From Tabrizicola soli (GTDB lineage Bacteria; Pseudomonadota; Alphaproteobacteria; Rhodobacterales; Rhodobacteraceae), in NCBI RefSeq assembly GCF_015999335.1, contig NZ_JAEACP010000009.1, forward strand, positions 1 to 64,000: a DNA stretch of 64,000 nucleotides. The letters run 5' to 3'. The notes beneath the pieces were generated by a model. The model saw nothing but the letters and a program-made list of their open reading frames with translations, was not told the origin of the DNA and did not search any database. Both the position numbers and the translations under genes were made by a program. Position 1 is the first letter of the stretch. Each line of letters begins with the position of its first letter. Shown piece by piece: positions 1-64,000 of the stretch.

Positions 1-40
1 TGCTCTCGACTGTAGACGGTAAGGCGGGCACCTTGGTGCG

Positions 41-112
41 GGTTGTTCATCCTGCGGGGTCCTCGGCTGGAGTTTGGCGATTGCAGCCTAACCCCGCCTC
101 GGGTGAACAACC
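41..112. repeat. Long interrupted inverted repeat (possible structured RNA or cruciform)
   Basis: Nested complementary arms: GGTTGTTCATCC at 41-52 with GGGTGAACAACC at 101-112 (one G-T pair), CGGGGT at 55-60 with ACCCCG at 91-96, and GGCTG at 65-69 with CAGCC at 84-88. It lies just past the stop of the regulator gene ending at 129 and close to the window edge. There is no T-run, so it is not a standard intrinsic terminator. Its role is unknown and the gene on its left is outside the window. Confidence 0.55.
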
Positions 113-128
113 TCCTGAGAATTCACAT

Positions 129-1738
129 CTAGAGGTCGGCCAGGTCCGGCCCGAACTCCTCCAGCAGCCCGCTGTGCCGCAGGGTCGCGGCGGGATAGGC
201 GGGCTCAAGGCGGATGCGGTCCAGGGTGAAATCCGGCTCGGCGCGCAAGAGGTCGCGATAGACCCGCGCCGCCTTCTCGCGTTCGCCCACCGCAAGATAG
301 AGGAACAGCAGATGCCGCATCGCCGCGCGGAAGCCGGGGGCGCGGTAATGCGCCGCCTCGTAATGCGCGATGGCGGCCCGGTAGTGCCGGCCGCGCAGCG
401 CCACCAGGCCCGCGACCGCTTCCCACCAATGGACATGCACGGTCCGCGCCGCGATCTCGGCCCCGCGCCGGGCGGCCTCGAGCGCGCCATGGTCGTCGCC
501 CTGCCGGCTCAGCGCCACCGCCTGCGCCAGACGGGAATAGGCGTTGTAGGGGCTCAGCGCCAGCGCGTCCCGCGCCAGGCTGCCGCCCGCGCCGGGCTTG
601 TCGTCGATCATCAGCCGGGTCAGCCCGACCAGCGCCAGAACCAGCGGATTGCCCTTCGACCGCTCCAGCGCCTTGCGGGCAAGGCCGTCGATCTCGGCCA
701 GAAGCCGGGCCGGTTCGGGCTCGGTCCGCTCGACCAGCATGTCTGCCGCAAGAGCATCCGCCAGGCATGGACCCGCGCCGAGACGGCAATGCCCTCGGCC
801 TCGACCAGCAGGCGGTCGGCCTCGCGCAGGCGGGCGCGGTCATAGCTGAACATCTCGCCCACCGCCCTGGCGATCAGCGCATTCGCCCGGCGCGGGCCGT
901 TCTGGCACTCGGGCAGCTGCGGGAAATGCGCCAGGGCCGCGTCGGCTGCCTGGAACACCAGCGGCGGCAGGTCGCCCGCGCCGGTGAAATCCGCCTCGGC
1001 CGCCGGCAGCGCCGCGCGCTGGTTCCAGATGATCCGGCCCGAGGCGATGGACGACAGGCTGACCAGCACATGCACCCGGTCCTGGATCTGCACCCCCTCG
1101 ACATGCAGCGCCATCCCCTCGCGCGGCAGGTCCGCGGGAACCGGCGTCCCGCCCGCGCCATAGACGCTGACATGCGCGAATTCCGACAGCAGGGAGCCCA
1201 CCGCATCGCCCAGCGCGCGGCCCGCGAAAGAGCCCACGCCGTCGGACAAACCGCCCAGCCGGATCACGAAGGGCAGCCGCGCCGTCGCCGAGACCTGGTC
1301 GGGACGGCGGATCCCGAGCTGCGCCTCGACCCGCGCGCGCTCGTCGCGCAGCCAGTCCTCGAAGGCCGGGTCGAGAATGTCGATGCCTTCCAGGAACTCG
1401 CGCCCCGAGGCCAGCGCCTGCGCCGCTGCCGCCCGGTCCCGCTCGAGATCCGTCTCCACCCCGGTCAGCCGCACCATGTCGCGGTCGCTTTCCAGCCGGA
1501 AGGAGGTGGCGCCAAGCGCCTTGCGGATCTCCCTCAGCGCCTGGCGCAGGCTGCCCGAGGCCTGCTCCGCCCCCCGGTCCGACCAGAGCCGCGCCTCAAG
1601 CCAGCGGCGTGCCCGGCGGCGGTCGGGAGCCTGGCAGAGCATCGCCAGGATGGCCCGCGCCTTGGCCCCGCGCGGCGTGCAGAGGCTGCCTTCGTCATCA
1701 CGCACTTCGAGGACGCCAACCAGGCGAATGAACATCAT
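129..1738 (-). pseudogene. SARP/BTAD-type transcriptional regulator, frameshifted
   Basis: The N-terminal part (1738 down to about 745) starts MMFIRLVGVLEV and has a winged-helix DNA-binding region (about residues 1-95, ending near RLTGVETDLERD), followed by a region typical of SARP/CadC-like regulators. The reading then passes into another frame near 740: the first frame reads RVHAWRMLLRQT and then turns to arginine/tryptophan-rich nonsense, while the second frame carries on as MLVERTEPEPARLLAEIDG with TPR-like helices down to the stop at 129. The joined product would be about 530 residues, usual for this rhodobacterial family. One missing base (AGACATGC where AGACAATGC would restore frame) explains the break. 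It could be a true inactivating mutation or a sequencing error. No target is known. Confidence 0.65.
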
Positions 1739-1786
1739 GTACCCCGAACAATTGCCGCAAGGCTAAGCGGTCGCTCAACTGCGTGC

Positions 1787-1801
1787 AATGCACCGTGCAT
1801 T
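1787..1801. promoter_or_regulatory. 15-bp palindrome upstream of the SARP-type regulator
   Basis: AATGCAC-C-GTGCATT is a perfect 7-bp inverted repeat about 50 bp upstream of the regulator start at 1738. Its placement suits an operator, possibly for autoregulation. The binding protein is not known. Confidence 0.35.
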
Positions 1802-1911
1802 CTGCCTGGAACCGGCAGTTGCAAGCCTTTGCGGCCTTTGCCCGGAAAGGTTTAGGGCGCAGCGTTGCGGAATTGTTGCAGAAACCGCCGGTTGCCGCGG
1901 GGCGCGCGCCC

Positions 1912-1956
1912 GGAAATCGAAGATTTCCGCCCCGGAATTCTTCTTCAGAATTCCGG
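1912..1956 (-). terminator. Tandem hairpins at the 3' end of ubiG
   Basis: CCGGAATTC (1932-1940) pairs with GAATTCCGG (1948-1956), overlapping the ubiG stop, and GGAAATC (1912-1918) pairs with GATTTCC (1922-1928). There is no clear U-tract, so the efficiency of termination is uncertain. Confidence 0.45.
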
Positions 1957-2691
1957 CCGCTTCACCGAGGCGGTGACATAGTTGCAGCTCAGGTCGCGCT
2001 CCGACAGGCTCCAGCGCCAGGCCACCGGGTTGAACACCATCCCCTTGCGGTCCACCGGCCGCAGCCCGGCCTTGCCGATCAGTGCATAAAGCTCATCCGG
2101 CGTGATGAACTTCGCCCAGTCATGCGTCCCCTTCGGCAGCCAGCGCATCACCCATTCCGCGCCCAGGATCGCCATGGCGAAGCTCTTCGCCGTCCGGTTC
2201 AGCGTCGAGCAGACCATCAGCCCGCCGGGCTTCAGCAATTCCTGGCAGGCCACGAGATAGGCCTGCGGGTCGGCAACATGCTCGACCACCTCCATGTTCA
2301 GCACCACGTCGAACCGCTCGCCCGCCGCGGCCAGATCCTCGGCCGTGGTGTGGCGATAGTCGATCGCCAGCCCCGACTGCCGGGCATGGGCCTGGGCCAC
2401 CGGGATGTTGCGCGCCGCCGCATCGGCGCCGGTCACCTCCGCCCCCAGCCGCGCCATCGGTTCCGAGAGAAGCCCGCCGCCGCAGCCGATGTCCAGGATA
2501 CGCAGCCCTTCGAACGGCGCCGGACCCGCCAGGTCGCGCCCGAACTCCGCCGCCACCTGGGCGCAGATATAGTCCAGCCGGCAGGGGTTCAGCATGTGCA
2601 AGGGCTTGAACTTGCCGTTCGGGTCCCACCACTCGGCCGCCATCGCCTCGAACTTGGCCACTTCCGCCGGATCGACCGTATCCACCGCCAT
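1945..2691 (-). CDS. ubiG: Ubiquinone biosynthesis O-methyltransferase UbiG
   Basis: A 248-residue class I SAM-dependent methyltransferase. The SAM-binding motif [14 protein letters not shown] is at residues 65-78, and NMEVVEHV and LKPGG follow as in the family. UbiG performs both O-methylation steps of ubiquinone synthesis in the cytoplasm at the membrane surface. Length and the N-terminal pattern ([20 protein letters not shown]) match UbiG closely. It is divergent from the proline iminopeptidase gene, with only about 57 bp shared for both promoters. The 1739-1944 gap on its other side holds hairpins and a palindrome but no gene. Confidence 0.95.
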
Positions 2692-2748
2692 CGCCGCCTC
2701 CTCTTTGCCCTTCGACTCCGGGTCTGCCCGGCGCTATATAGGTCAATG

Positions 2749-3720
2749 ATGGATCAGAGATCAGGTCAAAAGCGCGCAGTCGAATACCTTTACCCGCCGA
2801 TCGAGCCTTTCGATCAGCGGATGATCGACATGGGCGACGGCCACCGCATCTATGTCGAGCAATGCGGCCATCCCCAAGGCCGCCCGGTCGTCGTCTTCCA
2901 CGGCGGGCCCGGCGGCGGCTGTTCGCCCGCCATGCGGCGCTATTTCGATCCCGGCTTCTACCGCATCGTGCTGTTCGACCAGCGCGGCTGCGGCCGCTCG
3001 CGGCCCCATGCCAGCGTCATCGCCAATACCACCTGGCACCTGGTCGAGGATGTCGAGACCATCCGCAAGGCGCTGGGGATCGACCGCTTCATCGGCTTCG
3101 GCGGCAGCTGGGGCGCGACGCTCGCGCTCATCTACGCCCTCACCCACCCGGCGCGGGTGACCAGCCTGGTCCTGCGCGGCGTCTTCCTGATGACAAGGGC
3201 CGAGCTGCAGTGGTTCTACGGCGGCGGCGCCGGGGCCTTCTTTCCCGACCTCTGGGCCCGCTTCGCCGAGGCCATCCCCGAGGCCGAGCGCGGCGACCTC
3301 ATCGCCGCCTACCATCGCCGCCTGTTCTCGGGCAACCTGATCGAGGAAACCCGCTTCGGCCGGATCTGGGCCAATTGGGAGAACGCGCTCGCCTCGATCC
3401 AGAACGACGGTCTCATGGGCGAAAGCCCCTCGGACTATGCCCGCGCCTTCGCCCGGCTGGAGAACCACTATTTCCAGAACGCCGGCTTCCTAGACGGCGA
3501 CGGCTGGATCCTGCGTGAGCGCAGGCGGATCGAGCATATCCCGGCCAGCATCATCCAGGGCCGATACGACATGATCTGCCCGCCCCTGGCCGCCTGGCGG
3601 CTTGCCGATGGCTGGGACCGATGCCGGCTGGACATGGTGCCCCTCGCCGGTCACGCCCTGTCCGAACCGGGGATCAGCGAGGCGCTGGTCCGGGTGATGG
3701 ACAATCTCCGCCGCGGCTGA
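2749..3720 (+). CDS. pip: Proline iminopeptidase (alpha/beta hydrolase, S33)
   Basis: About 323 residues. It releases N-terminal proline from peptides in the cytoplasm. The oxyanion-hole motif HGGPGGG is at 51-57, DQRG at 77-80, and the nucleophile elbow GGSWG gives Ser120. Later RYDMICP and AGHAL supply the likely Asp and His of the triad. ATG at 2746 and 2749 are adjacent; the second gives the usual MDQRSGQKRAVEYLYPPIEP N-terminus. Upstream in-frame codons to 1783 have no homologous content. It is divergent from ubiG and convergent, 3 bp apart, with the next gene. Confidence 0.92.
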   Translation: MDQRSGQKRAVEYLYPPIEPFDQRMIDMGDGHRIYVEQCGHPQGRPVVVFHGGPGGGCSPAMRRYFDPGFYRIVLFDQRGCGRSRPHASVIANTTWHLVEDVETIRKALGIDRFIGFGGSWGATLALIYALTHPARVTSLVLRGVFLMTRAELQWFYGGGAGAFFPDLWARFAEAIPEAERGDLIAAYHRRLFSGNLIEETRFGRIWANWENALASIQNDGLMGESPSDYARAFARLENHYFQNAGFLDGDGWILRERRRIEHIPASIIQGRYDMICPPLAAWRLADGWDRCRLDMVPLAGHALSEPGISEALVRVMDNLRRG

Positions 3721-3723
3721 ACC

Positions 3724-4080
3724 TCAGGCCCTTGCGCGCCGGGCCCGCTCCAGCTCGGCCGCCACCGCCTCCTCCGCGAAGGGCAGTTCCAGGAAACGCT
3801 GCGCCTCGGCGCGGGCCTCGGCCTCATAGCCCAGGAAGACCACGGGCACCTGCGCGCCCTCCAGCACCTTGCCCAGCAGGGATGCGCGCAACCGGGCCGG
3901 GGGCAGGTCGGCGAAGGCGATGCCGATCCGCACCGGATCGCCCAGTGCCGCCAGGGCCTCCTCGGGCGAGGCCGCCAGGATCACGCGGGCATCCGGGGCG
4001 ATGTCTCCGATCAGGGCGGCAAGATCCTCGGCGATCAGGCCGACCGGCTCGAGGACAAGGCAGACGAATCCCATTGGCAC
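3724..4080 (-). CDS. Degenerate response-regulator receiver-like protein
   Basis: A 118-residue single-domain protein. The pattern FVCLVLEPVGLIAEDLAALI at the N-terminus and VPVVFLGY in the middle resemble beta strands 1 and 4 of a receiver fold. The usual acidic pocket is weakened, and the conserved Lys-Pro near the C-terminus is replaced by Leu-Pro (FLELPFAEE), so phosphorylation in the ordinary way is doubtful. The divergent Crp/Fnr gene 73 bp away suggests a regulatory link. The fold assignment is by pattern only; function unknown. Confidence 0.6.
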   Translation of the reverse strand: MPMGFVCLVLEPVGLIAEDLAALIGDIAPDARVILAASPEEALAALGDPVRIGIAFADLPPARLRASLLGKVLEGAQVPVVFLGYEAEARAEAQRFLELPFAEEAVAAELERARRARA

Positions 4081-4122
4081 CTCCTGACCACCCCGGATGC
4101 AACCATTCCGCGGTCGCCCGCA

Positions 4123-4136
4123 TTAACCTGCATCAA
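4123..4136 (+). promoter_or_regulatory. Imperfect FNR/CRP-type box
   Basis: TTAAC-CTGC-ATCAA differs from the FNR-type dyad TTGAY-N4-RTCAA at one half-site base (A for G). It lies 18 bp upstream of the Crp/Fnr start and faces the divergent receiver-like gene, so it may be autoregulatory or an FnrL/Dnr site. Confidence 0.35.
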
Positions 4137-4153
4137 GTTCGGAGGAGGTCCGC

Positions 4154-4885
4154 ATGCAATTCACCGACTGCGCCGCCTGCCCGCTTCGTCCCCGGCCGAT
4201 GTTCCTGCCCTTCACCCCGGAGGAGCTTGCCTTCATGCGCGGCTTCAAGACCGGCGAGCGGCTGGTTCCGCGCGGCGGTATCGTGCTGGCGCAGGGCGAG
4301 ACCTCGCCGCATCTCTATACCGCGCTCGACGGCTTCGGCACCCGCTCGATCCTGCTCGAGGACGGGCGCAGGCAGGTGATCAACTTCGTCTTTCCGGGCG
4401 ATTTCATCGGCTTGCAGGCCGGACTCATGGGCGAGATGCGCCATACGATCCAGGCCAGCACGCCGATGCGCCTGTGCACCTTCCGGCGCGAAGAGCTGTG
4501 GACCCTGTTCCGAGACCGCCCGGACCGGGCCTATGACCTGACCTGGATCGCGGCGGTCGAGGAGCATTTCCTGGGCGAGACCATCACCACCCTCGGGCAG
4601 CGCGACGCGACGGAGAAGGTGGCCTGGGCCCTGGCGCGGATCTGGCAAAGGCTGGTGGCCCTGGGGCTTGGCGACGGCAGCGCCGTGCCCCTGCCCTTCC
4701 GCCAGCACGAGCTTGCCGACGCCCTCGGCCTGTCGCCGGTCCACACCAACCGCACGGTCACGGTGCTGCGGGGGCTGGGCATCCTCCGATGGACGCGGGG
4801 CAGGCTGGAGATCCTCGCCCCCGCCCGGCTCTTCGCCCTCGCCGGCCTGCCGCAGGCCCACGAGGAGCGACGCCCCCTCATGTAG
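4154..4885 (+). CDS. Crp/Fnr-family transcriptional regulator
   Basis: A 243-residue regulator with an N-terminal cyclic-nucleotide-binding-like beta barrel (about 25-145) and a C-terminal helix-turn-helix (FRQHELADALGLSPVHTNRT, about 190-210). It has CAAC at residues 6-9 but lacks the four-cysteine N-terminal set of oxygen-sensing FNR, so an Fe-S sensor is not supported. The start has a good ribosome site (GGAGGAGGT). It is convergent with dxs, 12 bp apart. Its signal is not evident. Confidence 0.85.
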   Translation: MQFTDCAACPLRPRPMFLPFTPEELAFMRGFKTGERLVPRGGIVLAQGETSPHLYTALDGFGTRSILLEDGRRQVINFVFPGDFIGLQAGLMGEMRHTIQASTPMRLCTFRREELWTLFRDRPDRAYDLTWIAAVEEHFLGETITTLGQRDATEKVAWALARIWQRLVALGLGDGSAVPLPFRQHELADALGLSPVHTNRTVTVLRGLGILRWTRGRLEILAPARLFALAGLPQAHEERRPLM

Positions 4886-4897
4886 CGCGGGCGTAGG

Positions 4898-6811
4898 TCA
4901 CGCCCGCTTGCCCACCACCGCGACGCCCAGCGCCTCCAGCACACGTTCCTCGATATGGGCCGCGTCCAGCCCGGCGACGCGGTACATCGCCTCGGGCGAG
5001 GCCTGGTCGATGAAGATGTCGGGCAGGACCAGCGAGCGGAACTTCAGCCCCCGGTCGAACACCCCCTCCTCGGCCAGCAGCTGCGCGACATGGCTGCCGA
5101 AGCCGCCGACCGCGCCTTCCTCGACCGTCACCAGCGCCTCGTGCCCGCGCGCCAGGCCCAGGATCAGCGCGCGGTCCAGGGGCTTGGCGAAACGCGCGTC
5201 CGCGACCGTCACCGGGACGCCGCGCGCCGCCAGCGCCTCGGCCGCCTTCAGGCTTTCCGCCAGCCGGGTGCCGAAGGACAGGATCGCGACCCGAGATCCC
5301 TCGCGCACGATCCGGCCGCGCCCGATCTCCAGCGGAACCCCTTGCGCCGGCATCTCCACCCCGACGCCCTCGCCGCGCGGATAGCGGAAGGCGATCGGCC
5401 CCGCGTCATGCGCCGCCGCCGTCGCCACCATATGCACCAGCTCGGCCTCGTCCGCCGCGGCCATCACTACCATCCCCGGCAGGTTCGCGAGGAAGGCGAT
5501 GTCGAAGGCCCCGGCATGGGTCGCGCCATCGGCCCCGACCAGCCCGGCCCGGTCGATGGCAAAGCGCACCGGCAGGCACTGGATCGCCACATCGTGCACG
5601 ACCTGATCGTACCCGCGCTGCAAAAAGGTCGAATAAATCGCGCAGAACGGCTTCAGACCCCCCGCCGCCAGCCCCGCGCTGAACGTCACCGCATGCTGTT
5701 CCGCGATCCCCACGTCGAAGCAGCGTTTCGGGAAGCGTCCGGCAAAGAGGTCAAGCCCGGTCCCGTCCGGCATCGCCGCCGTCACCGCGACGATACCCGC
5801 GTCCCGCTCCGCCTCGGCGATCAGGCTTTGCGCGAAGACCTTGGTATAGGACGGCGCATTCGACGCCGCCTTCACCTGCACCCCGGTCAGCACGTCGAAC
5901 TTGCCCGTGGCATGGCCCTTGTCGCGCGCCGCCTCGGCCGGGGCATAGCCCTTGCCCTTCTTGGTCAGCACATGGATCAGCACCGGCCCCGTCGCCCGCG
6001 CCTTCACCGTCCGCAGCACCGGCAGGAGCTGGTCCAGGTCATGCCCGTCGATGGGGCCGACATATTCGAACCCCAGCGATTCAAACAGCGTCCCGCCCAC
6101 GGCCATGCCCTTCAGCATGTCCTTGGCCCGCTTCGCCCCGTCCTGCAGCGGCTGCGGCAGGAGGCCGACGATCCCCTTCGCCACCTGCTTCAGGTCCTGG
6201 ATCGGCGCTTCGGCATAAAGCCGCGACAGATAGGAGGACAGCGCGCCGACAGGCGGGGCGATCGACATCTCGTTGTCGTTCAGCACCACGAACAGCCGCT
6301 TCTTCAGGTGGCCCGCGTTGTTCATCGCCTCGAAGGCCATGCCGGCGCTCATCGCCCCGTCGCCGATCACCGCGATGGCATCGCCGGGGTCGCCGCCCAG
6401 CTCCGCCGCCATCGCAAAGCCCAGCGCCGCCGAGATCGAGGTCGAGCTGTGCGCCGCGCCGAACGGGTCATAGGGGGATTCGGACCGCTTGGTGAAACCC
6501 GACAGCCCGCCCTCCATCCGCAAGCTGCGGATCCGGTCGCGCCGCCCGGTCAGGATCTTGTGCGGATAGCACTGGTGGCCGACATCCCAGATCAGCTTGT
6601 CGCGCGGCATGTCGAAGACCGCATGCAGCGCCACGGTCAGTTCCACCACGCCGAGGCCGGCGCCGAGATGCCCGCCCGTCACCGAGACGGCCGAGATCGT
6701 CTCGGCCCGCAGTTCTCCGGCAAGCTGGTGCAGCTCGCGGTCGGAGAGTGCCTTCAGGTCCGAAGGCAGCTTCACCCGGTCGAGCAGCGGGGTCTGGGGT
6801 CGGTCGGTCAT
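4898..6811 (-). CDS. dxs: 1-deoxy-D-xylulose-5-phosphate synthase
   Basis: A 637-residue thiamine-diphosphate enzyme that condenses pyruvate and glyceraldehyde 3-phosphate, the first step of the MEP isoprenoid pathway. [17 protein letters not shown] and the ThDP motif [18 protein letters not shown] are intact, and [13 protein letters not shown] and the C-terminal transketolase domain follow. The start [20 protein letters not shown] at 6811 fits the family; the open frame runs further upstream but only over ispA in another frame. It is the last gene of an operon with ispA and xseB, 20 bp from ispA. Confidence 0.96.
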
Positions 6812-6831
6812 GCCTTGCCCTCCCGGGCCGT

Positions 6832-7701
6832 TCAGTTGTCGCGCGCAATAACGAAGCGCGCCGCGGCGATCAAGTTCCCCGCCCGCGCAGCATAACCCGC
6901 CAGCGCCGTCTCGGCCTCGCCGATCAGCGCGTCGGCCCGCGCCCGCGCGCCCTCCAGCCCCAGCAGCGAGACGAAGGTCGCCTTCCCCGCCCCGGCATCC
7001 TTGCCGACACGCTTGCCGGTCCGGGCCTCGTCCCCGGTCACGTCCAGGATATCGTCGGCGATCTGGAAGGCCAGCCCCAGCGCCGCCGCATAGCGCCGCA
7101 AGGGCGCAGGGTCCGCCCCGGCGATCACCGCCCCGGCCTCGGCCGCGAAGCCGATCAGCGCCCCGGTCTTGCCCGCCTGCAGCGCCGTGATCTCCTCCAG
7201 CGTCAGGCTCCGCCCCGCCGTCTCGGCCGCGATGTCCAGCGCCTGCCCCAGCACCATCCCGTTGATGCCCGAGGCCCGCGCGAGACCTGCGACCAGCTCC
7301 ATCCGCACCTCGGCAGACCCCAGCGCCGGGTCGCACAAAAGCTCGAAGGCCAGCGTCTGCAAGGCGTCCCCCGCCAGCACCGCCGTGGCCTCGTCCCATT
7401 TGCGATGCACCGTCGGCTGGCCGCGCCGCAGGTCGTCGTCGTCCATGCAGGGGAGGTCATCGTGAACGAGGCTATAGGCGTGCAACGCCTCGACCGCCGC
7501 CGCCGCGCCGAGCGCCCGGTCCTCGGCCAGGCCATGCATCCGCGCGCCCTCCAGCACCAGAAAGCCGCGCAGCCGCTTGCCGCCCCTCACGGCATAGCGC
7601 ATCGCCTGCGTCACCGGCTGGTCCGCGCGGCCCTCCAGCGCGGCAAGCAACCGCGCCTCGACCAGCGCCGCATCCGCCGCCAACCGCTCCTGAAAGATCA
7701 C
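6832..7701 (-). CDS. ispA: Farnesyl diphosphate synthase (polyprenyl synthetase)
   Basis: About 289 residues. It makes farnesyl diphosphate from IPP and DMAPP or GPP. The first Asp-rich motif DDLPCMD and the second DDILD are present, as are [13 protein letters not shown] and a lysine/threonine region at [16 protein letters not shown] start at 7701 ([15 protein letters not shown]) overlaps the xseB stop as GATGTGA, giving the usual length; a longer reading from 7794 would be xseB sequence in another frame. Translational coupling with xseB is likely. Confidence 0.93.
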
Positions 7702-7937
7702 ATCCCCTCCGCCGGAGTCGTGCCCACCGCCCGGCCTTCCTGCGCCCGGATCAGTTCCACCTTCTCCTCGGCCTCGGCCAGCTTCCTGGCGCAATGCGCC
7801 TTCAGCGTGGCCCCGCGCTCATAAAGCGCGATCGACTGCTCCAGCGGCACCTCGCCACGTTCCAGCGCATCCACCACCTGCTCCAGCGCGGCCATCGCCT
7901 CCTCGAAGCTCATCGTCTCCACCGGCTTGTCCGTCAT
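7698..7937 (-). CDS. xseB: Exodeoxyribonuclease VII small subunit
   Basis: A 79-residue protein with the family pattern MSFEEAMAALEQVVDALERGEVPLEQSIALYERG. It pairs with XseA (not in the window) to degrade single-stranded DNA. It overlaps the upstream hydrolase by 4 bp (ATGA) and the downstream ispA start. Its position in front of ispA and dxs is a widespread proteobacterial arrangement. Confidence 0.94.
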   Translation of the reverse strand: MTDKPVETMSFEEAMAALEQVVDALERGEVPLEQSIALYERGATLKAHCARKLAEAEEKVELIRAQEGRAVGTTPAEGM

Positions 7938-8848
7938 CGGCCCCGCTCCTCCAGCACTGCGACATGCGCCGCGACCGAGGCCGCCAGCGCCTCCAGATCA
8001 TAGCCACCCTCCAGCGAGGACACCACCCGCCCCCCGGCGAAATCGCAGAGGCGGCCGGTCAGCCAGCGGTAGTCCTCCGCCTGCCACTCCAGCCCGGCCA
8101 GGGGATCGTCGGCATGGGCGTCGAACCCGGCCGAGACCAGCAGGAGCTCGGGCTTCCATTCCGCCAGCGCCGGGAACACCAGCCGCTCATAGGCCTCGCG
8201 CAACGCCCTGCCGCCAGAGCCCGAGCGCAAGGGCACGTTCACCACCTGCCCATGCGCGCCCCGCTCCTCCACCCGCCCGGTGCCGGGATAGAGCGGCATC
8301 TGGTGGCTGGAGACGAACAGGCAGCGCCCCTCGTCCCACATCAGATCCTGCGTCCCGTTGCCGTGATGCACGTCGAAATCCACAATGGCGACGCGGCCCA
8401 GCCCATGATGATCCAGCGCCCGCTTCGCCCCGATGGCCACCGTCCCGAAGAGACAGAACCCCATCGCCGTCTCGCGCTCGGCATGGTGCCCCGGCGGCCG
8501 CCCGGCCACGAACGCCGTCTTCGCCTCCCCCGCCACCACCGCGTCCACCGCCGCGCAGATGCCGCCGACCGCGCGCATCGCCGCCTCGAACGACCCCGGC
8601 GCGAGATAGGTATCCCCGTCCAGCTGCGCCCAGCCCTCGCGCGGCACCGACGCCTTCACCCGCGCCAGATAGCCCGAAGGATGGCAGCGCAGCACCTCCG
8701 CCTCCTCCCCCGGCGGGCACTCCCGCCGCTCAACGGGGATCCCGGCAAGCCCCTGCTCCACCGCCGCCAGCCGTTCCACCCGCTCGGGATGGCCCGGCGG
8801 CGTCACATGGCCGCGAAACGCCTCATGCGTGAAAACCAGCACCTGCAT
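7934..8848 (-). CDS. Histone deacetylase family hydrolase (acetylpolyamine amidohydrolase-like)
   Basis: A 304-residue zinc-dependent deacetylase of the HDAC fold. The motifs GRPPGHHAERETAMGFCLF (charge relay His pair), DFDVHHGNGTQDLMW (zinc Asp/His) and SAGFDAHADDPLAG (second zinc Asp) plus EGGYD are all intact, so it should be active. Bacterial members act on acetylated polyamines or other small amides; the substrate here is not shown. It is first in the xseB-ispA-dxs operon and is preceded by the recurrent hairpin-leader element at 8851-8897, with AGAGGAAG as ribosome site. Confidence 0.88.
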   Translation of the reverse strand: MQVLVFTHEAFRGHVTPPGHPERVERLAAVEQGLAGIPVERRECPPGEEAEVLRCHPSGYLARVKASVPREGWAQLDGDTYLAPGSFEAAMRAVGGICAAVDAVVAGEAKTAFVAGRPPGHHAERETAMGFCLFGTVAIGAKRALDHHGLGRVAIVDFDVHHGNGTQDLMWDEGRCLFVSSHQMPLYPGTGRVEERGAHGQVVNVPLRSGSGGRALREAYERLVFPALAEWKPELLLVSAGFDAHADDPLAGLEWQAEDYRWLTGRLCDFAGGRVVSSLEGGYDLEALAASVAAHVAVLEERGR

Positions 8849-8850
8849 CT

Positions 8851-8897
8851 TCCTCTTGGCGAAAATACTCCGGGGGTCCGGGGGCTGGCCCCCGGTC
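8851..8897 (-). repeat. Rhodobacterial terminator-leader element, copy 1
   Basis: On the minus strand this reads hairpin (CCGGGGGC 8878-8885 with GCCCCCGG 8888-8895), then CCCCCGGAGTATTTTCGCCAAGAG, then the ATG of the hydrolase. It lies between the stop of petR and the start of the next gene. A second, similar copy is at 53290-53331. I recall near-identical elements at many gene borders in this family; a genome-wide count would confirm it. Confidence 0.6.
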
Positions 8898-8914
8898 CGC
8901 CGCCGGCCGCAAGC

Positions 8915-9613
8915 TCAATCCGGCTGCAGCATATAGCCCTCGCCCCGCACCGTCTGCAGGTAGCGCGGGCTTTTCGGGTCGTCCTCGATCTTCCGGCGCA
9001 GGCGGGTGATCTGCACATCCACCGCCCGCTCCTGCGCCGCATCCGCGCCGCCCGCCTCGCCCGCCAGCCGGTCGCGGCTGATCGGCACGCCCGGCTGCGC
9101 CGCAAAGACCCGCATCAGCTGCGCCTCGGTCGCGGTCAGGCGGACGGGGGCCTCGCCGCGCCACATCTCGCCCCGGTCCAGGTCATAGCGCACCGGCCCG
9201 AGATGGATCACCTGCCGCACCGGCTCGGCCGGGCGGACCGCGGGCACCCGGCGCAGGATGGCGTTGATCCGCAGAAGCAGCTCCTTCGGCTCGAAGGGCT
9301 TGACCAGATAGTCGTCCGCCCCGGCCTCCAGACCCTCGATCCGGTTCGCCGTCTCGCCCCGCGCGGTCAGAAGCAGGATCGGAGTCGCCAGCCGCTTGTT
9401 GCGCAGATCGCGGGTCAGGCTGACCCCGTCCTCGCCCGGCATCATCACGTCCATGACGATCAGGTCGAACTCCAGCCCGGCCAGCACCCGCCTGGCCTGC
9501 GCCGCATCCTTCGCGACGGACACAAGGAAACCGTTTCGGATCAGGAACTTCTGCAGAAGCCCCCGGATGCGCTCGTCATCGTCGACGATCAGAAGATGCG
9601 TGTCGGGACCCAT
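8915..9613 (-). CDS. petR: OmpR-family response regulator PetR
   Basis: A 232-residue two-domain response regulator. The receiver has acidic pocket D11/D12, phospho-acceptor D55 (LIVMDVMMPG), T83 and K105 (VKPFEPKE); the C-terminal winged helix ends RYLQTVRGEGYMLQ. Together with the MarR-type gene overlapping it by one base (TGATG), it matches the petP-petR pair that lies upstream of the cytochrome bc1 operon in Rhodobacter capsulatus. The bc1 genes are not beside it here. The start MGPDTHLLIVDDDE at 9613 is chosen because the longer open frame is petP in another frame. Confidence 0.88.
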   Translation of the reverse strand: MGPDTHLLIVDDDERIRGLLQKFLIRNGFLVSVAKDAAQARRVLAGLEFDLIVMDVMMPGEDGVSLTRDLRNKRLATPILLLTARGETANRIEGLEAGADDYLVKPFEPKELLLRINAILRRVPAVRPAEPVRQVIHLGPVRYDLDRGEMWRGEAPVRLTATEAQLMRVFAAQPGVPISRDRLAGEAGGADAAQERAVDVQITRLRRKIEDDPKSPRYLQTVRGEGYMLQPD

Positions 9614-10119
9614 CAGCCGCCCTCCCTCAGCCGGTTGTACTGCCGCCGCATCTCGGGGTCCATCATCGCCTCCAGCACCTGCCGGAACCCGGCCACCGCC
9701 GCCGGCCCCGCCGCCCGGTAGGCCGCCCGCATCCGCGCCCGCTGCGCATCCGAAAGCTCGCGCTCCAGCACCAGGCCCTTTTCGGTCAGGTGCAGGTGCC
9801 GCTCGCGCGCGTCGGCCTTGCCCTTCTCGCTGCGCACCAGACCATCCTCGATCAGGGTCCGCAGCACCCGGTTCAGCGACTGCTTGGTCACCCCCAGGAT
9901 CGACAGGAGGTTCGAGACCGTCGTCCCCGGTGCGCGATGGATGAAATGCAGCGCCCGATGATGCGCGCGGCCATAGTCCATCCCCTCCAGGATCCGGTCG
10001 GGATCGGCCGTGAAACCGCGATAGGCGAAGAACATCGCCTCGATCCCCTTGCGCAACTGCTCGTCCGTCAGGAAAAGCAGGCTTTCGCCACCCGGTCTTT
10101 CCACCATGCGCGCCTCCAT
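9613..10119 (-). CDS. petP: MarR-family regulator PetP
   Basis: A 168-residue MarR-type winged-helix protein: helix-turn-helix TVSNLLSILGVTKQSLNRVLRTLIEDGLV at about 68-96 and the wing ERHLHLTEKG. It overlaps petR by one base, so the two are co-translated. The start MEARMVERPGG follows the divergent ilvE promoter region. In R. capsulatus petP is needed with petR; the ligand is unknown. Confidence 0.82.
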   Translation of the reverse strand: MEARMVERPGGESLLFLTDEQLRKGIEAMFFAYRGFTADPDRILEGMDYGRAHHRALHFIHRAPGTTVSNLLSILGVTKQSLNRVLRTLIEDGLVRSEKGKADARERHLHLTEKGLVLERELSDAQRARMRAAYRAAGPAAVAGFRQVLEAMMDPEMRRQYNRLREGG

Positions 10120-10135
10120 CTCGCGCCGAATTTAC

Positions 10136-10150
10136 GTCAGCCTTGTTGAC
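10136..10150. promoter_or_regulatory. Candidate MarR-type operator in the petP/ilvE intergenic region
   Basis: GTCA-N7-TGAC (GTCAGCCTTGTTGAC) lies 17 bp upstream of the petP start in the 129-bp region shared with divergent ilvE. The short inverted repeat could be an autoregulatory PetP site; arms are only 4 bp, so support is weak. Confidence 0.25.
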
Positions 10151-10248
10151 TTTCCAAGTCCGAACCCGTAATTCCAAGGCGATTTCGCGCAAGAATCTGT
10201 CCGATGCGGACCTTTCAGGCGCAACATTCGCAAAAGCTGGAGGCGAGG

Positions 10249-11115
10249 ATGGCAGGCTACGACGATCGCGACGGGTTCATCTGGATGGATGGCAAGCTGG
10301 TGGAATGGCGGCAGGCGAACGTCCACATCCTGACCCATGCCCTGCACTACGCCTCCTCGGTCTTCGAGGGCGAGCGTTGCTACAACGGCAAGATCTTCAA
10401 GGGCCACGAACATTCGCTGCGCCTCCTCGAATCCGGTCGTCTGCTCGACATGCCGATCCCCTATACCGCCGAGGAAATCGACGCCGCCAAGGAAGCGGTG
10501 CTGAAAGCCAACGGGTTGACCGACGCCTATGTCCGCGCCGTCGCCTTCCGTGGCGCGGGCGACGAGATGGGGGTCGCCTCGCTCGGCAACCCGGTGCGGC
10601 TGGCCATCGCCTGCTGGAGCTGGGGCGCCTATTACGGCGACGCCAAGATGAAGGGCGCCAAGCTCGACATCGCCAAGTGGAAGCGCCCCTCGCCGGAAAC
10701 CATCCCCACCGCCGCCAAGGCCGCCGGGCTCTACATGATCTGCACCATGTCCAAGCATGCCGCGATGGAGAAGGGCTGCTCCGACGCGCTCTTCTACGAC
10801 TACCGCGGCTATGTGGCCGAGGCGACCGGGGCCAACATCTTCTTCGTCAAGGACGGCGAGGTCCACACCCCGAACCCCGACTGCATCCTGAACGGCATCA
10901 CCCGGCAGACCGTGATCGGGATGCTGAAGGACATGCAGATCAAGGTGCACGAACGCCATATCAAGCCCGAGGAACTGGCGGATTTCGAGCAATGCTGGCT
11001 GACCGGCACCGCCGCCGAAGTGACGCCGGTGGGCCAGATCGGCGACTGGACCTTCGAGGTCGGCGACCTGACCCGCCGCGTCGCCACCGCCTACGAGCAG
11101 CTGGTCCGTTCCTGA
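10249..11115 (+). CDS. ilvE: Branched-chain amino acid aminotransferase
   Basis: A 288-residue fold-type IV PLP aminotransferase that interconverts Leu, Ile and Val with their 2-oxo acids. THALHYASSVFEGERCYNG, the PLP lysine segment PTAAKAAGLYMIC and GYVAEATGANIFFVKDG are as in the family. ATG at 10249 is preceded by GGAGGCGAGG and gives the usual N-terminus MAGYDDRDGFIWMDG; an upstream ATG at 10204 lacks this. It ends in a strong bidirectional terminator shared with the convergent aminotransferase gene. Confidence 0.94.
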   Translation: MAGYDDRDGFIWMDGKLVEWRQANVHILTHALHYASSVFEGERCYNGKIFKGHEHSLRLLESGRLLDMPIPYTAEEIDAAKEAVLKANGLTDAYVRAVAFRGAGDEMGVASLGNPVRLAIACWSWGAYYGDAKMKGAKLDIAKWKRPSPETIPTAAKAAGLYMICTMSKHAAMEKGCSDALFYDYRGYVAEATGANIFFVKDGEVHTPNPDCILNGITRQTVIGMLKDMQIKVHERHIKPEELADFEQCWLTGTAAEVTPVGQIGDWTFEVGDLTRRVATAYEQLVRS

Positions 11116-11140
11116 TCGGGCCGGGCTGACGCCTTCAGCC

Positions 11141-11166
11141 GGCGCGGCGCGGAAGCGCGCCGCGCC
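11141..11166. terminator. Bidirectional hairpin between ilvE and the hisC-like gene
   Basis: GGCGCGGCGCG (11141-11151) pairs perfectly with CGCGCCGCGCC (11156-11166) around a GAAG loop. It lies between two convergent genes. Confidence 0.75.
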
Positions 11167-11186
11167 GCACGTCATCGGCGGAGAGG

Positions 11187-12299
11187 CTACCGGCTTTCGC
11201 GGATCTGCCGCAGGGCGCCGAGGAACAGGTCGTTTTCTTCCGCTGTGCCCATGGTCACCCTTGCATGGGTCCCGAAGGGCGGCTCCATCCAGGCCTTGAC
11301 CAGGATGCCGTGCTGGCGGAGCATTTCCGCCGTTCCGGTCGCCGTGTCGCCGCAGTCGAAGAACAGGAAGTTGGTCTGGCTCGGGGCGCAGGCGACGCCG
11401 AGCGCCGCAAGCACCGCCGACACGCGCCGCCGTTCCGACCGGGCCAGCGCGAGGCCCCGGGCAAGATGCCCGTCATCGCCCAGCGCCGCCAGCGCCGCCG
11501 CCTCGGCCACCGCATTGACGGCAAAGGGATTGCGCGCCTTCGCCATGGCCGCCACCAGCCCGGCGTCATGGGCGATGCCATAGCCCACCCGCGCCCCGGC
11601 CAGGCCATAGGCCTTGGAGAAGGTGCGCAGGGAAATCCAGGCATGACCCGAGGATTCGAGCATCGCCAGCGCATCGAAGCGCGCCTCGGGATCCAGGTAT
11701 TCGACATAGGCCTCGTCGAAGACGATCAGCGTATCCGGCGGCGTGCCGGCGATCAGGCGGGCGAAATCCGCCGCGGTGATCGCGGGGCCTGCGGGGTTGC
11801 TGGGCGACGAGAAGATCAGCACGCGCGCACCCTTCTCCAGCGCCGCCAGCAGCCCCGCGACCGGAAAGCGCCAATCGGCCGGGAACGGAACCTTGGTCAC
11901 CCCGGCACCGCAGGCCTGGGCGGCGAATTCGTGCAGCCCGAAGGAGGGGCACAGGGTCACCACATGGTCGCCGGGGCGCAGGACGGTGCGGTAGATGACG
12001 CCGATCAGATCCTCGGAGCCATTGCCCAGGATGATCCGGTCGGGGCTGGCGCCAAGGCGGTCCGCCAGCGCGGTGCGCAGCGCGGTGCCGGAGGCGTCGG
12101 GATAGCGCCCCAGCCCCTGCGCGGCGGCAAGGGCGGCGGCGATCGCGGCGGGCGACGGGCCGAGGGGATTTTCGTTGCTGTCCAGCTTGGCCCGCAGCGG
12201 CACCCCATAGGTGGCCTGGAACCGCGCGGCGGCCAGTCCGGCGTTATAGGTCGGCAGGCCCTCGATCTCGGGGCGGATGAGGCTGCTGTGAAGGGTCAT
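11187..12299 (-). CDS. hisC: Histidinol-phosphate/aromatic aminotransferase family protein
   Basis: A 370-residue fold-type I PLP aminotransferase of the HisC family: SNENPLGPSP near the N-terminus, SSPSNPAGPAI, FDEAYVEY and the PLP lysine in SLRTFSKAYGLAGARVGY. ATG at 12299 follows GAAAGG and matches the HisC start better than 12323, which lies inside the upstream gene. It lies 16 bp behind an FAD-linked oxidase gene and in the same likely operon as a peptide-type binding protein. So it may be a catabolic aminotransferase for an aromatic or related amino acid rather than the biosynthetic HisC. Confidence 0.8.
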   Translation of the reverse strand: MTLHSSLIRPEIEGLPTYNAGLAAARFQATYGVPLRAKLDSNENPLGPSPAAIAAALAAAQGLGRYPDASGTALRTALADRLGASPDRIILGNGSEDLIGVIYRTVLRPGDHVVTLCPSFGLHEFAAQACGAGVTKVPFPADWRFPVAGLLAALEKGARVLIFSSPSNPAGPAITAADFARLIAGTPPDTLIVFDEAYVEYLDPEARFDALAMLESSGHAWISLRTFSKAYGLAGARVGYGIAHDAGLVAAMAKARNPFAVNAVAEAAALAALGDDGHLARGLALARSERRRVSAVLAALGVACAPSQTNFLFFDCGDTATGTAEMLRQHGILVKAWMEPPFGTHARVTMGTAEENDLFLGALRQIRESR

Positions 12300-12315
12300 C
12301 TGTCGCCTTTCCGGG

Positions 12316-13710
12316 TCAGACATCGAAGATCTTCGACGGGTTCATGATGCCGCGCGGGTCGATGGCCTGCTTGATCTGGCGCATCAGGTCCAGCGCGGGG
12401 CCGTGTTCGTCGGCCATATAGGCCTTCTTGCCCAAGCCCACCCCATGTTCGCCGGTCGAAGTGCCGCCCAGTTCCAGCGCGATCTCGACCAGCCGGGCAT
12501 TGATCCGGCGGGCATCGCCGGTTTCCTTCGGGTCGGCGGGGTCGAACAGGAGGACGAGGTGGAAGTTGCCGTCTCCGGCATGGCCCACCAGCGGCGCGGG
12601 GATGGCAGTCTCGGCCACCACGGCAAGGATGCGGTCGATACATTCGGGCAGGGCCGAGATCGGCACGCAGACATCGGTCGAGATGCCCTTCAGCCCCGGC
12701 CGCAGCGCGCGCGAGGCGTAGAGCGCCGAATGGCGCAGCCGCCAGAGCGCATTGGCCTGGTCCGCGCTTTCGGCGATGTCCTGCCGCAGCGCGCCGGCAT
12801 CCGCCGCGAGACCCTGGAACACGCCGAGGTCATGCGCCACGGCGGGGGGCGAGCCCACCAGCTCGACCCAGAGCGCGGGCGCATCCGGCAGGTCCGAGCC
12901 GGCGTGGCGGTTGATCGCCTGCATCTGCAGCCGGTCGGCCAGCTCGATCCGGTTCAGGCCCAGCCCGCAGTGCAGGGCGGCGACCACGGTGGCGGTGGCG
13001 GCGGCGATGTCGGGGAAACTGCACAAGAGGGTCTGGCGCGCCTCGGGCTGGCCGAAGAGGCGCAGGGTCAGTTCGGTGATAACCCCCAGGGTCCCCTCGG
13101 CGCCGACGAAGAGATGGGTCAGGTCATAGCCCGCCGCGGATTTGCGCGCCCGCCCGCCGGTGCGCAGGATCCGGCCGTCGGGCAACACCACGGTCAGGCC
13201 CAGCACCAGCTCGCGCATCGAGCCGTAGCGCACCGTCGTCGTGCCCGAGGCGCGGGTCGAGGCCATGCCGCCCAGCGTCGCCTCGGCCCCCGGATCGACC
13301 GGAAAGAACAGGCCGGTGGCGCGCAGTTCCTCGTTCAGGCGCTGGCGGGTGACGCCGCATTGCACGGTGCAGTCCATGTCCTCGGCGCCGATCCGCAGGA
13401 TCCGGGCCATGCCCGACAGGTCCAGCGACAGCCCGCCCAGGGGCGCGTGGATCTGGCCCTCGATCGAGGATCCGGCGCCGAAGGGGATCACGGGCAGCCC
13501 GAGGTCGTTGCAGGTGGCGAGGATCCGGGACACCTCCCCGGTCGTTTCGGCCATCGCGACCAGATCCGGCGGGGCGGCGGGCAGCCAGCTTTCGCCCGCC
13601 CCATGCAGGGCGCGGAGCGACGGGCCGGCCGAGATCCGGTCGCCCATGAGCGGGCGTAGCGCCGCCAGCGCCGCGGGCGCGGCGGGATGCTTGAAGGCGG
13701 GGTCTGTCAT
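12316..13710 (-). CDS. FAD-linked oxidase, D-lactate dehydrogenase (cytochrome)/GlcD-like
   Basis: About 464 residues. The N-terminal FAD-binding (PCMH) domain has PVIPFGAGSSIEGQ and PGAEATLGGMASTRASGTTTVRYG; the C-terminal cap has HAGDGNFHLVLLFDP and STGEHGVGLGKKAYM with metal-site histidines. Such enzymes oxidise D-2-hydroxy acids to 2-oxo acids. The start MTDPAFKHPAAPAAL at 13710 has GGAGAGG in front. It sits between the binding-protein gene and the aminotransferase gene, so a 2-hydroxy acid to 2-oxo acid to amino acid interplay is plausible. The substrate is not shown. Confidence 0.85.
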   Translation of the reverse strand: MTDPAFKHPAAPAALAALRPLMGDRISAGPSLRALHGAGESWLPAAPPDLVAMAETTGEVSRILATCNDLGLPVIPFGAGSSIEGQIHAPLGGLSLDLSGMARILRIGAEDMDCTVQCGVTRQRLNEELRATGLFFPVDPGAEATLGGMASTRASGTTTVRYGSMRELVLGLTVVLPDGRILRTGGRARKSAAGYDLTHLFVGAEGTLGVITELTLRLFGQPEARQTLLCSFPDIAAATATVVAALHCGLGLNRIELADRLQMQAINRHAGSDLPDAPALWVELVGSPPAVAHDLGVFQGLAADAGALRQDIAESADQANALWRLRHSALYASRALRPGLKGISTDVCVPISALPECIDRILAVVAETAIPAPLVGHAGDGNFHLVLLFDPADPKETGDARRINARLVEIALELGGTSTGEHGVGLGKKAYMADEHGPALDLMRQIKQAIDPRGIMNPSKIFDV

Positions 13711-13730
13711 TGCCTCTCCATCGGCGGGAA

Positions 13731-13754
13731 CCGGGGCACACGGGCGCGCCCCGG
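13731..13754 (-). terminator. Intercistronic hairpin after the peptide-type binding protein
   Basis: CCGGGGC (13731-13737) pairs with GCCCCGG (13748-13754) within the 62-bp gap downstream of the binding-protein stop. There is no T-run; more likely an mRNA-stabilising or attenuating hairpin than a full stop. Confidence 0.5.
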
Positions 13755-13772
13755 AATGGGTCTTGCTGCGCC

Positions 13773-15329
13773 TCAGGCGGCGAACCACCAGCGTTCGGCC
13801 GCGCGCGCGCCGTCCAGCTCCCAGTCCGAGGCGAGGTCGCCATGGCGGACATTGGCCGCGGTGGCATCCAGGAAATCCGCCCAGACCGGGGCAACCAGCC
13901 CGCAGTCGTCATGGATCAGGCGCTGGCATTCCCAGTAGAGCTCGCGCCGCTTCGCCTCGTCCTTCTCGCCGCGGGCGGCAAGCAGGGTGGTGTTGAAGGC
14001 CTCGTTGTCCCAGCCGGTCTCGTTCCAGCTGCCGATGCTTTCGCGGGAATAGGCCAGCGAGAGCATGGCGTCCTCGTTCACCCGGCCCGACCATTTCGTC
14101 GCGAAGAAGGGCTTCTTGCCCCAGACGTTCGACCAGTAGCCGTCATCCGGCTCGCGCACCACATCCAGCTCGATCCCGGCGGCGGCGGCGTGTTCGCGGT
14201 AAAGCTGGGCCGCGTCCACCGCGCCGGTGAAGGGCGTGTCGGCCACATGCAGCGGGATCTTCGCGCCCTCGACGCCGGCCTTCTTGAACAGCGCGCGGGC
14301 CTGCTCGGGATCGTAGACGGTCTGCGGCAGGTTCGGGTTGTGGTCGGGATAGGCGGTCGAGATCGGCTGGTCGTTGGCGACCGAGCCGAAGCCCGACAGG
14401 ATCTTAGCGACGATATCCTCGCGGTCGATCGCCATCTTCATCGCCCGGCGCACGTCGGGGTCGCTGAACGGCCCGTCCGCCACGCGCATCGAGAAGCCAT
14501 AGTGCATCTTCCCCTGGGTCTGGATCAGCTGCACGTTCGGCATCGCCTTCAGGAGGTTGGCCGTCGTGGCATCAACATAGTTCATCGCGTCGATCTGGCC
14601 GGTCTGCAGCGCCGTCATCCGGGCATTGACGTCGCGGATCGCCTTGAACTCCACCGCGTCGAAATGGGCGCGGCCCTCCTTCCAGTAGTTCGGATTGCGC
14701 ACCACACGCGCGCTGACGCCGGGCTCGAAGCTTTCCAGCGTATAGCCCCCGGTGCCGATCCCGGCGGCAAAGTCGGTGTTCTCGGCCGGGACGATCAGCA
14801 GGTTCGTCATCGACATCAGCGAGGCGAAGCCGGCATTCGGAGCGGCCAGCGTGATCGTGACCTCGTCGGGCGCGCTGGCCTGCACCTCGGTGATCGCGGC
14901 CATCAGCGACTTGGCCTCGGACACCGTATCGGGGCCGCGGTGCAGGTTGACCGACCAGACCACGTCATCGGCCGTCATCGTCTTGCCGTTGTGGAAGGTC
15001 ACCCCGTCGCGCAGCTTGAAGGTCCAGACGGTCGAATCGGCGTTCGAGCCCCATTCCGTCGCCAGTTCCGGTTGCAGCACGCCGCCGGGGCCGACCTCGA
15101 TCAGGTTGTTGCGCAGGGAATAGTGCAGGTTCATCATGAACCGCGTCTCGTTCAATTGCGGATCGAGCGTGTCTCCGGTATCGAAATCGGCGATGGCCAG
15201 ACGGAAGACCCCGCCCTGGCGCGGGCCGTCCTGCGCCAGGGCGCGTTTCGGAGAAAGACCGATCAGGCCGGCACCGGCGGCGGCGCCCGCAGACAGAAGC
15301 AGTGAACGGCGGGTAATCAAGGCAGACAT
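13773..15329 (-). CDS. Peptide/nickel-type ABC transporter substrate-binding protein (Tat-exported)
   Basis: About 518 residues, SBP family 5 (DppA/OppA). The N-terminus carries TRRSLLLSAGAAAGAGLIG and then RALAQD, a twin-arginine signal, so it is probably folded before export. Typical segments: FKLRDGVTFHNGKTMTADDVVWSVN and DREDIVAKILSGFG. ATG at 15329 follows GGGAAGAAG; upstream in-frame codons have no signal-peptide character. No permease is adjacent: the matching Dpp-type permeases and ATPase are at 19769-23219. A shared operator-like repeat links the two loci. Confidence 0.88.
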   Translation of the reverse strand: MSALITRRSLLLSAGAAAGAGLIGLSPKRALAQDGPRQGGVFRLAIADFDTGDTLDPQLNETRFMMNLHYSLRNNLIEVGPGGVLQPELATEWGSNADSTVWTFKLRDGVTFHNGKTMTADDVVWSVNLHRGPDTVSEAKSLMAAITEVQASAPDEVTITLAAPNAGFASLMSMTNLLIVPAENTDFAAGIGTGGYTLESFEPGVSARVVRNPNYWKEGRAHFDAVEFKAIRDVNARMTALQTGQIDAMNYVDATTANLLKAMPNVQLIQTQGKMHYGFSMRVADGPFSDPDVRRAMKMAIDREDIVAKILSGFGSVANDQPISTAYPDHNPNLPQTVYDPEQARALFKKAGVEGAKIPLHVADTPFTGAVDAAQLYREHAAAAGIELDVVREPDDGYWSNVWGKKPFFATKWSGRVNEDAMLSLAYSRESIGSWNETGWDNEAFNTTLLAARGEKDEAKRRELYWECQRLIHDDCGLVAPVWADFLDATAANVRHGDLASDWELDGARAAERWWFAA

Positions 15330-15372
15330 GGCTTCTTCCCTGTTCTGAAGGTGGACCGGGGGCCCGGGTTGC

Positions 15373-15394
15373 GTATTATGTCTATTTTTAATAC
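15373..15394. promoter_or_regulatory. Inverted repeat with ATTATGTCT core, binding-protein/LysR intergenic region
   Basis: GTATTA-N10-TAATAC, with ATTATGTCT at 15375-15383. It lies 44 bp upstream of the binding-protein start and about 94 bp upstream of the divergent LysR gene. The same 9-mer occurs at 23250-23258 and a close form at 16466-16474 (minus strand ATTATGTAT). Likely a site for the GntR or the LysR regulator of this region. Confidence 0.5.
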
Positions 15395-15487
15395 CGTAAT
15401 GCCTGCACACATTTTCCGACAAATCAGAACCGCTGCCTTATTTTAGAGTTTTTCTAAACCTGACCCGGACAACCACAGGAGTCGCGC

Positions 15488-16411
15488 ATGGCCGGACAGC
15501 TTCCCCCGCTTCGCTCGCTGCAAGCCTTCGAGGCTGTGGGGCGGCTGGGGTCCGTCAACAGCGCCGCGCAGGAACTGGGGGTCACGCCGGGGGCGGTGAG
15601 TCAGCAGATCCGGCTGCTGGAAGAGCATGTCGCGCTGACGCTGGTGGTCCGGGACGGGCGCGGCCTGTCGCTGACGCCGCAGGCCCGGGTCTATCTGGAT
15701 CTGGTCTCGCAGGGGTTCGACCGGCTGCGCCTTGCCCGCGACTATATCGAGGCGCAGAAGACCGGGGCCGAGATCACCATTTCAGGCCTGCCGACGCTGA
15801 TGCTGAAATGGCTTGGCCCCCGCCTGCACCGCTTTCAGGCCGAGACGCCGGAAATCTCGGTCCGGCTGGAGGCGACCCACCGCGAGCCCGATTCGAAGAT
15901 GCTGGACCAGATGTTCCGGCTGACCTACGGACAGGCCGCGAACCGCTATGCCCATTCGCGGGTCCTGTTCACCGACACCTGCTTTCCCGTCTGCTCGCCC
16001 GATTTCCTTGCCCGCCAGCCCGAGGCCCTCGATCCCGCCTCGCTGTCGCAACTGCCGCTGGTCGATGTCGACTGGGGGGCGGGCTATGCCAACGTGCCGC
16101 GCTGGAAGGACTGGTTCGCCCATGTCGGACTGGCGCCGGGCCTGGCCCCGCGCCCGATCGGGGTCTATTCGCTGTCTAGCCTGGCACTGGAAGCGGCGGC
16201 GAGCGGGCAGGGAATCGCGCTGGCGCAGGCCGCCTTCGCCGAGGCGGACCTGAAGATGGGCCGTCTGGTGCGGCTCTCGGACCAGGCGCTTGCCCTGCCC
16301 GAGGCCTATTACATCTGCTGGGGCCCGCAGACGCTTGGCCATCAGGTCGCGCGGGATTTCTTGAACTGGCTGGTGCAGGCTGCGCGTGGCAACCGCACGC
16401 CCAACGATTGA
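15488..16411 (+). CDS. LysR-family transcriptional regulator (GcvA-like)
   Basis: A 307-residue LysR regulator. Helix-turn-helix LRSLQAFEAVGRLGSVNSAAQELGVTPGAVSQQIRLLE at about 8-45, then the periplasmic-binding-protein-like effector domain. It lies between the divergent binding-protein operon and the Rieske oxygenase operon, so it probably activates one or both. The effector is unknown. Confidence 0.88.
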   Translation: MAGQLPPLRSLQAFEAVGRLGSVNSAAQELGVTPGAVSQQIRLLEEHVALTLVVRDGRGLSLTPQARVYLDLVSQGFDRLRLARDYIEAQKTGAEITISGLPTLMLKWLGPRLHRFQAETPEISVRLEATHREPDSKMLDQMFRLTYGQAANRYAHSRVLFTDTCFPVCSPDFLARQPEALDPASLSQLPLVDVDWGAGYANVPRWKDWFAHVGLAPGLAPRPIGVYSLSSLALEAAASGQGIALAQAAFAEADLKMGRLVRLSDQALALPEAYYICWGPQTLGHQVARDFLNWLVQAARGNRTPND

Positions 16412-16460
16412 GCGGACCTAAACTGTTGCGAAGCTGATTTCGTCGCCGATCCGGTTAATT

Positions 16461-16479
16461 TGACTATACATAATAGTCA
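16461..16479. promoter_or_regulatory. 19-bp perfect palindrome upstream of the Rieske oxygenase
   Basis: TGACTAT-ACATA-ATAGTCA, 23 bp upstream of the oxygenase start. The minus strand contains ATTATGTAT, one base from the ATTATGTCT of the two other sites in this region. It overlaps a TACATAAT stretch that could serve as the -10. An operator for the regional GntR or LysR regulator is likely. Confidence 0.6.
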
Positions 16480-16502
16480 TAACCCTAACCGGAGATACCC
16501 CC

Positions 16503-17543
16503 ATGTTTCTGAAGAATGCGTGGTACGTTGCCGCCTGGAGCAAGGAAATCACCCGTGAGTTGCGGCAGATCGTCGTTCTGGGCGAAAAGATCTGCGTCTT
16601 TCGCACCGAAGCCGGCGAGGTGATCGCGCTGGAGGACGCCTGCCCGCACCGCAAGCTGCCGCTGTCGAAGGGCCGCATCAAGGGCGACACGGTGGAATGC
16701 GGCTATCACGGCCTGACCTTCGATTGCGCCGGGCAATGCGTCTGGGCGCCGGGCGGCGGGCGGATCCCCTCGGCCGCCAAGGTGCGCCCCTATCCGGTGC
16801 ACGAGAAATACGGCCTGGTCTGGATCTGGATGGGCAACGCCGCCATCGCCGACACCTCCGACATCATCGACATCCCGAATTTCGACAGCCCCGACTGGGG
16901 GATGAACTCGGGCGACGCGATGGAGCTGAAGTGCAACTATCTGCTGATGTGCGACAACCTGCTGGATCCGACCCATGTCGCCTGGGTGCATGAAACCTCC
17001 TTCGCGCAGGCCGCGACCAAGGACACGCCGCTTCGGGTGACGCGCACCGACGACGGAGTGATCGTGCATCGCTGGATGATGAACGTCGAACCGGCGCCCT
17101 TCTACAAGAAGATCATCGAATTCGACGGCGCCTGCGACCGGCTGCAGCATTACGAGGTGCGCTATCCCAGCCACGCCCTGATCCGCGCCGTGTTCACCCC
17201 CGCGGGCACCGGCGGGCCCGAGGGCAGCCTGCACGACAGGACCTTCGTCATGGACAGCTACAACTTCATGACCCCGGTCAGCGAGAGCGAGACGCGCTAT
17301 TACTGGTTCCAGCTGCGCAATGTCCGCCCGCAGGACGAGGAACTGTCGAAGATGATGGCGCATGACGTCCGCAAGGCCTTCGAGGAGGACCGCGCCGTCC
17401 TGACCGAGGTCCAGCGCGGCATGACGCAGAAGACCTCGCCGCATATCGACCTGTCGATCGACGCGGGCCCCCTGCGCTTTCGCCGCCAGCTCGAGGCGAT
17501 GATCGCCGAAGAGGCGCTGGTCGACGAAAAGATGCGGGGCTAG
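16503..17543 (+). CDS. Rieske non-haem iron oxygenase, VanA-like
   Basis: A 346-residue oxygenase component. The Rieske [2Fe-2S] ligands are C47/H49 (CPHR) and C66/H69 (CGYHG); the mononuclear iron site is D155-x2-H158-x4-H163 (DPTHVAWVH). Length and sequence style match vanillate O-demethylase oxygenase and related O- or N-demethylases. It lies 3 bp before its reductase, so they form a two-component monooxygenase. The substrate is unknown: a methyl ether, an N-methyl group or a similar small group are options. Confidence 0.88.
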   Translation: MFLKNAWYVAAWSKEITRELRQIVVLGEKICVFRTEAGEVIALEDACPHRKLPLSKGRIKGDTVECGYHGLTFDCAGQCVWAPGGGRIPSAAKVRPYPVHEKYGLVWIWMGNAAIADTSDIIDIPNFDSPDWGMNSGDAMELKCNYLLMCDNLLDPTHVAWVHETSFAQAATKDTPLRVTRTDDGVIVHRWMMNVEPAPFYKKIIEFDGACDRLQHYEVRYPSHALIRAVFTPAGTGGPEGSLHDRTFVMDSYNFMTPVSESETRYYWFQLRNVRPQDEELSKMMAHDVRKAFEEDRAVLTEVQRGMTQKTSPHIDLSIDAGPLRFRRQLEAMIAEEALVDEKMRG

Positions 17544-17546
17544 GGC

Positions 17547-18710
17547 ATGGCCGATCCGTTCCGCCCCTTCACCGTGGCCCGCAAGGTCCGCGAAAGCGAG
17601 GTCATCACCTCGTTCCATCTGGTGCCGCAGGACGGCGCGGCGCTTTGGCCCGCGCTGCCCGGCCAGTATCTGACGCTGCGCCTGCCCGCGCCCGGCGGGC
17701 CGCTTCGCACCTATTCCATCTCCTCCGACGTGGCCGACGGCACGGGCTACCGCATCTCGGTCAAGCGCGAGGCGGCGCCCGGCCTGCCGGAGGGGCTTGG
17801 GTCCTGCTGGCTGCACGACCGGGTAGCCGAGGGCGATACGGTCGAGATCGCCGCGCCGCGCGGCAGCTTCGTGCTGGACGAGGCGAGCGACCGCCCGGTG
17901 CTCCTGCTGGCGGGCGGCGTCGGCGTCACCCCGCTCTTGTCGATGCTGCACCGCCTGGCGCGGGGAAAGCGGCGGGTCTATTTCGTACAGGCCTGCGAGA
18001 ACGGCGCGGTCCATGCCCTGCGGGAGGAAGTGGCCGCGCTCGCCGCCGCCTCGGACGGGCGGATCGTGGCCCGAACCCTCTACCGCGCGCCCTCTGCCGC
18101 GGATCGCGCGGCGGGGGCATATGACGCCGAGGGGCTGGTTGACGCGGCCTTCCTGCAGGGCTTGCTGCCGCTGGACCGCTATGAGGCCTATCTCTGCGGC
18201 CCGACGCCCTTCATGGTGGCGATGTGGCGCTTGCTGACCGGCCTTGGCCTGCGGGAAGACGACATCCGCTATGAATTCTTCGGCAAGCAGACCTCCCTGC
18301 CGCGCCTGGCCGCCGAAGGCGCGCGGGCCGCGCTGCGGGCGCATGTCCCGGCAGGCGCCCCGGCGGCGATCGCGAGGCTGGCCTACCTCACCAACCCCGC
18401 CGCGCGCGGGATCGAGGAAAGCAGCCCGGTTCCGCCTGTCGCGGCCCCGGCCGATGGCCCCAGCGTGGTCTTCGCCCGCTCGGGGCGCGAGGTGGCCTGG
18501 ACGGACAGCGCCGCGAACCTGCTGGAACTGGCGGAAGCGGCGGGGCTGGAACCCGAGTTCAGCTGCCGCGCGGGCCTGTGCAACACCTGCCGCACCGGCC
18601 TGAGCGAGGGCCGCGTGACCTATCTGGAACCGCCGCTGACCGACCCTCCGGCCGGCACGGTCCTTTTGTGCTGCAGCCGGCCCGAGGGGCGGGTGGTGCT
18701 GGATCTGTAG
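17547..18710 (+). CDS. VanB-like oxygenase reductase (flavin, NAD(P)H, plant-type [2Fe-2S])
   Basis: A 387-residue electron-transfer partner. Flavin-binding RTYSIS at 54-59, nucleotide-binding GGVGVTPLLSM at about 125, and a C-terminal plant-type ferredoxin domain with CRAGLCNTC and a last Cys near CCSRPEG. Longer than usual VanB (about 315-320) because of an Ala/Pro-rich linker of some 50 residues between the NAD and ferredoxin domains. It passes electrons to the Rieske oxygenase directly upstream. It is convergent with the deacylase gene, 3 bp apart. Confidence 0.87.
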   Translation: MADPFRPFTVARKVRESEVITSFHLVPQDGAALWPALPGQYLTLRLPAPGGPLRTYSISSDVADGTGYRISVKREAAPGLPEGLGSCWLHDRVAEGDTVEIAAPRGSFVLDEASDRPVLLLAGGVGVTPLLSMLHRLARGKRRVYFVQACENGAVHALREEVAALAAASDGRIVARTLYRAPSAADRAAGAYDAEGLVDAAFLQGLLPLDRYEAYLCGPTPFMVAMWRLLTGLGLREDDIRYEFFGKQTSLPRLAAEGARAALRAHVPAGAPAAIARLAYLTNPAARGIEESSPVPPVAAPADGPSVVFARSGREVAWTDSAANLLELAEAAGLEPEFSCRAGLCNTCRTGLSEGRVTYLEPPLTDPPAGTVLLCCSRPEGRVVLDL

Positions 18711-18713
18711 GGC

Positions 18714-19769
18714 TCAGGCTGCGCGCGGGTCCGCCGCGCGCAGCAGCTGATCCGCCGTCATCTCGGGCCCGATCAGGAACAGGTGATCCCCCGGCGCCAC
18801 CAACGCATTGCGCCTGCGCACCAGCACCAGCCCTTCCGAGACGGCGGCGATCTCGCGCGCGGGGGTCGCCAGGTCGAAGGGATCGCGCAGCAGCGCCAGC
18901 GCCTGCCCGGCTGCCACCTGCTCGCCCAGGGCAACCAACGGCTCGGCGATTCCGTGGTGCATCACCGTGGCATGGGTCGCGCCGGCGCCAAGATCGGCGA
19001 ACCGGGTCGGGCCTGCGGGCCCCTCGCCCAGCCGCGCCGCCGCCTGCGGATGCAGCGCGCCCGCCCCCCGCAAAAGCCGCAGCACCCCGGCCCATCCCTG
19101 CGCCAGCGCCTTTTGCGACACCCGTCCGCTTCCGCCGAGTTCGCAGGAGATCACCGCGCATCCGGCAGCCTGCGCGGCGGAATCCAGGTCTCCGGCCGTG
19201 TGCGACGGCGGGGCCACCACCGTCCAGGGCAGCGCGAAATCCCGGCACAGGTCCAGCGCCCGGGCGTTCTGGCCAGCGTCGGCGGACAGGCACAGGTAGC
19301 TCGACGTGATGAAATCGACATCCGTCCCGCCGGAATGCAGGTCGATCGCCAGCGCCGCGCGCGGGAAGAGATGCGTCGTGACGAACCCCGCCAGCGCGGC
19401 GGTCGGCCCCCGGTCCGGCGCGCCGGGAAAGCTGCGGTTCATGTTGCCGCCATCCAGCGGCGAGACCCGCCGCCCGGCCAGCACCGCCGGCAGGTTCAGC
19501 GCCGGCAGCAGGATCACCGCGCCGGCAAGGTCCGCGGGCGTGAGCCGCTCGAACAGGCGGCGGGCGATGAGCTGGCCCTCGTATTCGTCGCCATGATTGC
19601 CGCCCGTCACCAGCACCACCGGCCCCGGCCCGCCGCGCACCACGCCGATCGGCACCGGGATCGTGCTGAAATCGTGCCGGTTGTCGGAATGGCCGAGATC
19701 GAGCCAGCCGCTGCGCTTGCCGGGGCTGTCCAGGTCGATCCGGCAGGATACAGTGCCATAATCCAGCAT
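18714..19769 (-). CDS. M14-type succinylglutamate desuccinylase/aspartoacylase family deacylase
   Basis: A 351-residue zinc amidohydrolase resembling DoeB (N-acetyl-2,4-diaminobutyrate deacetylase). Zinc ligands H59 and E62 (GGNHGDEYEG) and H145 (DLHSGG) are present, with SPLDGGNMNRSFPG between. It overlaps the ATPase stop by one base (TGATG) and is the last gene of the Dpp transporter operon, so it probably removes an acyl group from the imported compound. There are no ectoine genes nearby, so a DoeB role in ectoine breakdown is not supported. Confidence 0.82.
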   Translation of the reverse strand: MLDYGTVSCRIDLDSPGKRSGWLDLGHSDNRHDFSTIPVPIGVVRGGPGPVVLVTGGNHGDEYEGQLIARRLFERLTPADLAGAVILLPALNLPAVLAGRRVSPLDGGNMNRSFPGAPDRGPTAALAGFVTTHLFPRAALAIDLHSGGTDVDFITSSYLCLSADAGQNARALDLCRDFALPWTVVAPPSHTAGDLDSAAQAAGCAVISCELGGSGRVSQKALAQGWAGVLRLLRGAGALHPQAAARLGEGPAGPTRFADLGAGATHATVMHHGIAEPLVALGEQVAAGQALALLRDPFDLATPAREIAAVSEGLVLVRRRNALVAPGDHLFLIGPEMTADQLLRAADPRAA

Positions 19770-21400
19770 CAGGACGCCCTCTTTTCGTGTCGTGCAGCAC
19801 GCTCGGCAAGACGCCGGGTCAGCCAGTCGGCATCCATCTCGGGCACCGACGAGAGCAGAAGCTCGGTATAGGGGTCGTGCGGCGGCCGGAAGATCCGCGA
19901 GGTCGGGCCGGAGTCCACCACATGGCCGCCCTGCATCACCACCACCTCGTCGGCGATGGCGCGGACGGTGGCCAGGTCGTGGGTGATGAACATGTAGGTC
20001 AGTCCCCTTTCCCGTTGCAGCCGGTCCAGGAGCCGCAGGATGCCCTCGGCCACCAGCTGGTCCAGCGCCGAGGTCACCTCGTCGCAGATGATGAAATCCG
20101 GCTCGGCCGCCAATGCCCTGGCAATGCAGATCCGCTGTTTCTGCCCGCCCGAAAGCTCGGACGGCAGGCGGTCGAGGAACTGGTCTGGCTCCAGCTCGAT
20201 CTCCGACAGAAGCTCGCGCAGGCGGGCTTCCCTGGCCACGCCCTTCAGGCCGCGGAAGAACTCCAGCGGGCGGCCCAGGATGTCGCGGATCCGGTGGCGC
20301 GGGTTCAGCGCGGTATCGGCCATCTGGTGGATCATCTGGATGCGCCGCTGAAGGTCGCGGCCCCGGTCGCGGCCGCGCGGCGGCAGCGGCTTGCCGTCGA
20401 ACAGCACCTTTCCGCCAGCCGGCGGCACCAGCCCCATGATCGCCCGCGCCGTAGTCGACTTGCCCGAGCCGCTTTCCCCGACCACCGCCACGGTGCGCCC
20501 CTTCGGGATGGTCAGGCTGACCCTGTCCAGCACCTTCAGCGGTCCGTAGGCGACGGTCAGGCCCTGCACCTCCAGCAGCAGAGCCTGCGGGCCGGCGGGG
20601 GCGACGGGTTCGCGGCGGAACTCGCGCACGGCCCAGAGCGAGCGGGTATAGGCCTCGCGCGGGGCGGAAAGCATCTCGCGCGTCGGGGCCTCCTCGACCT
20701 CGGTGCCACGCAGCAGCACCTTCACCCGGTCGGCCATCTGCGCCACCACCGCAAGGTCGTGGGTGATGTAGATGGCGGCGGTGTGATGGTCACGCACGAT
20801 GGCGCGGATCGCGGCCAGGACCTCGATCTGGGTGGTCACGTCCAGCGCGGTCGTGGGCTCGTCGAAGATGATCAGGTCGGGGCGGCAGGCCATAGCCATG
20901 GCCGTCATCGCCCGTTGCAATTGTCCGCCCGAGACCTGGTGCGGATAGCGCAGGCCGATCCGCTCCGGGTCGGGCAGGCGGATCTCGCGGTAAAGCTGCA
21001 CCGCCTCGGCCTCGGCCTCGCGCCGGGACTTGACGCCGTGCTGGACCGGGCCTTCGCAATGCTGGTCGATCAGCCGCCAGGCCGGGTTGAAGGCCGCCGC
21101 CGCCGATTGCGCGACATAGGCGATGCGCCGCCCCCGCAGCGCGCGCAGCGCCGGGGCCGGGGCACCCACCAGTTCCTGCCCGTCAAAGCGGATCGAGCCC
21201 CCCGCAATCCGGCAGCCCGGCTTGACATAGCCCATCGCCGCAAGGCCCAGCGTCGATTTCCCGGCCCCGCTTTCGCCGATCAGCCCCAGGATCTCGCCCC
21301 GGTTCAGGTCAAGGTCCACGCCCTTGACGATCTCGCTCCAGCCCTGGGCCGAGCGCCCCTCGATCCGCAGGCCCCGGATGGTCAGCAACTCATTGCCCAT
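19769..21400 (-). CDS. Dipeptide/oligopeptide-type ABC transporter, fused double ATP-binding protein
   Basis: A 543-residue protein with two ABC modules (DppD-DppF fusion). Module 1: [30 protein letters not shown]. Module 2: [30 protein letters not shown]. It energises the two permeases upstream (3-4 bp gaps). The fusion into one chain is common in this transporter class. Confidence 0.92.
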
Positions 21401-21403
21401 GCT

Positions 21404-22258
21404 TCACTCCTTCAGCCCGCTCGACAGGCGCAGCACCCAGTCGACCACCAGATTGACCGCCACCGTCAACAGCGCGATGGCCCCGGCCGGCAGCAGCGGC
21501 GCAAGGCCGAAGGTCGCCGTCTGCCAGGTCGAGAAATTGGCGAAGGCGATCAGCTTGGCGCTTTCGCGCACCATCGACCCCCAGTCGGCGGTGGGCGGCT
21601 GCAGGCCAAGCCCCAGGAAGGACAGGGCCGAGATGAACAGGAAGACGAAGCAGAAGCGCAGGCCGAATTCCGCGATCAGCGGCGCGGCGGCATTGGGCAG
21701 CACCTCGCGCCGGATCAGCCAGAACAGCCCCTCGCCACGCATCCGGGCCACCTCGATGTAATCCATCGTCAGGATCCCCTGCGCCACCGCCCGCGACAGG
21801 CGGAACACCCGCGTGCTGTCCAGCACCGCGATCACCAGCACCAGCGCCACCACCGAGGTCCCGGTGATCGTCAGGATCAGCAGCGCGAAGATCAGCGAGG
21901 GCACCGCCATCAGCACATCCGCCAGGCGCGAGGCCAGCGTGTCGGCCAGCCCGCCGACGGTCGCCGCCATCAGCCCGGCCGTCGTGCCCAGCAGGAAGGC
22001 CAGCACCGTGGTCACCAGCGCGATGCCGACGGTATTGCGCGCGCCCCAGATCATCCGCGACAGCACGTCGCGGCCCAGCATGTCGGTGCCCAGGTAATGC
22101 GGTGCCGCCCAGGGGGCATATTGCGCCCCGGCCGCGTCGGCCTCGGGGTAAGGGGCCAGCCAGGGGGCGAACAGCGCCACCAGCGCATAGGCCAGGACAA
22201 GCGCCAGCCCGATCAGGGCCGAGGGCGGGGCGGATCGCAGGTGGGTCAGCCAGGGCAT
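21404..22258 (-). CDS. ABC transporter permease, DppC-type
   Basis: A 284-residue inner-membrane protein with about six hydrophobic segments (first at about 15-38) and the permease loop EVARMRGEGLFWLIRREVLPNAAAPL that contacts the ATPase. It follows the DppB-type gene by 4 bp. The GTDMLGRDVLSRMIWGAR segment is typical of DppC. Confidence 0.92.
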   Translation of the reverse strand: MPWLTHLRSAPPSALIGLALVLAYALVALFAPWLAPYPEADAAGAQYAPWAAPHYLGTDMLGRDVLSRMIWGARNTVGIALVTTVLAFLLGTTAGLMAATVGGLADTLASRLADVLMAVPSLIFALLILTITGTSVVALVLVIAVLDSTRVFRLSRAVAQGILTMDYIEVARMRGEGLFWLIRREVLPNAAAPLIAEFGLRFCFVFLFISALSFLGLGLQPPTADWGSMVRESAKLIAFANFSTWQTATFGLAPLLPAGAIALLTVAVNLVVDWVLRLSSGLKE

Positions 22259-22262
22259 CGGG

Positions 22263-23219
22263 TCATCTCGGGTGCAGCAGGCGCGGGTTCGACAGGATGG
22301 CGATCAGGTCGGCCGCGAGGTTCAGCAGGATATAGGTGGCGGCAAAGATCAGGCAGGCCGCCTGCACCACCGGAAAGTCGCGCTTGGCCACGCTGTCCAC
22401 CAGAAGCTGCCCCAGGCCGGGATAGACGAAGACCACCTCGACCAGCACCACGCCGACGATCAGATAGGCCAGGTTCAGCGCGATGACGTTGACGATCGGG
22501 GCCAGCGCATTGGGCAGCGCGTGCACCGCGATCACCCGCCAGCGCCGCATCCCCTTCAGCTGCGCCATCTCGACATAGGGCAGCGCCAGCAGGTTGACGA
22601 TCGCGGCCCGCGTCATCCGCATCATGTGCGCGGTCACGATCAGCGTCATCGTCAGCGCCGGCAGGAAGGTGGCGTGCAGCCGGTCGGCCAGCGCCATCCC
22701 CGGCTCGACGCTGGCAAGGCTGGGGAACCAGCCCAGCTGGACCGCAAAGAGCAGGATCAGGATATAGGCGACGAAATATTCCGGGAAGGAGATCGCCGCC
22801 AGCGTGCTGGTGGAGATCAGCCTGTCCAGCAGCGTCTCGCGGTAAAGCGCGGCCACCAGCCCGAGGAACAGCGACAGCGGCACGGCGATCAGCGCGGCAT
22901 GGCCGGCAAGGAAGAAGGTGTTGAAGGCGCGGTCCGCGATCAGCGCGCCGATCGGGCGCTGGTTGGCCAGCGACATGCCGAAATCGCCGGTCAGCGCCCC
23001 CGTCACCCAGTCGAGGTAGCGCACCACGGCGGGCTGGTCGAGTCCCAGCTTCTCGCGCAGGGCGGCCAGCGTTTCCTCGGTCGCGGACTGGCCCAGGATT
23101 TCCGTGGCGATGTCGCCGGGCAGCATCTCGACCGCAAGGAAGATGATCGCCGAAACGATCAGCAGCGTCAGCGCCCCCAGCGCCAGACGCCGCAACAGGA
23201 CCTTCAGTATGGGACTCAT
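22263..23219 (-). CDS. ABC transporter permease, DppB-type
   Basis: About 318 residues with several membrane spans and the loop MAQLKGMRRWRVIAVHALPNALAPI. The N-terminal membrane segment followed by LPGDIATEILGQSATEE is characteristic of DppB. ATG at 23219 (MSPILKVLLRRLALGALTL) is the family start; the open frame extends 25 codons further without homology. First gene of the transporter-deacylase operon, divergent from the GntR gene. Confidence 0.91.
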   Translation of the reverse strand: MSPILKVLLRRLALGALTLLIVSAIIFLAVEMLPGDIATEILGQSATEETLAALREKLGLDQPAVVRYLDWVTGALTGDFGMSLANQRPIGALIADRAFNTFFLAGHAALIAVPLSLFLGLVAALYRETLLDRLISTSTLAAISFPEYFVAYILILLFAVQLGWFPSLASVEPGMALADRLHATFLPALTMTLIVTAHMMRMTRAAIVNLLALPYVEMAQLKGMRRWRVIAVHALPNALAPIVNVIALNLAYLIVGVVLVEVVFVYPGLGQLLVDSVAKRDFPVVQAACLIFAATYILLNLAADLIAILSNPRLLHPR

Positions 23220-23249
23220 GCCCTGCCTTTTTGTCTGGACTTGAAAATC

Positions 23250-23266
23250 ATTATGTCTGATATAAT
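23250..23266. promoter_or_regulatory. Operator-like palindrome between the dppB-type and GntR genes
   Basis: ATTATGTCTGATATAAT (arms TTATGTC and GATATAA, one mismatch) in the 156-bp divergent region. It shares ATTATGTCT with the site at 15375-15383. Likely a site of the neighbouring HutC-type repressor for itself and the transporter operon. Confidence 0.55.
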
Positions 23267-23375
23267 CAGGGACAGAACGGCCTTGTCTACGCAAAACGAT
23301 TTAGCCGGGATGGCCGATGTTTTAGTTTTTCTGACGGGCTCGACTTCGGCCCGGCCAGGCGGGCAGGATGCTATC

Positions 23376-24065
23376 GTGACGGCGACCTATCGTGACATCA
23401 AGTCGGACATTCTGGGCAAGATCACCCGGGGCGAATGGACGCCGGGCAGCCTGATCCCCGGCGAGCTGGAGCTGGCCGAAACCTACGGCTCGGCCCGCGC
23501 CACGGTGAACCGGGCGATGCGCGAACTGGCCGAGGAAGGCATCATCGAGCGCAAGCGCAAGTCCGGCTCGCGCGTGCGGCTGACGCCGCTCCGGCAGGCG
23601 CGCTTCGACATCCCCGTGATCCGGCGCGAGATCGAGGAACAGGGCCGCGCCTACCGCTATGCGCTGGTCCGGTCCGAGGTGGTCGAGGCCCCCGAATGGC
23701 TGCGCGCGCGGCTGGCGCTTCAGCCCGGCAGCCAGGTGCGGCACCTGGTCTGCCTGCATCTCGCCGACGGCACCCCCTGGCAGCACGAGGACCGCTGGAT
23801 CAACCTTGCCCTTCTGCCCCAGGCGCTTGCCGCCGATTTCTCGGCCAGCGGCCCGACCGAATGGCTGATGTCGCAGATCCCCTTCTCGGCGGTCGAGATC
23901 AGCATCTCCGCCACGGCGGCGGATGCGGCGCTGGCCGCCCATCTGGATTGCGCCGCGGGCGAGCCGCTGCTGATGACGGAACGGTCGACGCGCTGGAACG
24001 ACCAGATGGTGACCTATGTCCGCCTGGTCCACCGGCCCGGCCACCGGATGACCACCCGCTACTGA
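23376..24065 (+). CDS. GntR-family transcriptional regulator, HutC/UTRA type
   Basis: About 229 residues. The N-terminal winged helix (TYRDIKSDILGKITRGEWTPG, then ELAETYGSARATVNRAMRELAEEGII) is followed by a UTRA effector domain with RRLTP-like and EDRWINL segments as in HutC. The GTG start at 23376 (VTATYRDIK) has CAGGA upstream and gives the family length; a longer reading from the ATG at 23311 is possible but has no domain content. Divergent from the Dpp operon and convergent with the next gene (3 bp). Confidence 0.83.
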   Translation: MTATYRDIKSDILGKITRGEWTPGSLIPGELELAETYGSARATVNRAMRELAEEGIIERKRKSGSRVRLTPLRQARFDIPVIRREIEEQGRAYRYALVRSEVVEAPEWLRARLALQPGSQVRHLVCLHLADGTPWQHEDRWINLALLPQALAADFSASGPTEWLMSQIPFSAVEISISATAADAALAAHLDCAAGEPLLMTERSTRWNDQMVTYVRLVHRPGHRMTTRY

Positions 24066-24068
24066 CCG

Positions 24069-26501
24069 TCAGGCCCGGATGCGGCTGCCTTCGGGATCAT
24101 AAAGCGGCTTCAGGACCAGGCTCGCGGGCAGGGTCTCGCCCGCGACGACAAGGGCGTAGCTGCCCGAGGCGAGCCAGTCGTCCGTCACGCCCGCCGGATT
24201 GCGCAGATAGCCGTAGCCGATGCTCTGCCCGACGCTATAGCCATATCCGCCCGAGGTGAGATAGCCCACGGGTTCGCCATTCCGCAGGATCGTCTCGCGC
24301 CCCACGAGGACGGCCTCGGGATCGCTGGTGAAACCGGCGAGGCGTTTGGCCAGCGGCCTGTCCTGCACGGCCTCCAGCGCGGCGCGGCCCAGGAATGGGG
24401 TGCCGGACTTCAGCTTGACGGCCCAGCCCAGCCCGGCCTCGAACGGCGTGTCGTTCGGCGTGATATCGGCGGACCAGGCGCGATAGCCCTTTTCCAGCCG
24501 CAGCGATTCCAGCGCGCGATAGCCGACCGGGCGGATATCGGCCCCGCCCGCCGCCATGAGGGCGTCGAAGACGGCGGCGGTATGGGCAAGCGGAGTGTGC
24601 AGCTCCCAGCCCAGCTCGCCGACATAGGTCACCCGCAGGGCGCGGACATCGGCCCCGGCGATGGTGATCTCGCGCATATGGCCGAAGGGGAAGGCGGCGT
24701 TCGAGACGTCGGCGGCGGTCACCTTCTCCAGCACGCGCCGCGCCATCGGGCCCATGAGCGAAAGCGTGCCCCAATCCTCGGTCACGTCGGTCAGGTTGCA
24801 GCCGGTCGCGGGCAGGTGGTCGGCGATCCAGGCCAGGTCATGGGTGCGGAAGCCGGTGCCGGTGACGATGTAGAAACGGTCCTGCGACAGGCGCGCCACG
24901 GTCAGGTCCGCCTCGATCCCGCCGCGGGAGTTGAGGAGCTGGCTATAGGTCAGCCGCCCCGGCGCGCGCGCGACGCGGTTGGCGCAGATCCATTCCAGCG
25001 CCTCGGCCGCGCCGGGGCCGGAAATCTCGTATTTGGCAAAGGAGGACTGGTCGAAGATCCCGACCTTGTCGCGGACATGGGCGTGCTCCTGCCCCACGGG
25101 CCCGAACCAGTTCTGCCGGCCCATCGAATAGACATCCCGCGGCTCCATCCCCTCGGGCGCGAACCAGTTCGGCCGCTCCCAGCCGAGTTTCGAGCCGAAG
25201 ACCGCCCGATGCTCCTTCAGCCGCTGATAGAGCGGCGAGGTGATGCGGGGACGGCCGCTTTCGTATTCCTCATGCGGGAAGCCGATGGTGTAATGCTTGC
25301 CATAGGCCTCCATCGTACGGTCGAAGACCCATTGCCGGTCGCGGTGCAGGCCCGAGAAGCGGCGGATGTCGACGACCCAGAGATCGAGCGGCGCCTCGTC
25401 GCGCATGACCCATTCGGCCAGCACCCAGCCCGCCCCCCCGCCCGAGGCGATGCCAAAGGCGTTGAACCCCGCGCCCACATACATGTTGGCGCATTCCGGC
25501 GCGGGGCCGAGGATGAAGTTGCCGTCGGGGGTAAAGCTTTCCGCGCCGTTGATCATCTGCTTGACGCCGGTCTTCTCCAGCGCCGGGACGCGGGCGATGG
25601 CCTGTTCCAGATGCTGGGCGAAATGGTCGTAATCGTCGTCGAACAGCCGGAACTCCCAGTCCTTCGGAATCTCGCCCTGCACCCAGCCCTGCGGGTTCGG
25701 CTCATAGCCTCCCATGACAAGGCCGCCGACCTCCTCCTTGAAATAGGTGCGCCGGTCGGGGTCGCGCAGGGTGGGGGCGTCGGGGGAAAGGCCCTCGATC
25801 CTCTCGGTGACGATATACTGGTGCTTCACGGGTTGCAGCGGCACGTTGATCCCCGCCAACGCGCCGATCTCGCGCGCCCACATGCCGCCGCAGTTCACGA
25901 CCTTCTCGCAGGCGATCGTGCCCCGGTCGGTGTGGACGGCGGTGATGCGACGGCCGTCCATGGCAAAGCCGGCGACGGTGACGCCCTCGTGCAGTTGCGC
26001 CCCGTGCATCCGCGCGCCCTTCGCAAGGGAATGGGTGATGTCCGAGGGGCTGGCCTGCCCGTCCGTCGGCAGCCAGCTTGCGCCGACAAGGTCGGAGGTG
26101 TCCATCAGCGGCCACATCCGCTTCACCTCCTCGGGCGAGATCAGGTGCATCTCCATCCCGAAGCTGCGGGCGGTGGTGGCAAGGCGGCGGTATTCGGTCC
26201 AGCGGTCGGCATTGGTGGCCAGGCGCAGGCAGCCGGTCATCTTCCAGCCGGTATCCAGCCCGGTCTCGGCGGCGAGGCCCTTGTAGAGTTCCACGGAATA
26301 CTTGAGCACCCGCGTGATCGAGGCCGAGGCGCGCAGCTGGCCGACCAGCCCCGCCGCGTGCCAGGTGGAGCCGGAGGTGATCCTGCCCTGTTCCAGCAGC
26401 ACCACCTCGGCCTTGTGGTCGCGGGCCAGGTGATAGGCGGTGGAGCAGCCGATGATGCCGCCGCCGATGACGACGATCCGGGCATGGGTGGGAAGGGTCA
26501 T
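24069..26501 (-). CDS. Dimethylglycine/sarcosine dehydrogenase-like FAD protein with GcvT domain
   Basis: An 810-residue two-part enzyme. An N-terminal DAO-type FAD domain (IVVIGGGIIGCSTAYHLA at 9-26, SGSTWHAAGLVGQLR around the covalent-flavin site) is followed by a C-terminal aminomethyltransferase (folate-binding) domain with DQSSFAKYEISGPGA, YVGELGWELH and FEAGLGWAV. Such enzymes oxidatively demethylate N-methyl amines and pass the C1 unit to tetrahydrofolate. It overlaps the upstream kinase gene by 4 bp (ATGA) and is last in a betaine/choline-type transport operon. Exact substrate (dimethylglycine, sarcosine or another N-methyl compound) is open. Confidence 0.88.
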   Translation of the reverse strand: MTLPTHARIVVIGGGIIGCSTAYHLARDHKAEVVLLEQGRITSGSTWHAAGLVGQLRASASITRVLKYSVELYKGLAAETGLDTGWKMTGCLRLATNADRWTEYRRLATTARSFGMEMHLISPEEVKRMWPLMDTSDLVGASWLPTDGQASPSDITHSLAKGARMHGAQLHEGVTVAGFAMDGRRITAVHTDRGTIACEKVVNCGGMWAREIGALAGINVPLQPVKHQYIVTERIEGLSPDAPTLRDPDRRTYFKEEVGGLVMGGYEPNPQGWVQGEIPKDWEFRLFDDDYDHFAQHLEQAIARVPALEKTGVKQMINGAESFTPDGNFILGPAPECANMYVGAGFNAFGIASGGGAGWVLAEWVMRDEAPLDLWVVDIRRFSGLHRDRQWVFDRTMEAYGKHYTIGFPHEEYESGRPRITSPLYQRLKEHRAVFGSKLGWERPNWFAPEGMEPRDVYSMGRQNWFGPVGQEHAHVRDKVGIFDQSSFAKYEISGPGAAEALEWICANRVARAPGRLTYSQLLNSRGGIEADLTVARLSQDRFYIVTGTGFRTHDLAWIADHLPATGCNLTDVTEDWGTLSLMGPMARRVLEKVTAADVSNAAFPFGHMREITIAGADVRALRVTYVGELGWELHTPLAHTAAVFDALMAAGGADIRPVGYRALESLRLEKGYRAWSADITPNDTPFEAGLGWAVKLKSGTPFLGRAALEAVQDRPLAKRLAGFTSDPEAVLVGRETILRNGEPVGYLTSGGYGYSVGQSIGYGYLRNPAGVTDDWLASGSYALVVAGETLPASLVLKPLYDPEGSRIRA

Positions 26502-27379
26502 GTCTGCGTTCCGTGCTGGCTGCGGTAATGGGAAAGCGCCGCCTGAAGGCGGGTCAGGTTCTCGCGGGCATAGGCGTCGTAATCGGCCCCCGGCGCCGAG
26601 AGGTGCAGGGCCGAGGTCATGGCCCACATCGCCTCGCGCAGAAGGCTGGCGCATTGCATGGCGTCGAAGGCGCGGCGCAGGGGGCGGTCGGGGGCTGCGC
26701 CGAAATAGGTGGCGAGCAGGCGGTCGGTCTCCTCCGGCGTCATCCCCGCGTTCGAGGCGGCCCCGGCAAGGTCGAAGAGGGCGGTGCCGAAGCCCGCATA
26801 TTCGTAGTCGATCAGCCAGAGCCTTTTGCCATCGTCCAGGAAGTTCGCGGGCAGAAGGTCGTGGTGGCCGAAGACGATCGGCAGCGGGATCTGGGCCTGT
26901 TCCAGCTCGGCCGCCAGGGCCAGCAGGGCGGGCAGTTCGGGGGTGAAGGGGCTCTCGCCGGCACGCAGGGTGCGGGCATAGTCGCGGATGACGTGGAAGG
27001 GCCAGAACAGGAAGGCCGCGCCTTCGACATGGGCCGGCATCTCGGCATGGAACCGGCGCAGAAGGTCGGCCACGCGCTCGGGGTTGGCGCGCAGGTCCTC
27101 GGGCCCCCAGGTGCGGGCGTCCAGGAAGGCAAAGACGCTGACCCCCGGCTCGGCATGCTCGACGGCGGGGCCGAAACCCGCGGCATGGGCGGCGCGGGCG
27201 GTCATCACCTCGCGCGCGCGGTCAACATGATGGAAGGGGAAGTCGCGGCCGAAGCGGACGACATGGCTGCCGCGCGCATCGGTGACCTTCCAGCTTTCGT
27301 TCGACAACCCGCCGAGCAGGGGTTCGGCGCTGATCCCGCCCGCAAAAGGCAGGCGGCGGAGGCGTTCGGGAAGGGTCAT
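26498..27379 (-). CDS. Choline kinase/aminoglycoside phosphotransferase-family protein
   Basis: About 293 residues with the kinase-like fold of the APH/LicA group: GGLSNESWKV near the N-terminus, catalytic-loop FGHHDLLPANFLDDG and metal-site LIDYEYAGFGTALFDLAG. Choline or ethanolamine kinases of this type phosphorylate small amino alcohols. It overlaps both neighbours by 4 bp, so it is made together with the permease and the dehydrogenase. This points to an imported amino alcohol or betaine as substrate. Confidence 0.82.
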   Translation of the reverse strand: MTLPERLRRLPFAGGISAEPLLGGLSNESWKVTDARGSHVVRFGRDFPFHHVDRAREVMTARAAHAAGFGPAVEHAEPGVSVFAFLDARTWGPEDLRANPERVADLLRRFHAEMPAHVEGAAFLFWPFHVIRDYARTLRAGESPFTPELPALLALAAELEQAQIPLPIVFGHHDLLPANFLDDGKRLWLIDYEYAGFGTALFDLAGAASNAGMTPEETDRLLATYFGAAPDRPLRRAFDAMQCASLLREAMWAMTSALHLSAPGADYDAYARENLTRLQAALSHYRSQHGTQT

Positions 27380-29358
27380 CCGCCGCCCTCCAGCCCAAGC
27401 TTCTCGCGCTGCGCCATGGCCGCGGCATGGATCAGCCGGTCGGCGATGATGGCGATGAAGGCGATGGCAAGGCCCGCCACCAGCCCGTTGCCGGGATTGG
27501 CCTTGGTCAGCGCGATATAGACCTCCTGCCCCAGGTCGCGGGTGCCGACCAGCGCGGTGATCACCAGCATCGACAGGGCGAACATGATGGTCTGGTTCAC
27601 GCCCAGCAGGATCTCGGGCAGGGCCAGGCGCAGGCGGATGCGGGTCAGGATCTGCCAGTCGGTGCAGCCCATGGCGCGGCCGGCCTCGATCAGCCTCGGG
27701 TCGACGCCCTGCAGGCCGAGGACGGTATAGCGGATGGCGGCGACGACGGCATAGGCCACGACGGCGATCATCGCGGTGAAGTCCCCGACGCGGAACAGCA
27801 TGACCACGGGCATCAGGTAGACGAAGGAGGGCAGGGTCTGCAGCGTGTCGATCAACGCCCGCGTGACCGTCCAGGCGCGGTCGCGGTTGGCGACGGCGAT
27901 GGCGACGGGAATCCCGATCAGAAGGGCGAACAGGGTGGAAAGCCCGCAGAGATAGACGGTGATCATCGCCTTCTCCCATTGCCCCGTCGCCGCGATGAGG
28001 AAGGCGAGGCCCGCGGTCAGCGCAGCCAGCCGCCACCCGCCCAGCCGCCAGCCGGCAAGGCCGAGCAACGCCACGACGCCCAGCCAGGGCAGCGAGAGGA
28101 GGAAGCGTTTCACCGGGACGAGGAGCGTGGTCAGGATCGCGTTCTTCAGCGCCTCCAGCATGTCGAAGAAGGTCACGTTGATCCATTCCACGGCAGCGGC
28201 CCAGAACGGGCTGGTGCTCAGCCGGGCGGCCTCGGGATAGGTCTGCACCGCCGGCAGGATCAGGCCCAGCGCCCATGCCACAGCGACCAGGGCCAGGGCG
28301 GCGGCCAGATAGGGATGCCGCGCCCCCTGCCGGGGCGGGGCAGAGGCGCGGCGGGCCAGCGCCTGCGACAGCCGGTCCAGCGCGATGGCCAGCGCGACGA
28401 TGGCCAGCCCCGCCTCCAGCCCCGCGCCGAAGTCCAGGCGGCGCAGCGCGTTCAGCACGTCGAAGCCAAGGCCCCCCGCCCCGATCATCGAGGCGATGAT
28501 CACCATGTTGAGCGAGAGCATGATGACCTGGTTGACCCCCACCATCAGCGGCTCGCGCGAGGCGGGCACCAGCACGCGCCAGGTCATCTGGCGCGGGGTG
28601 CAGCCCACCATGCGGCCAAGGTCGTGGATCTCGGCCGGCACGCGGCGCAGGGCGAGCGTGGTGAGGCGCGTCATCGGCGGCATGGCGTAGATCAGCGTCG
28701 CCACGACGGCGGCGGTGGGGCCGAAGCCGAACAGGATCAGGATCGGGACCAGATAGGCAAAGACCGGCATGGTCTGCATGAGGTCGAGAACCGGCTTCAG
28801 CGCGCGGTCAAGCCAGGGCAACCGCCAGGCCGCTATCCCGGCCAGAAGCCCCCCCGCCACCCCGATCGGCACCGCGACCACGATCGACGACAGCGTGACC
28901 ATCGCGCTTTGCCACTGGCCGAAGACCGCGACGAAAGCCATGCAGGCGGTCACGGTCAGGGCCAGCGGCAGGCCCCCCGCGTAAAGGCCGAGCAGCGCGA
29001 ACAGGCCGACGGCCGCGACCCAGGACAAGGGCGGCCAGAGCTGCACCGCGCTGGAGCCTTCGCCGGAGAGAAGCCCGCTGGACAGCAGCGACAGCACCAC
29101 GCGGTAGGGCGCGTCGATCAGGGCGGCGATGAACCGGGTGACGTCCGAAAAGGCCAGGGGGCCGATGGCGGCCTCCTTCATCAGCCAGTTGATCGCATTG
29201 CCGATCCAGCGGGCGGCGGGGATCTGCCAGGCCTTAGGGTAGTCGAAGGCGAAGGGGGCCAGCCTCTGCCCCCAAAGCCAGAGGATCGCCGTCAGCACCA
29301 CCGCCACCAGCCACAACGCGCGGGCATGGGACAGGCGGGGGGCGGGCAGCGCGGTCAT
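27376..29358 (-). CDS. Glycine betaine/proline-type ABC permease, fused double domain
   Basis: A 660-residue membrane protein with two complete ProW-like permease halves joined in one chain. Coupling loops are LVPASREPLMVGVNQVIM in the first half and RLALPEILLGVNQTIMFAL in the second; each half has its own DLMQTMPVFAYLVP or IDTLQTLPSFVYLMP segment. Usual ProW is one domain of about 300-350 residues, so this protein can form the whole transmembrane dimer by itself. ATGA overlaps on both sides. Confidence 0.9.
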   Translation of the reverse strand: MTALPAPRLSHARALWLVAVVLTAILWLWGQRLAPFAFDYPKAWQIPAARWIGNAINWLMKEAAIGPLAFSDVTRFIAALIDAPYRVVLSLLSSGLLSGEGSSAVQLWPPLSWVAAVGLFALLGLYAGGLPLALTVTACMAFVAVFGQWQSAMVTLSSIVVAVPIGVAGGLLAGIAAWRLPWLDRALKPVLDLMQTMPVFAYLVPILILFGFGPTAAVVATLIYAMPPMTRLTTLALRRVPAEIHDLGRMVGCTPRQMTWRVLVPASREPLMVGVNQVIMLSLNMVIIASMIGAGGLGFDVLNALRRLDFGAGLEAGLAIVALAIALDRLSQALARRASAPPRQGARHPYLAAALALVAVAWALGLILPAVQTYPEAARLSTSPFWAAAVEWINVTFFDMLEALKNAILTTLLVPVKRFLLSLPWLGVVALLGLAGWRLGGWRLAALTAGLAFLIAATGQWEKAMITVYLCGLSTLFALLIGIPVAIAVANRDRAWTVTRALIDTLQTLPSFVYLMPVVMLFRVGDFTAMIAVVAYAVVAAIRYTVLGLQGVDPRLIEAGRAMGCTDWQILTRIRLRLALPEILLGVNQTIMFALSMLVITALVGTRDLGQEVYIALTKANPGNGLVAGLAIAFIAIIADRLIHAAAMAQREKLGLEGGG

Positions 29359-30374
29359 GCGGTGCCTGCCAGTAGAAGGCGGATCACGTCCTCGCGGTGC
29401 AGCGTGCCGACGGGGCGGCCCGTTGCATCGGTGACGGCGAGGGCCCCGGCACCCGAGGCAAGCGCGCCGCCCGCCTCGGCCACGGTGGCGCGGGCCGGAA
29501 TCGCGGGGGCGCCTTCGGGCGGCGGCGACGCGGACATCAGCGAGGCGACGCGGACCGCCTTGGCCTTGGGCACCGCGCGGGTGAATTCGCGGACGTAATC
29601 GGTCGCGGGATGCAGGACCAGTTCCTCGGGCGTGCCGATCTGCTCGATGCGGCCGTCCTTCATGATCGCGATGCGGTCGGCAAGCCGGATCGCCTCGTCG
29701 AAATCATGGGTGATGAAGACGATGGTCTTTTGCAGCCGGGATTGCAGGCGGATGAACTCGTCCTGCAACTCGCGCCGGATCAGCGGATCGAGGGCCGAGA
29801 AGGGTTCGTCCAGGAACCAGAGCTCCGGCTCGACCGCCAGCGAGCGGGCGATGCCCACCCGCTGCTGCTGGCCGCCGGAAAGCTGGCGCGGGAAACTGGC
29901 CTCGCGCCCGGCAAGGCCGACCAGCGCCACCATCTCGCGCGCGCGGGCGTCGCGGGTGGCGCGCGGGACGCCCTGCACCTCCAGCGGGAAGGCCACGTTC
30001 TCCAGCACGGTCAGGTGCGGCAGCAGCGCGAAATGCTGGAACACCATGCCCATCTTGTGGCGGCGGATGGCGATCATCTCCGCCTCGGTCGCGGCCAGCA
30101 GGTTCCGGCCGTTGAACAGGATCTCGCCCGACGTGGGTTCCACCAGCCGCGACAGGCAGCGGACCAGTGTCGACTTGCCCGAGCCGGACAGGCCCATGAT
30201 CACGAAGATCTCCCCGGCGCGGACCGCCAGGTTCACGTCGCGGACCGCCGGGATCAGGCCCGCGGCGAGGAGCTTGCCGGCGTCGGGGCCGATGCGTGCA
30301 AGGCTGTCCTCGGCGCGCGCGCCGAAGACCTTCCAGACGTTGCGGCAGACAAGTTTGGGGGCTGCGTCGGTCAT
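29355..30374 (-). CDS. Glycine betaine/proline-type ABC ATP-binding protein (ProV/OpuAA-like)
   Basis: A 339-residue ATPase: Walker A GLSGSGKST, signature LSGGQQQRV, Walker B LWFLDEPFSALD, switch His in FITHDFDEA. The MxxxFQHFALLPH motif (MGMVFQHFALLPHLTV) is the quaternary-amine-transporter form. The C-terminus keeps one CBS-like motif (ATGRPVGTLHREDVIRLLL), shorter than the tandem CBS of osmosensory OpuAA, so control by ionic strength is less certain. It overlaps the permease by 4 bp. Confidence 0.91.
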   Translation of the reverse strand: MTDAAPKLVCRNVWKVFGARAEDSLARIGPDAGKLLAAGLIPAVRDVNLAVRAGEIFVIMGLSGSGKSTLVRCLSRLVEPTSGEILFNGRNLLAATEAEMIAIRRHKMGMVFQHFALLPHLTVLENVAFPLEVQGVPRATRDARAREMVALVGLAGREASFPRQLSGGQQQRVGIARSLAVEPELWFLDEPFSALDPLIRRELQDEFIRLQSRLQKTIVFITHDFDEAIRLADRIAIMKDGRIEQIGTPEELVLHPATDYVREFTRAVPKAKAVRVASLMSASPPPEGAPAIPARATVAEAGGALASGAGALAVTDATGRPVGTLHREDVIRLLLAGTA

Positions 30375-30415
30375 GCGGCGTCCGGTCGGGGCGCTGGAGG
30401 ATCGGGGGCGACAGC

Positions 30416-30446
30416 GCCGCCCCCCATGGCGGATCAGGGGGGCGGC
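30416..30446 (-). terminator. Strong hairpin between the proX-like and proV-like genes
   Basis: GCCGCCCCCC (30416-30425) pairs perfectly with GGGGGGCGGC (30437-30446), directly after the binding-protein stop. Within an operon, this position usually protects the binding-protein message and lowers downstream expression. Confidence 0.65.
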
Positions 30447-31415
30447 TTACCTGGCGATCCAGCCGCTCCACCGGGCCTCGTTCGCGGCCATCCAGTCGGC
30501 GACGACGGCCTCGACGGTCTTGCCGTTCAGGTCCACCTCGGTGATCATCTGGCCCATCTCGGCATTGTCGATGGTGAAGGCCTGGATCGCCTTGTGCGCC
30601 CCCGGCCACTTGTCCTTGAGCCCGGCCCAGCCGACCTTCCAGATGTCGCCGAAGGGCTTGCCGCAGTCATAGGCCATGTCGGGATTCACGCCCGCCGCCG
30701 GATCGGTATAACATTCCGCCGAATAGGTCGGGAACTCGACCCATTCGCCCTCGTATTTCGCGGGGGCCCAGTGCGGGGCGTAGATCCACAGAAGTACCGG
30801 CGCCTTGCGCTGATAGGCGCTTTCCAGCTCGGCAAAGAGGGCGGCGTCGGTCCCGGCGTGGATCACCTCGAAGGGAAGGTCCAGCGCCTCGACCCGCTCC
30901 TCGTCGAAGCCGCCCCAGGTCACCGGGCCGCCAAGGTAACGCCCCTTGGGCGCGGTTTCGGCGGTCGAGAAGGCCTCGGCGCAGGCCGGGTCCTTCAGGG
31001 CCTCCCAGTTCGGCAGGCCGGGGCAAAGCTCCTTCATGTAGGCGGGATACCACCATTCCTCCTTGGCCTGCAGCCCGTTCGGGCCCAGGTTCTCGACATT
31101 GCCGGTGGCGAGCGAGGCATCCATCGCGTCGCGCCCGGTGGTTTCCCAGATCTCCATCGCAAGGTGGAGATCGCCCGACTCGAGGCCGGTGAACTGCGCA
31201 AGATAGTCGGCCTGCACATATTCGACGCTGTAGCCCGCCTTCTTCAGCACCTCCCCCATGAGCTGGGTGGTGATGAGCTGGCCGGTCCAGTCATGCAGGG
31301 TCAGCCGGATCGGATCCGACGATTCCTGCGCGGCGGCGCCGAGGGTGGTGGAGCAGGCGATCAGGGCGGAAAGGGCAAGCGGGCGAAGACCGGAAAGGAA
31401 CAGGCGGCGTGGCAT
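30447..31415 (-). CDS. Glycine betaine/choline-type substrate-binding protein (ProX/OpuAC-like)
   Basis: About 322 residues with a Sec signal peptide (MPRRLFLSGLRPLALSALIA, cleavage near GAAAQES). The OpuAC pattern DPIRLTLHDWTGQLITTQLMGEVLKKAGY is followed by aromatic residues such as EWWYPAYM and LLWIYAPHWAPA, which in this family form the cage for quaternary ammonium groups. ATG at 31415 follows GGAGG. First gene of the operon ending with the demethylase, divergent from DeoR. Confidence 0.88.
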   Translation of the reverse strand: MPRRLFLSGLRPLALSALIACSTTLGAAAQESSDPIRLTLHDWTGQLITTQLMGEVLKKAGYSVEYVQADYLAQFTGLESGDLHLAMEIWETTGRDAMDASLATGNVENLGPNGLQAKEEWWYPAYMKELCPGLPNWEALKDPACAEAFSTAETAPKGRYLGGPVTWGGFDEERVEALDLPFEVIHAGTDAALFAELESAYQRKAPVLLWIYAPHWAPAKYEGEWVEFPTYSAECYTDPAAGVNPDMAYDCGKPFGDIWKVGWAGLKDKWPGAHKAIQAFTIDNAEMGQMITEVDLNGKTVEAVVADWMAANEARWSGWIAR

Positions 31416-31510
31416 GGGAAACCTCCGGGTCTGGGATGGCTGATGGGGAAAGGGTGGAAGCCGGGAGGAGGGCCTGTCAAATGGAATCTGGGTGGTCGTG
31501 GAATTTTCCT

Positions 31511-31566
31511 GACCGTATATCTGGATCTCGGCATTGAAACGGGCAATATCCGGTAAGGATACGGTC
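31511..31566. promoter_or_regulatory. Paired half-sites GACCGTAT / ATACGGTC in the proX/DeoR region
   Basis: GACCGTAT at 31511-31518 and its exact reverse complement ATACGGTC at 31559-31566 flank about 40 bp, with ATATC repeats between. The second copy lies 12 bp before the DeoR start. DeoR-type repressors often bridge such spaced sites, so this is a candidate looped operator for both divergent units. Confidence 0.45.
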
Positions 31567-31578
31567 AAGGGGGCGCGG

Positions 31579-32334
31579 ATGGCATCGCGGCGGCAGGCAG
31601 AGATCCTGGCATTGCTGGATGGGCGCGGCGTGCTTCCCGTGGCCGAGCTGGCGGCGCATCTGGCCGTGTCGCCCGAGACGGCGCGGCGCGAGATCCGGGC
31701 GCTGGTCGATGCCGGCGCGGTGGTGCGCAGCCACGGGGCGGTGGGGCTGGCCGGACAGACCGGCGAGGCGCCGTTCGAACGGCGGATGCGCGAGAATGCG
31801 GCGGCCAAGCGGGTGATCGCCCGGGCGGTGGCCGCAGGGATCGCCGACGGCGCCTCGGTGATGCTGGATACCGGCACGACGACCAGCTTCCTTGCGCGCG
31901 AGTTGCTGAAGCATCGCCGGCTGACGGTGGTGACCAATTCCTCGGACATCGCGCGGACCCTGGCCACGGTGAACGGCAACCGGGTGTTCATGGCGGGGGG
32001 CGAATTGCGCGGCGATTCCGGGGCGGCGCTGGGGGCCTCGGCGCTGGAATTCGTGGCGCGGTTCTCGGTCGAACATGCGGTGATCTCGGCCGGCGCGGTG
32101 GATGCCGAGGGGATCATGGACTTCGACCTGCAAGAGGCCGAGTTCGCCCGCGTGGTGCTGGGCTGCGGCGCGCGGCGGGTCGTGGTGACGGATGCGACGA
32201 AGTTCGGCCGCCGGGGCGTCATCCGGGTCGCCCCGCTGTCCCGGGTCGATCTCCTCGTTACGGATGCGCCGCCGCCCCCGGCCCTGGCGCGGGCGCTGGC
32301 GGCGGCGGGGGCACGGGTCGAGGTGATCCGGTAG
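31579..32334 (+). CDS. DeoR/GlpR-family transcriptional regulator
   Basis: About 251 residues. The N-terminal helix-turn-helix (RRQAEILALLDGRGVLPVAELAAHLAVSPETARREI) is followed by the sugar-phosphate-sensing DeoRC domain (MLDTGTTTSFLARELL, VVTNSSDIARTL, VVTDATKFGRRG). ATG at 31579 has AAGGGGG upstream; the earlier ATG at 31534 adds 15 unrelated residues. Such repressors usually sense phosphorylated ligands, which fits the kinase in the divergent operon. Confidence 0.87.
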   Translation: MASRRQAEILALLDGRGVLPVAELAAHLAVSPETARREIRALVDAGAVVRSHGAVGLAGQTGEAPFERRMRENAAAKRVIARAVAAGIADGASVMLDTGTTTSFLARELLKHRRLTVVTNSSDIARTLATVNGNRVFMAGGELRGDSGAALGASALEFVARFSVEHAVISAGAVDAEGIMDFDLQEAEFARVVLGCGARRVVVTDATKFGRRGVIRVAPLSRVDLLVTDAPPPPALARALAAAGARVEVIR

Positions 32335-32436
32335 CCCGGCCCGGCCTCCGGCAACAGCGGACCCCGAGGCTGGACGCCCGAACTGATCGAGATGCGACTT
32401 TCGACCCGGCACGCGCTTCGACTGCGATTCCGGTGA

Positions 32437-32478
32437 TTGACTTGGCCGGATTTCGCAATATCATTCGTATACAAATGA
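32437..32478 (+). promoter_or_regulatory. Promoter with MarR-type operator 1 (hydroxylase/reductase operon)
   Basis: TTGACT (32437-32442) and TATCAT (32459-32464) with 16 bp between form the promoter. The operator TCATTCGTATACAAATGA (32461-32478) overlaps the -10 and start point, a repressor position. It is the most symmetric of five copies in the window. Confidence 0.72.
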
Positions 32479-32501
32479 CAAGCGCCGCATGGGAGGGGCT
32501 C

Positions 32502-33356
32502 TTGGCGTATCTCGTTCCCGACTCGCTTCCGGAGGCCCTGACCCTGCTGCGCGACCGGCGGCCCGAGGTCGTGGCTGGCTGCACCGATGTGCTTCCCGCG
32601 CGGCGGCAGGGCCAGCGCAGCGGCGACATCCTCGACGTGACCCGCCTGCCCGCCCTGCGCGGGATCGCGCGCGAGCCGCGGGGCTGGCGCATCGGGGCCG
32701 CGACCACCTGGGCCGAGATCGCTGCGGCCCCCCTGCCCCCGGCCTTCGCCGCGCTGCAAGAGGCGGCGGTCGAGGTCGGCGCGGTCCAGATCCAGAACGC
32801 GGGCACCGTCGCCGGCAATATCTGCAACGCCTCGCCCGCCGCCGACGGGGTGCCGCCGCTCCTGGCTCTGCGGGCCGAGGTCGAGCTCGCCTCGCACGCC
32901 GGGACCCGGCGCCTCCCGCTGGAAGAGTTCATCACCGGCGTCCGCCGCACCGCCCGCGCCGCGGACGAGCTGGTCACCGCCCTGCACCTGCCCCACCCGG
33001 CCCCGGGCGAAGGCGGGGCCTTCGTCAAACTGGGCACGCGCTCATCGCTGGTGATCTCGATTGCCATGGTCGCGGCGGTGGTTCACATCGACCAAGACCG
33101 CATCGCCGAGGCGCGCGTGGCCGTCGGGGCCTGTTCGCCGGTGGCACGGCGCCTGCCCGCGTGGGAATCCGCGCTTCAGGGCCGCAGGCTGGACGAACTG
33201 GCCGGGCTGAAACCCGACCCCTTCCATCTGTCGGTGCTCTCGCCGATCGACGACATTCGCGCGACGGCGGCCTACCGGATCGAGGCGGTGCGCGAACTCT
33301 GCCAGCGCGCACTGGTGCGGGCGGCAAATGCAGCAGGAGGCGCGGATGGACGGTGA
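32502..33356 (+). CDS. Molybdenum hydroxylase FAD-binding subunit (nicotinate dehydrogenase-like)
   Basis: About 284 residues, CoxM/XdhB-type FAD domain. GCTDVLPARRQG is the first FAD loop and QIQNAGTVAGNICNASPAADGVPPLLAL the second; the C-terminal CO-dehydrogenase flavoprotein domain follows. A TTG start at 32502 with GGGAGG six bases ahead gives MAYLVPDSLPEAL, the usual N-terminus. The in-frame ATG at 32475 lies inside the operator and lacks a ribosome site. It carries electrons from the Mo/[2Fe-2S] subunit, whose gene overlaps it by 11 bp. Confidence 0.84.
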   Translation: MAYLVPDSLPEALTLLRDRRPEVVAGCTDVLPARRQGQRSGDILDVTRLPALRGIAREPRGWRIGAATTWAEIAAAPLPPAFAALQEAAVEVGAVQIQNAGTVAGNICNASPAADGVPPLLALRAEVELASHAGTRRLPLEEFITGVRRTARAADELVTALHLPHPAPGEGGAFVKLGTRSSLVISIAMVAAVVHIDQDRIAEARVAVGACSPVARRLPAWESALQGRRLDELAGLKPDPFHLSVLSPIDDIRATAAYRIEAVRELCQRALVRAANAAGGADGR

Positions 33357-36087
33357 GCATGGCCTGGGGGCGACCCGGTTCATCCTGAACGGCGCGGCGG
33401 TCGCGGTCAGCGCCCCCGCCGGCGAGCGCCTGTCGGACACGCTGCGCGAGCGGCTGGGGGCGCGCGACGTCAAGATCGGCTGCAACGCGGGCGATTGCGG
33501 GGCCTGCTCGGTCCTGATCGACGGGCAGGTGGTCTGCTCCTGCCTGACGCCCACGCACAAGGCCGAAGGCCGCCGGATCGAGACGGTCGGCGGGCTGGTG
33601 GCCTCTGACCCGGTGGCGCAGGCGCTGGCCGGGCGCTTCCAGGACCACGGCGCGGCGCAATGCGGCTTCTGCACGCCGGGCATGGTCACCGCCTCGGTCG
33701 CGCTGTTGCGCGAGGAGCCGCAGCCGGACGAGGCGGCGATCACCCGCGCGCTCGGCGGCGTCCTCTGCCGTTGCACCGGCTATCGCAAGATCATCGACGC
33801 GGTGGCCTCGGTTCCCGCCGCGCTGGCCGAAGCGGATGCGCCGGGCCATGCGGGCGCGGCGATCCGGCGGCTGGACGGGGCGCAGAAACTGGCCGGGACC
33901 GAGGCCTTCGGCGACGACGTGGCCCCGCCCGGCACGCTGGAGATCCTGGTCATCCGCTCGCCCTTCCCGCGCGCGGCCTTCGCCTTCGGCGACCTCGAGG
34001 CCTGGCGCGCCGGGCAGGACGGCATCGCGGCGGTGCTGACGGCCGCCGATGTGCCGGGACGCAACGTCTTCGGCGTGATCCCGGCCTTTGCCGACCAGCC
34101 CGCCTTTGCCGAGGGCACCGCCCGCTTCCGCGGCGAGGCGGTGGCGGCCGTCGTCGGCACCCAGGCCACGATCCGCGCCTTCGATCCGGCCGGCTTCCCG
34201 GTCACCTGGACAGAACTGCCCGCGGTCGAGGTCCCCGCAACAGCCGAGGCACCGGGCGCCCCCCTCCTGCACGAGGGCCGAGCAGGCAACCTGATGTGCA
34301 AGGGCTTCGTCGCCTGCGGCGATGCCGGGGCGGCGCTGGCAGCGGCCGATGTGACGGTCGAGGGACGCTTCGCCAGCGGTTTCGTCGAGCACGCCTATAT
34401 CGAGCCCGAGGCAGGCTTCGCCCAGGTCGTCGACGGCAGGGTGGAAATCCACGCCTGCACCCAGGCCCCGGTCATGGACCTCGAGTCGATGGAGATCCTC
34501 CTCGGCATGGACCGCTCGCGCATCCGCATCGTCCCGACGGCGGTGGGCGGCGGGTTCGGCTCCAAGCTCGACATCTCGCTCCAGCCCTATCTGGCGCTCG
34601 GGGCGCTCAAGACCGGGCGGCCGGTGCGGATGGCCTACAGCCGCACGGAATCGATGCAGTCGACGACCAAGCGCCACCCCTCCGACATCCGGCTGCGGCT
34701 GGGGGCGACGCGGGACGGCATCCTCAAAGGCTGCGACTTCCGGGGCACCTTCAACACCGGCGCCTATGCCTCATGGGGCCCGACGGTGGCGAACCGGGTG
34801 CCGGTCCATGCCTCCGGCCCCTACCGGATCGCCGATTACCGGGCCGAGGCGCGGGCGATCCACACCAACTGCCCGCCCTCCGGGGCCTTTCGCGGCTTCG
34901 GCGTGCCGCAGGCCGCCATCGCGCTGGAGTCGCTGCTGGACGAACTGGCCGCGAAACTGGGGATCGACCCGTTGGAGCTGCGGCTGAAGAACGCGCTGAC
35001 GAACGGCGCGCCCACCGTCTGCGGCCAGGTCTTCCCGCAGGGCGTCGGCATCCGCGCCTGCCTGGAGGCGCTGCGCCCGGCCTGGGAAACCGAACGCGCG
35101 GCGGCGGCGGCGTTCAACCGCGACACGGACGGGCCCCTGCGCCGGGGCGTCGGCCTCGCCTCGGGCTGGTATGGCTGCGGCAATACCTCGCTGCCGAACC
35201 CCTCGACGATCAAGGCCGGGATCCGGGCCGACGGGACCATCGTCCTGCATCAGGGCGCGATGGACATCGGCCAGGGCGCGAATACGGTGATCACCCAGCT
35301 TTTCGCCACGGCGCTGGGGGTTCCGGTCGCCTCCGTCACGCTGATCGGCCCCGATACCGACCTGACGCCCGATGCCGGCAAGACCTCCGCCTCGCGCCAG
35401 ACCTTCGTCTCGGGCAATGCCGCCCGGCTTTGCGGCGAGGCGCTCCGGGCCGAAGTACTGCGCGCGGCCAACGTCTCCGGGGCGGCGGCGCTGTCGGTCA
35501 CGGCGGGCGCGATCACCGTGGACGACGGCGCCAGCCGCCACCGCCTCGCGCTGGACCAGCTTGCCGCCGATGGCGACGGCTTCGTCCTTGCCGCCAGCGG
35601 CCATTACGACCCGCCGACCAAACCGCTCGACGCCAATGGCCAGGGCGAACCCTATGCCCAGTTCGGCTATGCCGCGCAGCTGGTGGTGGCCGAGGTGGAC
35701 ACCTCCCTCGGCACCGTCTGCCTCAAGCGCATCGTCGCCGCGCATGACGTCGGCCTCGCGGTCAACCCGATGCTGGTCGAGGGCCAGATCCAGGGCGGCG
35801 TCGCCCAGGGCATCGGCATGGCCCTGATGGAGGAATACATCCCCGGCCGCACCGAGAACCTGCACGACTACCTGATCCCGACCATCGGGGACGTTCCGCC
35901 CATCGAACCGATCATCATCGAGGAAGCCGACGCCCACGGCCCCTTCGGCGCCAAGGGGCTGGGCGAGCACGTCCTGATCCCGACCGCGCCCGCGATCCTG
36001 AACGCCATCTCCCACGCTGCCGGGGTGCGCATGACCAGCGTTCCGGTGACCCCCGCGAAACTCGCCGCCGCATTGGCAGGAGACTGA
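33346..36087 (+). CDS. Molybdenum hydroxylase, fused [2Fe-2S] and molybdopterin subunit (nicotinate dehydrogenase-like)
   Basis: A 913-residue fusion. The N-terminal plant-type cluster uses C46, C51, C54 and C66, and the second cluster CGFCTPG and CRCTGY (about 105-145). The Mo-binding part (about 170-913) has VGGGFGSK, the GAFRGFGVPQ loop, and the C-terminal GAKGLGEH with the likely catalytic glutamate. This family adds water-derived oxygen to N-heterocycles such as nicotinate, xanthine or isoquinoline. The operon context (6-hydroxynicotinate reductase and enamidase homologues under one regulator) favours a pyridine carboxylate. ATG 33346 has GGAGGCGCGG. Confidence 0.85.
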   Translation: MDGEHGLGATRFILNGAAVAVSAPAGERLSDTLRERLGARDVKIGCNAGDCGACSVLIDGQVVCSCLTPTHKAEGRRIETVGGLVASDPVAQALAGRFQDHGAAQCGFCTPGMVTASVALLREEPQPDEAAITRALGGVLCRCTGYRKIIDAVASVPAALAEADAPGHAGAAIRRLDGAQKLAGTEAFGDDVAPPGTLEILVIRSPFPRAAFAFGDLEAWRAGQDGIAAVLTAADVPGRNVFGVIPAFADQPAFAEGTARFRGEAVAAVVGTQATIRAFDPAGFPVTWTELPAVEVPATAEAPGAPLLHEGRAGNLMCKGFVACGDAGAALAAADVTVEGRFASGFVEHAYIEPEAGFAQVVDGRVEIHACTQAPVMDLESMEILLGMDRSRIRIVPTAVGGGFGSKLDISLQPYLALGALKTGRPVRMAYSRTESMQSTTKRHPSDIRLRLGATRDGILKGCDFRGTFNTGAYASWGPTVANRVPVHASGPYRIADYRAEARAIHTNCPPSGAFRGFGVPQAAIALESLLDELAAKLGIDPLELRLKNALTNGAPTVCGQVFPQGVGIRACLEALRPAWETERAAAAAFNRDTDGPLRRGVGLASGWYGCGNTSLPNPSTIKAGIRADGTIVLHQGAMDIGQGANTVITQLFATALGVPVASVTLIGPDTDLTPDAGKTSASRQTFVSGNAARLCGEALRAEVLRAANVSGAAALSVTAGAITVDDGASRHRLALDQLAADGDGFVLAASGHYDPPTKPLDANGQGEPYAQFGYAAQLVVAEVDTSLGTVCLKRIVAAHDVGLAVNPMLVEGQIQGGVAQGIGMALMEEYIPGRTENLHDYLIPTIGDVPPIEPIIIEEADAHGPFGAKGLGEHVLIPTAPAILNAISHAAGVRMTSVPVTPAKLAAALAGD

Positions 36088-36088
36088 C

Positions 36089-37597
36089 ATGACCGACAAA
36101 GCCGACCGCCCCGCCGACCGGACAGCCGACAAGATCCGCTGCGACGCCTGCCCGGTGCTGTGCTACATCGCCGAGGGCCGGGCCGGGGCCTGCGACCGCT
36201 ACGCCAACCACGGCGGCACGCTGGTCCGGCTGGATCCGCTGACCATCATCGAAAGCGCCGCCAGCCACGGCGTGAAGGCGGTGCCCTTCCTCAAGGGCAG
36301 CCAGGGCACCGACTGGGACGGCGATCTGGTGCAGGGCGGACGGCCCTTCATCACCGCGGTCGGCGCGGGCACCACCTATCCCGACTACAAGCCCGCCCCC
36401 TTCATCGTCAGCCAGAATGTCGAGGGCGTGGACATGGTCACCGTGGTGACCGAAGGCATCTTCAGCTACTGCGGCGTCAAGGTGAAGATCGACACCGACC
36501 GTTTCATCGGCCACGAGCGCGCCGTGGTTCGGGTCGATGGCGAACCCATCGGCCATGTGATGACCTCGGAATACGGCTCGAAGATGCTGTCGCTGGGCGG
36601 GGTCGAGCATCTGACCGGCGGCGGCAAGAAGGAAGGCCGCGTCACCTGCGACGCGCTGCTGCGGCTGTGCAACCGCGAAGCCGTCGAGATGACGGTGGAC
36701 GAGGGCGCCACCGTCATCGTGCAGGCCGGCCGGGCGCCGGTGATCAACGGCGCCGAGGAAAAGCTGATGCGGGTCGGCTGCGGCTCGGCCACCATCGGCA
36801 TGTTCGCCAAGCAATGGGCGCAGCATGTCGACGAGGTGGTGGTGGTGGACGACCACATCACCGGCGTCCTGTCCGAACACCAGGCCGGCAAGCTTCTGAA
36901 CGTGCCGCCCAGCGGCATCCGCGTGAAGGGCCGCCGCTCGACGCCGGGGCGCTATTTCCAGGTCGCCGAACCCGGCACCGGCTGGGGCGGCACCGATATC
37001 GAGGACCCGCTCACCATCCTGAAGGAGCCCGACCCCGAGACCGCCTGGGAGGGCCTGCGCCTTCTCATGGTCTCGACCACCGGCGAACAATCCGCCTATT
37101 ACGAGCTGGACGCCGCGCTGAACCCGGTCCCGAAGCCTCTCCCGCCCGACCTGCGCAGCTCGGTCGACCTGATCGCCGAGAATTGCGAGCCTTCGCTCTG
37201 CTCGGTGCTGTTCATGGCCGGCGCGGGCGGCTCGCTACGCGCGGGCGTGACGCAGAACCCGGTGCGGCTGACGCGCTCGGTCAAGGATTCGCTCACCTAT
37301 GTCTCCTGCGGCGGGGCCGGGGCCTATGTCTGGCCCGGCGGCGGGATCACGGTGATGGTGGACGTGACCGAAATGCCCAGCAATTCCTTCGGCTATGTCC
37401 CCACCCCCGCGCTGGTGGCGCCGATCGAATTCACCATGCGCCTTTCGGATTACATCGCGCTTGGCGGCCATGCCGATCAGGTGCGCCCCATCGAAGGCGT
37501 CGTCAGCGACAAGGTGCGCCGGGTCGGGCCGGGCGGGGCGCAGGACGATCCGATGGCGCGGCACCACTTCCGCTGGCCGGCGGACAGCCAGGCATGA
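36089..37597 (+). CDS. 6-hydroxynicotinate reductase homologue (Fe-S flavoprotein)
   Basis: A 502-residue protein recognisable as the Hnr family, which reduces 6-hydroxynicotinate to 1,4,5,6-tetrahydro-6-oxonicotinate with ferredoxin. Cysteines C18, C21, C25 and C35 at the N-terminus (CDACPVLC) suggest an iron-sulfur cluster, and several more follow (C128, C187, C194, C231, and ENCEPSLC and SCGGAG near the C-terminus). The characterised Eubacterium barkeri enzyme has a covalent flavin and several Fe-S clusters. GCGSATIG at 230-237, with T235, resembles an ApbE flavinylation site, and the next gene is ApbE-like. AGGAG precedes the ATG. I rate family membership high and exact substrate moderate. 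Confidence 0.8.
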   Translation: MTDKADRPADRTADKIRCDACPVLCYIAEGRAGACDRYANHGGTLVRLDPLTIIESAASHGVKAVPFLKGSQGTDWDGDLVQGGRPFITAVGAGTTYPDYKPAPFIVSQNVEGVDMVTVVTEGIFSYCGVKVKIDTDRFIGHERAVVRVDGEPIGHVMTSEYGSKMLSLGGVEHLTGGGKKEGRVTCDALLRLCNREAVEMTVDEGATVIVQAGRAPVINGAEEKLMRVGCGSATIGMFAKQWAQHVDEVVVVDDHITGVLSEHQAGKLLNVPPSGIRVKGRRSTPGRYFQVAEPGTGWGGTDIEDPLTILKEPDPETAWEGLRLLMVSTTGEQSAYYELDAALNPVPKPLPPDLRSSVDLIAENCEPSLCSVLFMAGAGGSLRAGVTQNPVRLTRSVKDSLTYVSCGGAGAYVWPGGGITVMVDVTEMPSNSFGYVPTPALVAPIEFTMRLSDYIALGGHADQVRPIEGVVSDKVRRVGPGGAQDDPMARHHFRWPADSQA

Positions 37598-38490
37598 CGG
37601 GGCCGGCGGCCGCGCTGCTTCCGGGCGACCGGCTGCACCTGCAGCACGGGCCCATCGACCTGATCATCGGGGCCGATGGCCTGGCGCGGGCGCAGGCCTT
37701 CGCCGCCGCCGCCGCCCGCTTCGACGGGCTGCTTCAGGAACTGGTGGCCGAACTGCCGCTCCTGCGCGCCGGGGTGACCGCCGGCCTGCCCGCCCCGCAA
37801 GGCCCGGTCGCGCGCCGGATGCATCGCGCCGTGCGCCCCCATGCCGATGTCTTCATCACCTGCATGGCCGCCGTGGCCGGCGCCGTCGCCGACGAGATCC
37901 TGTCCGCGATGACCGCTGCCGCGCCGCTTTCCCGCGCCTATGTGAACAACGGCGGCGACATCGCCCTCCACCTTGCCGCAGGGAGCAGCTTCACCAGCGC
38001 GATGGCCGGGTTGGACGGGCGCGACCTCGGCCGCATCCTGGTTTCCGCCGGGGCCGGGATCGGCGGCATCGCCACCAGCGGCGCGGGTGGGCGCAGCTTC
38101 TCGCTGGGCATCGCCGACAGCGTCACCGTCCTCGCGCGCTCGGCGGCCGAGGCCGACGCGGCGGCGACGATGATCGCCAATGCCGTCGACCTGCCCCGCC
38201 ATCCCGGCATCCGCCGCACCCGCGCCTGCGACCTGCAGCCCGACAGCGACCTCGGCACGCGCCCGGTGGTGACCGGGGTGCCGCCGCTTTCGCCCGATGA
38301 CGTCGCACGGGCGCTGGACGCGGGGGCGGCCCGCGCGCAAGACTTGCTGACACGGGGCCTGATCGCGGGGGTGGCGCTGTTCCTGCAGGGCCAGACCCGG
38401 CTGGCCGGGACGGGTTTCACGGGATTGATCCAGAAGGACGAGGTGGCACATGCCCAAGGTCGAGGTGCGCAAGCGGCTGCTTGTGCTTGA
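37594..38490 (+). CDS. UPF0280 family protein (ApbE-related)
   Basis: About 298 residues. YVNNGGDIALHL and GIGGIATSGAGGRSFSLGIADSVTVLA match the FAD/metal-binding pattern of ApbE-type flavin transferases, to which UPF0280 is related. The start overlaps the reductase stop as ATGA, so the two are translationally coupled. The most economical reading is a maturation factor that attaches flavin to the reductase; this is inference. The 3' end overlaps the next gene by 41 bp. Confidence 0.75.
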   Translation: MTGPAAALLPGDRLHLQHGPIDLIIGADGLARAQAFAAAAARFDGLLQELVAELPLLRAGVTAGLPAPQGPVARRMHRAVRPHADVFITCMAAVAGAVADEILSAMTAAAPLSRAYVNNGGDIALHLAAGSSFTSAMAGLDGRDLGRILVSAGAGIGGIATSGAGGRSFSLGIADSVTVLARSAAEADAAATMIANAVDLPRHPGIRRTRACDLQPDSDLGTRPVVTGVPPLSPDDVARALDAGAARAQDLLTRGLIAGVALFLQGQTRLAGTGFTGLIQKDEVAHAQGRGAQAAACA

Positions 38491-39031
38491 GGAAATCTTT
38501 CACGAGGGCGGCCCGCCCCGCAGCGATCCGCACCGGCGCGGCGCCGTGCTCGCCGTGATCCGCAACCCCTTCGCCGGGCGCTACGAGCCCGAGATCCAGG
38601 GCTTCATGGACGACCTCCGCCCCCTCGGGCTGGAGATGGCGCAGCAGCTTGCGGCGGCGCTCGGCGGCGCGGACAGGATCGAGGGCTACGGCAAGGCCTC
38701 GCTCGTCGGCGCGGCGGGAGAGCTGGAACACGGCGCGCTCTGGCATGCCCCCGGCGGCTATGCCATGCGCGAGGTGCTGAACGGGGCCAAGGCCATCGTG
38801 CCCTCGGCCAAGAAGGTCGGCGGCGCGGGCGCGCGGATCGACGTGCCGATCACCCATGTCAACGCCTCCTACGTCCGCAGCCATTTCGATTCGATCGAGG
38901 TCGGCCTGAACGACGCCCCGCGCGCCGACGAGATGGTGGTGATCCTGGCGATGACCACCGGCCCCCGCGTCCATTCCCGCTCCGGCGGGCTGGAGGCCTC
39001 GCAGATCAAGGGAGAGGACGGTCTGAGATGA
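38450..39031 (+). CDS. DUF1185 (amino acid synthesis family, PF06684) protein, copy 1
   Basis: A 193-residue protein of the AA_synth family: NPFAGRYEPEIQGFMDDLRPLG, EGYGKASLVGAAGELEHGALWH, VPSAKKVGGAGARIDVPITH and a C-terminal AMTTGPRVHSR. Reported structures of the family show a chorismate-mutase-like fold, but no reaction is settled. It is followed by a paralogue with an ATGA overlap. The 41-bp overlap with UPF0280 makes a slightly later start possible. Confidence 0.78.
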   Translation: MPKVEVRKRLLVLEEIFHEGGPPRSDPHRRGAVLAVIRNPFAGRYEPEIQGFMDDLRPLGLEMAQQLAAALGGADRIEGYGKASLVGAAGELEHGALWHAPGGYAMREVLNGAKAIVPSAKKVGGAGARIDVPITHVNASYVRSHFDSIEVGLNDAPRADEMVVILAMTTGPRVHSRSGGLEASQIKGEDGLR

Positions 39032-39612
39032 AGGCAAGGATTCGCAAGCTGGGCGTCTGGGTCGAGGAAACGCATGAGGAAGCCGGACGCGCCATTGATC
39101 CCCCCACCCGCAAGGCCGTCGCGGCGGCGGTGATCGAGAACCCCTTCGCCGGGCGCTATGTCGAGGATCTGACCGACCTGATGGATATCGGCGAGGAGCT
39201 GGGCGCGCTTCTGGGCGAGAAATGCGTGGCGGCGCTGGGGATCCGGCCCGATCGGGCGGAAAGCTACGGCAAGGCGGCGCTGGTCGGCGAAAACGGCGAG
39301 CTGGAACATGCCGCCGCCCTCCTGCACCCGAAACTGGGCGCCCCCCTGCGCAAGGCGGTGGAGAAGGGCGCGGCCCTGGTCCCCTCGTCGAAAAAGCGCG
39401 GCGGCATGGGACAGGACCTGGGCATTCCGCTGGGCCACAAGGACGCGGCCTTCGTGCGCTCGCATTTCGACGGCGTCGAGATCCGCTTCAACGACGCCCC
39501 CCGCGCCAACGAGATCGTCGTCGCCGTCGCCGTGACCGACAGCGGCCGCCCGTTGCCGAGGGTGGGCGGGCTGAAGGTCGGGGAAATCACCGGCAAGGAC
39601 GGATTGCGCTAG
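39028..39612 (+). CDS. DUF1185 (amino acid synthesis family, PF06684) protein, copy 2
   Basis: A 194-residue paralogue of the preceding gene, with the same landmarks: NPFAGRYVEDLTDLMDIG, ESYGKAALVGENGELEHAAALLHP, VPSSKKRGGMGQDLGIPLGH and VTDSGRPLPRVGGL. The two copies differ at many positions, so a heteromeric enzyme or two linked steps are both possible. Last gene of the operon starting at 32502; a hairpin terminator follows at 39632. Confidence 0.78.
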   Translation: MKARIRKLGVWVEETHEEAGRAIDPPTRKAVAAAVIENPFAGRYVEDLTDLMDIGEELGALLGEKCVAALGIRPDRAESYGKAALVGENGELEHAAALLHPKLGAPLRKAVEKGAALVPSSKKRGGMGQDLGIPLGHKDAAFVRSHFDGVEIRFNDAPRANEIVVAVAVTDSGRPLPRVGGLKVGEITGKDGLR

Positions 39613-39631
39613 ACCGGACCGCCAGGCGATA

Positions 39632-39657
39632 GCACCTCGCCCCCTCGGGCGGGGTGC
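39632..39657 (+). terminator. Hairpin terminator of the hydroxylase-reductase operon
   Basis: GCACCTCGCCC (39632-39642) pairs with GGGCGGGGTGC (39647-39657), one G-T pair, loop CCTC, 19 bp after the last stop. The following bases are GTT, so the U-tract is weak. Confidence 0.65.
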
Positions 39658-39717
39658 GTTCCGCTGCGCAGGTCCGGCCGCGCATGTGGTGGAATTTTCA
39701 GAACTATTTCTTTGATG

Positions 39718-39761
39718 TTGACAAGGCCCGCCGCACCCTATTATCGTTCGTATACAAATGA
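39718..39761 (+). promoter_or_regulatory. Promoter with MarR-type operator 2 (ferredoxin operon)
   Basis: A perfect TTGACA (39718-39723) is followed after 15-17 bp by TATTAT or TTATCG. The operator TCGTTCGTATACAAATGA (39744-39761) covers the -10/+1 region and ends 11 bp before the ferredoxin start. Confidence 0.72.
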
Positions 39762-39772
39762 ATGAGGGCGCC

Positions 39773-40108
39773 ATGACCTATGTCGTCACCGAAGGCTGCA
39801 TCGCCTGCAAATACACCGATTGCGTCGAGGTCTGTCCGGTGGATTGCTTCTACGCGGGCGAGAACATGCTGGTGATCCACCCCGACGAATGTATCGACTG
39901 CGGCGTGTGCGAGCCGGAATGTCCGGTGGACGCCATCCTTCCCGACACGGCGCCCGGGGTCGCGCCCTGGCTCACGCTCAACGCCGAGCTGGCGGAGGTC
40001 TGGCCCAACATCCGCGAAAGGATCGCGCCGCTGCCGGACCACGAAGCCTGGGCCGGGCAGCAGGGCAAGCTCGCTTCCCTGTCGCGCAACCCCGCCGCCC
40101 CGCAATGA
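39773..40108 (+). CDS. 7Fe ferredoxin (FdxA-type)
   Basis: A 111-residue ferredoxin with [17 protein letters not shown] (residues 9-25) and [15 protein letters not shown] motifs, the arrangement of [3Fe-4S][4Fe-4S] ferredoxins of about 110 residues. ATG at 39773 is used rather than 39758, which lies in the operator end. It is under the same operator type as the reductase gene and lies 11 bp before a ferredoxin-NADP reductase, so it is the likely electron donor to the 6-hydroxynicotinate-reductase homologue. Confidence 0.9.
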
Positions 40109-40119
40109 GACCGGAGACC

Positions 40120-40938
40120 ATGATGCAGGATCAGGCCACCCTTCAAGCAGCTGCCGGGACGCATATCCCCGCCGGCGTCTATGCCGAAACCGTGACCGAG
40201 GTGCAGCACTACACCGACCGGCTGTTCCGCTTCCGCATCACCCGTCCCGGCGCCTTCCGCTTCCGCTCGGGCGAGTTCGTGATGATCGGCCTGCCCAACG
40301 CCGAGCGCCCGGTCTACCGCGCCTATTCCATCGCCAGCCCCTCCTGGGACGAAGAGATCGAATTCTACTCGATCAAGGTCCCCGACGGCCCGCTCACCGA
40401 GCACCTGCAGAAGATCCGGCCCGGCGACACCCTGCTGATGCGCAAGAAGCCCACCGGCACGCTGGTGCTGGACGCGCTTCTGCCGGGCAAACGGGTCTAC
40501 ATGTTCTCGACCGGCACCGGGATCGCCCCCTTCGCCTCGCTGATCCGCGACCCCGAGACCTATGAGAAATTCGACGAGGTGATTTTGACCCACACCTGCC
40601 GCGAGATCGCCGAACTGGCCTATGGGCAGGAACTGGTGAAGAACCTCATGGAGGATCCGCTGGTCGGCGACCTGGCGCGGGGCCGGCTGCGCCACTATCC
40701 CACGGTCACCCGCGACCCCTTCCCAGTCATGGGCCGGATCACCGACCTCATGGCATCGGGCCGATTGTTCGCCGATCTGGGCGTGCCGCCGATCGCGCCC
40801 GGCGAGGACCGCGGCATGATCTGCGGCTCGATGGCGATGCTGCGCGACACCAGGGACATGCTGGAAGGCTACGGCCTGGTCGAAGGGTCGAACGCGCAGC
40901 CCGGCAGTTTCGTGGTGGAACGCGCCTTCGTCGACTGA
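40120..40938 (+). CDS. fpr: Ferredoxin-NADP reductase
   Basis: About 272 residues, bacterial Fpr type. FAD-binding RAYSIASPSWDEEIEFYSIKV, pyrophosphate loop STGTGIAPFASLIRD, NADP-binding ICGSMAMLRDTRDMLEG and a C-terminal VVERAFVD. ATG at 40120 or 40123 lies behind CCGGAG; an ATG at 40105 overlaps the ferredoxin stop (ATGA) and would add five residues. Paired with the ferredoxin, it would move electrons from NADPH to the ring reductase. Confidence 0.9.
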   Translation: MMQDQATLQAAAGTHIPAGVYAETVTEVQHYTDRLFRFRITRPGAFRFRSGEFVMIGLPNAERPVYRAYSIASPSWDEEIEFYSIKVPDGPLTEHLQKIRPGDTLLMRKKPTGTLVLDALLPGKRVYMFSTGTGIAPFASLIRDPETYEKFDEVILTHTCREIAELAYGQELVKNLMEDPLVGDLARGRLRHYPTVTRDPFPVMGRITDLMASGRLFADLGVPPIAPGEDRGMICGSMAMLRDTRDMLEGYGLVEGSNAQPGSFVVERAFVD

Positions 40939-40950
40939 TCGGTCCGCGCC

Positions 40951-41973
40951 ATGGCCCCCTTTGACCAGCCGGACCGCAGGGACCATGCCGCCGCCGGGAA
41001 GCGGCCGGCCTCCCCGCGCGCCAGCCACCGCACGGCCGAGATCGTCTTCCTCCTGGTCGACAACTTCTCGCATCTGGCCTTTTCCTGCGCCATCGAACCC
41101 CTGCGGATCGCCAACCGGGTCTCGGGGCAGACGCTGTTCCGCTGGTCGCTGGCCAGCGCCGACGGGGTTTCGGCGGTCTGCTCCAACCGTTCGGTCACGC
41201 TGGTCGACCGGGGGCTGGAGCCCCTGCGCCATGTCGACCGCCTGCTGGTCATCTCGGGCGACGAGGTGCAGGACCGCGCCACGCCCGAAATCCTGGCCTA
41301 TCTCCGCCGGGAACGGGCTGCCGGCACGCCGATCGGGGCGATCTGCTCCGGGGCCTATCTCCTGGCCAGCGCCGGCTTCCTGAAGGATCAGGCGGCGGCG
41401 ATCCACTGGGAATACCACGATGTCGTCGCCGAGCTCTTTCCCGACGTCCGGCTGGTGCGCGGGGTCTTCGTGGCCGACCAGAAGTTCATCACCGCCGCAG
41501 GAGGGACGGCGGCGGCGGATCTGATGCTGCACCTGATCGCCGCCGAGCACGGCCCCGCGCTTGCCACCGCCGTCGCCGACCGGATGGTCTACAACGCCGT
41601 CCGCGAAGCCACGGCCGAGCAGCGGGTTTCCCTGCAGGCGCGCCACGGGATGCGCAACGAATCCCTGATGCGCGCGGTGGAACTGGCGCAGGAAAACCTC
41701 GAGGATCCGGTCTCCCCGCGCGAGATCGCGCGGGCCCTCGGCCTCTCGACCCGCCAGATCGAGCGGCTGTTCCAGCGCCATCTCGGAACCTCGCCGAAAC
41801 GCTTCATCATGCAGACGCGGCTGACCCGGGCCAGGAACCTCCTGGTGCAGACCGACCTGTCGATAACCGAGGTCGCGGTCGCCTGCGGTTTCAAGACCCC
41901 CTCGACCTTCTCCAAGGTCTACCGCGCGCATTTCCAGGTCTCGCCCGGCGCGCAGCGCACGACGCTGCGCTAG
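40951..41973 (+). CDS. GlxA-family AraC-type transcriptional regulator (GbdR-like)
   Basis: A 340-residue regulator: an N-terminal DJ-1/PfpI-like domain (AEIVFLLVDNFSHLAFSCAIEPLRIANR, GAICSGAYLLASAG) and a C-terminal AraC DNA-binding domain (SPREIARALGLSTRQIERLFQRHLG, ITEVAVACGFKTPSTFSKVYRAHF). Relatives control carnitine, dimethylglycine and arginine use. It starts 12 bp after the reductase gene, so it is probably part of the ferredoxin operon, and is convergent with the ABC transporter operon. Confidence 0.86.
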   Translation: MAPFDQPDRRDHAAAGKRPASPRASHRTAEIVFLLVDNFSHLAFSCAIEPLRIANRVSGQTLFRWSLASADGVSAVCSNRSVTLVDRGLEPLRHVDRLLVISGDEVQDRATPEILAYLRRERAAGTPIGAICSGAYLLASAGFLKDQAAAIHWEYHDVVAELFPDVRLVRGVFVADQKFITAAGGTAAADLMLHLIAAEHGPALATAVADRMVYNAVREATAEQRVSLQARHGMRNESLMRAVELAQENLEDPVSPREIARALGLSTRQIERLFQRHLGTSPKRFIMQTRLTRARNLLVQTDLSITEVAVACGFKTPSTFSKVYRAHFQVSPGAQRTTLR

Positions 41974-41977
41974 CAGA

Positions 41978-43042
41978 TCACAGGAACAGGTGGCTTTCGC
42001 CCGGCGCCCAGCCCAGCTGCGCGCTCGCACCGGGGGAAAGCCCGGCGATCTCCTCGGCCCCGGCCCGCATCCAGATCTCCTGCCCCCAATCGGTGCGGAA
42101 CTGCACCGTTGAGGTATCGCCCAGGAAGGTCACGTCCAGCACCCGCACCGGAAGCCCCGTCGCCGCCAGCCGCAGCGACTGCGGGCGAACCATGACCTGC
42201 GCCGCCGTGGCCCCGCCGCCGGGGGCCGAGCGGTGCACCGGCAGGTCGGCCATCGCCGTGCCATCGGGAAACACGACCCGGCCGCGATCGCCGGAAACCG
42301 CCACTTCGGCGGTGTCGAGGAAATTGGAATCGCCGATGAACCCGGCGACGAAGCGGGTGGCCGGATTGTGATACAGGTCGCGCCCGCTGCCGACCTGCTC
42401 GATCCTTCCCCGGTTGAACACCGCGATGCGGTCCGACAGGCGCAGCGCCTCCTCCTGGTCATGGGTCACATAGAGGATCGTCACCCCGGTCTCGCGGTGG
42501 ATGCGGCGGATCTCGATCTGGATCTCCTCGCGCAGCTTCTTGTCCAGCGCGGACAAGGGCTCGTCCATCAGCAGCACCGGCGGATCATAGGCCAGGGCGC
42601 GCGCCAGCGCGACGCGCTGTTGCTGGCCGCCGGACAGGTTGCCCGGCATCCGGTCGGCGAAGGCCTCCAGCTGCACCAGCGCCAGCATCTGGCTCACCCG
42701 CGCCGCGATCTCCGGCTCGGCCTGCCCGCGCACCCGCAGCGGGAAGGCGACGTTCTCGCGCACGTTCAGATGCGGGAACAGCGTATACCTCTGGAACACC
42801 ATCCCGATATTGCGCCTGTGCGAGGGCGTCGCCAGGATCGAGGCACCCTTCAGCAGGATATCGCCCGAGGTCGGCTCGTTGAACCCCGCCAAGGCGTAAA
42901 GCGTGGTCGACTTGCCCGATCCCGACGGGCCGAGGAAGGTCAGGAACTCCCCCTCGGGGATCTCCAGCGAGACATCGTCGACCGCGACGAAGCTGCCATA
43001 GGTCTGCCGCAGGCCGCGGATGGAAAGGAAGGCCGGGGTCAT
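41978..43042 (-). CDS. Spermidine/putrescine-type ABC ATP-binding protein (PotA-like)
   Basis: About 354 residues: Walker A GPSGSGKST, signature LSGGQQQRV, Walker B VLLMDEPLSALD, then a C-terminal TOBE/regulatory domain. ATG at 43042 overlaps the permease stop by 4 bp; the open frame upstream is permease sequence in another frame. Last gene of a four-gene transporter operon under MarR operator 3. The imported substrate is probably the compound degraded by this cluster. Confidence 0.9.
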   Translation of the reverse strand: MTPAFLSIRGLRQTYGSFVAVDDVSLEIPEGEFLTFLGPSGSGKSTTLYALAGFNEPTSGDILLKGASILATPSHRRNIGMVFQRYTLFPHLNVRENVAFPLRVRGQAEPEIAARVSQMLALVQLEAFADRMPGNLSGGQQQRVALARALAYDPPVLLMDEPLSALDKKLREEIQIEIRRIHRETGVTILYVTHDQEEALRLSDRIAVFNRGRIEQVGSGRDLYHNPATRFVAGFIGDSNFLDTAEVAVSGDRGRVVFPDGTAMADLPVHRSAPGGGATAAQVMVRPQSLRLAATGLPVRVLDVTFLGDTSTVQFRTDWGQEIWMRAGAEEIAGLSPGASAQLGWAPGESHLFL

Positions 43043-43839
43043 CTGGAAATCCGTCTCCTCAGAAGGGCTGCCGCGGCCATCACCAGCAGGGTGAAGGCGA
43101 CAAGGATGGTGGAGGCCGCCGCGATCACCGGCGACAGGTCCTGCCGCAGCGCACCCCAGATGCGCACCGGCAGGGTCTGCAGGTCGGGGCTGGCCATGAA
43201 GATCGCCACCACCACCTCGTCCCAGGAAATCAGGAAGGCGAAGACGGCGGCCGAGAACAGGCCGATCCGGATCGCCGGAAGCGTGATCTTCAGCTTGGCC
43301 TGCAGGGGCGAGGCCCCGCACAGGACCGCCGCATCCTCGATCGACTTGTCGAACCCCTCCAGCGAGTTGACGATCGGGATCACCGCGAAGGGAAAGGCCA
43401 GCACCGTATGCGCCAGCACGAAGCCGACAAGGGTGCCGTTCAGGCCCACGCGCAGGAACAGCGCATAGATCGCCACCGCGAAGACGATCACCGGCAGGAC
43501 CATCGGCGTCAGGAACAGCGCCTTCAGCAGACCCCGCCCCCGGAACCGGCCGCGCACCAGCGCGAAACTCGCCATCAGCCCCAGAAGCACCGCCAGCGCC
43601 GCCGACAGGAGGCCCACCTTGGCACTGGTCAGCGCCGCCTCTAGCCAGCGCGGATCGGCCGCCAGTTCGCGGTACCAGCGCAGCGTCCAGGAGGGCGGCG
43701 GGAACACCAGCCATTGCGACGACCCGAAGGACAGCGCCGCGATGAAGACGATGGGCACCAGGAGGAACAGGCAGACCAGGATCGTGACCGCCCAGAGCGC
43801 CACGCCAAGCCCGCCCAGATGACGGTAGGTCAGCAGCAT
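43039..43839 (-). CDS. ABC transporter permease, PotC-type
   Basis: About 266 residues with about six membrane spans and the coupling loop DAAVLCGASPLQAKLKITLPAIRIGL. ATG at 43839 (MLLTYRHLGGLG) is 2 bp past the PotB stop; the open frame further up is in the preceding gene. Confidence 0.9.
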   Translation of the reverse strand: MLLTYRHLGGLGVALWAVTILVCLFLLVPIVFIAALSFGSSQWLVFPPPSWTLRWYRELAADPRWLEAALTSAKVGLLSAALAVLLGLMASFALVRGRFRGRGLLKALFLTPMVLPVIVFAVAIYALFLRVGLNGTLVGFVLAHTVLAFPFAVIPIVNSLEGFDKSIEDAAVLCGASPLQAKLKITLPAIRIGLFSAAVFAFLISWDEVVVAIFMASPDLQTLPVRIWGALRQDLSPVIAAASTILVAFTLLVMAAAALLRRRISR

Positions 43840-43840
43840 C

Positions 43841-44677
43841 TCAGCGCATCCCCCCGAAAAAGCGGATCTGCACCGCATACAGCGCCAGCGTCACCGTCAG
43901 CAGGATGAAGGCCGCCGCCGATCCCAGCCCCCAGTTCAACAGCGACTGCACCAGCTGCGCGATCATCTCGGCCAGCATCATCTGCGAGGCGCTGCCCAGA
44001 AGGGCGGGCGTGACGAAATAGCCCAGCGACATGACAAAGACCATCAATCCCCCCGCCGCCGCCCCCGGCGCCGACAGCGGCAGAAGCACCCGCCGGAACG
44101 CCTGCCAGCGCCCCGCGCCGCACAGCGCCGCCGCCTGCAAGGTGGTCGGGTCGATGGCGCGGATGCTGGCGTAGAGCGGCAGGATGATGAAGGGCAGCAT
44201 GATATAGGTCATCCCGATGGTGACCCCGGTCAGGTTCTTGACCAGCGCCAGCGGCTCGGAGATCAGGCCAAGCTTCATCAGCGTGGTGTTGATCACCCCC
44301 GTCCGCTGCAACAGCACCATCCAGGCATAGGTGCGCGCCAGCAGGTTGGTCCACATCGACACCAGGATGATGGCCAGCACCAGGTTCGCATACCGCTGCG
44401 GCATGATCGCCAGCAGCCAGGCCACCGGATAGCCCAGCAGCAGCGAGACCGCCGTGACCACGAAGGCCACCAGGAACGTGTTGTACAGCACCCGCGCATA
44501 GGTCGAGGTCGCGAACAGCTCGGCATAGTTCTGCAGCCCCGGCTCCGGCTCCAGGATCGAGCGCAGCAGCAGGCTGACCACCGGGATCACGAAGAACAGC
44601 GCCAGAAGCACGAGGGCAGGGACAGCCGGGCCGAAGCCCCGCCACTGCCGCCTTGGAACAGATGCGTTTGCGGCCAT
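43841..44677 (-). CDS. ABC transporter permease, PotB-type
   Basis: About 278 residues, about six membrane segments, with the coupling loop LQAAALCGAGRWQAFRRVLLPLSAPG and the PotB-like LARTYAWMVLLQRTGVIN. ATG at 44677 is favoured over GTG at 44686 because GGTGAG lies at ribosome-site distance. Confidence 0.9.
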   Translation of the reverse strand: MAANASVPRRQWRGFGPAVPALVLLALFFVIPVVSLLLRSILEPEPGLQNYAELFATSTYARVLYNTFLVAFVVTAVSLLLGYPVAWLLAIMPQRYANLVLAIILVSMWTNLLARTYAWMVLLQRTGVINTTLMKLGLISEPLALVKNLTGVTIGMTYIMLPFIILPLYASIRAIDPTTLQAAALCGAGRWQAFRRVLLPLSAPGAAAGGLMVFVMSLGYFVTPALLGSASQMMLAEMIAQLVQSLLNWGLGSAAAFILLTVTLALYAVQIRFFGGMR

Positions 44678-44702
44678 GCGACTCACCGTAAGGGGGTGAA
44701 GG

Positions 44703-44731
44703 TGCCGGCGCGCCCCTGCGGCCCGCCGGCA
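44703..44731 (-). terminator. Hairpin between potD-like and potB-like genes
   Basis: TGCCGGCG (44703-44710) pairs with CGCCGGCA (44724-44731), 10 bp after the binding-protein stop. Same placement as the hairpin behind the proX-like gene; likely a processing or attenuation element. Confidence 0.55.
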
Positions 44732-44740
44732 GGATGCGGC

Positions 44741-45748
44741 TTACTGGGCCTGCCAGTCGTACCAGCGTTTCGCGATCTCGTCGCGGTGCTCGGCCCAATA
44801 GGCCATGTCCAGGTCGATCTGGCTGTCGACATGGGCGTCCGGCAGCTCGGCCACCACGGCCGGGTCCATCTCGGCCTTCGAATTCACGTTGATCGGCGCA
44901 TAGCCGGTGGCCGTGGCCAGGCTGGCCTGCCCCGAGGCAGAGGTCGCCTCGGCCAGGAACTTCATCGCCGCTTCCTTGTTCTTCGCGCCCTTCGGCACCA
45001 CGAGGACATCGGCGGCGGTCAGGTTCTGCGCCCAGGACACGCCGACATTGCCGCCTTCCTGCTGGATGGCAAAGACGCGGCCATTCCAGAAACTGCCGAT
45101 CGGCGCCTCGCCCGAGGCGAGCAGCTGCTGCGATTCCGCGCCGCCGCCCCACCAGATGATCTCGGACTTGATCGTGTCCAGCTTGGCGAAGGCCCGGTCG
45201 AGGTCCAGCGGATACAGCGCATCCGCCGCCACGCCATCGGCCAGAAGCGCTGCCTCCAGCACGCCGGGCGCGGACCACTTGTAGAAGCTGCGCTTGCCCG
45301 GAAACTTCGCGGTATCGAACACGTCGGCCCAGCTTGCCGGCTCGCCCGAAAGCGCGTCCTTGTTGTAGCCGATCACGAAGGAATAATAGAAGCTGCCCAC
45401 CGCGTGGTCGGTGACGAAACGCGGGTCGATCGCGGCGCGGTCCACCACGCCGAAGTCGATCGGCTCCAGCAGGCCCATCTGCGCGGCGGCGATGGCGAAG
45501 TCGTATTCGACATCCACCACGTCCCAGTCGACATTGCCGCTGTCGACCATCGCCTTCAGCTTGCCATAGTCGGTCGGCCCGTCCTGCCGCACGTTGATGC
45601 CGGTCTTCTCGGTGAAGGGCGCCGCCCAGGACGCGGCCTGCGCGTCCTGCGTGGTGCCGCCCCAGCTGGTGAACACCATGTCCTGCGCCGAGGCCGTCAG
45701 GGCCATGCCGCCGACAAGGGCCGTTGCTGTCGCAAGTGTCTTGAACAT
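44741..45748 (-). CDS. Extracellular substrate-binding protein, PotD/PotF-type
   Basis: A 335-residue periplasmic protein with a Sec signal (MFKTLATATALVGGMALTASA, cleavage near SAQD). MVFTSWGGTTQDAQAASWAAPFTEKTGINV and WDVVDVEYDFAIAAAQMGLLEPIDF mark it as SBP family 1. Relatives bind polyamines, but members of this branch also take up betaines and organic acids. Gene context suggests a pyridine carboxylate or its N-methyl form. First gene of the transporter operon. Confidence 0.88.
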   Translation of the reverse strand: MFKTLATATALVGGMALTASAQDMVFTSWGGTTQDAQAASWAAPFTEKTGINVRQDGPTDYGKLKAMVDSGNVDWDVVDVEYDFAIAAAQMGLLEPIDFGVVDRAAIDPRFVTDHAVGSFYYSFVIGYNKDALSGEPASWADVFDTAKFPGKRSFYKWSAPGVLEAALLADGVAADALYPLDLDRAFAKLDTIKSEIIWWGGGAESQQLLASGEAPIGSFWNGRVFAIQQEGGNVGVSWAQNLTAADVLVVPKGAKNKEAAMKFLAEATSASGQASLATATGYAPINVNSKAEMDPAVVAELPDAHVDSQIDLDMAYWAEHRDEIAKRWYDWQAQ

Positions 45749-45844
45749 CGTTTTCCTCCCCTATTGTTTCGGTCCGGGACCGTTCCTGTCATCCGCCGCC
45801 GGGGTCCCGCCCCCGTCCCCGGCCTGTCCTCCATCGCGCCAAAT

Positions 45845-45887
45845 TCGTTTGCTTACGAATGATTATTCATTTCCGCCCGCCTGTCAA
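45845..45887 (-). promoter_or_regulatory. Promoter with MarR-type operator 3 (transporter operon)
   Basis: On the minus strand TTGACA (45887-45882) is followed by an AT-rich -10 (ATAATC or TAATCA). The operator TCATTCGTAAGCAAACGA (45862-45845) overlaps it. The start codon of the binding protein is 97 bp downstream. Confidence 0.68.
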
Positions 45888-45899
45888 CGCGCCGCTGTC

Positions 45900-47093
45900 T
45901 CAGCGCCGCGCGACAAGCTCGGGCAGGCGCATCGCGGGCGGGGTGTTGCGGCTGCGCTCGCTGCGCACCACCCCGTCGATGATCGTCATGCCCACACCCG
46001 GCAGGTTGCCCAGCTGCACGGATTCAAGGATGTTCCGGCCCGGCGCGTGCTGGGCCTGGTCCATCAGCACGAAATCGGCGGCGAAGCCGGGCTCCAGCAG
46101 GCCCGCGTCCAGTTCGCGCTGCCGCGCCGTGTTGCCGGTGGCAAAGCAGAAGGCCACCTCGGCCGGCACGTTGCCCAGGCTGGACAGCATCGCCACCATG
46201 CGCAGGATGCCCAGGGGCTGCACGCCGGATCCCGCCGGCCCGTCGGTCCCCAGGATCACCTGGTCCAGCTTGCCCAGCTCGCGCGCGGTGTTGATCGTCA
46301 ACAGCGCCGCGCGTTCGTTGCCGTTGTGGACGATCTCCAGCCCCTTGGTGCAGTTCTCGCACAGGCAGACGATCTGGTCGTCCGGCAGCGCCGAATGGCC
46401 GCCGTTGATATGGCCCACCACATCCGCCCCGGTCTCCAGCACCATGTCGGCGTCGATCAGGCCCGAGCCGGGGATCGACGGCCCGCCGGTGTGGATCGTG
46501 CTCTGGATGCCGTATTTGCGCGCCCAGTCCACCATCTGCCGCGCGGTCTTGCCATCCTTGACCGAACCAAGGCCCACCTCGCCCAGAAGCCGCACCCCCG
46601 CCGCGGCAAGCTCGCGGAAGTCGTCCTCGACCATGCCATGCTCGATCACCGGCGCGCCGCCATGGACCTTGACTCCCGAGGGGCGGAAATTCTCGTACCA
46701 GCGCTGCGCCGCGATCGCCATCGCCTTCAGCCCGACGATGTCCTTCGGCCGCCCCGGCATATGCACCTCGCCGGCCGAGATCATCGTGGTGACGCCGCCG
46801 TGCAGCGAGCTGTCGATCCAGTTCAGCTGCTGCTGGCGCGGCGTGTAGTCGCCGACGACCGGGTGGACATGGCTGTCGATCAGGCCGGGAACCAGCGTCG
46901 CCCCCTTCGCATCGACCACCGTGGTCGCGCCCTCGGTGTCCAGGTCCTTTTCGCGGCCCCAGGCGGCAATCTTGCCGCCGACGGCCACCACGCAATCGCC
47001 CTCGGCAATCGGCGATTCGATCTTGCCCGTCAGCAAAAGACCGATATTCCGGATGACGAGCTTGTCGGGCATGGGAGATACAGACATCTGCAT
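45900..47093 (-). CDS. Enamidase-like amidohydrolase
   Basis: A 397-residue metal-dependent amidohydrolase very like the enamidase of anaerobic nicotinate fermentation. Shared features I recognise: NIG at the N-terminus, DSHVHP (H75, H77 metal ligands), GDYTPRQ, SLHGGVTTMISAGEVHMPGRPKDIVGLKA, RPSGVKVHGGAPV, TGGPSIPGSG, GTDGPAGSGVQPLGILR and SRNTPPA near the end. Enamidase opens 1,4,5,6-tetrahydro-6-oxonicotinate to ammonia and 2-formylglutarate using Fe and Zn. ATG 47093 follows AAAGG; 47087 is also possible. Divergent from the MarR gene, with operator 4 between. Confidence 0.85.
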   Translation of the reverse strand: MQMSVSPMPDKLVIRNIGLLLTGKIESPIAEGDCVVAVGGKIAAWGREKDLDTEGATTVVDAKGATLVPGLIDSHVHPVVGDYTPRQQQLNWIDSSLHGGVTTMISAGEVHMPGRPKDIVGLKAMAIAAQRWYENFRPSGVKVHGGAPVIEHGMVEDDFRELAAAGVRLLGEVGLGSVKDGKTARQMVDWARKYGIQSTIHTGGPSIPGSGLIDADMVLETGADVVGHINGGHSALPDDQIVCLCENCTKGLEIVHNGNERAALLTINTARELGKLDQVILGTDGPAGSGVQPLGILRMVAMLSSLGNVPAEVAFCFATGNTARQRELDAGLLEPGFAADFVLMDQAQHAPGRNILESVQLGNLPGVGMTIIDGVVRSERSRNTPPAMRLPELVARR

Positions 47094-47115
47094 GGTACCT
47101 TTCTTGCGGCTCTTT

Positions 47116-47151
47116 TCATTTGTATGCTAATGGAAGTTCCTGCAAAAGCAA
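47116..47151 (-). promoter_or_regulatory. Promoter with MarR-type operator 4 (enamidase/MarR divergent region)
   Basis: Minus-strand TTGCTT (47151-47146) and TAGCAT (47129-47124) with 16 bp between. The operator TCATTTGTATGCTAATGG (47116-47133) covers the -10. As it also lies upstream of the MarR gene, it can serve for autoregulation. Confidence 0.66.
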
Positions 47152-47239
47152 GTTCGGCCTCGGTCGGCCTGCAAGAAAAACGGGATCAAGTGCCGGGCCG
47201 GGCTGGCGCCGGAAGAACAGTGGCGAAAGGCCGGATGGA

Positions 47240-47698
47240 ATGACGAAAGCCGATGATCAGGTTGCGGCCGTGGATGACGCGCCCGCGGATCCCTATGTCC
47301 TCGATGCGCAGATCGGTTACCTCCTGCGCCTTGCCAACCAGCGCCATGCGCTGATCTTCCAGGAACATGCCATCCTTGACCTGACGCCCACGCAGTTCTC
47401 GGCGATGGTCCGGCTTCTGGACGAAGGCGAATGTTCGCAGAACGAGCTGGGGCGGCGGACGGCGATGGACGTGGCCACGATCAAGGGCGTCGTGGACCGG
47501 CTGCGCGCCAAGGGGCTGGTCAACCTGAAGCCCGACCCGAAGGACAAGCGCCGGACGACCATCTCGCCGGCCGGACCCGAAGCGGAGCTGCGCGACAGGC
47601 TGCACGGGATGGGCCGCACCATCACCGAACAGACCCTCGCCCCCCTGACCCGGAGCGAGCGCGCGACCCTGCTGCGGCTCCTGTCCCGCCTGACCTGA
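47240..47698 (+). CDS. MarR-family regulator, NicR-like
   Basis: A 152-residue MarR protein. YVLDAQIGYLLRLANQRHALIF, LTPTQFSAMVRLLDEGECSQNELGRRTAMDVATIKGVVDRLRAKGLV and DPKDKRRTTISPAG closely follow the pattern of NicR, the MarR-type repressor of nicotinate genes that responds to 6-hydroxynicotinate. ATG 47240 has AAAGGCCGGATGG upstream; the open frame from 47120 has no homologous content. Probably the repressor that binds the five palindromes. It ends in a bidirectional hairpin. Confidence 0.84.
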   Translation: MTKADDQVAAVDDAPADPYVLDAQIGYLLRLANQRHALIFQEHAILDLTPTQFSAMVRLLDEGECSQNELGRRTAMDVATIKGVVDRLRAKGLVNLKPDPKDKRRTTISPAGPEAELRDRLHGMGRTITEQTLAPLTRSERATLLRLLSRLT

Positions 47699-47714
47699 CC
47701 GGCGCCCGGTCAGG
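47694..47714. terminator. Bidirectional hairpin between MarR and MttB-like genes
   Basis: CCTGACCGG (47694-47702) pairs perfectly with CCGGTCAGG (47706-47714), loop CGC. It overlaps the MarR stop and lies between convergent genes. Confidence 0.7.
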
Positions 47715-47728
47715 CCAGGCACTCGCGG

Positions 47729-49285
47729 TCAGATGACCGAGACGGCCCCGGTATAGGCGGCGACGATATGCTCGTCGGCGCGGGCGGTCAGCGCGGCGAT
47801 CTCGCGCTCCTGCTCCTCGCTCAGAAGCCCCTGCTCCGGCGCCGCGGCGATGGCGGCCAGCGCGGCATCGCGCGCCTCGTCAAAGGCGGTGCGGCGGCCC
47901 GATTTCTCGTAATCGTCGCGGCCCTGGCGGCGGAACACCCTGGGCGCAAGCTGGTCGCGGCAGGTGGCGATGGTATGCGCGCTGTCCAGGAAATGCCCGC
48001 CGGTGCGGATCTGCATCAGCTCGTCCCAGTTCAGCGCCTCCTTGTCCAGGCTCGGCTTGCGGACAAAGCGGCGCATCATCGCGCCCACCTCGTTGTCCAG
48101 CACCGCCTGCACCGGGCTGAAGACGGTGGCGCATTCCAGCTGCCCCACCCCGCCCAGGATATCGGCCCCCGCCAGCGCCACGGTCTGCGTCAGCATCGCG
48201 CGCTCGGCCATCGACTGATGGTCCGCGTCCGGCGTGTCCGAGCCCGAGCCGTAGGTATGCGCAACCTGCCCCCAGCCCCGCTTCATCAGCTGGACCGACA
48301 TGTTGGCCGCCTGCAGCGATTCGACGCAGCTTTGCAGCGCGCTGCCCGTGCGCATGTCCAGCGTGAACATCAGCGGCGTGGCGATGACCGGAATCCCCGG
48401 CGACAGGATATGCGCCATCACCGTCATGCCGACGATCTCGGCCGCCGACATGATCGCCATCGACGGCACCGACAGCGGCGCCGTCCCGCCCGAGGACGGC
48501 AGGCTGCAGGCATGCAGCGGGATGCCGTATTCCCCCGCCTTGATGATCACATGCGTGTCCATGTACTTGAATTCCAGCGGCGTGAACGAGCAGGTGATGC
48601 AGCTGGTGATCGGATTGGCGCGCAACTCCGCCTCGCCCCCGGCCGCGATGGCGGCGATCCGCATCAGGTAATCCACGTTCTCCCACTGGTAGGGCTGCAT
48701 CCAGATATGCTTCGGCGTGCGCCCGATCAGCCGGCCGTAGCTGTGGATGTCCGAGGTCACCTCCGGCACGCCATGCACGAAGGGATGGGCGATGAACCCC
48801 ACCTCGTCCAGCGTGTTGGCGACCGCCGCGATCTCCGAGACCGCCGTCAGGTCCATCTTGCGATAGCTGGCGTCGCGCGGATTGACATAGCCATGCGCGC
48901 CGGTGCCGGTGCGCATGATGAACCCGCCATCGGCGCGCGGCAGGTCCATGTCGAACCGCGCCTCCTTGCCCCCCAGCCGCACCGCCTTGGGCGTGGCGGC
49001 CATCGCCTCGCGGATCAGCTCGCGCGGCATCCGGATGCGGTTCGCGTCGCTGCCGGGCTTCGCGCCCGCCGCAAGGAAGCGCTTGTAGGCCTCGGGGTGC
49101 AGGATCGCCACGCCGTAATCGGCCAGCACATCCTCGACCCGCTCCCTCATCCAGGCCACCTCGTCGTCCGAGAGAAAACCGAAGGTCGCGCGCTGGAAGC
49201 CCGGGGGTTCCTGCCGGAAGGCGTTCGCCGGATGGCTGACCCGGACCGTCCGGGCGCGTTTGGGGGTGTTCCTGCTGGCTTCCAT
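47729..49285 (-). CDS. MttB superfamily methyltransferase without pyrrolysine
   Basis: About 518 residues of the trimethylamine methyltransferase superfamily (FGFLSDDEVAWMRERVEDVLADYGVAILHPEAY at the start, GGVGQLECATVFSPVQAVLDNEV near residue 400). No in-frame amber codon interrupts it, so it belongs to the non-pyrrolysine branch. Known members of that branch demethylate glycine betaine, proline betaine or carnitine with a corrinoid protein. No corrinoid protein gene lies in the window. ATG 49285 has a perfect GGGAGG site. It shares the MarR operator with the pyridine-type genes, so an N-methylpyridinium such as trigonelline is a candidate substrate. Confidence 0.84.
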   Translation of the reverse strand: MEASRNTPKRARTVRVSHPANAFRQEPPGFQRATFGFLSDDEVAWMRERVEDVLADYGVAILHPEAYKRFLAAGAKPGSDANRIRMPRELIREAMAATPKAVRLGGKEARFDMDLPRADGGFIMRTGTGAHGYVNPRDASYRKMDLTAVSEIAAVANTLDEVGFIAHPFVHGVPEVTSDIHSYGRLIGRTPKHIWMQPYQWENVDYLMRIAAIAAGGEAELRANPITSCITCSFTPLEFKYMDTHVIIKAGEYGIPLHACSLPSSGGTAPLSVPSMAIMSAAEIVGMTVMAHILSPGIPVIATPLMFTLDMRTGSALQSCVESLQAANMSVQLMKRGWGQVAHTYGSGSDTPDADHQSMAERAMLTQTVALAGADILGGVGQLECATVFSPVQAVLDNEVGAMMRRFVRKPSLDKEALNWDELMQIRTGGHFLDSAHTIATCRDQLAPRVFRRQGRDDYEKSGRRTAFDEARDAALAAIAAAPEQGLLSEEQEREIAALTARADEHIVAAYTGAVSVI

Positions 49286-49362
49286 GACTGCCTCCCTGCA
49301 AAAAGGATTGCCCATGGCACACACCGATTAGGCTGACTGCCTGCCGACTTCAGCTCGCAATA

Positions 49363-49390
49363 ACGCTAGCATACGAATGAGTTTCGTCAA
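49363..49390 (-). promoter_or_regulatory. Promoter with MarR-type operator 5 (MttB-like gene)
   Basis: Minus-strand TTGACG (49390-49385) and TAGCGT (49368-49363) with 16 bp between. The operator TCATTCGTATGCTAGCGT (49380-49363) fills the spacer and -10. The MttB-like start is 78 bp downstream. Confidence 0.66.
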
Positions 49391-49401
49391 CAGGATCTTT
49401 T

Positions 49402-49422
49402 GCCCGGCCCCACCCGCCGGGC
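49402..49422 (-). terminator. Hairpin after the stand-alone receiver gene
   Basis: GCCCGGC (49402-49408) pairs with GCCGGGC (49416-49422), 10 bp past the receiver stop at 49433. No U-tract on the transcribed strand. Confidence 0.45.
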
Positions 49423-49432
49423 CAGGACCGCG

Positions 49433-49834
49433 TCACCGATCCGCCGCCTCTTCGTCAAGGGGCTTCTGCCGCGCGGCGTCCGAGATCGCCTGCCCCAGCT
49501 CCCTTTCAAGGGCCTCCCAGGTATAGGGTTTCGCCACCGTCCTGGCGCCGAACCGCTGGCTTCTTTCCGTCACCCCGTAGCCGGTGGTGAACACGAACGG
49601 GATGCCGCGCCGCCCCAGGGTTTCGGCCACCGGATCGCTCCACTGGCCGCTCAGGTTCATGTCCAGGATCGCCGCGTCCATCTCGGCGACCTTCGCCAGC
49701 TGCAAGGCCTCGTCCAGCGTCGTCGCCGGGCCGACGACGGTCGCCGAGGCGTCGGCGATCATGTCGCACAGCATGGCCAGGATCAGGAATTCGTCCTCCA
49801 CAAGCAGGACGCGCCGGTTGGCAAGAATGCTCAT
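49433..49834 (-). CDS. Stand-alone response-regulator receiver protein
   Basis: About 133 residues, a single receiver domain: VLLVEDEFLILAML (acidic pocket), AAILDMNLSGQ (phospho-acceptor Asp), FTTGYG and VAKPYTWEALE (conserved Lys). There is no output domain. It starts inside the kinase stop (TGATG), so it is co-translated with the HWE kinase and is its likely partner. Confidence 0.86.
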   Translation of the reverse strand: MSILANRRVLLVEDEFLILAMLCDMIADASATVVGPATTLDEALQLAKVAEMDAAILDMNLSGQWSDPVAETLGRRGIPFVFTTGYGVTERSQRFGARTVAKPYTWEALERELGQAISDAARQKPLDEEAADR

Positions 49835-51339
49835 CACTGAACCCTTTCGCAGGTGGCCCTGATCTTGCAGACCAGCCCCTCGGGCCGGAAATCGATATGG
49901 GCGGAGCCGTTCAGGTCGGCCGCCAGGGCCTGCTCGATCATCAGCGTTCCAAAGCCCCGCCGCTTCGGCGGCTTCACCTTCGGCCCGCCGCTCTCTTGCC
50001 AGACGATATCCAGCCCATGCTCCGGAGCAAGGTTCCAGTGCAGCGAAACCGATCCCCGCTCGACGGAAAGCGCCCCGTATTTCAAGGCGTTGGTCTGCAG
50101 CTCGTGCAGCGCCAGCGCGATCGCCAGCGCCTGCTTCGGCGCCAGAAGCAGCGCCGGCCCCTCCATCTGCACGTTTCGCCGGTTGGCCGGATCGCGGGTC
50201 AGCACTTCCCGCACCAGCTCCGGCATCGGCGTGCTTTCCCAGTTGTCCCTGGACAGGATGTCATGCGCCGCCGCCAGAACCCCCAGGCGGCCGATGAAGG
50301 TCGCCACCGACGGGATCGATCTCTCGGACCTGAAGGTCTGGTGCGCGATCGCCTGCACCACCGCCAGCGTGTTCTTCACCCGGTGGTTCAGCTCGGCCAG
50401 CATCAGCTCGCGCTGGCGGGCGATGCCGTCCTGCTCGGTGATGTCGACATTGACGCCGATCATGCCCAGAAAGCGCCCGTCGCAGGCATGCCTCGGCCGC
50501 GCCTCCGTCTGCAGCACCCGCCACTCGCCCGAGGTGCTTGCATACCGTCCCCGCAGCAGCACGGCCTCGTTCGACGCCATTGCCTGCCCCATCCGGGCCA
50601 GCACGTTCCCGACATCCTCGGGGTGGATCGTCGTGCTCCAGTCGAAGACGCCGATCCGCTCCTCCTCCACCCCCCAGAAGTCGCGCGCCGCCTTGTTGAG
50701 ATGTTCGCAATGCCCCTCCGCATTGCTCATCCAGATCATGATCGGGGCCTGGTCGGTCATGTGCCGGAAATGCGCCTCGGACATCCGCAGTTCGGCGAGG
50801 GCGGCCTCGCGCGCCGCTTCGGCCCGCGCGCGCCCGATGCTGAAGCCCAGATGCCGGGCGATGGTGACGGCCAGCGCCTGCGCGTGCTCGTCGAACCGGC
50901 GCCGGGTGCCGTGATAGGTCATGAACTTCCCGATGACCCGGCCTTCCAGCGTCAGGGGCACGAAGCCCAGGCTGACGATGCCTTCGGCCCGGATCGCCTG
51001 CTTGATCCAGTCGGCTTCCCCGGTCTGGCCGATATCCTCGACGAAGATCGGCGGCGGATCCGCCTCTCCCGGCCGCCAGGGCGAATGGCCGGCAAGCTGC
51101 GCGCGATATCGCTCCGACAGGCCGCGCCATGCGACGAACTGCATCCTGCCGGCGGCGTCGAACAGCAGGATCGACGCCCTGTCGCATCCCAGCGTCTTGG
51201 TGATGACGTCCAGCGCCGAGGCATAGACATCTTCCATCGAATGGGCGTGGTAGATCGCGTCGGTGAATTCGTAGAGGGCGCGAAACTCCTCGCCACTTCG
51301 AATCGACCATGGCCTGGCTGAGTCATCTGGTGTGGCCAT
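49834..51339 (-). CDS. GAF-PAS sensor histidine kinase, HWE family
   Basis: About 501 residues. GAF domain (about 20-165), PAS/PAC domain (about 185-310, MIWMSNAEGHCEHLNKAARDFWG, MIGVNVDITEQ) and HWE-type kinase core: H-box LAELNHRVKNTLAVVQAIAHQT, N-box ALHELQTNALKYGAL and WQESGGP. No membrane segment, so a cytoplasmic sensor; the ligand is unknown. ATG at 51339 has GGGGGA upstream. The open frame runs on across the OhrR gene region, where it has no homologous content. Confidence 0.87.
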   Translation of the reverse strand: MATPDDSARPWSIRSGEEFRALYEFTDAIYHAHSMEDVYASALDVITKTLGCDRASILLFDAAGRMQFVAWRGLSERYRAQLAGHSPWRPGEADPPPIFVEDIGQTGEADWIKQAIRAEGIVSLGFVPLTLEGRVIGKFMTYHGTRRRFDEHAQALAVTIARHLGFSIGRARAEAAREAALAELRMSEAHFRHMTDQAPIMIWMSNAEGHCEHLNKAARDFWGVEEERIGVFDWSTTIHPEDVGNVLARMGQAMASNEAVLLRGRYASTSGEWRVLQTEARPRHACDGRFLGMIGVNVDITEQDGIARQRELMLAELNHRVKNTLAVVQAIAHQTFRSERSIPSVATFIGRLGVLAAAHDILSRDNWESTPMPELVREVLTRDPANRRNVQMEGPALLLAPKQALAIALALHELQTNALKYGALSVERGSVSLHWNLAPEHGLDIVWQESGGPKVKPPKRRGFGTLMIEQALAADLNGSAHIDFRPEGLVCKIRATCERVQ

Positions 51340-51505
51340 CGCATCCCCCGAGCCCCGCAAAACTTCGGCTTGCCGGCAATCGGCGAACAACGCCCCGGCG
51401 CGCGCATGGGTTCCCAACCGGCCGGGGTCGGCTGCGCGGTCCGATCTGCCACCCGGCCAGAGAAAGACGCTTGCGCTTCCATCGCCCGCGATGTATGGCA
51501 GGTGC

Positions 51506-51937
51506 ATGACCCTCGCACCCTCGGACATGCTCTGCTTCGCGCTGCATTCCACCGCCCATGCGGTCCATGCCGCCTATGCGCCGCTCCTGCAGCCGCTGGG
51601 GCTGACCTATCCGCAATATCTGGTGCTCTCCGCCCTCGCGGCCCGCGACGGGCAAAGCGTGTCCGAGATCGGCGCCGACCTGCGGCTGGAATCGAACACC
51701 CTGACCCCGCTGCTCAAGCGGATGGAAAGCGCGGGCTGGGTGACGCGGCGGCGCGACAGCCGGGATGAACGCCAGGTCCGCGTCTCGCTGACCGAGGACG
51801 GGCACAACCTCGCCGACCGGACCGCCGGCATCCCGCGCGCCTTCGCCGAACGGACCGGACTCACGCTGGATCAGGTGATCGACCTGCGCGACGTCCTGGC
51901 CGTGCTGCGCGACCGGCTGAAGCCGGCAAAGCCTTGA
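51506..51937 (+). CDS. ohrR: OhrR-type MarR regulator (organic hydroperoxide sensing)
   Basis: A 143-residue MarR protein with the OhrR pattern [36 protein letters not shown], including Cys10 in the position of the peroxide-reactive cysteine, and [34 protein letters not shown] at 51506 follows GGCAGG. No ohr peroxidase gene lies beside it; the target may be elsewhere. The 166-bp gap to the divergent kinase gene holds its promoter. Confidence 0.82.
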
Positions 51938-52008
51938 CAATCGGTAAACGGCGACAGCCAACCCGTTGATATTGCGGGGACTTGGCCCATGCCCGCGCGT
52001 GGCCAGAC

Positions 52009-52176
52009 TCAGGCCGTCTTCCCCCGCTCGATCCGCAGGAACTGCACCAGCCGCCCCCCGGCCGAGCCCGGACGCGCCACCTTCCAGGTCTCCCTCGGCG
52101 TCCTTGCCAGCCGCAGGAAATGCTTCACCCTGCCGCCCTTGCTGGATTTCCGATGATCCGCCAGATGCCGTGCCAT
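52009..52176 (-). CDS. Small basic hypothetical protein
   Basis: 55 residues, starting MARHLADHRKSSKGGRVKHF and ending VQFLRIERGKTA, rich in Arg and Lys. ATG at 52176 has GGAGAG at good distance, and it follows queG by 29 bp in the same direction. I do not recognise the family; a nucleic-acid or ribosome contact is only a guess from charge. The 71 bp beyond it hold nothing clear. Confidence 0.5.
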   Translation of the reverse strand: MARHLADHRKSSKGGRVKHFLRLARTPRETWKVARPGSAGGRLVQFLRIERGKTA

Positions 52177-52205
52177 GGTCCGCTCTCCTCCAGATTGCCG
52201 CCAGC

Positions 52206-53288
52206 CTAGCACGATTCGCCCGGCGTCCCCACCCCGCTGTCCTGCACCTGCGAAAGCCTGCCCAGCGCCCAGGCCGCCGCCTCGGCCACCACCGGGTCCT
52301 CGTCGGAAAGCCGCGCCCGCGCCACCGGGACCAGCGCCGCCAGACCCGAATTTCCCACCGCATACAGCACGTTGCGCACGAACCGCCCCCGCCCGATCCG
52401 CTTGACCGGAGAGCCCGAGAACCGCTCGCGAAACCCCGCATCGTCCAGCGCGGCCAGCTCCGCCAGCTCCGGCAGGCCGACCCGTGGCTGATACCCCATC
52501 TCCTTCGCCGCGACGGCGAACTTGTTCCAGGGGCAGACCGCCAGGCAATCGTCGCAACCATAGATCCGGTTGCCCATCAGCCCGCGCAGCTCGAGGTCCA
52601 CCGGACCCTTGTGCTCGATCGTCAGATAGGAAATGCAGCGCCGCGCATCCAGCTGCCAGGGCGCGGGAAAGGCGCGGGTCGGGCACGCGTCCAGGCAGGC
52701 GGTGCAGCGCCCGCAATGGCCGACCTCGGGCGCGTCCGGGGCGAATTCCAGCGTGGTGAAGATCGCCCCCAGGAAGACCCAGCTGCCCAGGTCGCGGCCC
52801 AACAGGTTGGTGTGCTTGCCCTGCCAGCCCAGCCCCGCCGCCTGCGCCAGCGGCTTCTCCATCACCGGGGCCGTGTCGGTGAAGACCTTGATCTCGCAGT
52901 CCAGCGCAGATCGGGCGGCCCGCTCGATTATCCAGCGCCCCAGCCGCTTCAGCCGCCGCTTCAAGAGGTCGTGGTAGTCCTTCCCCTGCGCATAGACCGA
53001 GACCACCCCCCGGTCCTTCTGCGCCAGCCCCGCCATCGGATCGGCCTCCGGCGTATAGGCCTCGGCCAGCATGATCACCGTCCGCGCCTCCGGCCACAGC
53101 GCCGCGGCCGCGCCGCGCCAGGCCTCGCGCTCCTCCATCCAGCCCATCTGCCCGTGCCGCCCCGCCGCGAGATAGGCCCGCAGCCGCCCCGCCGCCTCGG
53201 GCACCGCATCCGGCCGGCAGAACCCGGCCTTCACGAACCCCTCCTCCAGGGCCCGCGCCACCAGCTCGTCTTTCGAAAGCCCTTTCAT
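52206..53288 (-). CDS. queG: Epoxyqueuosine reductase
   Basis: A 360-residue cobalamin- and Fe-S-dependent enzyme that makes queuosine from epoxyqueuosine in tRNA. Two [4Fe-4S] motifs: [16 protein letters not shown] and [29 protein letters not shown] lies between and a HEAT-like C-terminus follows. The ATG is directly preceded by element copy 2 and its GGGCAAAG leader. Confidence 0.94.
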
Positions 53289-53289
53289 C

Positions 53290-53331
53290 TTTGCCCAAAT
53301 ATCCCGGGGTCCGGGGCAGCGCCCCGGGGGC
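53290..53331 (-). repeat. Rhodobacterial terminator-leader element, copy 2
   Basis: Minus strand: hairpin (CCGGGGC 53311-53317 with GCCCCGG 53321-53327), then ACCCCGGGATATTTGGGCAAAG and the queG ATG. Same order and placement as at 8851-8897: stop, hairpin, AT-rich step, ribosome site, start. Confidence 0.6.
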
Positions 53332-53336
53332 CGGGA

Positions 53337-54014
53337 TCAGAAATCCAGGTCGGCATAATGCGGCGCCGGCGGAAAGCCCGAGATCTGGTCGGCCAGAAGC
53401 GGCCGGAACGACGGCCGCGACTTGATCTTCGCATACCAGTCCTTCAGCACCGCGTGCCGGTTCCAGTCCACGTCGCTGATATAGTCCAGACAGCTCAGAT
53501 GCGCGGCGGCGGTGAAGTCGGCCAAAGTCATCACGTCGCCGGCCAGCCAGCGGCGCTGGTCCAGAAGCCAGGCCATGTAGTCGAGGTGATACTTGATCCG
53601 GGTCGACCCCAGCTTGACGTTCTTCGAATCCGGATAGCCCTGGCCCGTGACCTTCTTGTTCACCCGCTCGTACAGCAGCTTCGAGGTCACCTCGTTGTGG
53701 AACTTGTCGTCGAACCAGGCGCAAAGCCGCCGCACCTCATAGCGCCCCTCCGCCCCCCTCGGCATCAGCGGCGGCTCGGGCGTCTGCTCCTCGATATATT
53801 CGCAGATCGCCTGGCTTTCGCTCATCACCCGGTTGCCCATCTTCAGGATCGGCACCTTCCCCGCCGGGTTGCGGCGCAGGAAGTCGGGCGAGGGTTCCCA
53901 GTAGCGTTCCTCGACCAGCTCGACCTCGATCTTCTTCTCGGCCAGCGTCAGCCGCACCTTGCGGCAGAAGGGCGAAAGCGGAACGTGATACAGGCGGTTG
54001 GTGGGGCGGTTCAT
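53337..54014 (-). CDS. fzlA: Glutathione S-transferase-like cell division protein FzlA
   Basis: A 225-residue GST-fold protein. YHVPLSPFCRKVRLTLAEKKIEVELVEERYWE, NPAGKVPILKM, LLYERVNKKVTGQGYPDS and the C-terminal PAPHYADLDF match FzlA of alphaproteobacteria, which binds FtsZ and is needed for division rather than for detoxification. It lies between mtgA and queG, all in one direction. Confidence 0.85.
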   Translation of the reverse strand: MNRPTNRLYHVPLSPFCRKVRLTLAEKKIEVELVEERYWEPSPDFLRRNPAGKVPILKMGNRVMSESQAICEYIEEQTPEPPLMPRGAEGRYEVRRLCAWFDDKFHNEVTSKLLYERVNKKVTGQGYPDSKNVKLGSTRIKYHLDYMAWLLDQRRWLAGDVMTLADFTAAAHLSCLDYISDVDWNRHAVLKDWYAKIKSRPSFRPLLADQISGFPPAPHYADLDF

Positions 54015-54077
54015 CGGGGCCTCCGGTCTTGCAACTCATTGCCGCGCGGGGGCCGGGAATTCAATAGCCGGCGGGCC

Positions 54078-54836
54078 TCAACCCTCGAAACAGGCGGAAC
54101 GGCCGTCCGCCGCGATCGTCTCGGCGCCCGAGATGATGGCGCGGGTGCGGCTGCGGACGAAACTGGTCGGCTCGCTGGCGCTGCGGCCCTTGGGATCGGG
54201 CAGGACGGCGGCCAGCCGCGCCGCCTGCAGCGCGCTCAGGTCCTTCGCATCCACGCCGAAATAATGCTGCGCCGCCGCCTGGACGCCGAACACGCCCTCG
54301 TCGAATTCGACGACGTTCAGATAGACCTCCAGGATCCGCTGCTTGGACCAGACCAGCTCCACCGCCGGGGTCAGCACCGCCTCCATCGCCTTGCGCAGCC
54401 AGCTCCGGCCGTGCCAGAGGAACACGTTCTTCGCCACCTGCTGCGTGATCGTGCTGGCGCCCCGGGTGCTGCCGTCCTCGATCGCCCGGCGGATGGCCGT
54501 CATGTCAAAGCCCCAGTGGCCGCAGAAGTTCGCATCCTCCGCCGCCACGGCCGAGCGGCCCATGACGGGCGCGATTTCCTCGTAGGCGACCCAATCCTTG
54601 TCGATCCCGCCCAGCCGCCAGATCTCGCCCAGCTGGTACAGGTTCACCGGCGGCGGGACGAAGCTGAACAGCAGGATCAGCAGCGCATAGAACGCCGCCA
54701 CCCCGCCGAAACCGCGCAGCAGCCAGGTCGCCGCCACCCGCCCGAGGCGCGGCTTCGGCGGCGGCGGGGCCGCCTCGGCCTTCGGCTTGCGCCTGCGCGG
54801 CGAAGCGGCGGGTTTCTCTGCGCCCTTTTCGGTCAT
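54078..54836 (-). CDS. mtgA: Monofunctional peptidoglycan transglycosylase
   Basis: About 252 residues, GT51 family. A Lys/Pro-rich cytoplasmic tail, one membrane anchor (about 36-58, WLLRGFGGVAAFYALLILLF) and the catalytic region: AAEDANFCGHWGFD (catalytic Glu), GASTITQQVAKNVFLW and KQRILEVYLNVVEF. It polymerises lipid II on the periplasmic face. ATG 54836 (MTEKGAEKPAA) is preferred to 54872, which adds 12 residues with no support. Confidence 0.92.
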   Translation of the reverse strand: MTEKGAEKPAASPRRRKPKAEAAPPPPKPRLGRVAATWLLRGFGGVAAFYALLILLFSFVPPPVNLYQLGEIWRLGGIDKDWVAYEEIAPVMGRSAVAAEDANFCGHWGFDMTAIRRAIEDGSTRGASTITQQVAKNVFLWHGRSWLRKAMEAVLTPAVELVWSKQRILEVYLNVVEFDEGVFGVQAAAQHYFGVDAKDLSALQAARLAAVLPDPKGRSASEPTSFVRSRTRAIISGAETIAADGRSACFEG

Positions 54837-54887
54837 GCCGCCGGTTAGACGCAAGGAAGCCCCCAGCGTCAAGAGCGGTCGCCCCCG

Positions 54888-57800
54888 CTATTCCGCCGGA
54901 ACCTTCGCAACCTCGTCCGACAGGGGATGCGGCAGCCGTTCCACCATCTCCTTCGGGCAGACCTGCACGAAGTTCCGCCGCTCCGCCTCCCAGTCGGACA
55001 GGATGCGCCCGGCGACACGGCTGCCGGTCTCGTCCAGATGGCGCTGGATCAGGCCCTTCAGCTGCATCTCCCAATGCGGGTGGCCGACGGCGCAAGTCAG
55101 GATCGATTCGAGGTTCATGAAATCCTCGGCCACGCCCTCCGGATCATGGACATAGGCCATCCCGCCCGTCATCCCCGCGCCGAAGTTCGCCCCGATCCGG
55201 CCCAGGATCACCGCGACCCCGCCCGTCATGTATTCGCAGCCGTTCGAGCCGCAGCCCTCGACGACCACCGAAGCGCCCGAGTTCCGCACCCCGAACCGCT
55301 CCCCGGCGCGGCCGGAGGCGAACAGGAAGCCGTCCGTCGCGCCGTACAGCACGGTATTGCCGATGATCGTATTCGCCTCGGCCTTCAGCGGCGATTCCAT
55401 CAGCGGCCGCACGGTGATCATGCCGCCCGAGAGGCCCTTGCCGACATAGTCGTTGGCATCGCCCTGCACCTCCAGCTTCAGCCCGCGCACCGCGAAGGCG
55501 CCCAGCGACTGCCCGCACGAGCCCGCGAGTTTCACCGTCAGGTGGTCGGGCTGCAAGGCGTTGCGCATCCCGAACTTCTTCACGATATGGCTCGAGGCCC
55601 GCGTCCCGATGGTCCGCAGCGTGTTCCGCACGGCATAGGACAGCTGCATCTTCTCGCCATCCTCGAAGAAGCGGTGCCCGTCCTTGATGATCTCGGCGTC
55701 CAGCGTGTCCGGCACCGCATTGCGCGGCTTCGTCCGGTCATAGGTGATCGAGCGCGAGCCATCGACCGCGATCAGCAGCGGGTTCAGGTCGAGGTCGTCC
55801 AGGTTCGCCGCCCCGCGGCTGACCTGGGTCAGCAGGTCCGCCCGGCCGATGATCTCGTCCAGCGACCGCGCGCCGATCTGGGCGAGGATTTCCCGCACTT
55901 CCTGCGCGTAGAAGGTGATCAGGTTCACCACCTTGTCGGCGCTGCCGGAGAACTTGGCCCGCAGCTTCTCGTCCTGGGTGCAGACGCCCACCGGGCAGGT
56001 GTTCGACTGGCACTGCCGCACCATGATGCAGCCCATCGCGATCAGCGCGGCGGTGCCGATGCCGTATTCCTCGGCCCCCATCATCGCCGCCATCACGATA
56101 TCCCGGCCCGTCCGCAGGCCGCCGTCGGTGCGCAAGGTCACCCGCTCGCGCAGGTTGTTCATCGCCAGCACCTGATGCGCTTCGGTCAGGCCCATCTCCC
56201 ATGGCAGCCCGGCATATTTGATGCTGGTTCCGGGACTGGCCCCCGTCCCGCCGTTGTGGCCCGAGATCAGGATCACATCCGCCTTCGCCTTCGCCACCCC
56301 CGCCGCGATGGTGCCCACGCCGCTGGAGGACACCAGCTTCACCGTAACCTTGGCGCGCGGGTTGATCTGCTTCAGGTCGTAGATCAGCTGCGCCAGATCC
56401 TCGATGGAATAGATGTCGTGGTGCGGCGGCGGGCTGATCAGCGTCACCCCCGGCGTCGAATGGCGCAGCCGCGCGATCAGCGCCGTGACCTTCATCCCCG
56501 GCAACTGCCCGCCCTCACCCGGCTTGGCGCCCTGAGCGACCTTGATTTCCAGCTCCTCGCAGGCGTTCAGGTATTCCGCCGTCACGCCGAACCGCCCGCT
56601 TGCCACCTGCTTGATCTTCGCCGAGGGGTTGTCCCCGTTCGGCTCCGGCAGGAAATGCGCCGGGTCCTCGCCGCCCTCGCCGCTGTCCGACTTCGCCCCG
56701 ATCCGGTTCATCGCCACGTTCAGCGTTTTGTGCGCCTCGGGCGACAGCGCGCCCAGCGACATGCCCGGCGTCACGAACCGCTTGCGGATCGAGGTGATGC
56801 TTTCGACCTCCTCGATGGGAACGGGTTTCCCCAGCGCCTTGATGTCCAGAAGGTCGCGCAGGTGGATCGGCGGATTGGCCCGCATCGCCGCACTGAACTG
56901 CTTCCAGATGTCATAGGACGCCCGCTCGCAGGCCGATTGCAGCATGTGCATCGTCTGCGCTTCCCAGGCGTGCTTCTCGCCCGACCGCCGCGCCTTGTAG
57001 AAGCCGCCGATGGGCAGCACATCCGCCCCGCCCAGCCAGCCGCGCTTGTGCACTTCCTCCAGCTTCTGCTCCACGCCCGTCAGGCCGATGCCCGAGATGC
57101 GCGACTGCATCCCCGGGAAATACTCCGCCACCATCGCGCGGCTCAGCCCCACCGCCTCGAAGTTCAACCCGCCGCGATAGGAGGAGATCACCGAGATCCC
57201 CATCTTCGACATGATCTTCAGAAGCCCCGCGTCGATGGCATCGCGATAGTGCCGCATTGCATCGGTCAGCGTGCCCTCGATCAGCCCCTTTTCGATCCGG
57301 TCCGCGATGGAATCCTGCGCCAGATAGGGGTTCACCGTCGTCGCCCCGCAGCCGATCAGCACCGCGAAGTAATGCGGGTCGATGCATTCCGCCGCACGCA
57401 CGTTCACCGAACAGAAGGTCCGGAGGCCCTTGCGCGTCAGCCAGCTGTGCACCGCCGAAGTGGCCAGGATCATCGGCATCCCCACCTTCTCCGGCCCCTG
57501 ATGCTCATCCGTCAGCACCAGCTGCCCCGCGCCCGAACGCACCGCATCCTCGGCCTCGGCCCGGATCCGCTCCAGCCCCAGCCGCAGGTCGTCCAGCCCC
57601 TCGCCCACCGGGAAGGTGCAGTCGATGAAGGCCACCTGGTCGCCGAAACGCTCCACCATCACCTCGAACTCGCGGTTGGCGATGAAGGGGCTTTCCAGCA
57701 CCAGAATCTCGGTCTGGCTGTTGTTCTCGTCCAGCACGTTGCGCAGGTTGCCGAACCGCGTCTTCAAGGACATCACGCGCCCCTCGCGAAGCGAGTCGAT

Positions 57801-59426
57801 GGGCGGGTTCGTCACCTGGCTGAAATTCTGCCGGAAGTAATGGCTCAGCGGCCGGTAGACCGAAGACAGCACCGCCGGCGGCGTGTCGTCGCCCATCGAG
57901 GCGACCATTTCCTTGCCGTCCTCGGCCATCGGCGCCAGCACCTGCTCCAGCTCCTCGACGGTGAACCCCGCCGCGATCTGCCGCTTGCGCAGGTCGGCGC
58001 CGCTATGGGTCCGCGTCTCGGGGATGTCGCGGAGCAGGCTGTTCAGGTCGACGATCTTTCCCACCCACTCGCCATAGGGCTGGCTCGCGGCAAGCCGGTC
58101 CTTCATCTCGGTGTCGCGGTAAAGCTTGCCCTCGGCCATGTCGACCGCGATCATCTGCCCCGGCCCGAGGGCCCCCTTCTCGCGCACCGTCGCCTCGTCC
58201 ACCGGCACCATCCCGGCCTCGGAGCCCGCGATCAGCATGCCGTCGCCCGTCACCACAAAGCGCATCGGCCGCAGCCCGTTCCGGTCCAGCCCGCCGCAGA
58301 CCCAGCGCCCGTCCGTCATCGCCAGCGCCGCCGGACCATCCCAGGGCTCGATGACCGAGTTGCAGTAGGAATACATGTCCGCCCAGGCCTTGGGCATGTT
58401 CACCGTCTGCTTCGACCAGGCCTCGGGCACCAGCATCGTCTTGGCCATCGGCGCCGAGCGGCCCGAGCGCACCAGCACCTCGAACACCGCATCCAGCGCG
58501 CCACTGTCGCTGGTCCCGCCCGGAATGATCGGCTTGATATCCTCGGCCGCCGCCCCGAAGGCCTCCGACGACATGCGGATCTCGTGGCTCTTCATCCAGT
58601 TGACGTTGCCCTTCAGCGTGTTGATCTCGCCGTTGTGGGCCAGCATCCGGAACGGCTGCGCCAGCCACCATTGCGGGAAGGTGTTGGTCGAATACCTCTG
58701 GTGATAGATCGCGAAGGCGGACTCGAACCGCTCGTCCGTCAGGTCGGGATAGAAGGTCGCCACCTGCTCGGCCAGCATCATCCCCTTGTAGATGATCGAC
58801 CGGCAGGACAGCGAACACAGATACATCCCCTGGATGCCCGCCGCCGTCGCCGCCTTCTCGATCCGGCGGCGGATGATGTAGAGCTCGCGCTCGAACTGCT
58901 CCTGGTCGATGGATTTCTCGCAGCGGATCAGGATCTGCTCGATCTCGGGCCGGGTCGCATTGGCCTTGTCGCCCAGGACCGAGGTGTCCACCGGCACATG
59001 CCGCCAGCCATAGATGTAATGCCCCATCCGCAGCACTTCGGTCTCGACGATGGTCCGGCACCGCTCCTGCGCGCCGAAATCGGTCCGCGGCAGGAAGACC
59101 TGGCCCACGGCGATCAGCTTCTGCGCGTCCGGCTCATGCCCCGTCCGCCGCACCTGATCGTAGAAGAACTTGACCGGGATCTGCACATGGATCCCCGCCC
59201 CGTCGCCGGTCTTGCCGTCCGCGTCCACCGCGCCCCGGTGCCAGACCGCCTTCAGCGCGTTGATGCCGTTCTCCACCACCTTGCGGCTGGGCTTGCCGCT
59301 GATCGACACCACCAGCCCCACCCCGCAGGAGGAATGTTCGTCCTCGGCCTTGTAAAGCCCGTTGGCATCCAGCCAGGCGCGCTTTTCTTCCTCGGCCTTT
59401 ACCCAGGCGGCATCATATTTGGTCAT
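54888..59426 (-). CDS. gltB: Glutamate synthase (NADPH) large subunit
   Basis: A 1512-residue enzyme that transfers the amide nitrogen of glutamine to 2-oxoglutarate. A propeptide of 33 residues precedes the nucleophile Cys34 (SSCGVGLVVS). The amidotransferase domain is followed by the central and FMN-binding domains, the [3Fe-4S] motif CIMVRQCQSNTC and the GXGXG beta-helix (GGMITVRP, GSNGCEYMTGG). It starts 3 bp after an exported-protein gene, with gltD further upstream. Confidence 0.97.
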   Translation of the reverse strand: MTKYDAAWVKAEEEKRAWLDANGLYKAEDEHSSCGVGLVVSISGKPSRKVVENGINALKAVWHRGAVDADGKTGDGAGIHVQIPVKFFYDQVRRTGHEPDAQKLIAVGQVFLPRTDFGAQERCRTIVETEVLRMGHYIYGWRHVPVDTSVLGDKANATRPEIEQILIRCEKSIDQEQFERELYIIRRRIEKAATAAGIQGMYLCSLSCRSIIYKGMMLAEQVATFYPDLTDERFESAFAIYHQRYSTNTFPQWWLAQPFRMLAHNGEINTLKGNVNWMKSHEIRMSSEAFGAAAEDIKPIIPGGTSDSGALDAVFEVLVRSGRSAPMAKTMLVPEAWSKQTVNMPKAWADMYSYCNSVIEPWDGPAALAMTDGRWVCGGLDRNGLRPMRFVVTGDGMLIAGSEAGMVPVDEATVREKGALGPGQMIAVDMAEGKLYRDTEMKDRLAASQPYGEWVGKIVDLNSLLRDIPETRTHSGADLRKRQIAAGFTVEELEQVLAPMAEDGKEMVASMGDDTPPAVLSSVYRPLSHYFRQNFSQVTNPPIDSLREGRVMSLKTRFGNLRNVLDENNSQTEILVLESPFIANREFEVMVERFGDQVAFIDCTFPVGEGLDDLRLGLERIRAEAEDAVRSGAGQLVLTDEHQGPEKVGMPMILATSAVHSWLTRKGLRTFCSVNVRAAECIDPHYFAVLIGCGATTVNPYLAQDSIADRIEKGLIEGTLTDAMRHYRDAIDAGLLKIMSKMGISVISSYRGGLNFEAVGLSRAMVAEYFPGMQSRISGIGLTGVEQKLEEVHKRGWLGGADVLPIGGFYKARRSGEKHAWEAQTMHMLQSACERASYDIWKQFSAAMRANPPIHLRDLLDIKALGKPVPIEEVESITSIRKRFVTPGMSLGALSPEAHKTLNVAMNRIGAKSDSGEGGEDPAHFLPEPNGDNPSAKIKQVASGRFGVTAEYLNACEELEIKVAQGAKPGEGGQLPGMKVTALIARLRHSTPGVTLISPPPHHDIYSIEDLAQLIYDLKQINPRAKVTVKLVSSSGVGTIAAGVAKAKADVILISGHNGGTGASPGTSIKYAGLPWEMGLTEAHQVLAMNNLRERVTLRTDGGLRTGRDIVMAAMMGAEEYGIGTAALIAMGCIMVRQCQSNTCPVGVCTQDEKLRAKFSGSADKVVNLITFYAQEVREILAQIGARSLDEIIGRADLLTQVSRGAANLDDLDLNPLLIAVDGSRSITYDRTKPRNAVPDTLDAEIIKDGHRFFEDGEKMQLSYAVRNTLRTIGTRASSHIVKKFGMRNALQPDHLTVKLAGSCGQSLGAFAVRGLKLEVQGDANDYVGKGLSGGMITVRPLMESPLKAEANTIIGNTVLYGATDGFLFASGRAGERFGVRNSGASVVVEGCGSNGCEYMTGGVAVILGRIGANFGAGMTGGMAYVHDPEGVAEDFMNLESILTCAVGHPHWEMQLKGLIQRHLDETGSRVAGRILSDWEAERRNFVQVCPKEMVERLPHPLSDEVAKVPAE

Positions 59427-59429
59427 GGC

Positions 59430-60140
59430 TCACTCCTTCAGGCTGGCGGGAAGAATGTCGGCAAGGGGGCGCGCGGCCTCGGCCGTCAGCGCGTCGCAGT
59501 CATAGATCGGCTGGGTGGCAAGAAAGCCCTTGTCGCCGGGAAAGACGAAATCGACCGGGCTGCCGTCGATCGGCAGCCACTGGCCGTCGCCCAGATCGGT
59601 CTCGCCCGGCCCGGCGAAGAACAGCCGCCAGTCCGGGTGCAGGTATTCGTTGCCGCGCGAGCGGCGCAGGACGCTGCCCGCGCCGTCGTATTCGGTGAAC
59701 TCCACCTCGGTCTGGCTTAGGGTCACGCCGTCGATCACCACGCTCTGCCCGGTCAGCCGGTCATAGCCCGTCGCCCGGCTGCCCTGCCCGTCGTCGCGGC
59801 TCAGCGTGAAGTCCCAGGTGTCGATCCCCTCGGCCAGAAGCTCCGAGAAGCTGGCGGCATCCGTCGCGCCGGGGTCCAAAGTCTGGCGCACCGGATCGAA
59901 GCTTTCGACCCATTGCCCCTCGCGGTCGATGCGCGAGAAGAAGAACGCCCCCTCCTGATCCATGTCCACCCGCCACTGGTCGCCGGGGGCATCCGCGCCG
60001 CATTTGTAATAATGCGAGACGCGGCAGGATTTCGACTGCACAGTCAGGAAGGCATCGCAGCCCGAAGGCGCGGTCCAGGTCCCGGCCAAGGCAGGGGCGG
60101 CGGGGGCGGTCAGGCAGGCAAGGATCAGAAACTTCCGCAT
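59430..60140 (-). CDS. Exported hypothetical protein between gltD and gltB
   Basis: 236 residues with a clear signal peptide (MRKFLILACLTAPAAPALAG) and cysteines at CDAF, SCRVSHYYKC and YDCDA that could form disulfides. The rest is a soluble, acidic beta-rich pattern (QWRVDMDQEGAFFFSRIDREGQWVESFDP). No enzymatic motif recognised. It sits 3 bp before gltB, so it is co-expressed with glutamate synthase, which is a cytoplasmic enzyme. Function unknown. Confidence 0.8.
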   Translation of the reverse strand: MRKFLILACLTAPAAPALAGTWTAPSGCDAFLTVQSKSCRVSHYYKCGADAPGDQWRVDMDQEGAFFFSRIDREGQWVESFDPVRQTLDPGATDAASFSELLAEGIDTWDFTLSRDDGQGSRATGYDRLTGQSVVIDGVTLSQTEVEFTEYDGAGSVLRRSRGNEYLHPDWRLFFAGPGETDLGDGQWLPIDGSPVDFVFPGDKGFLATQPIYDCDALTAEAARPLADILPASLKE

Positions 60141-60204
60141 CTTCGGTTCACCCTGAATCAGGTCATGGGTCCTGACGTTTCACTCTTTCGGGCCGGCCTG
60201 TCGC

Positions 60205-60244
60205 GCCAGACGCTTGCCGGACCGATGCCAGACATCTGCCAGAC
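60205..60244 (-). repeat. Four direct repeats with exact 11-bp period between gltD and the exported-protein gene
   Basis: Minus strand: GTCTGGC AGAT, GTCTGGC ATCG, GTCCGGC AAGC, GTCTGGC (plus-strand GCCAGAC at 60238, 60227 and 60205; GCCGGAC at 60216). The 7+4 layout in helical phase is what OmpR/PhoB-type regulators bind. It lies 65-104 bp upstream of the exported-protein start, inside the glutamate synthase locus. Confidence 0.55.
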
Positions 60245-60261
60245 GCTTCACCAACCGTTCA

Positions 60262-61698
60262 CTATTCCGCCGCGACGGCCTCGGTCTGGGCCAGATAGGA
60301 CAGGATCGCCTCGGCCGCCTCGCGCCCGTCGCGGATCGCCCAGACCACCAGAGAGGCCCCTCGGACGATGTCGCCGGCGGCATAGACGCCCGCCAGGCTG
60401 GTCGCATGGCTGCGGAAATCGGCCTTGATCGTGCCCCAGCGGGTGACGGCCAGTTCCGGCACGCCCCAGAGGCCCGGCAGGTCCTCGGGCTCGAAGCCAA
60501 GGGCCTGGATCACCAGCTCGGCGGGTTCGACATAATCCGCGCCCTCGATCACTTCCGGCGCCTGGCGGCCGGTCGCATCCGGCGCGCCAAGGCGCATCTT
60601 CTGCACCATCACGCCCTCGACCTCGATCCCGCCCGTGAACGCCTTCGGAGCGGAAAGCCACAGGAATTCAACGCCTTCCTCCTCGGCGTTCTGCACCTCG
60701 CGCTGGCTGCCCGGCATGTTCGCCCGGTCGCGGCGATACAGGCACTTCACCGAAAGCGCGCCCTGCCGGATCGCCGTGCGCACGCAGTCCATCGCCGTAT
60801 CGCCGCCGCCGATCACCACCACGCGCTTGCCCAACGCGTTCAGCTCGCCGCTGTCGAATTCGGGCACGTCATCGCCAAAACCCCTGCGGTTCGAGGCGGT
60901 CAGGTAATCCAGCGCCTTCACCACGCCGCGCGCGCCGATGCCGGGGGCTTCCATGTCCCGCGCCTTGTAGACGCCGGTGGCGATCAGCACCGCGTCATGC
61001 TGGCCGCGAATTGCATCGAAGGCGATATCCTCGCCCACGTTGCAGTTCAGCACGAATTCGACGCCAGCCTGTTCCAGCTGCGCATTTCGGCGTTCGACCA
61101 CCTCCTTCTCCAGCTTGAAGCCGGGGATGCCATAGGTCATCAACCCGCCCGCGCGGTCGTGGCGGTCATAGACCGTGACCTGCACCCCCTGCCGCCGCAG
61201 CATGTCCGCCGCCGCAAGGCCCCCCGGCCCCGCGCCGATGATGCCGACGCTTTCCGGGCGTTCGGCATGGGGACGGATCGGCTTCACCCAGCCCTCCTCC
61301 CAGGCGGTGTCGGTCAGGTATTTCTCGACGCTGCCGATGGTGACAGTGCCGTGGCCGGATTGCTCGATCACGCAATTGCCTTCGCAGAGGCGGTCCTGCG
61401 GGCAGATCCGGCCGCAGATCTCGGGGAAGGTGTTGGTGGCCTGGCTGAGTTCATAGGCCTCCTGCAGGCGACCCTCGGCGGTCAGCTTCAGCCAGTCGGG
61501 GATGTTGTTGTGCAGCGGGCAATGCGACTGGCAATAGGGCACGCCGCACTGGCTGCAGCGGCTGGCCTGCTCGGCGGCCTTGCGGTCGGCGAACTCGCGA
61601 TAAATCTCGTGGAAATCCTGAGAGCGTAGGGATGCCTCGCGCTTCTCGGGCATCTCGCGCCCGAGGGTGACGAATTTCAGCATCTTCTGCGTGGCCAC
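60262..61698 (-). CDS. gltD: Glutamate synthase (NADPH) small subunit
   Basis: About 478 residues. N-terminal Fe-S region CSQCGVPYCQSHCPLHNNIPDW and CGRICPQDRLCEGNC, FAD-binding GIIGAGPGGLAAAD, NADPH-binding VVIGGGDTAMDC. It supplies electrons from NADPH to GltB. GTG at 61698 has GGGAGG seven bases ahead and gives MATQKMLKFVT; the ATG at 61683 is an alternative. The 160-bp upstream gap is AT-rich (TAATAAAAGTCAG and TTTTTTCG stretches) and should hold the operon promoter, but I see no sure boxes. Confidence 0.95.
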   Translation of the reverse strand: MATQKMLKFVTLGREMPEKREASLRSQDFHEIYREFADRKAAEQASRCSQCGVPYCQSHCPLHNNIPDWLKLTAEGRLQEAYELSQATNTFPEICGRICPQDRLCEGNCVIEQSGHGTVTIGSVEKYLTDTAWEEGWVKPIRPHAERPESVGIIGAGPGGLAAADMLRRQGVQVTVYDRHDRAGGLMTYGIPGFKLEKEVVERRNAQLEQAGVEFVLNCNVGEDIAFDAIRGQHDAVLIATGVYKARDMEAPGIGARGVVKALDYLTASNRRGFGDDVPEFDSGELNALGKRVVVIGGGDTAMDCVRTAIRQGALSVKCLYRRDRANMPGSQREVQNAEEEGVEFLWLSAPKAFTGGIEVEGVMVQKMRLGAPDATGRQAPEVIEGADYVEPAELVIQALGFEPEDLPGLWGVPELAVTRWGTIKADFRSHATSLAGVYAAGDIVRGASLVVWAIRDGREAAEAILSYLAQTEAVAAE

Positions 61699-61858
61699 GG
61701 CTGCGCCTCCCAACGATCCTCACGGGTTTCGATGGGTACAGCGGATCATTTCGTAATAAAAGTCAGTATGGTTTACCTAATTGCAGGTTTTTTCGCAGTT
61801 AGGGCAGAAAAGGTGACCATTAACTCTAAAAATAGGTCAGCATAATTTCCATATATCC

Positions 61859-62662
61859 CTAAAATCCTAGCCAAAGGGCCAGCAAAGCCGCTGTTCCGAC
61901 GATGATTCGCCACCAGCCGAACAGGGCATAACCCCTGCGGCTGATGAAATTCAGCACCCACCGGACCACGAGGATCGCGGTCACGAAGGCCACGGCAAAG
62001 CCGATGGCGATCTCCCAGACCGCGCCGAAATCCAGCACCTCGCGGTTCTTGAACAGGTCATAGGCCACCGCCGCGCCCATGGTCGGCAGCGAGAGCAGGA
62101 AGGAAAACTCCGCCGCCGCCCGTTTCTCCACGCCCATCAGCAGCGCCCCCACGATGGTCGCACCCGAGCGCGAGACGCCCGGCACCATGGCAAGGCACTG
62201 GCAGACGCCGATGGCCAGCGACTTGCCGAAGGGCAGCGCCAGCGCGTCACGATGAACGGGCGTGGGCGCGATCCGGTCGATCACCAGCAGTACCACGCCG
62301 CCCAGAATCAGCATGACGGTGATCAGGGCCGGGGTTTCGAACAGGACCTCCTTGATGAAGTCATGCGCCAGCACGCCCACCACCACGGCCGGAAGGAAGG
62401 CCAGGAGGACCGAGACGATCGACCGCCGCGCCGCGTCGTCATGTCGCGCGCGCAGGAACAGACGCAGCACCAGCGCGGCATAGACCGAGGTCAGGGCCAG
62501 GATCGCGCCCAGCTGGATCACCACCTCGAAGGTCTTGCCCTTCGATTCGAAGCCCAGGAAATGCCCCGCCAGCAAGAGGTGCCCGGTCGAGGACACCGGC
62601 AGGAATTCGGTCAGCCCTTCGAGAAGGCCCAGAAAGGCGGCGATAAGCGTCTGGTTTTCCAT
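61859..62662 (-). CDS. uppP: Undecaprenyl-diphosphate phosphatase
   Basis: About 267 residues with about eight membrane spans. The family motifs [19 protein letters not shown] and [10 protein letters not shown] are intact. It recycles the undecaprenyl carrier for cell-wall synthesis and gives bacitracin resistance. ATG 62662 follows AGGAC; 62674 is an upstream alternative. Confidence 0.94.
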
Positions 62663-62742
62663 GTCCTGCCCCACCGGCTCTCAGGCCGGGATCTGCCGCC
62701 GATGACAAGGATCACGCGGCAGTCGGCGGGCAGCGCGTCAGG

Positions 62743-62764
62743 GGTCCTGCGCGCCGGCAGGACC
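62743..62764 (-). terminator. Hairpin after the NDUFA9-like gene
   Basis: GGTCCTG (62743-62749) pairs with CAGGACC (62758-62764), 7 bp past the stop. No strong U-tract. Confidence 0.5.
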
Positions 62765-62771
62765 GGATGCA

Positions 62772-63758
62772 TCAGGCTTTCTTCAGGTTCTTGGCCGAAG
62801 CCTTGATCGCCGCATATTGCCCCGAACGCCGGAAGCGCCAGAGATATTCCGGCAGCACGGCCTCCATCGCGACAGGGGCGATCCCCAACTCGGCAAAGCC
62901 CTTCGCGCCGGGCGAGACCACGTTGTCGCGCCGCAGGTTCCGCACCTGGTCGACGGTCAGCATCTTGTTCTCGACCAGGCCCAGCGTCACCGCCTGCACC
63001 GCGTCGAAGGCAAAACCGATGACGCTGGCGAGGAAGAAGGGGATGTTGACCACCGCCCGACGGCGCTGGATCACCTCGAGCATCCGGTCCATCAGGCCGC
63101 GGAACGTGTCGACCTCCGGCCCGCCAAGCTCATAGACGCCGGGAGCGGCCTCGCCCAGCACGCCCTTGACGGCCGCGCGGGCGACGTCATCGACATGGAC
63201 CGGCTGGAACCGCGTATCCGCGCCGACGACCGGCAGGATCGGACCCACCCGGGTCATTCCGGCGAAACGGTTGAAGAACTGGTCCTCGGTCCCGAATATC
63301 ACCGAGGGGCGCAGGATCACCGCATTGGGGAAAGCCGCCAGCACGGCCGCCTCGCCCTCGCCCTTGGTGCGGGCATAGGTGCTATCCGACCCCTTGTCGG
63401 CCCCGATGGCCGAGACATGGACCAGATCCCCCACCCCTTCCGCCGCGGCGATCCGGGCGATCCGGCCCGCGCCTTCGGTCTGCACCGCGGCAAAGGTGTT
63501 CTTGCCCGAGCGGACCATGACGCCGACGCAGTTCACCACCGCATCAGCGCCGCGCAGCGCCGCGCGGACGCTGGCATCGTCGCGGATGTTGCAGGCGATC
63601 GGCTCGACCTGGCCGACGACGCCGTAGGGGCGGACGAACAGGGCCTCGTTCGGCCGCCGCACCGCCACCCGCACCCGCCAGCCCTCTTTCGCCATGCGGC
63701 GCGCGATGTAGCGGCCGACAAAGCCCGAACCGCCGAAGATGGTGACAAGCTTGCTCAT
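62772..63758 (-). CDS. NDUFA9-like NAD(P)-binding protein (complex I-associated SDR)
   Basis: About 328 residues, atypical short-chain dehydrogenase/epimerase fold. Nucleotide-binding [19 protein letters not shown] at the N-terminus; HVSAIGAD and YARTKGEGE replace the usual YxxxK active site arrangement. This matches the alphaproteobacterial group related to the NDUFA9 subunit of respiratory complex I, thought to bind NADPH structurally. ATG 63758 ([10 protein letters not shown]); the longer open frame has no homology. The upstream gap has a CCCCCGG-CA-CCGGGGG repeat at 63812-63827. Confidence 0.87.
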
Positions 63759-63872
63759 GTGCGCACCCCTGCGAAAGCGCCGAAAAGACACCGGAACCTT
63801 CCGGATCAATACCCCCGGCACCGGGGGCGGGCAAGGCGAAAGCGGCATTGCATTTTTTCCATTCGGGGGCCG

Positions 63873-63901
63873 TTGACTCTGCCGGAAGGGGCCGCTACAT
63901 C
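63873..63901 (+). promoter_or_regulatory. Promoter of tRNA-Leu
   Basis: TTGACT (63873-63878), 17 bp, TACATC (63896-63901), placing the start a few bases before the tRNA at 63916. Confidence 0.65.
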
Positions 63902-63915
63902 GCCCTCACGACATC

Positions 63916-64000
63916 GCCCAGATGGCGGAATTGGTAGACGCGCTGGTTTCAGGTACCAGTGCCGCAAGGCGTGGAGGTTCGAGTCCTCTTCTGGGCACCA
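63916..64000 (+). tRNA. tRNA-Leu (anticodon CAG)
   Basis: 85 bases with encoded CCA. The acceptor GCCCAGA pairs with TCTGGGC. The anticodon stem CTGGT/ACCAG holds loop TTCAGGT with CAG at 63950-63952. A variable arm with GCCGCAAGGC and T-arm GGTTCGAGTCC follow, as in class II leucine tRNAs. It ends exactly at the window edge and is complete. Confidence 0.95.

Follow-up and report, generated by a model that had tools for sequence, protein, structure and literature searches.

A MarR-controlled gene cluster of Tabrizicola soli with a putative reductive nicotinate route and a candidate maturation factor for 6-hydroxynicotinate reductase

The fermentation of nicotinate in Eubacterium barkeri runs through Ndh, the 6-hydroxynicotinate reductase Hnr and the enamidase Ena, followed by later steps beyond these three, and the nic pathway of Pseudomonas putida (NicAB, NicR), which likewise 6-hydroxylates nicotinate, is under MarR-type control. 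Nicotinate clusters containing Hnr have been described from A. caulinodans, B. japonicum, R. palustris and strain SG-6C, whose Hnr is reported as 42% identical to that of E. barkeri (PMC3511419). Among the closest known systems are the cluster of Azorhizobium caulinodans ORS571 (AZC_2804-2790) and its Bradyrhizobiaceae counterparts, reported to hold two conserved unknown proteins (PMC3511419); with such clusters already in print, the original prediction for the locus treated here, made from its sequence, overstated the novelty of a reductive nicotinate cluster. Here, we describe a cluster of Tabrizicola soli that has a known pathway type, an unusual hydroxylase and extra regulon members.

The cluster shares with E. 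barkeri an enamidase relative, matched over almost the full length, and, by source annotation, an Hnr homologue; its hydroxylase has a fused subunit, whereas the selenium-containing E. barkeri enzyme is reported as split into NdhL and NdhM (PMC5746545). Pseudomonas decarboxylates 6-hydroxynicotinate to 2,5-dihydroxypyridine (PMC3511419), whereas reduction is proposed here. Nine fetched loci of Bradyrhizobium, Afipia and Rhodopseudomonas (A. caulinodans lies outside the fetched loci) carry a NicAB-type hydroxylase, in contrast to the fused XDH-type enzyme of T. soli; the T. soli cluster also differs from theirs in its ABC transporter and in having MttB and a linked ferredoxin.

Data and methods

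The window is the whole stretch of DNA analyzed, 64,000 nucleotides of T. soli (contig NZ_JAEACP010000009.1, positions 1 to 64,000). Gene calling and sequence comparisons with Pfam, NCBIfam and the PDB were used for annotation. Related Hnr loci (n = 85) comprised the best 80 of at least 587 relatives from a scan of named genomes and five annotated plasmid regions from 26 plasmid records; because only the best 80 were kept, the set leans to Rhodobacterales. A long-flank subset held the 61 loci in which Hnr is flanked on both sides by 9 kb or more (43 with a fused-type hydroxylase, 16 NicAB-type and 2 with neither). The independent operator test covered the 85 loci (1.65 Mb), with 40 letter-shuffled patterns as controls, and co-occurrence of Hnr and UPF0280 was tested within Pseudomonadota.

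Gene cluster

All genes named in the original prediction were recovered at about the predicted positions, and a GlxA/AraC-type regulator was added. The features are as follows.

32502..33356, + strand, MoFAD, FAD subunit of molybdenum hydroxylase (PF00941, 4e-41; PF03450, 2e-13; open reading frame from 32475)
33328..36087, + strand, MoLS, fused [2Fe-2S]/molybdopterin subunit, xanthine-dehydrogenase-type (PF02738, PF20256, PF01799)
36089..37597, + strand, Hnr, 6-hydroxynicotinate reductase homologue (homologue names in source annotation)
37594..38490, + strand, UPF0280 protein with predicted ApbE-like fold, proposed Hnr maturation factor/flavin transferase
38450..39031, + strand, DUF1185/AA_synth protein a (PF06684, 2e-70)
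39028..39612, + strand, DUF1185/AA_synth protein b (PF06684, 2e-73)
39773..40108, + strand, ferredoxin, Fer4 + DUF3470 (domain scan from 39758)
40105..40938, + strand, ferredoxin-NADP reductase-like protein (PF00970, PF00175; NF008178 at 126 bits, under the cut-off of 390)
40951..41973, + strand, GlxA/AraC-family regulator (DJ-1/PfpI + HTH_18)
41978..43042, - strand, ABC transporter ATPase (TOBE_2; scanned inside a longer open reading frame)
43039..43878, - strand, ABC permease
43841..44686, - strand, second ABC permease
44741..45748, - strand, ABC solute-binding protein (SBP_bac_8)
45900..47093, - strand, Ena, enamidase-like amidohydrolase (2VUN, 1.1e-108, residues 11-392)
47240..47698, + strand, MarR-family regulator (PF01047, 3.5e-12; scan from 47120)
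47729..49285, - strand, MttB-superfamily protein, divergent subfamily, without in-frame stop (PF06253, 1.4e-43)

On the + strand, the hydroxylase genes, hnr, the UPF0280 gene and the DUF1185 pair overlap or touch at their ends and are followed by the ferredoxin, reductase and GlxA/AraC genes; the four-gene ABC transporter and the enamidase relative lie on the - strand, before marR on + and the MttB-superfamily gene on -. Non-genic bases make up 774 of the 17,033 positions in 32400-49432 (MoFAD counted from 32475). For MttB, ATG at 49285 is the probable start, and searches were run with 47729-49294 or -49324. A TTG start at 32502, preceded by the stretch GGGAGGGG, is preferred for MoFAD because the ATG at 32475 falls within an operator.

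Elsewhere, the window encodes a VanA-type Rieske oxygenase and its reductase (16503-18710), a dimethylglycine/sarcosine-dehydrogenase-like protein (DAO + GCV_T) with an OpuA/OpuC-type betaine ABC transporter (24069-31415, adjoining the cluster) and a DeoR regulator (31534-32334). In Ascidiaceihabitans (L074), the Hnr cluster is immediately preceded by a gene 82% identical to this Rieske gene.

Shared operator

The pattern CATTYGTATRCNAATG occurs at five places in the window, one before each transcription unit.

32462..32477, operator site 1, MarR-type, upstream of MoFAD
39745..39760, operator site 2, upstream of ferredoxin
45846..45861, operator site 3, upstream of the solute-binding protein (2-3 mismatches)
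47117..47132, operator site 4, between Ena and MarR
49364..49379, operator site 5, upstream of MttB (2 mismatches)

With up to 3 mismatches, the window held 9 matches at 5 places against 1.28 expected, a number reached by 0 of 100 shuffles; because the pattern was derived from the same sites, this count is not independent and the shuffle test is a rough guide. Across the 85 related loci, allowing up to 2 mismatches yielded 76 places, spread over 40 loci. Of these, 69 fell outside the cluster genes but no more than 300 bp upstream of one, and 3 fell inside genes; shuffled patterns gave on average 3.5 places, 0.2 of them upstream (maxima, 16 and 2), a contrast that bears out the predicted single operator type. 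At 3 mismatches there were 146 places (112 upstream, 19 inside genes) versus 51.7 (5.2 and 21.8) for shuffled patterns. Matches then extended to 58 loci, and in the 27 of 85 loci with no match at that threshold the site is absent, diverged or beyond the fetched DNA. Five places in Neorhizobium (L113) precede nicA, fpr, livK, hnr and hyuA, and five more lie inside genes. The regulator of the window belongs to the MarR family (PF01047), with no NCBIfam model above its cut-off.

Pathway and substrate

MoLS matched 1sij (7e-109) and nicotinate dehydrogenase 3hrd_A (4e-72) in the PDB, and the fused hydroxylase scored higher against aldehyde oxidoreductase than against split nicotinate dehydrogenase subunits. 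A molybdenum hydroxylase is thus present by Pfam and PDB matches, with putative specificity for nicotinate. In the Roseovarius FR_34 metagenome-assembled genome (L031, 6415-10002), the molybdenum hydroxylase genes appear frame-shifted, which may be an assembly error. Residues 11-392 of the 397 in Ena aligned with E. barkeri enamidase (2VUN; E = 1.1e-108), with the HxH, IHTGG, GHING and GTDGP stretches in place, so the comparison proposed for the amidohydrolase came out in favor of an enamidase.

The hydroxylase would add the 6-hydroxy group to nicotinate; Hnr, with electrons passing from NADPH through ferredoxin reductase and ferredoxin, would reduce 6-hydroxynicotinate to 1,4,5,6-tetrahydro-6-oxonicotinate; and the enamidase would open the ring to give 2-formylglutarate and ammonia. 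Tetrahydro-6-oxonicotinate has been reported to be opened to 2-formylglutarate and deaminated at the same time (PMC9304392). The predicted order of hydroxylase, Hnr and enamidase is supported by the closeness of Ena to the E. barkeri enzyme and by the presence of the Hnr/UPF0280 module beside NicAB elsewhere. Within the cluster, Pfam and NCBIfam gave no recognizable gene whose product would act on 2-formylglutarate. A supply of electrons through ferredoxin and ferredoxin-NADP reductase, also foreseen, is plausible, but a linked ferredoxin occurs in only 6 of the 85 Hnr loci and a linked reductase in 31, some loci being short (5 and 28, respectively, of the 61 with long flanks). A reductive pyridine-carboxylate route appears likely.

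Hydroxylases in the 85 loci (best 80 of at least 587, plus 5) were fused in 62, NicAB-type in 18 and neither in 5. Of the 43 fused-type long-flank loci, 37 carried Ena, 1 carried HyuAB and 5 carried neither; of the 16 NicAB-type ones, 8 carried HyuAB, 5 Ena and 3 neither. HyuAB may be undercounted, because only proteins at 60% identity to two reference pairs were scored. HyuAB (hydantoinase/oxoprolinase family) was present in the cluster, with no enamidase found, in L064, L069, L070, L077, L079, L081, L082, L113 and L114; there it suggests an ATP-driven lactam opening as an alternative. The Hnr/UPF0280 module, mostly with MarR, accompanies a NicAB-type hydroxylase in Rhizobiaceae, Nitrobacteraceae (Bradyrhizobium, Afipia, Rhodopseudomonas) and on a Comamonadaceae plasmid. 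Mapped onto a tree built from 74 Hnr sequences (in which L115 forms a long branch whose position is uncertain), the NicAB label takes a minimum of 4 changes and the fused label a minimum of 6, and a report that bacterial nicotinate hydroxylases seem to have evolved several times (PMC5746545) fits this exchange. Hydroxylase and ring-opening enzyme thus appear exchangeable around a constant Hnr, which favors one ring substrate across these loci, NicAB pointing to nicotinate. For the T. soli cluster, nicotinate is accordingly our preferred ring substrate, at moderate confidence.

Picolinate-type and N-methylated substrates had been named as alternatives, and sequence does not fix the choice. Picolinate or homarine (N-methylpicolinate) could be 6-hydroxylated, reduced and opened by the enamidase-type enzyme to 2-oxoadipate and ammonia or methylamine. 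The fused-hydroxylase cluster type is common in marine Rhodobacterales, homarine and trigonelline are both reported from the sea, and marine particles were reported to contain far more homarine than trigonelline (PMC8269262), although a published correction states that homarine was overstated because the standard contained picolinic acid (PMC10134881). We regard this substrate as doubtful: the same Hnr, with MarR and operator, accompanies a NicAB-type nicotinate hydroxylase, and growth of R. pomeroyi was reported as less effective on homarine than on trigonelline (PMC8269262).

Trigonelline-type N-methylated pyridines might instead be the outer substrate, MttB transferring their methyl group onto a shared corrinoid protein (analogous to MtgB acting on glycine betaine) and nicotinate entering the route, with a Rieske oxygenase demethylating in some relatives. 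The window protein shares PF06253 with the cobalamin-dependent N-methyltransferases MtgB/MttB and matches MttB 7xcl (E = 1e-41) and glycine betaine methyltransferase 9yce (E = 8e-26), but it is divergent, scoring 149 bits to PF06253 versus 373-800 for the genome's other seven. No partner corrinoid protein is found among the cluster genes; the eight PF06253 genes of the genome are accompanied elsewhere by one short stand-alone B12-binding protein (among three PF02310 matches), which resembles MtgC and TMA corrinoid protein and falls under the MtgC model cut-off. An operator precedes MttB in the window and, with 3 mismatches, in Roseovarius FR_34, where MttB likewise adjoins MarR; MtgBCD-dependent glycine betaine demethylation is reported for aerobic marine bacteria/marine Rhodobacteraceae (PMC12478193); and Rieske genes occur in 13 of 43 fused-type versus 0 of 16 NicAB-type long-flank loci. 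Yet MttB is found in 1 of the 85 fetched Hnr loci, and a search of 196 Rhodobacterales genomes at E up to 1e-100 found relatives in 9, the source genome included, the other eight having no Hnr-cluster enzyme gene within about 9 kb. In the PDB, the Rieske protein is matched best by dicamba O-demethylase and an unnamed Rieske entry and far more weakly by the N-demethylase NdmA (1e-16), and the published bacterial trigonelline route is described as oxidative (TgnAB; cited in PMC8269262). MttB is thus a possible but weakly supported trigonelline demethylase, and the scheme as a whole is rather improbable.

Hnr and UPF0280

All 7999 scored Hnr candidates in sequence databases passed, and the identity of Hnr rests on homologues named 6-hydroxynicotinate reductase by their sources (best 120 of 7999 listed). 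Eight cysteines are invariant across 53 aligned sequences. Hnr had no relative in the PDB by sequence, and its mediocre predicted model (pLDDT 70) matched no solved fold. Hnr reportedly carries a covalent flavin.

The original prediction assigned UPF0280 to a missing catabolic step. Its predicted model has an ApbE (T-fold) structure and, in the loci surveyed (Pseudomonadota), it co-occurs strictly with Hnr; the assignment to a missing step is not supported, and the fold and co-occurrence together point to a role in Hnr maturation. In our reading, at fair confidence, the cluster encodes an aerobic reductive pathway under MarR control, with nicotinate or a compound feeding into it as substrate, and UPF0280 would be a dedicated cytoplasmic maturation factor of Hnr.

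UPF0280 would most likely attach the covalent flavin; from the sequence and the modeled fold, we give a flavin transferase role an even chance. The protein differs from the transferases ApbE/FmnB/Ftp in that the Pfam ApbE model does not detect it and in its catalytic residue: in a profile alignment with ApbE (alignment probability, 80%), the position of the catalytic histidine (His257 in V. cholerae ApbE) is H in 9 of 38 UPF0280 sequences and F, L or Q in the rest, with F in the window. Because this histidine is not conserved, UPF0280 was not filed as ApbE. Hnr differs from the known targets as well, since the ApbE target motif D-x-x-[ST]-G-A-[ST] (PMC12052999) was present in 0 of 53 Hnr sequences. 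These features, together with a Treponema ApbE relative titled bifunctional FMN transferase/FAD pyrophosphatase, would suit a protein that retains the ApbE fold but serves Hnr as flavin carrier, FAD hydrolase or chaperone. Such a non-transferase role seems fairly unlikely, as the conserved stretches NNGGDI and AD(x)AAT suggest that FAD/Mg binding is kept, and the flavin said to be covalent on Hnr would then need explanation. Returning to the transferase reading, we tentatively suggest, at slightly less than even probability, that the subfamily constitutes a second type of protein flavin transferase, a cytoplasmic one with the ApbE fold that is obligatorily paired with Hnr, acts on a target without the ApbE motif and uses a different catalytic base.

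Origin and implications

Hnr was found in 16 of 24 other genomes of the genus, at no more than 68% identity to that of the window, versus 88% for Roseovarius FR_34 and 97% for one protein cluster (among the best 120 of 7999). Six of the 16 congener loci were read (L157-L162, about 20 kb each): all carried HyuA and a single DUF1185, and none carried Ena, linked ferredoxin, linked ferredoxin-NADP reductase or MttB. The source genome probably acquired a different cluster version by horizontal transfer. The window-type ABC binding protein was found, among the 85 loci, in Bradyrhizobium STM 3809 and STM 3843 only (L102 and L105, NicAB-type), whose transporter is 27-45% identical to the ABC system of the window.

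A 470-490 amino acid protein with no Pfam match at 1e-5 recurs beside Liv-type transporters in several clusters (L113, 7737-9200; L112, 9125-10534). Branched-chain-type transporters in Hnr clusters probably carry pyridine carboxylates, which may explain the "amino acid" label of DUF1185, reported to be based partly on neighboring transporters of this type (PMC2954203).

The obligate Hnr-UPF0280 pair is the strong new lead from this cluster. If UPF0280 does attach the flavin of Hnr, a protein family still hypothetical in NCBIfam (NF003322) would gain a function, the attachment of the unusual flavin of 6-hydroxynicotinate reductase would be explained, and the co-expression partner required for studying this reductase, which lacks a solved relative by sequence, would be at hand.
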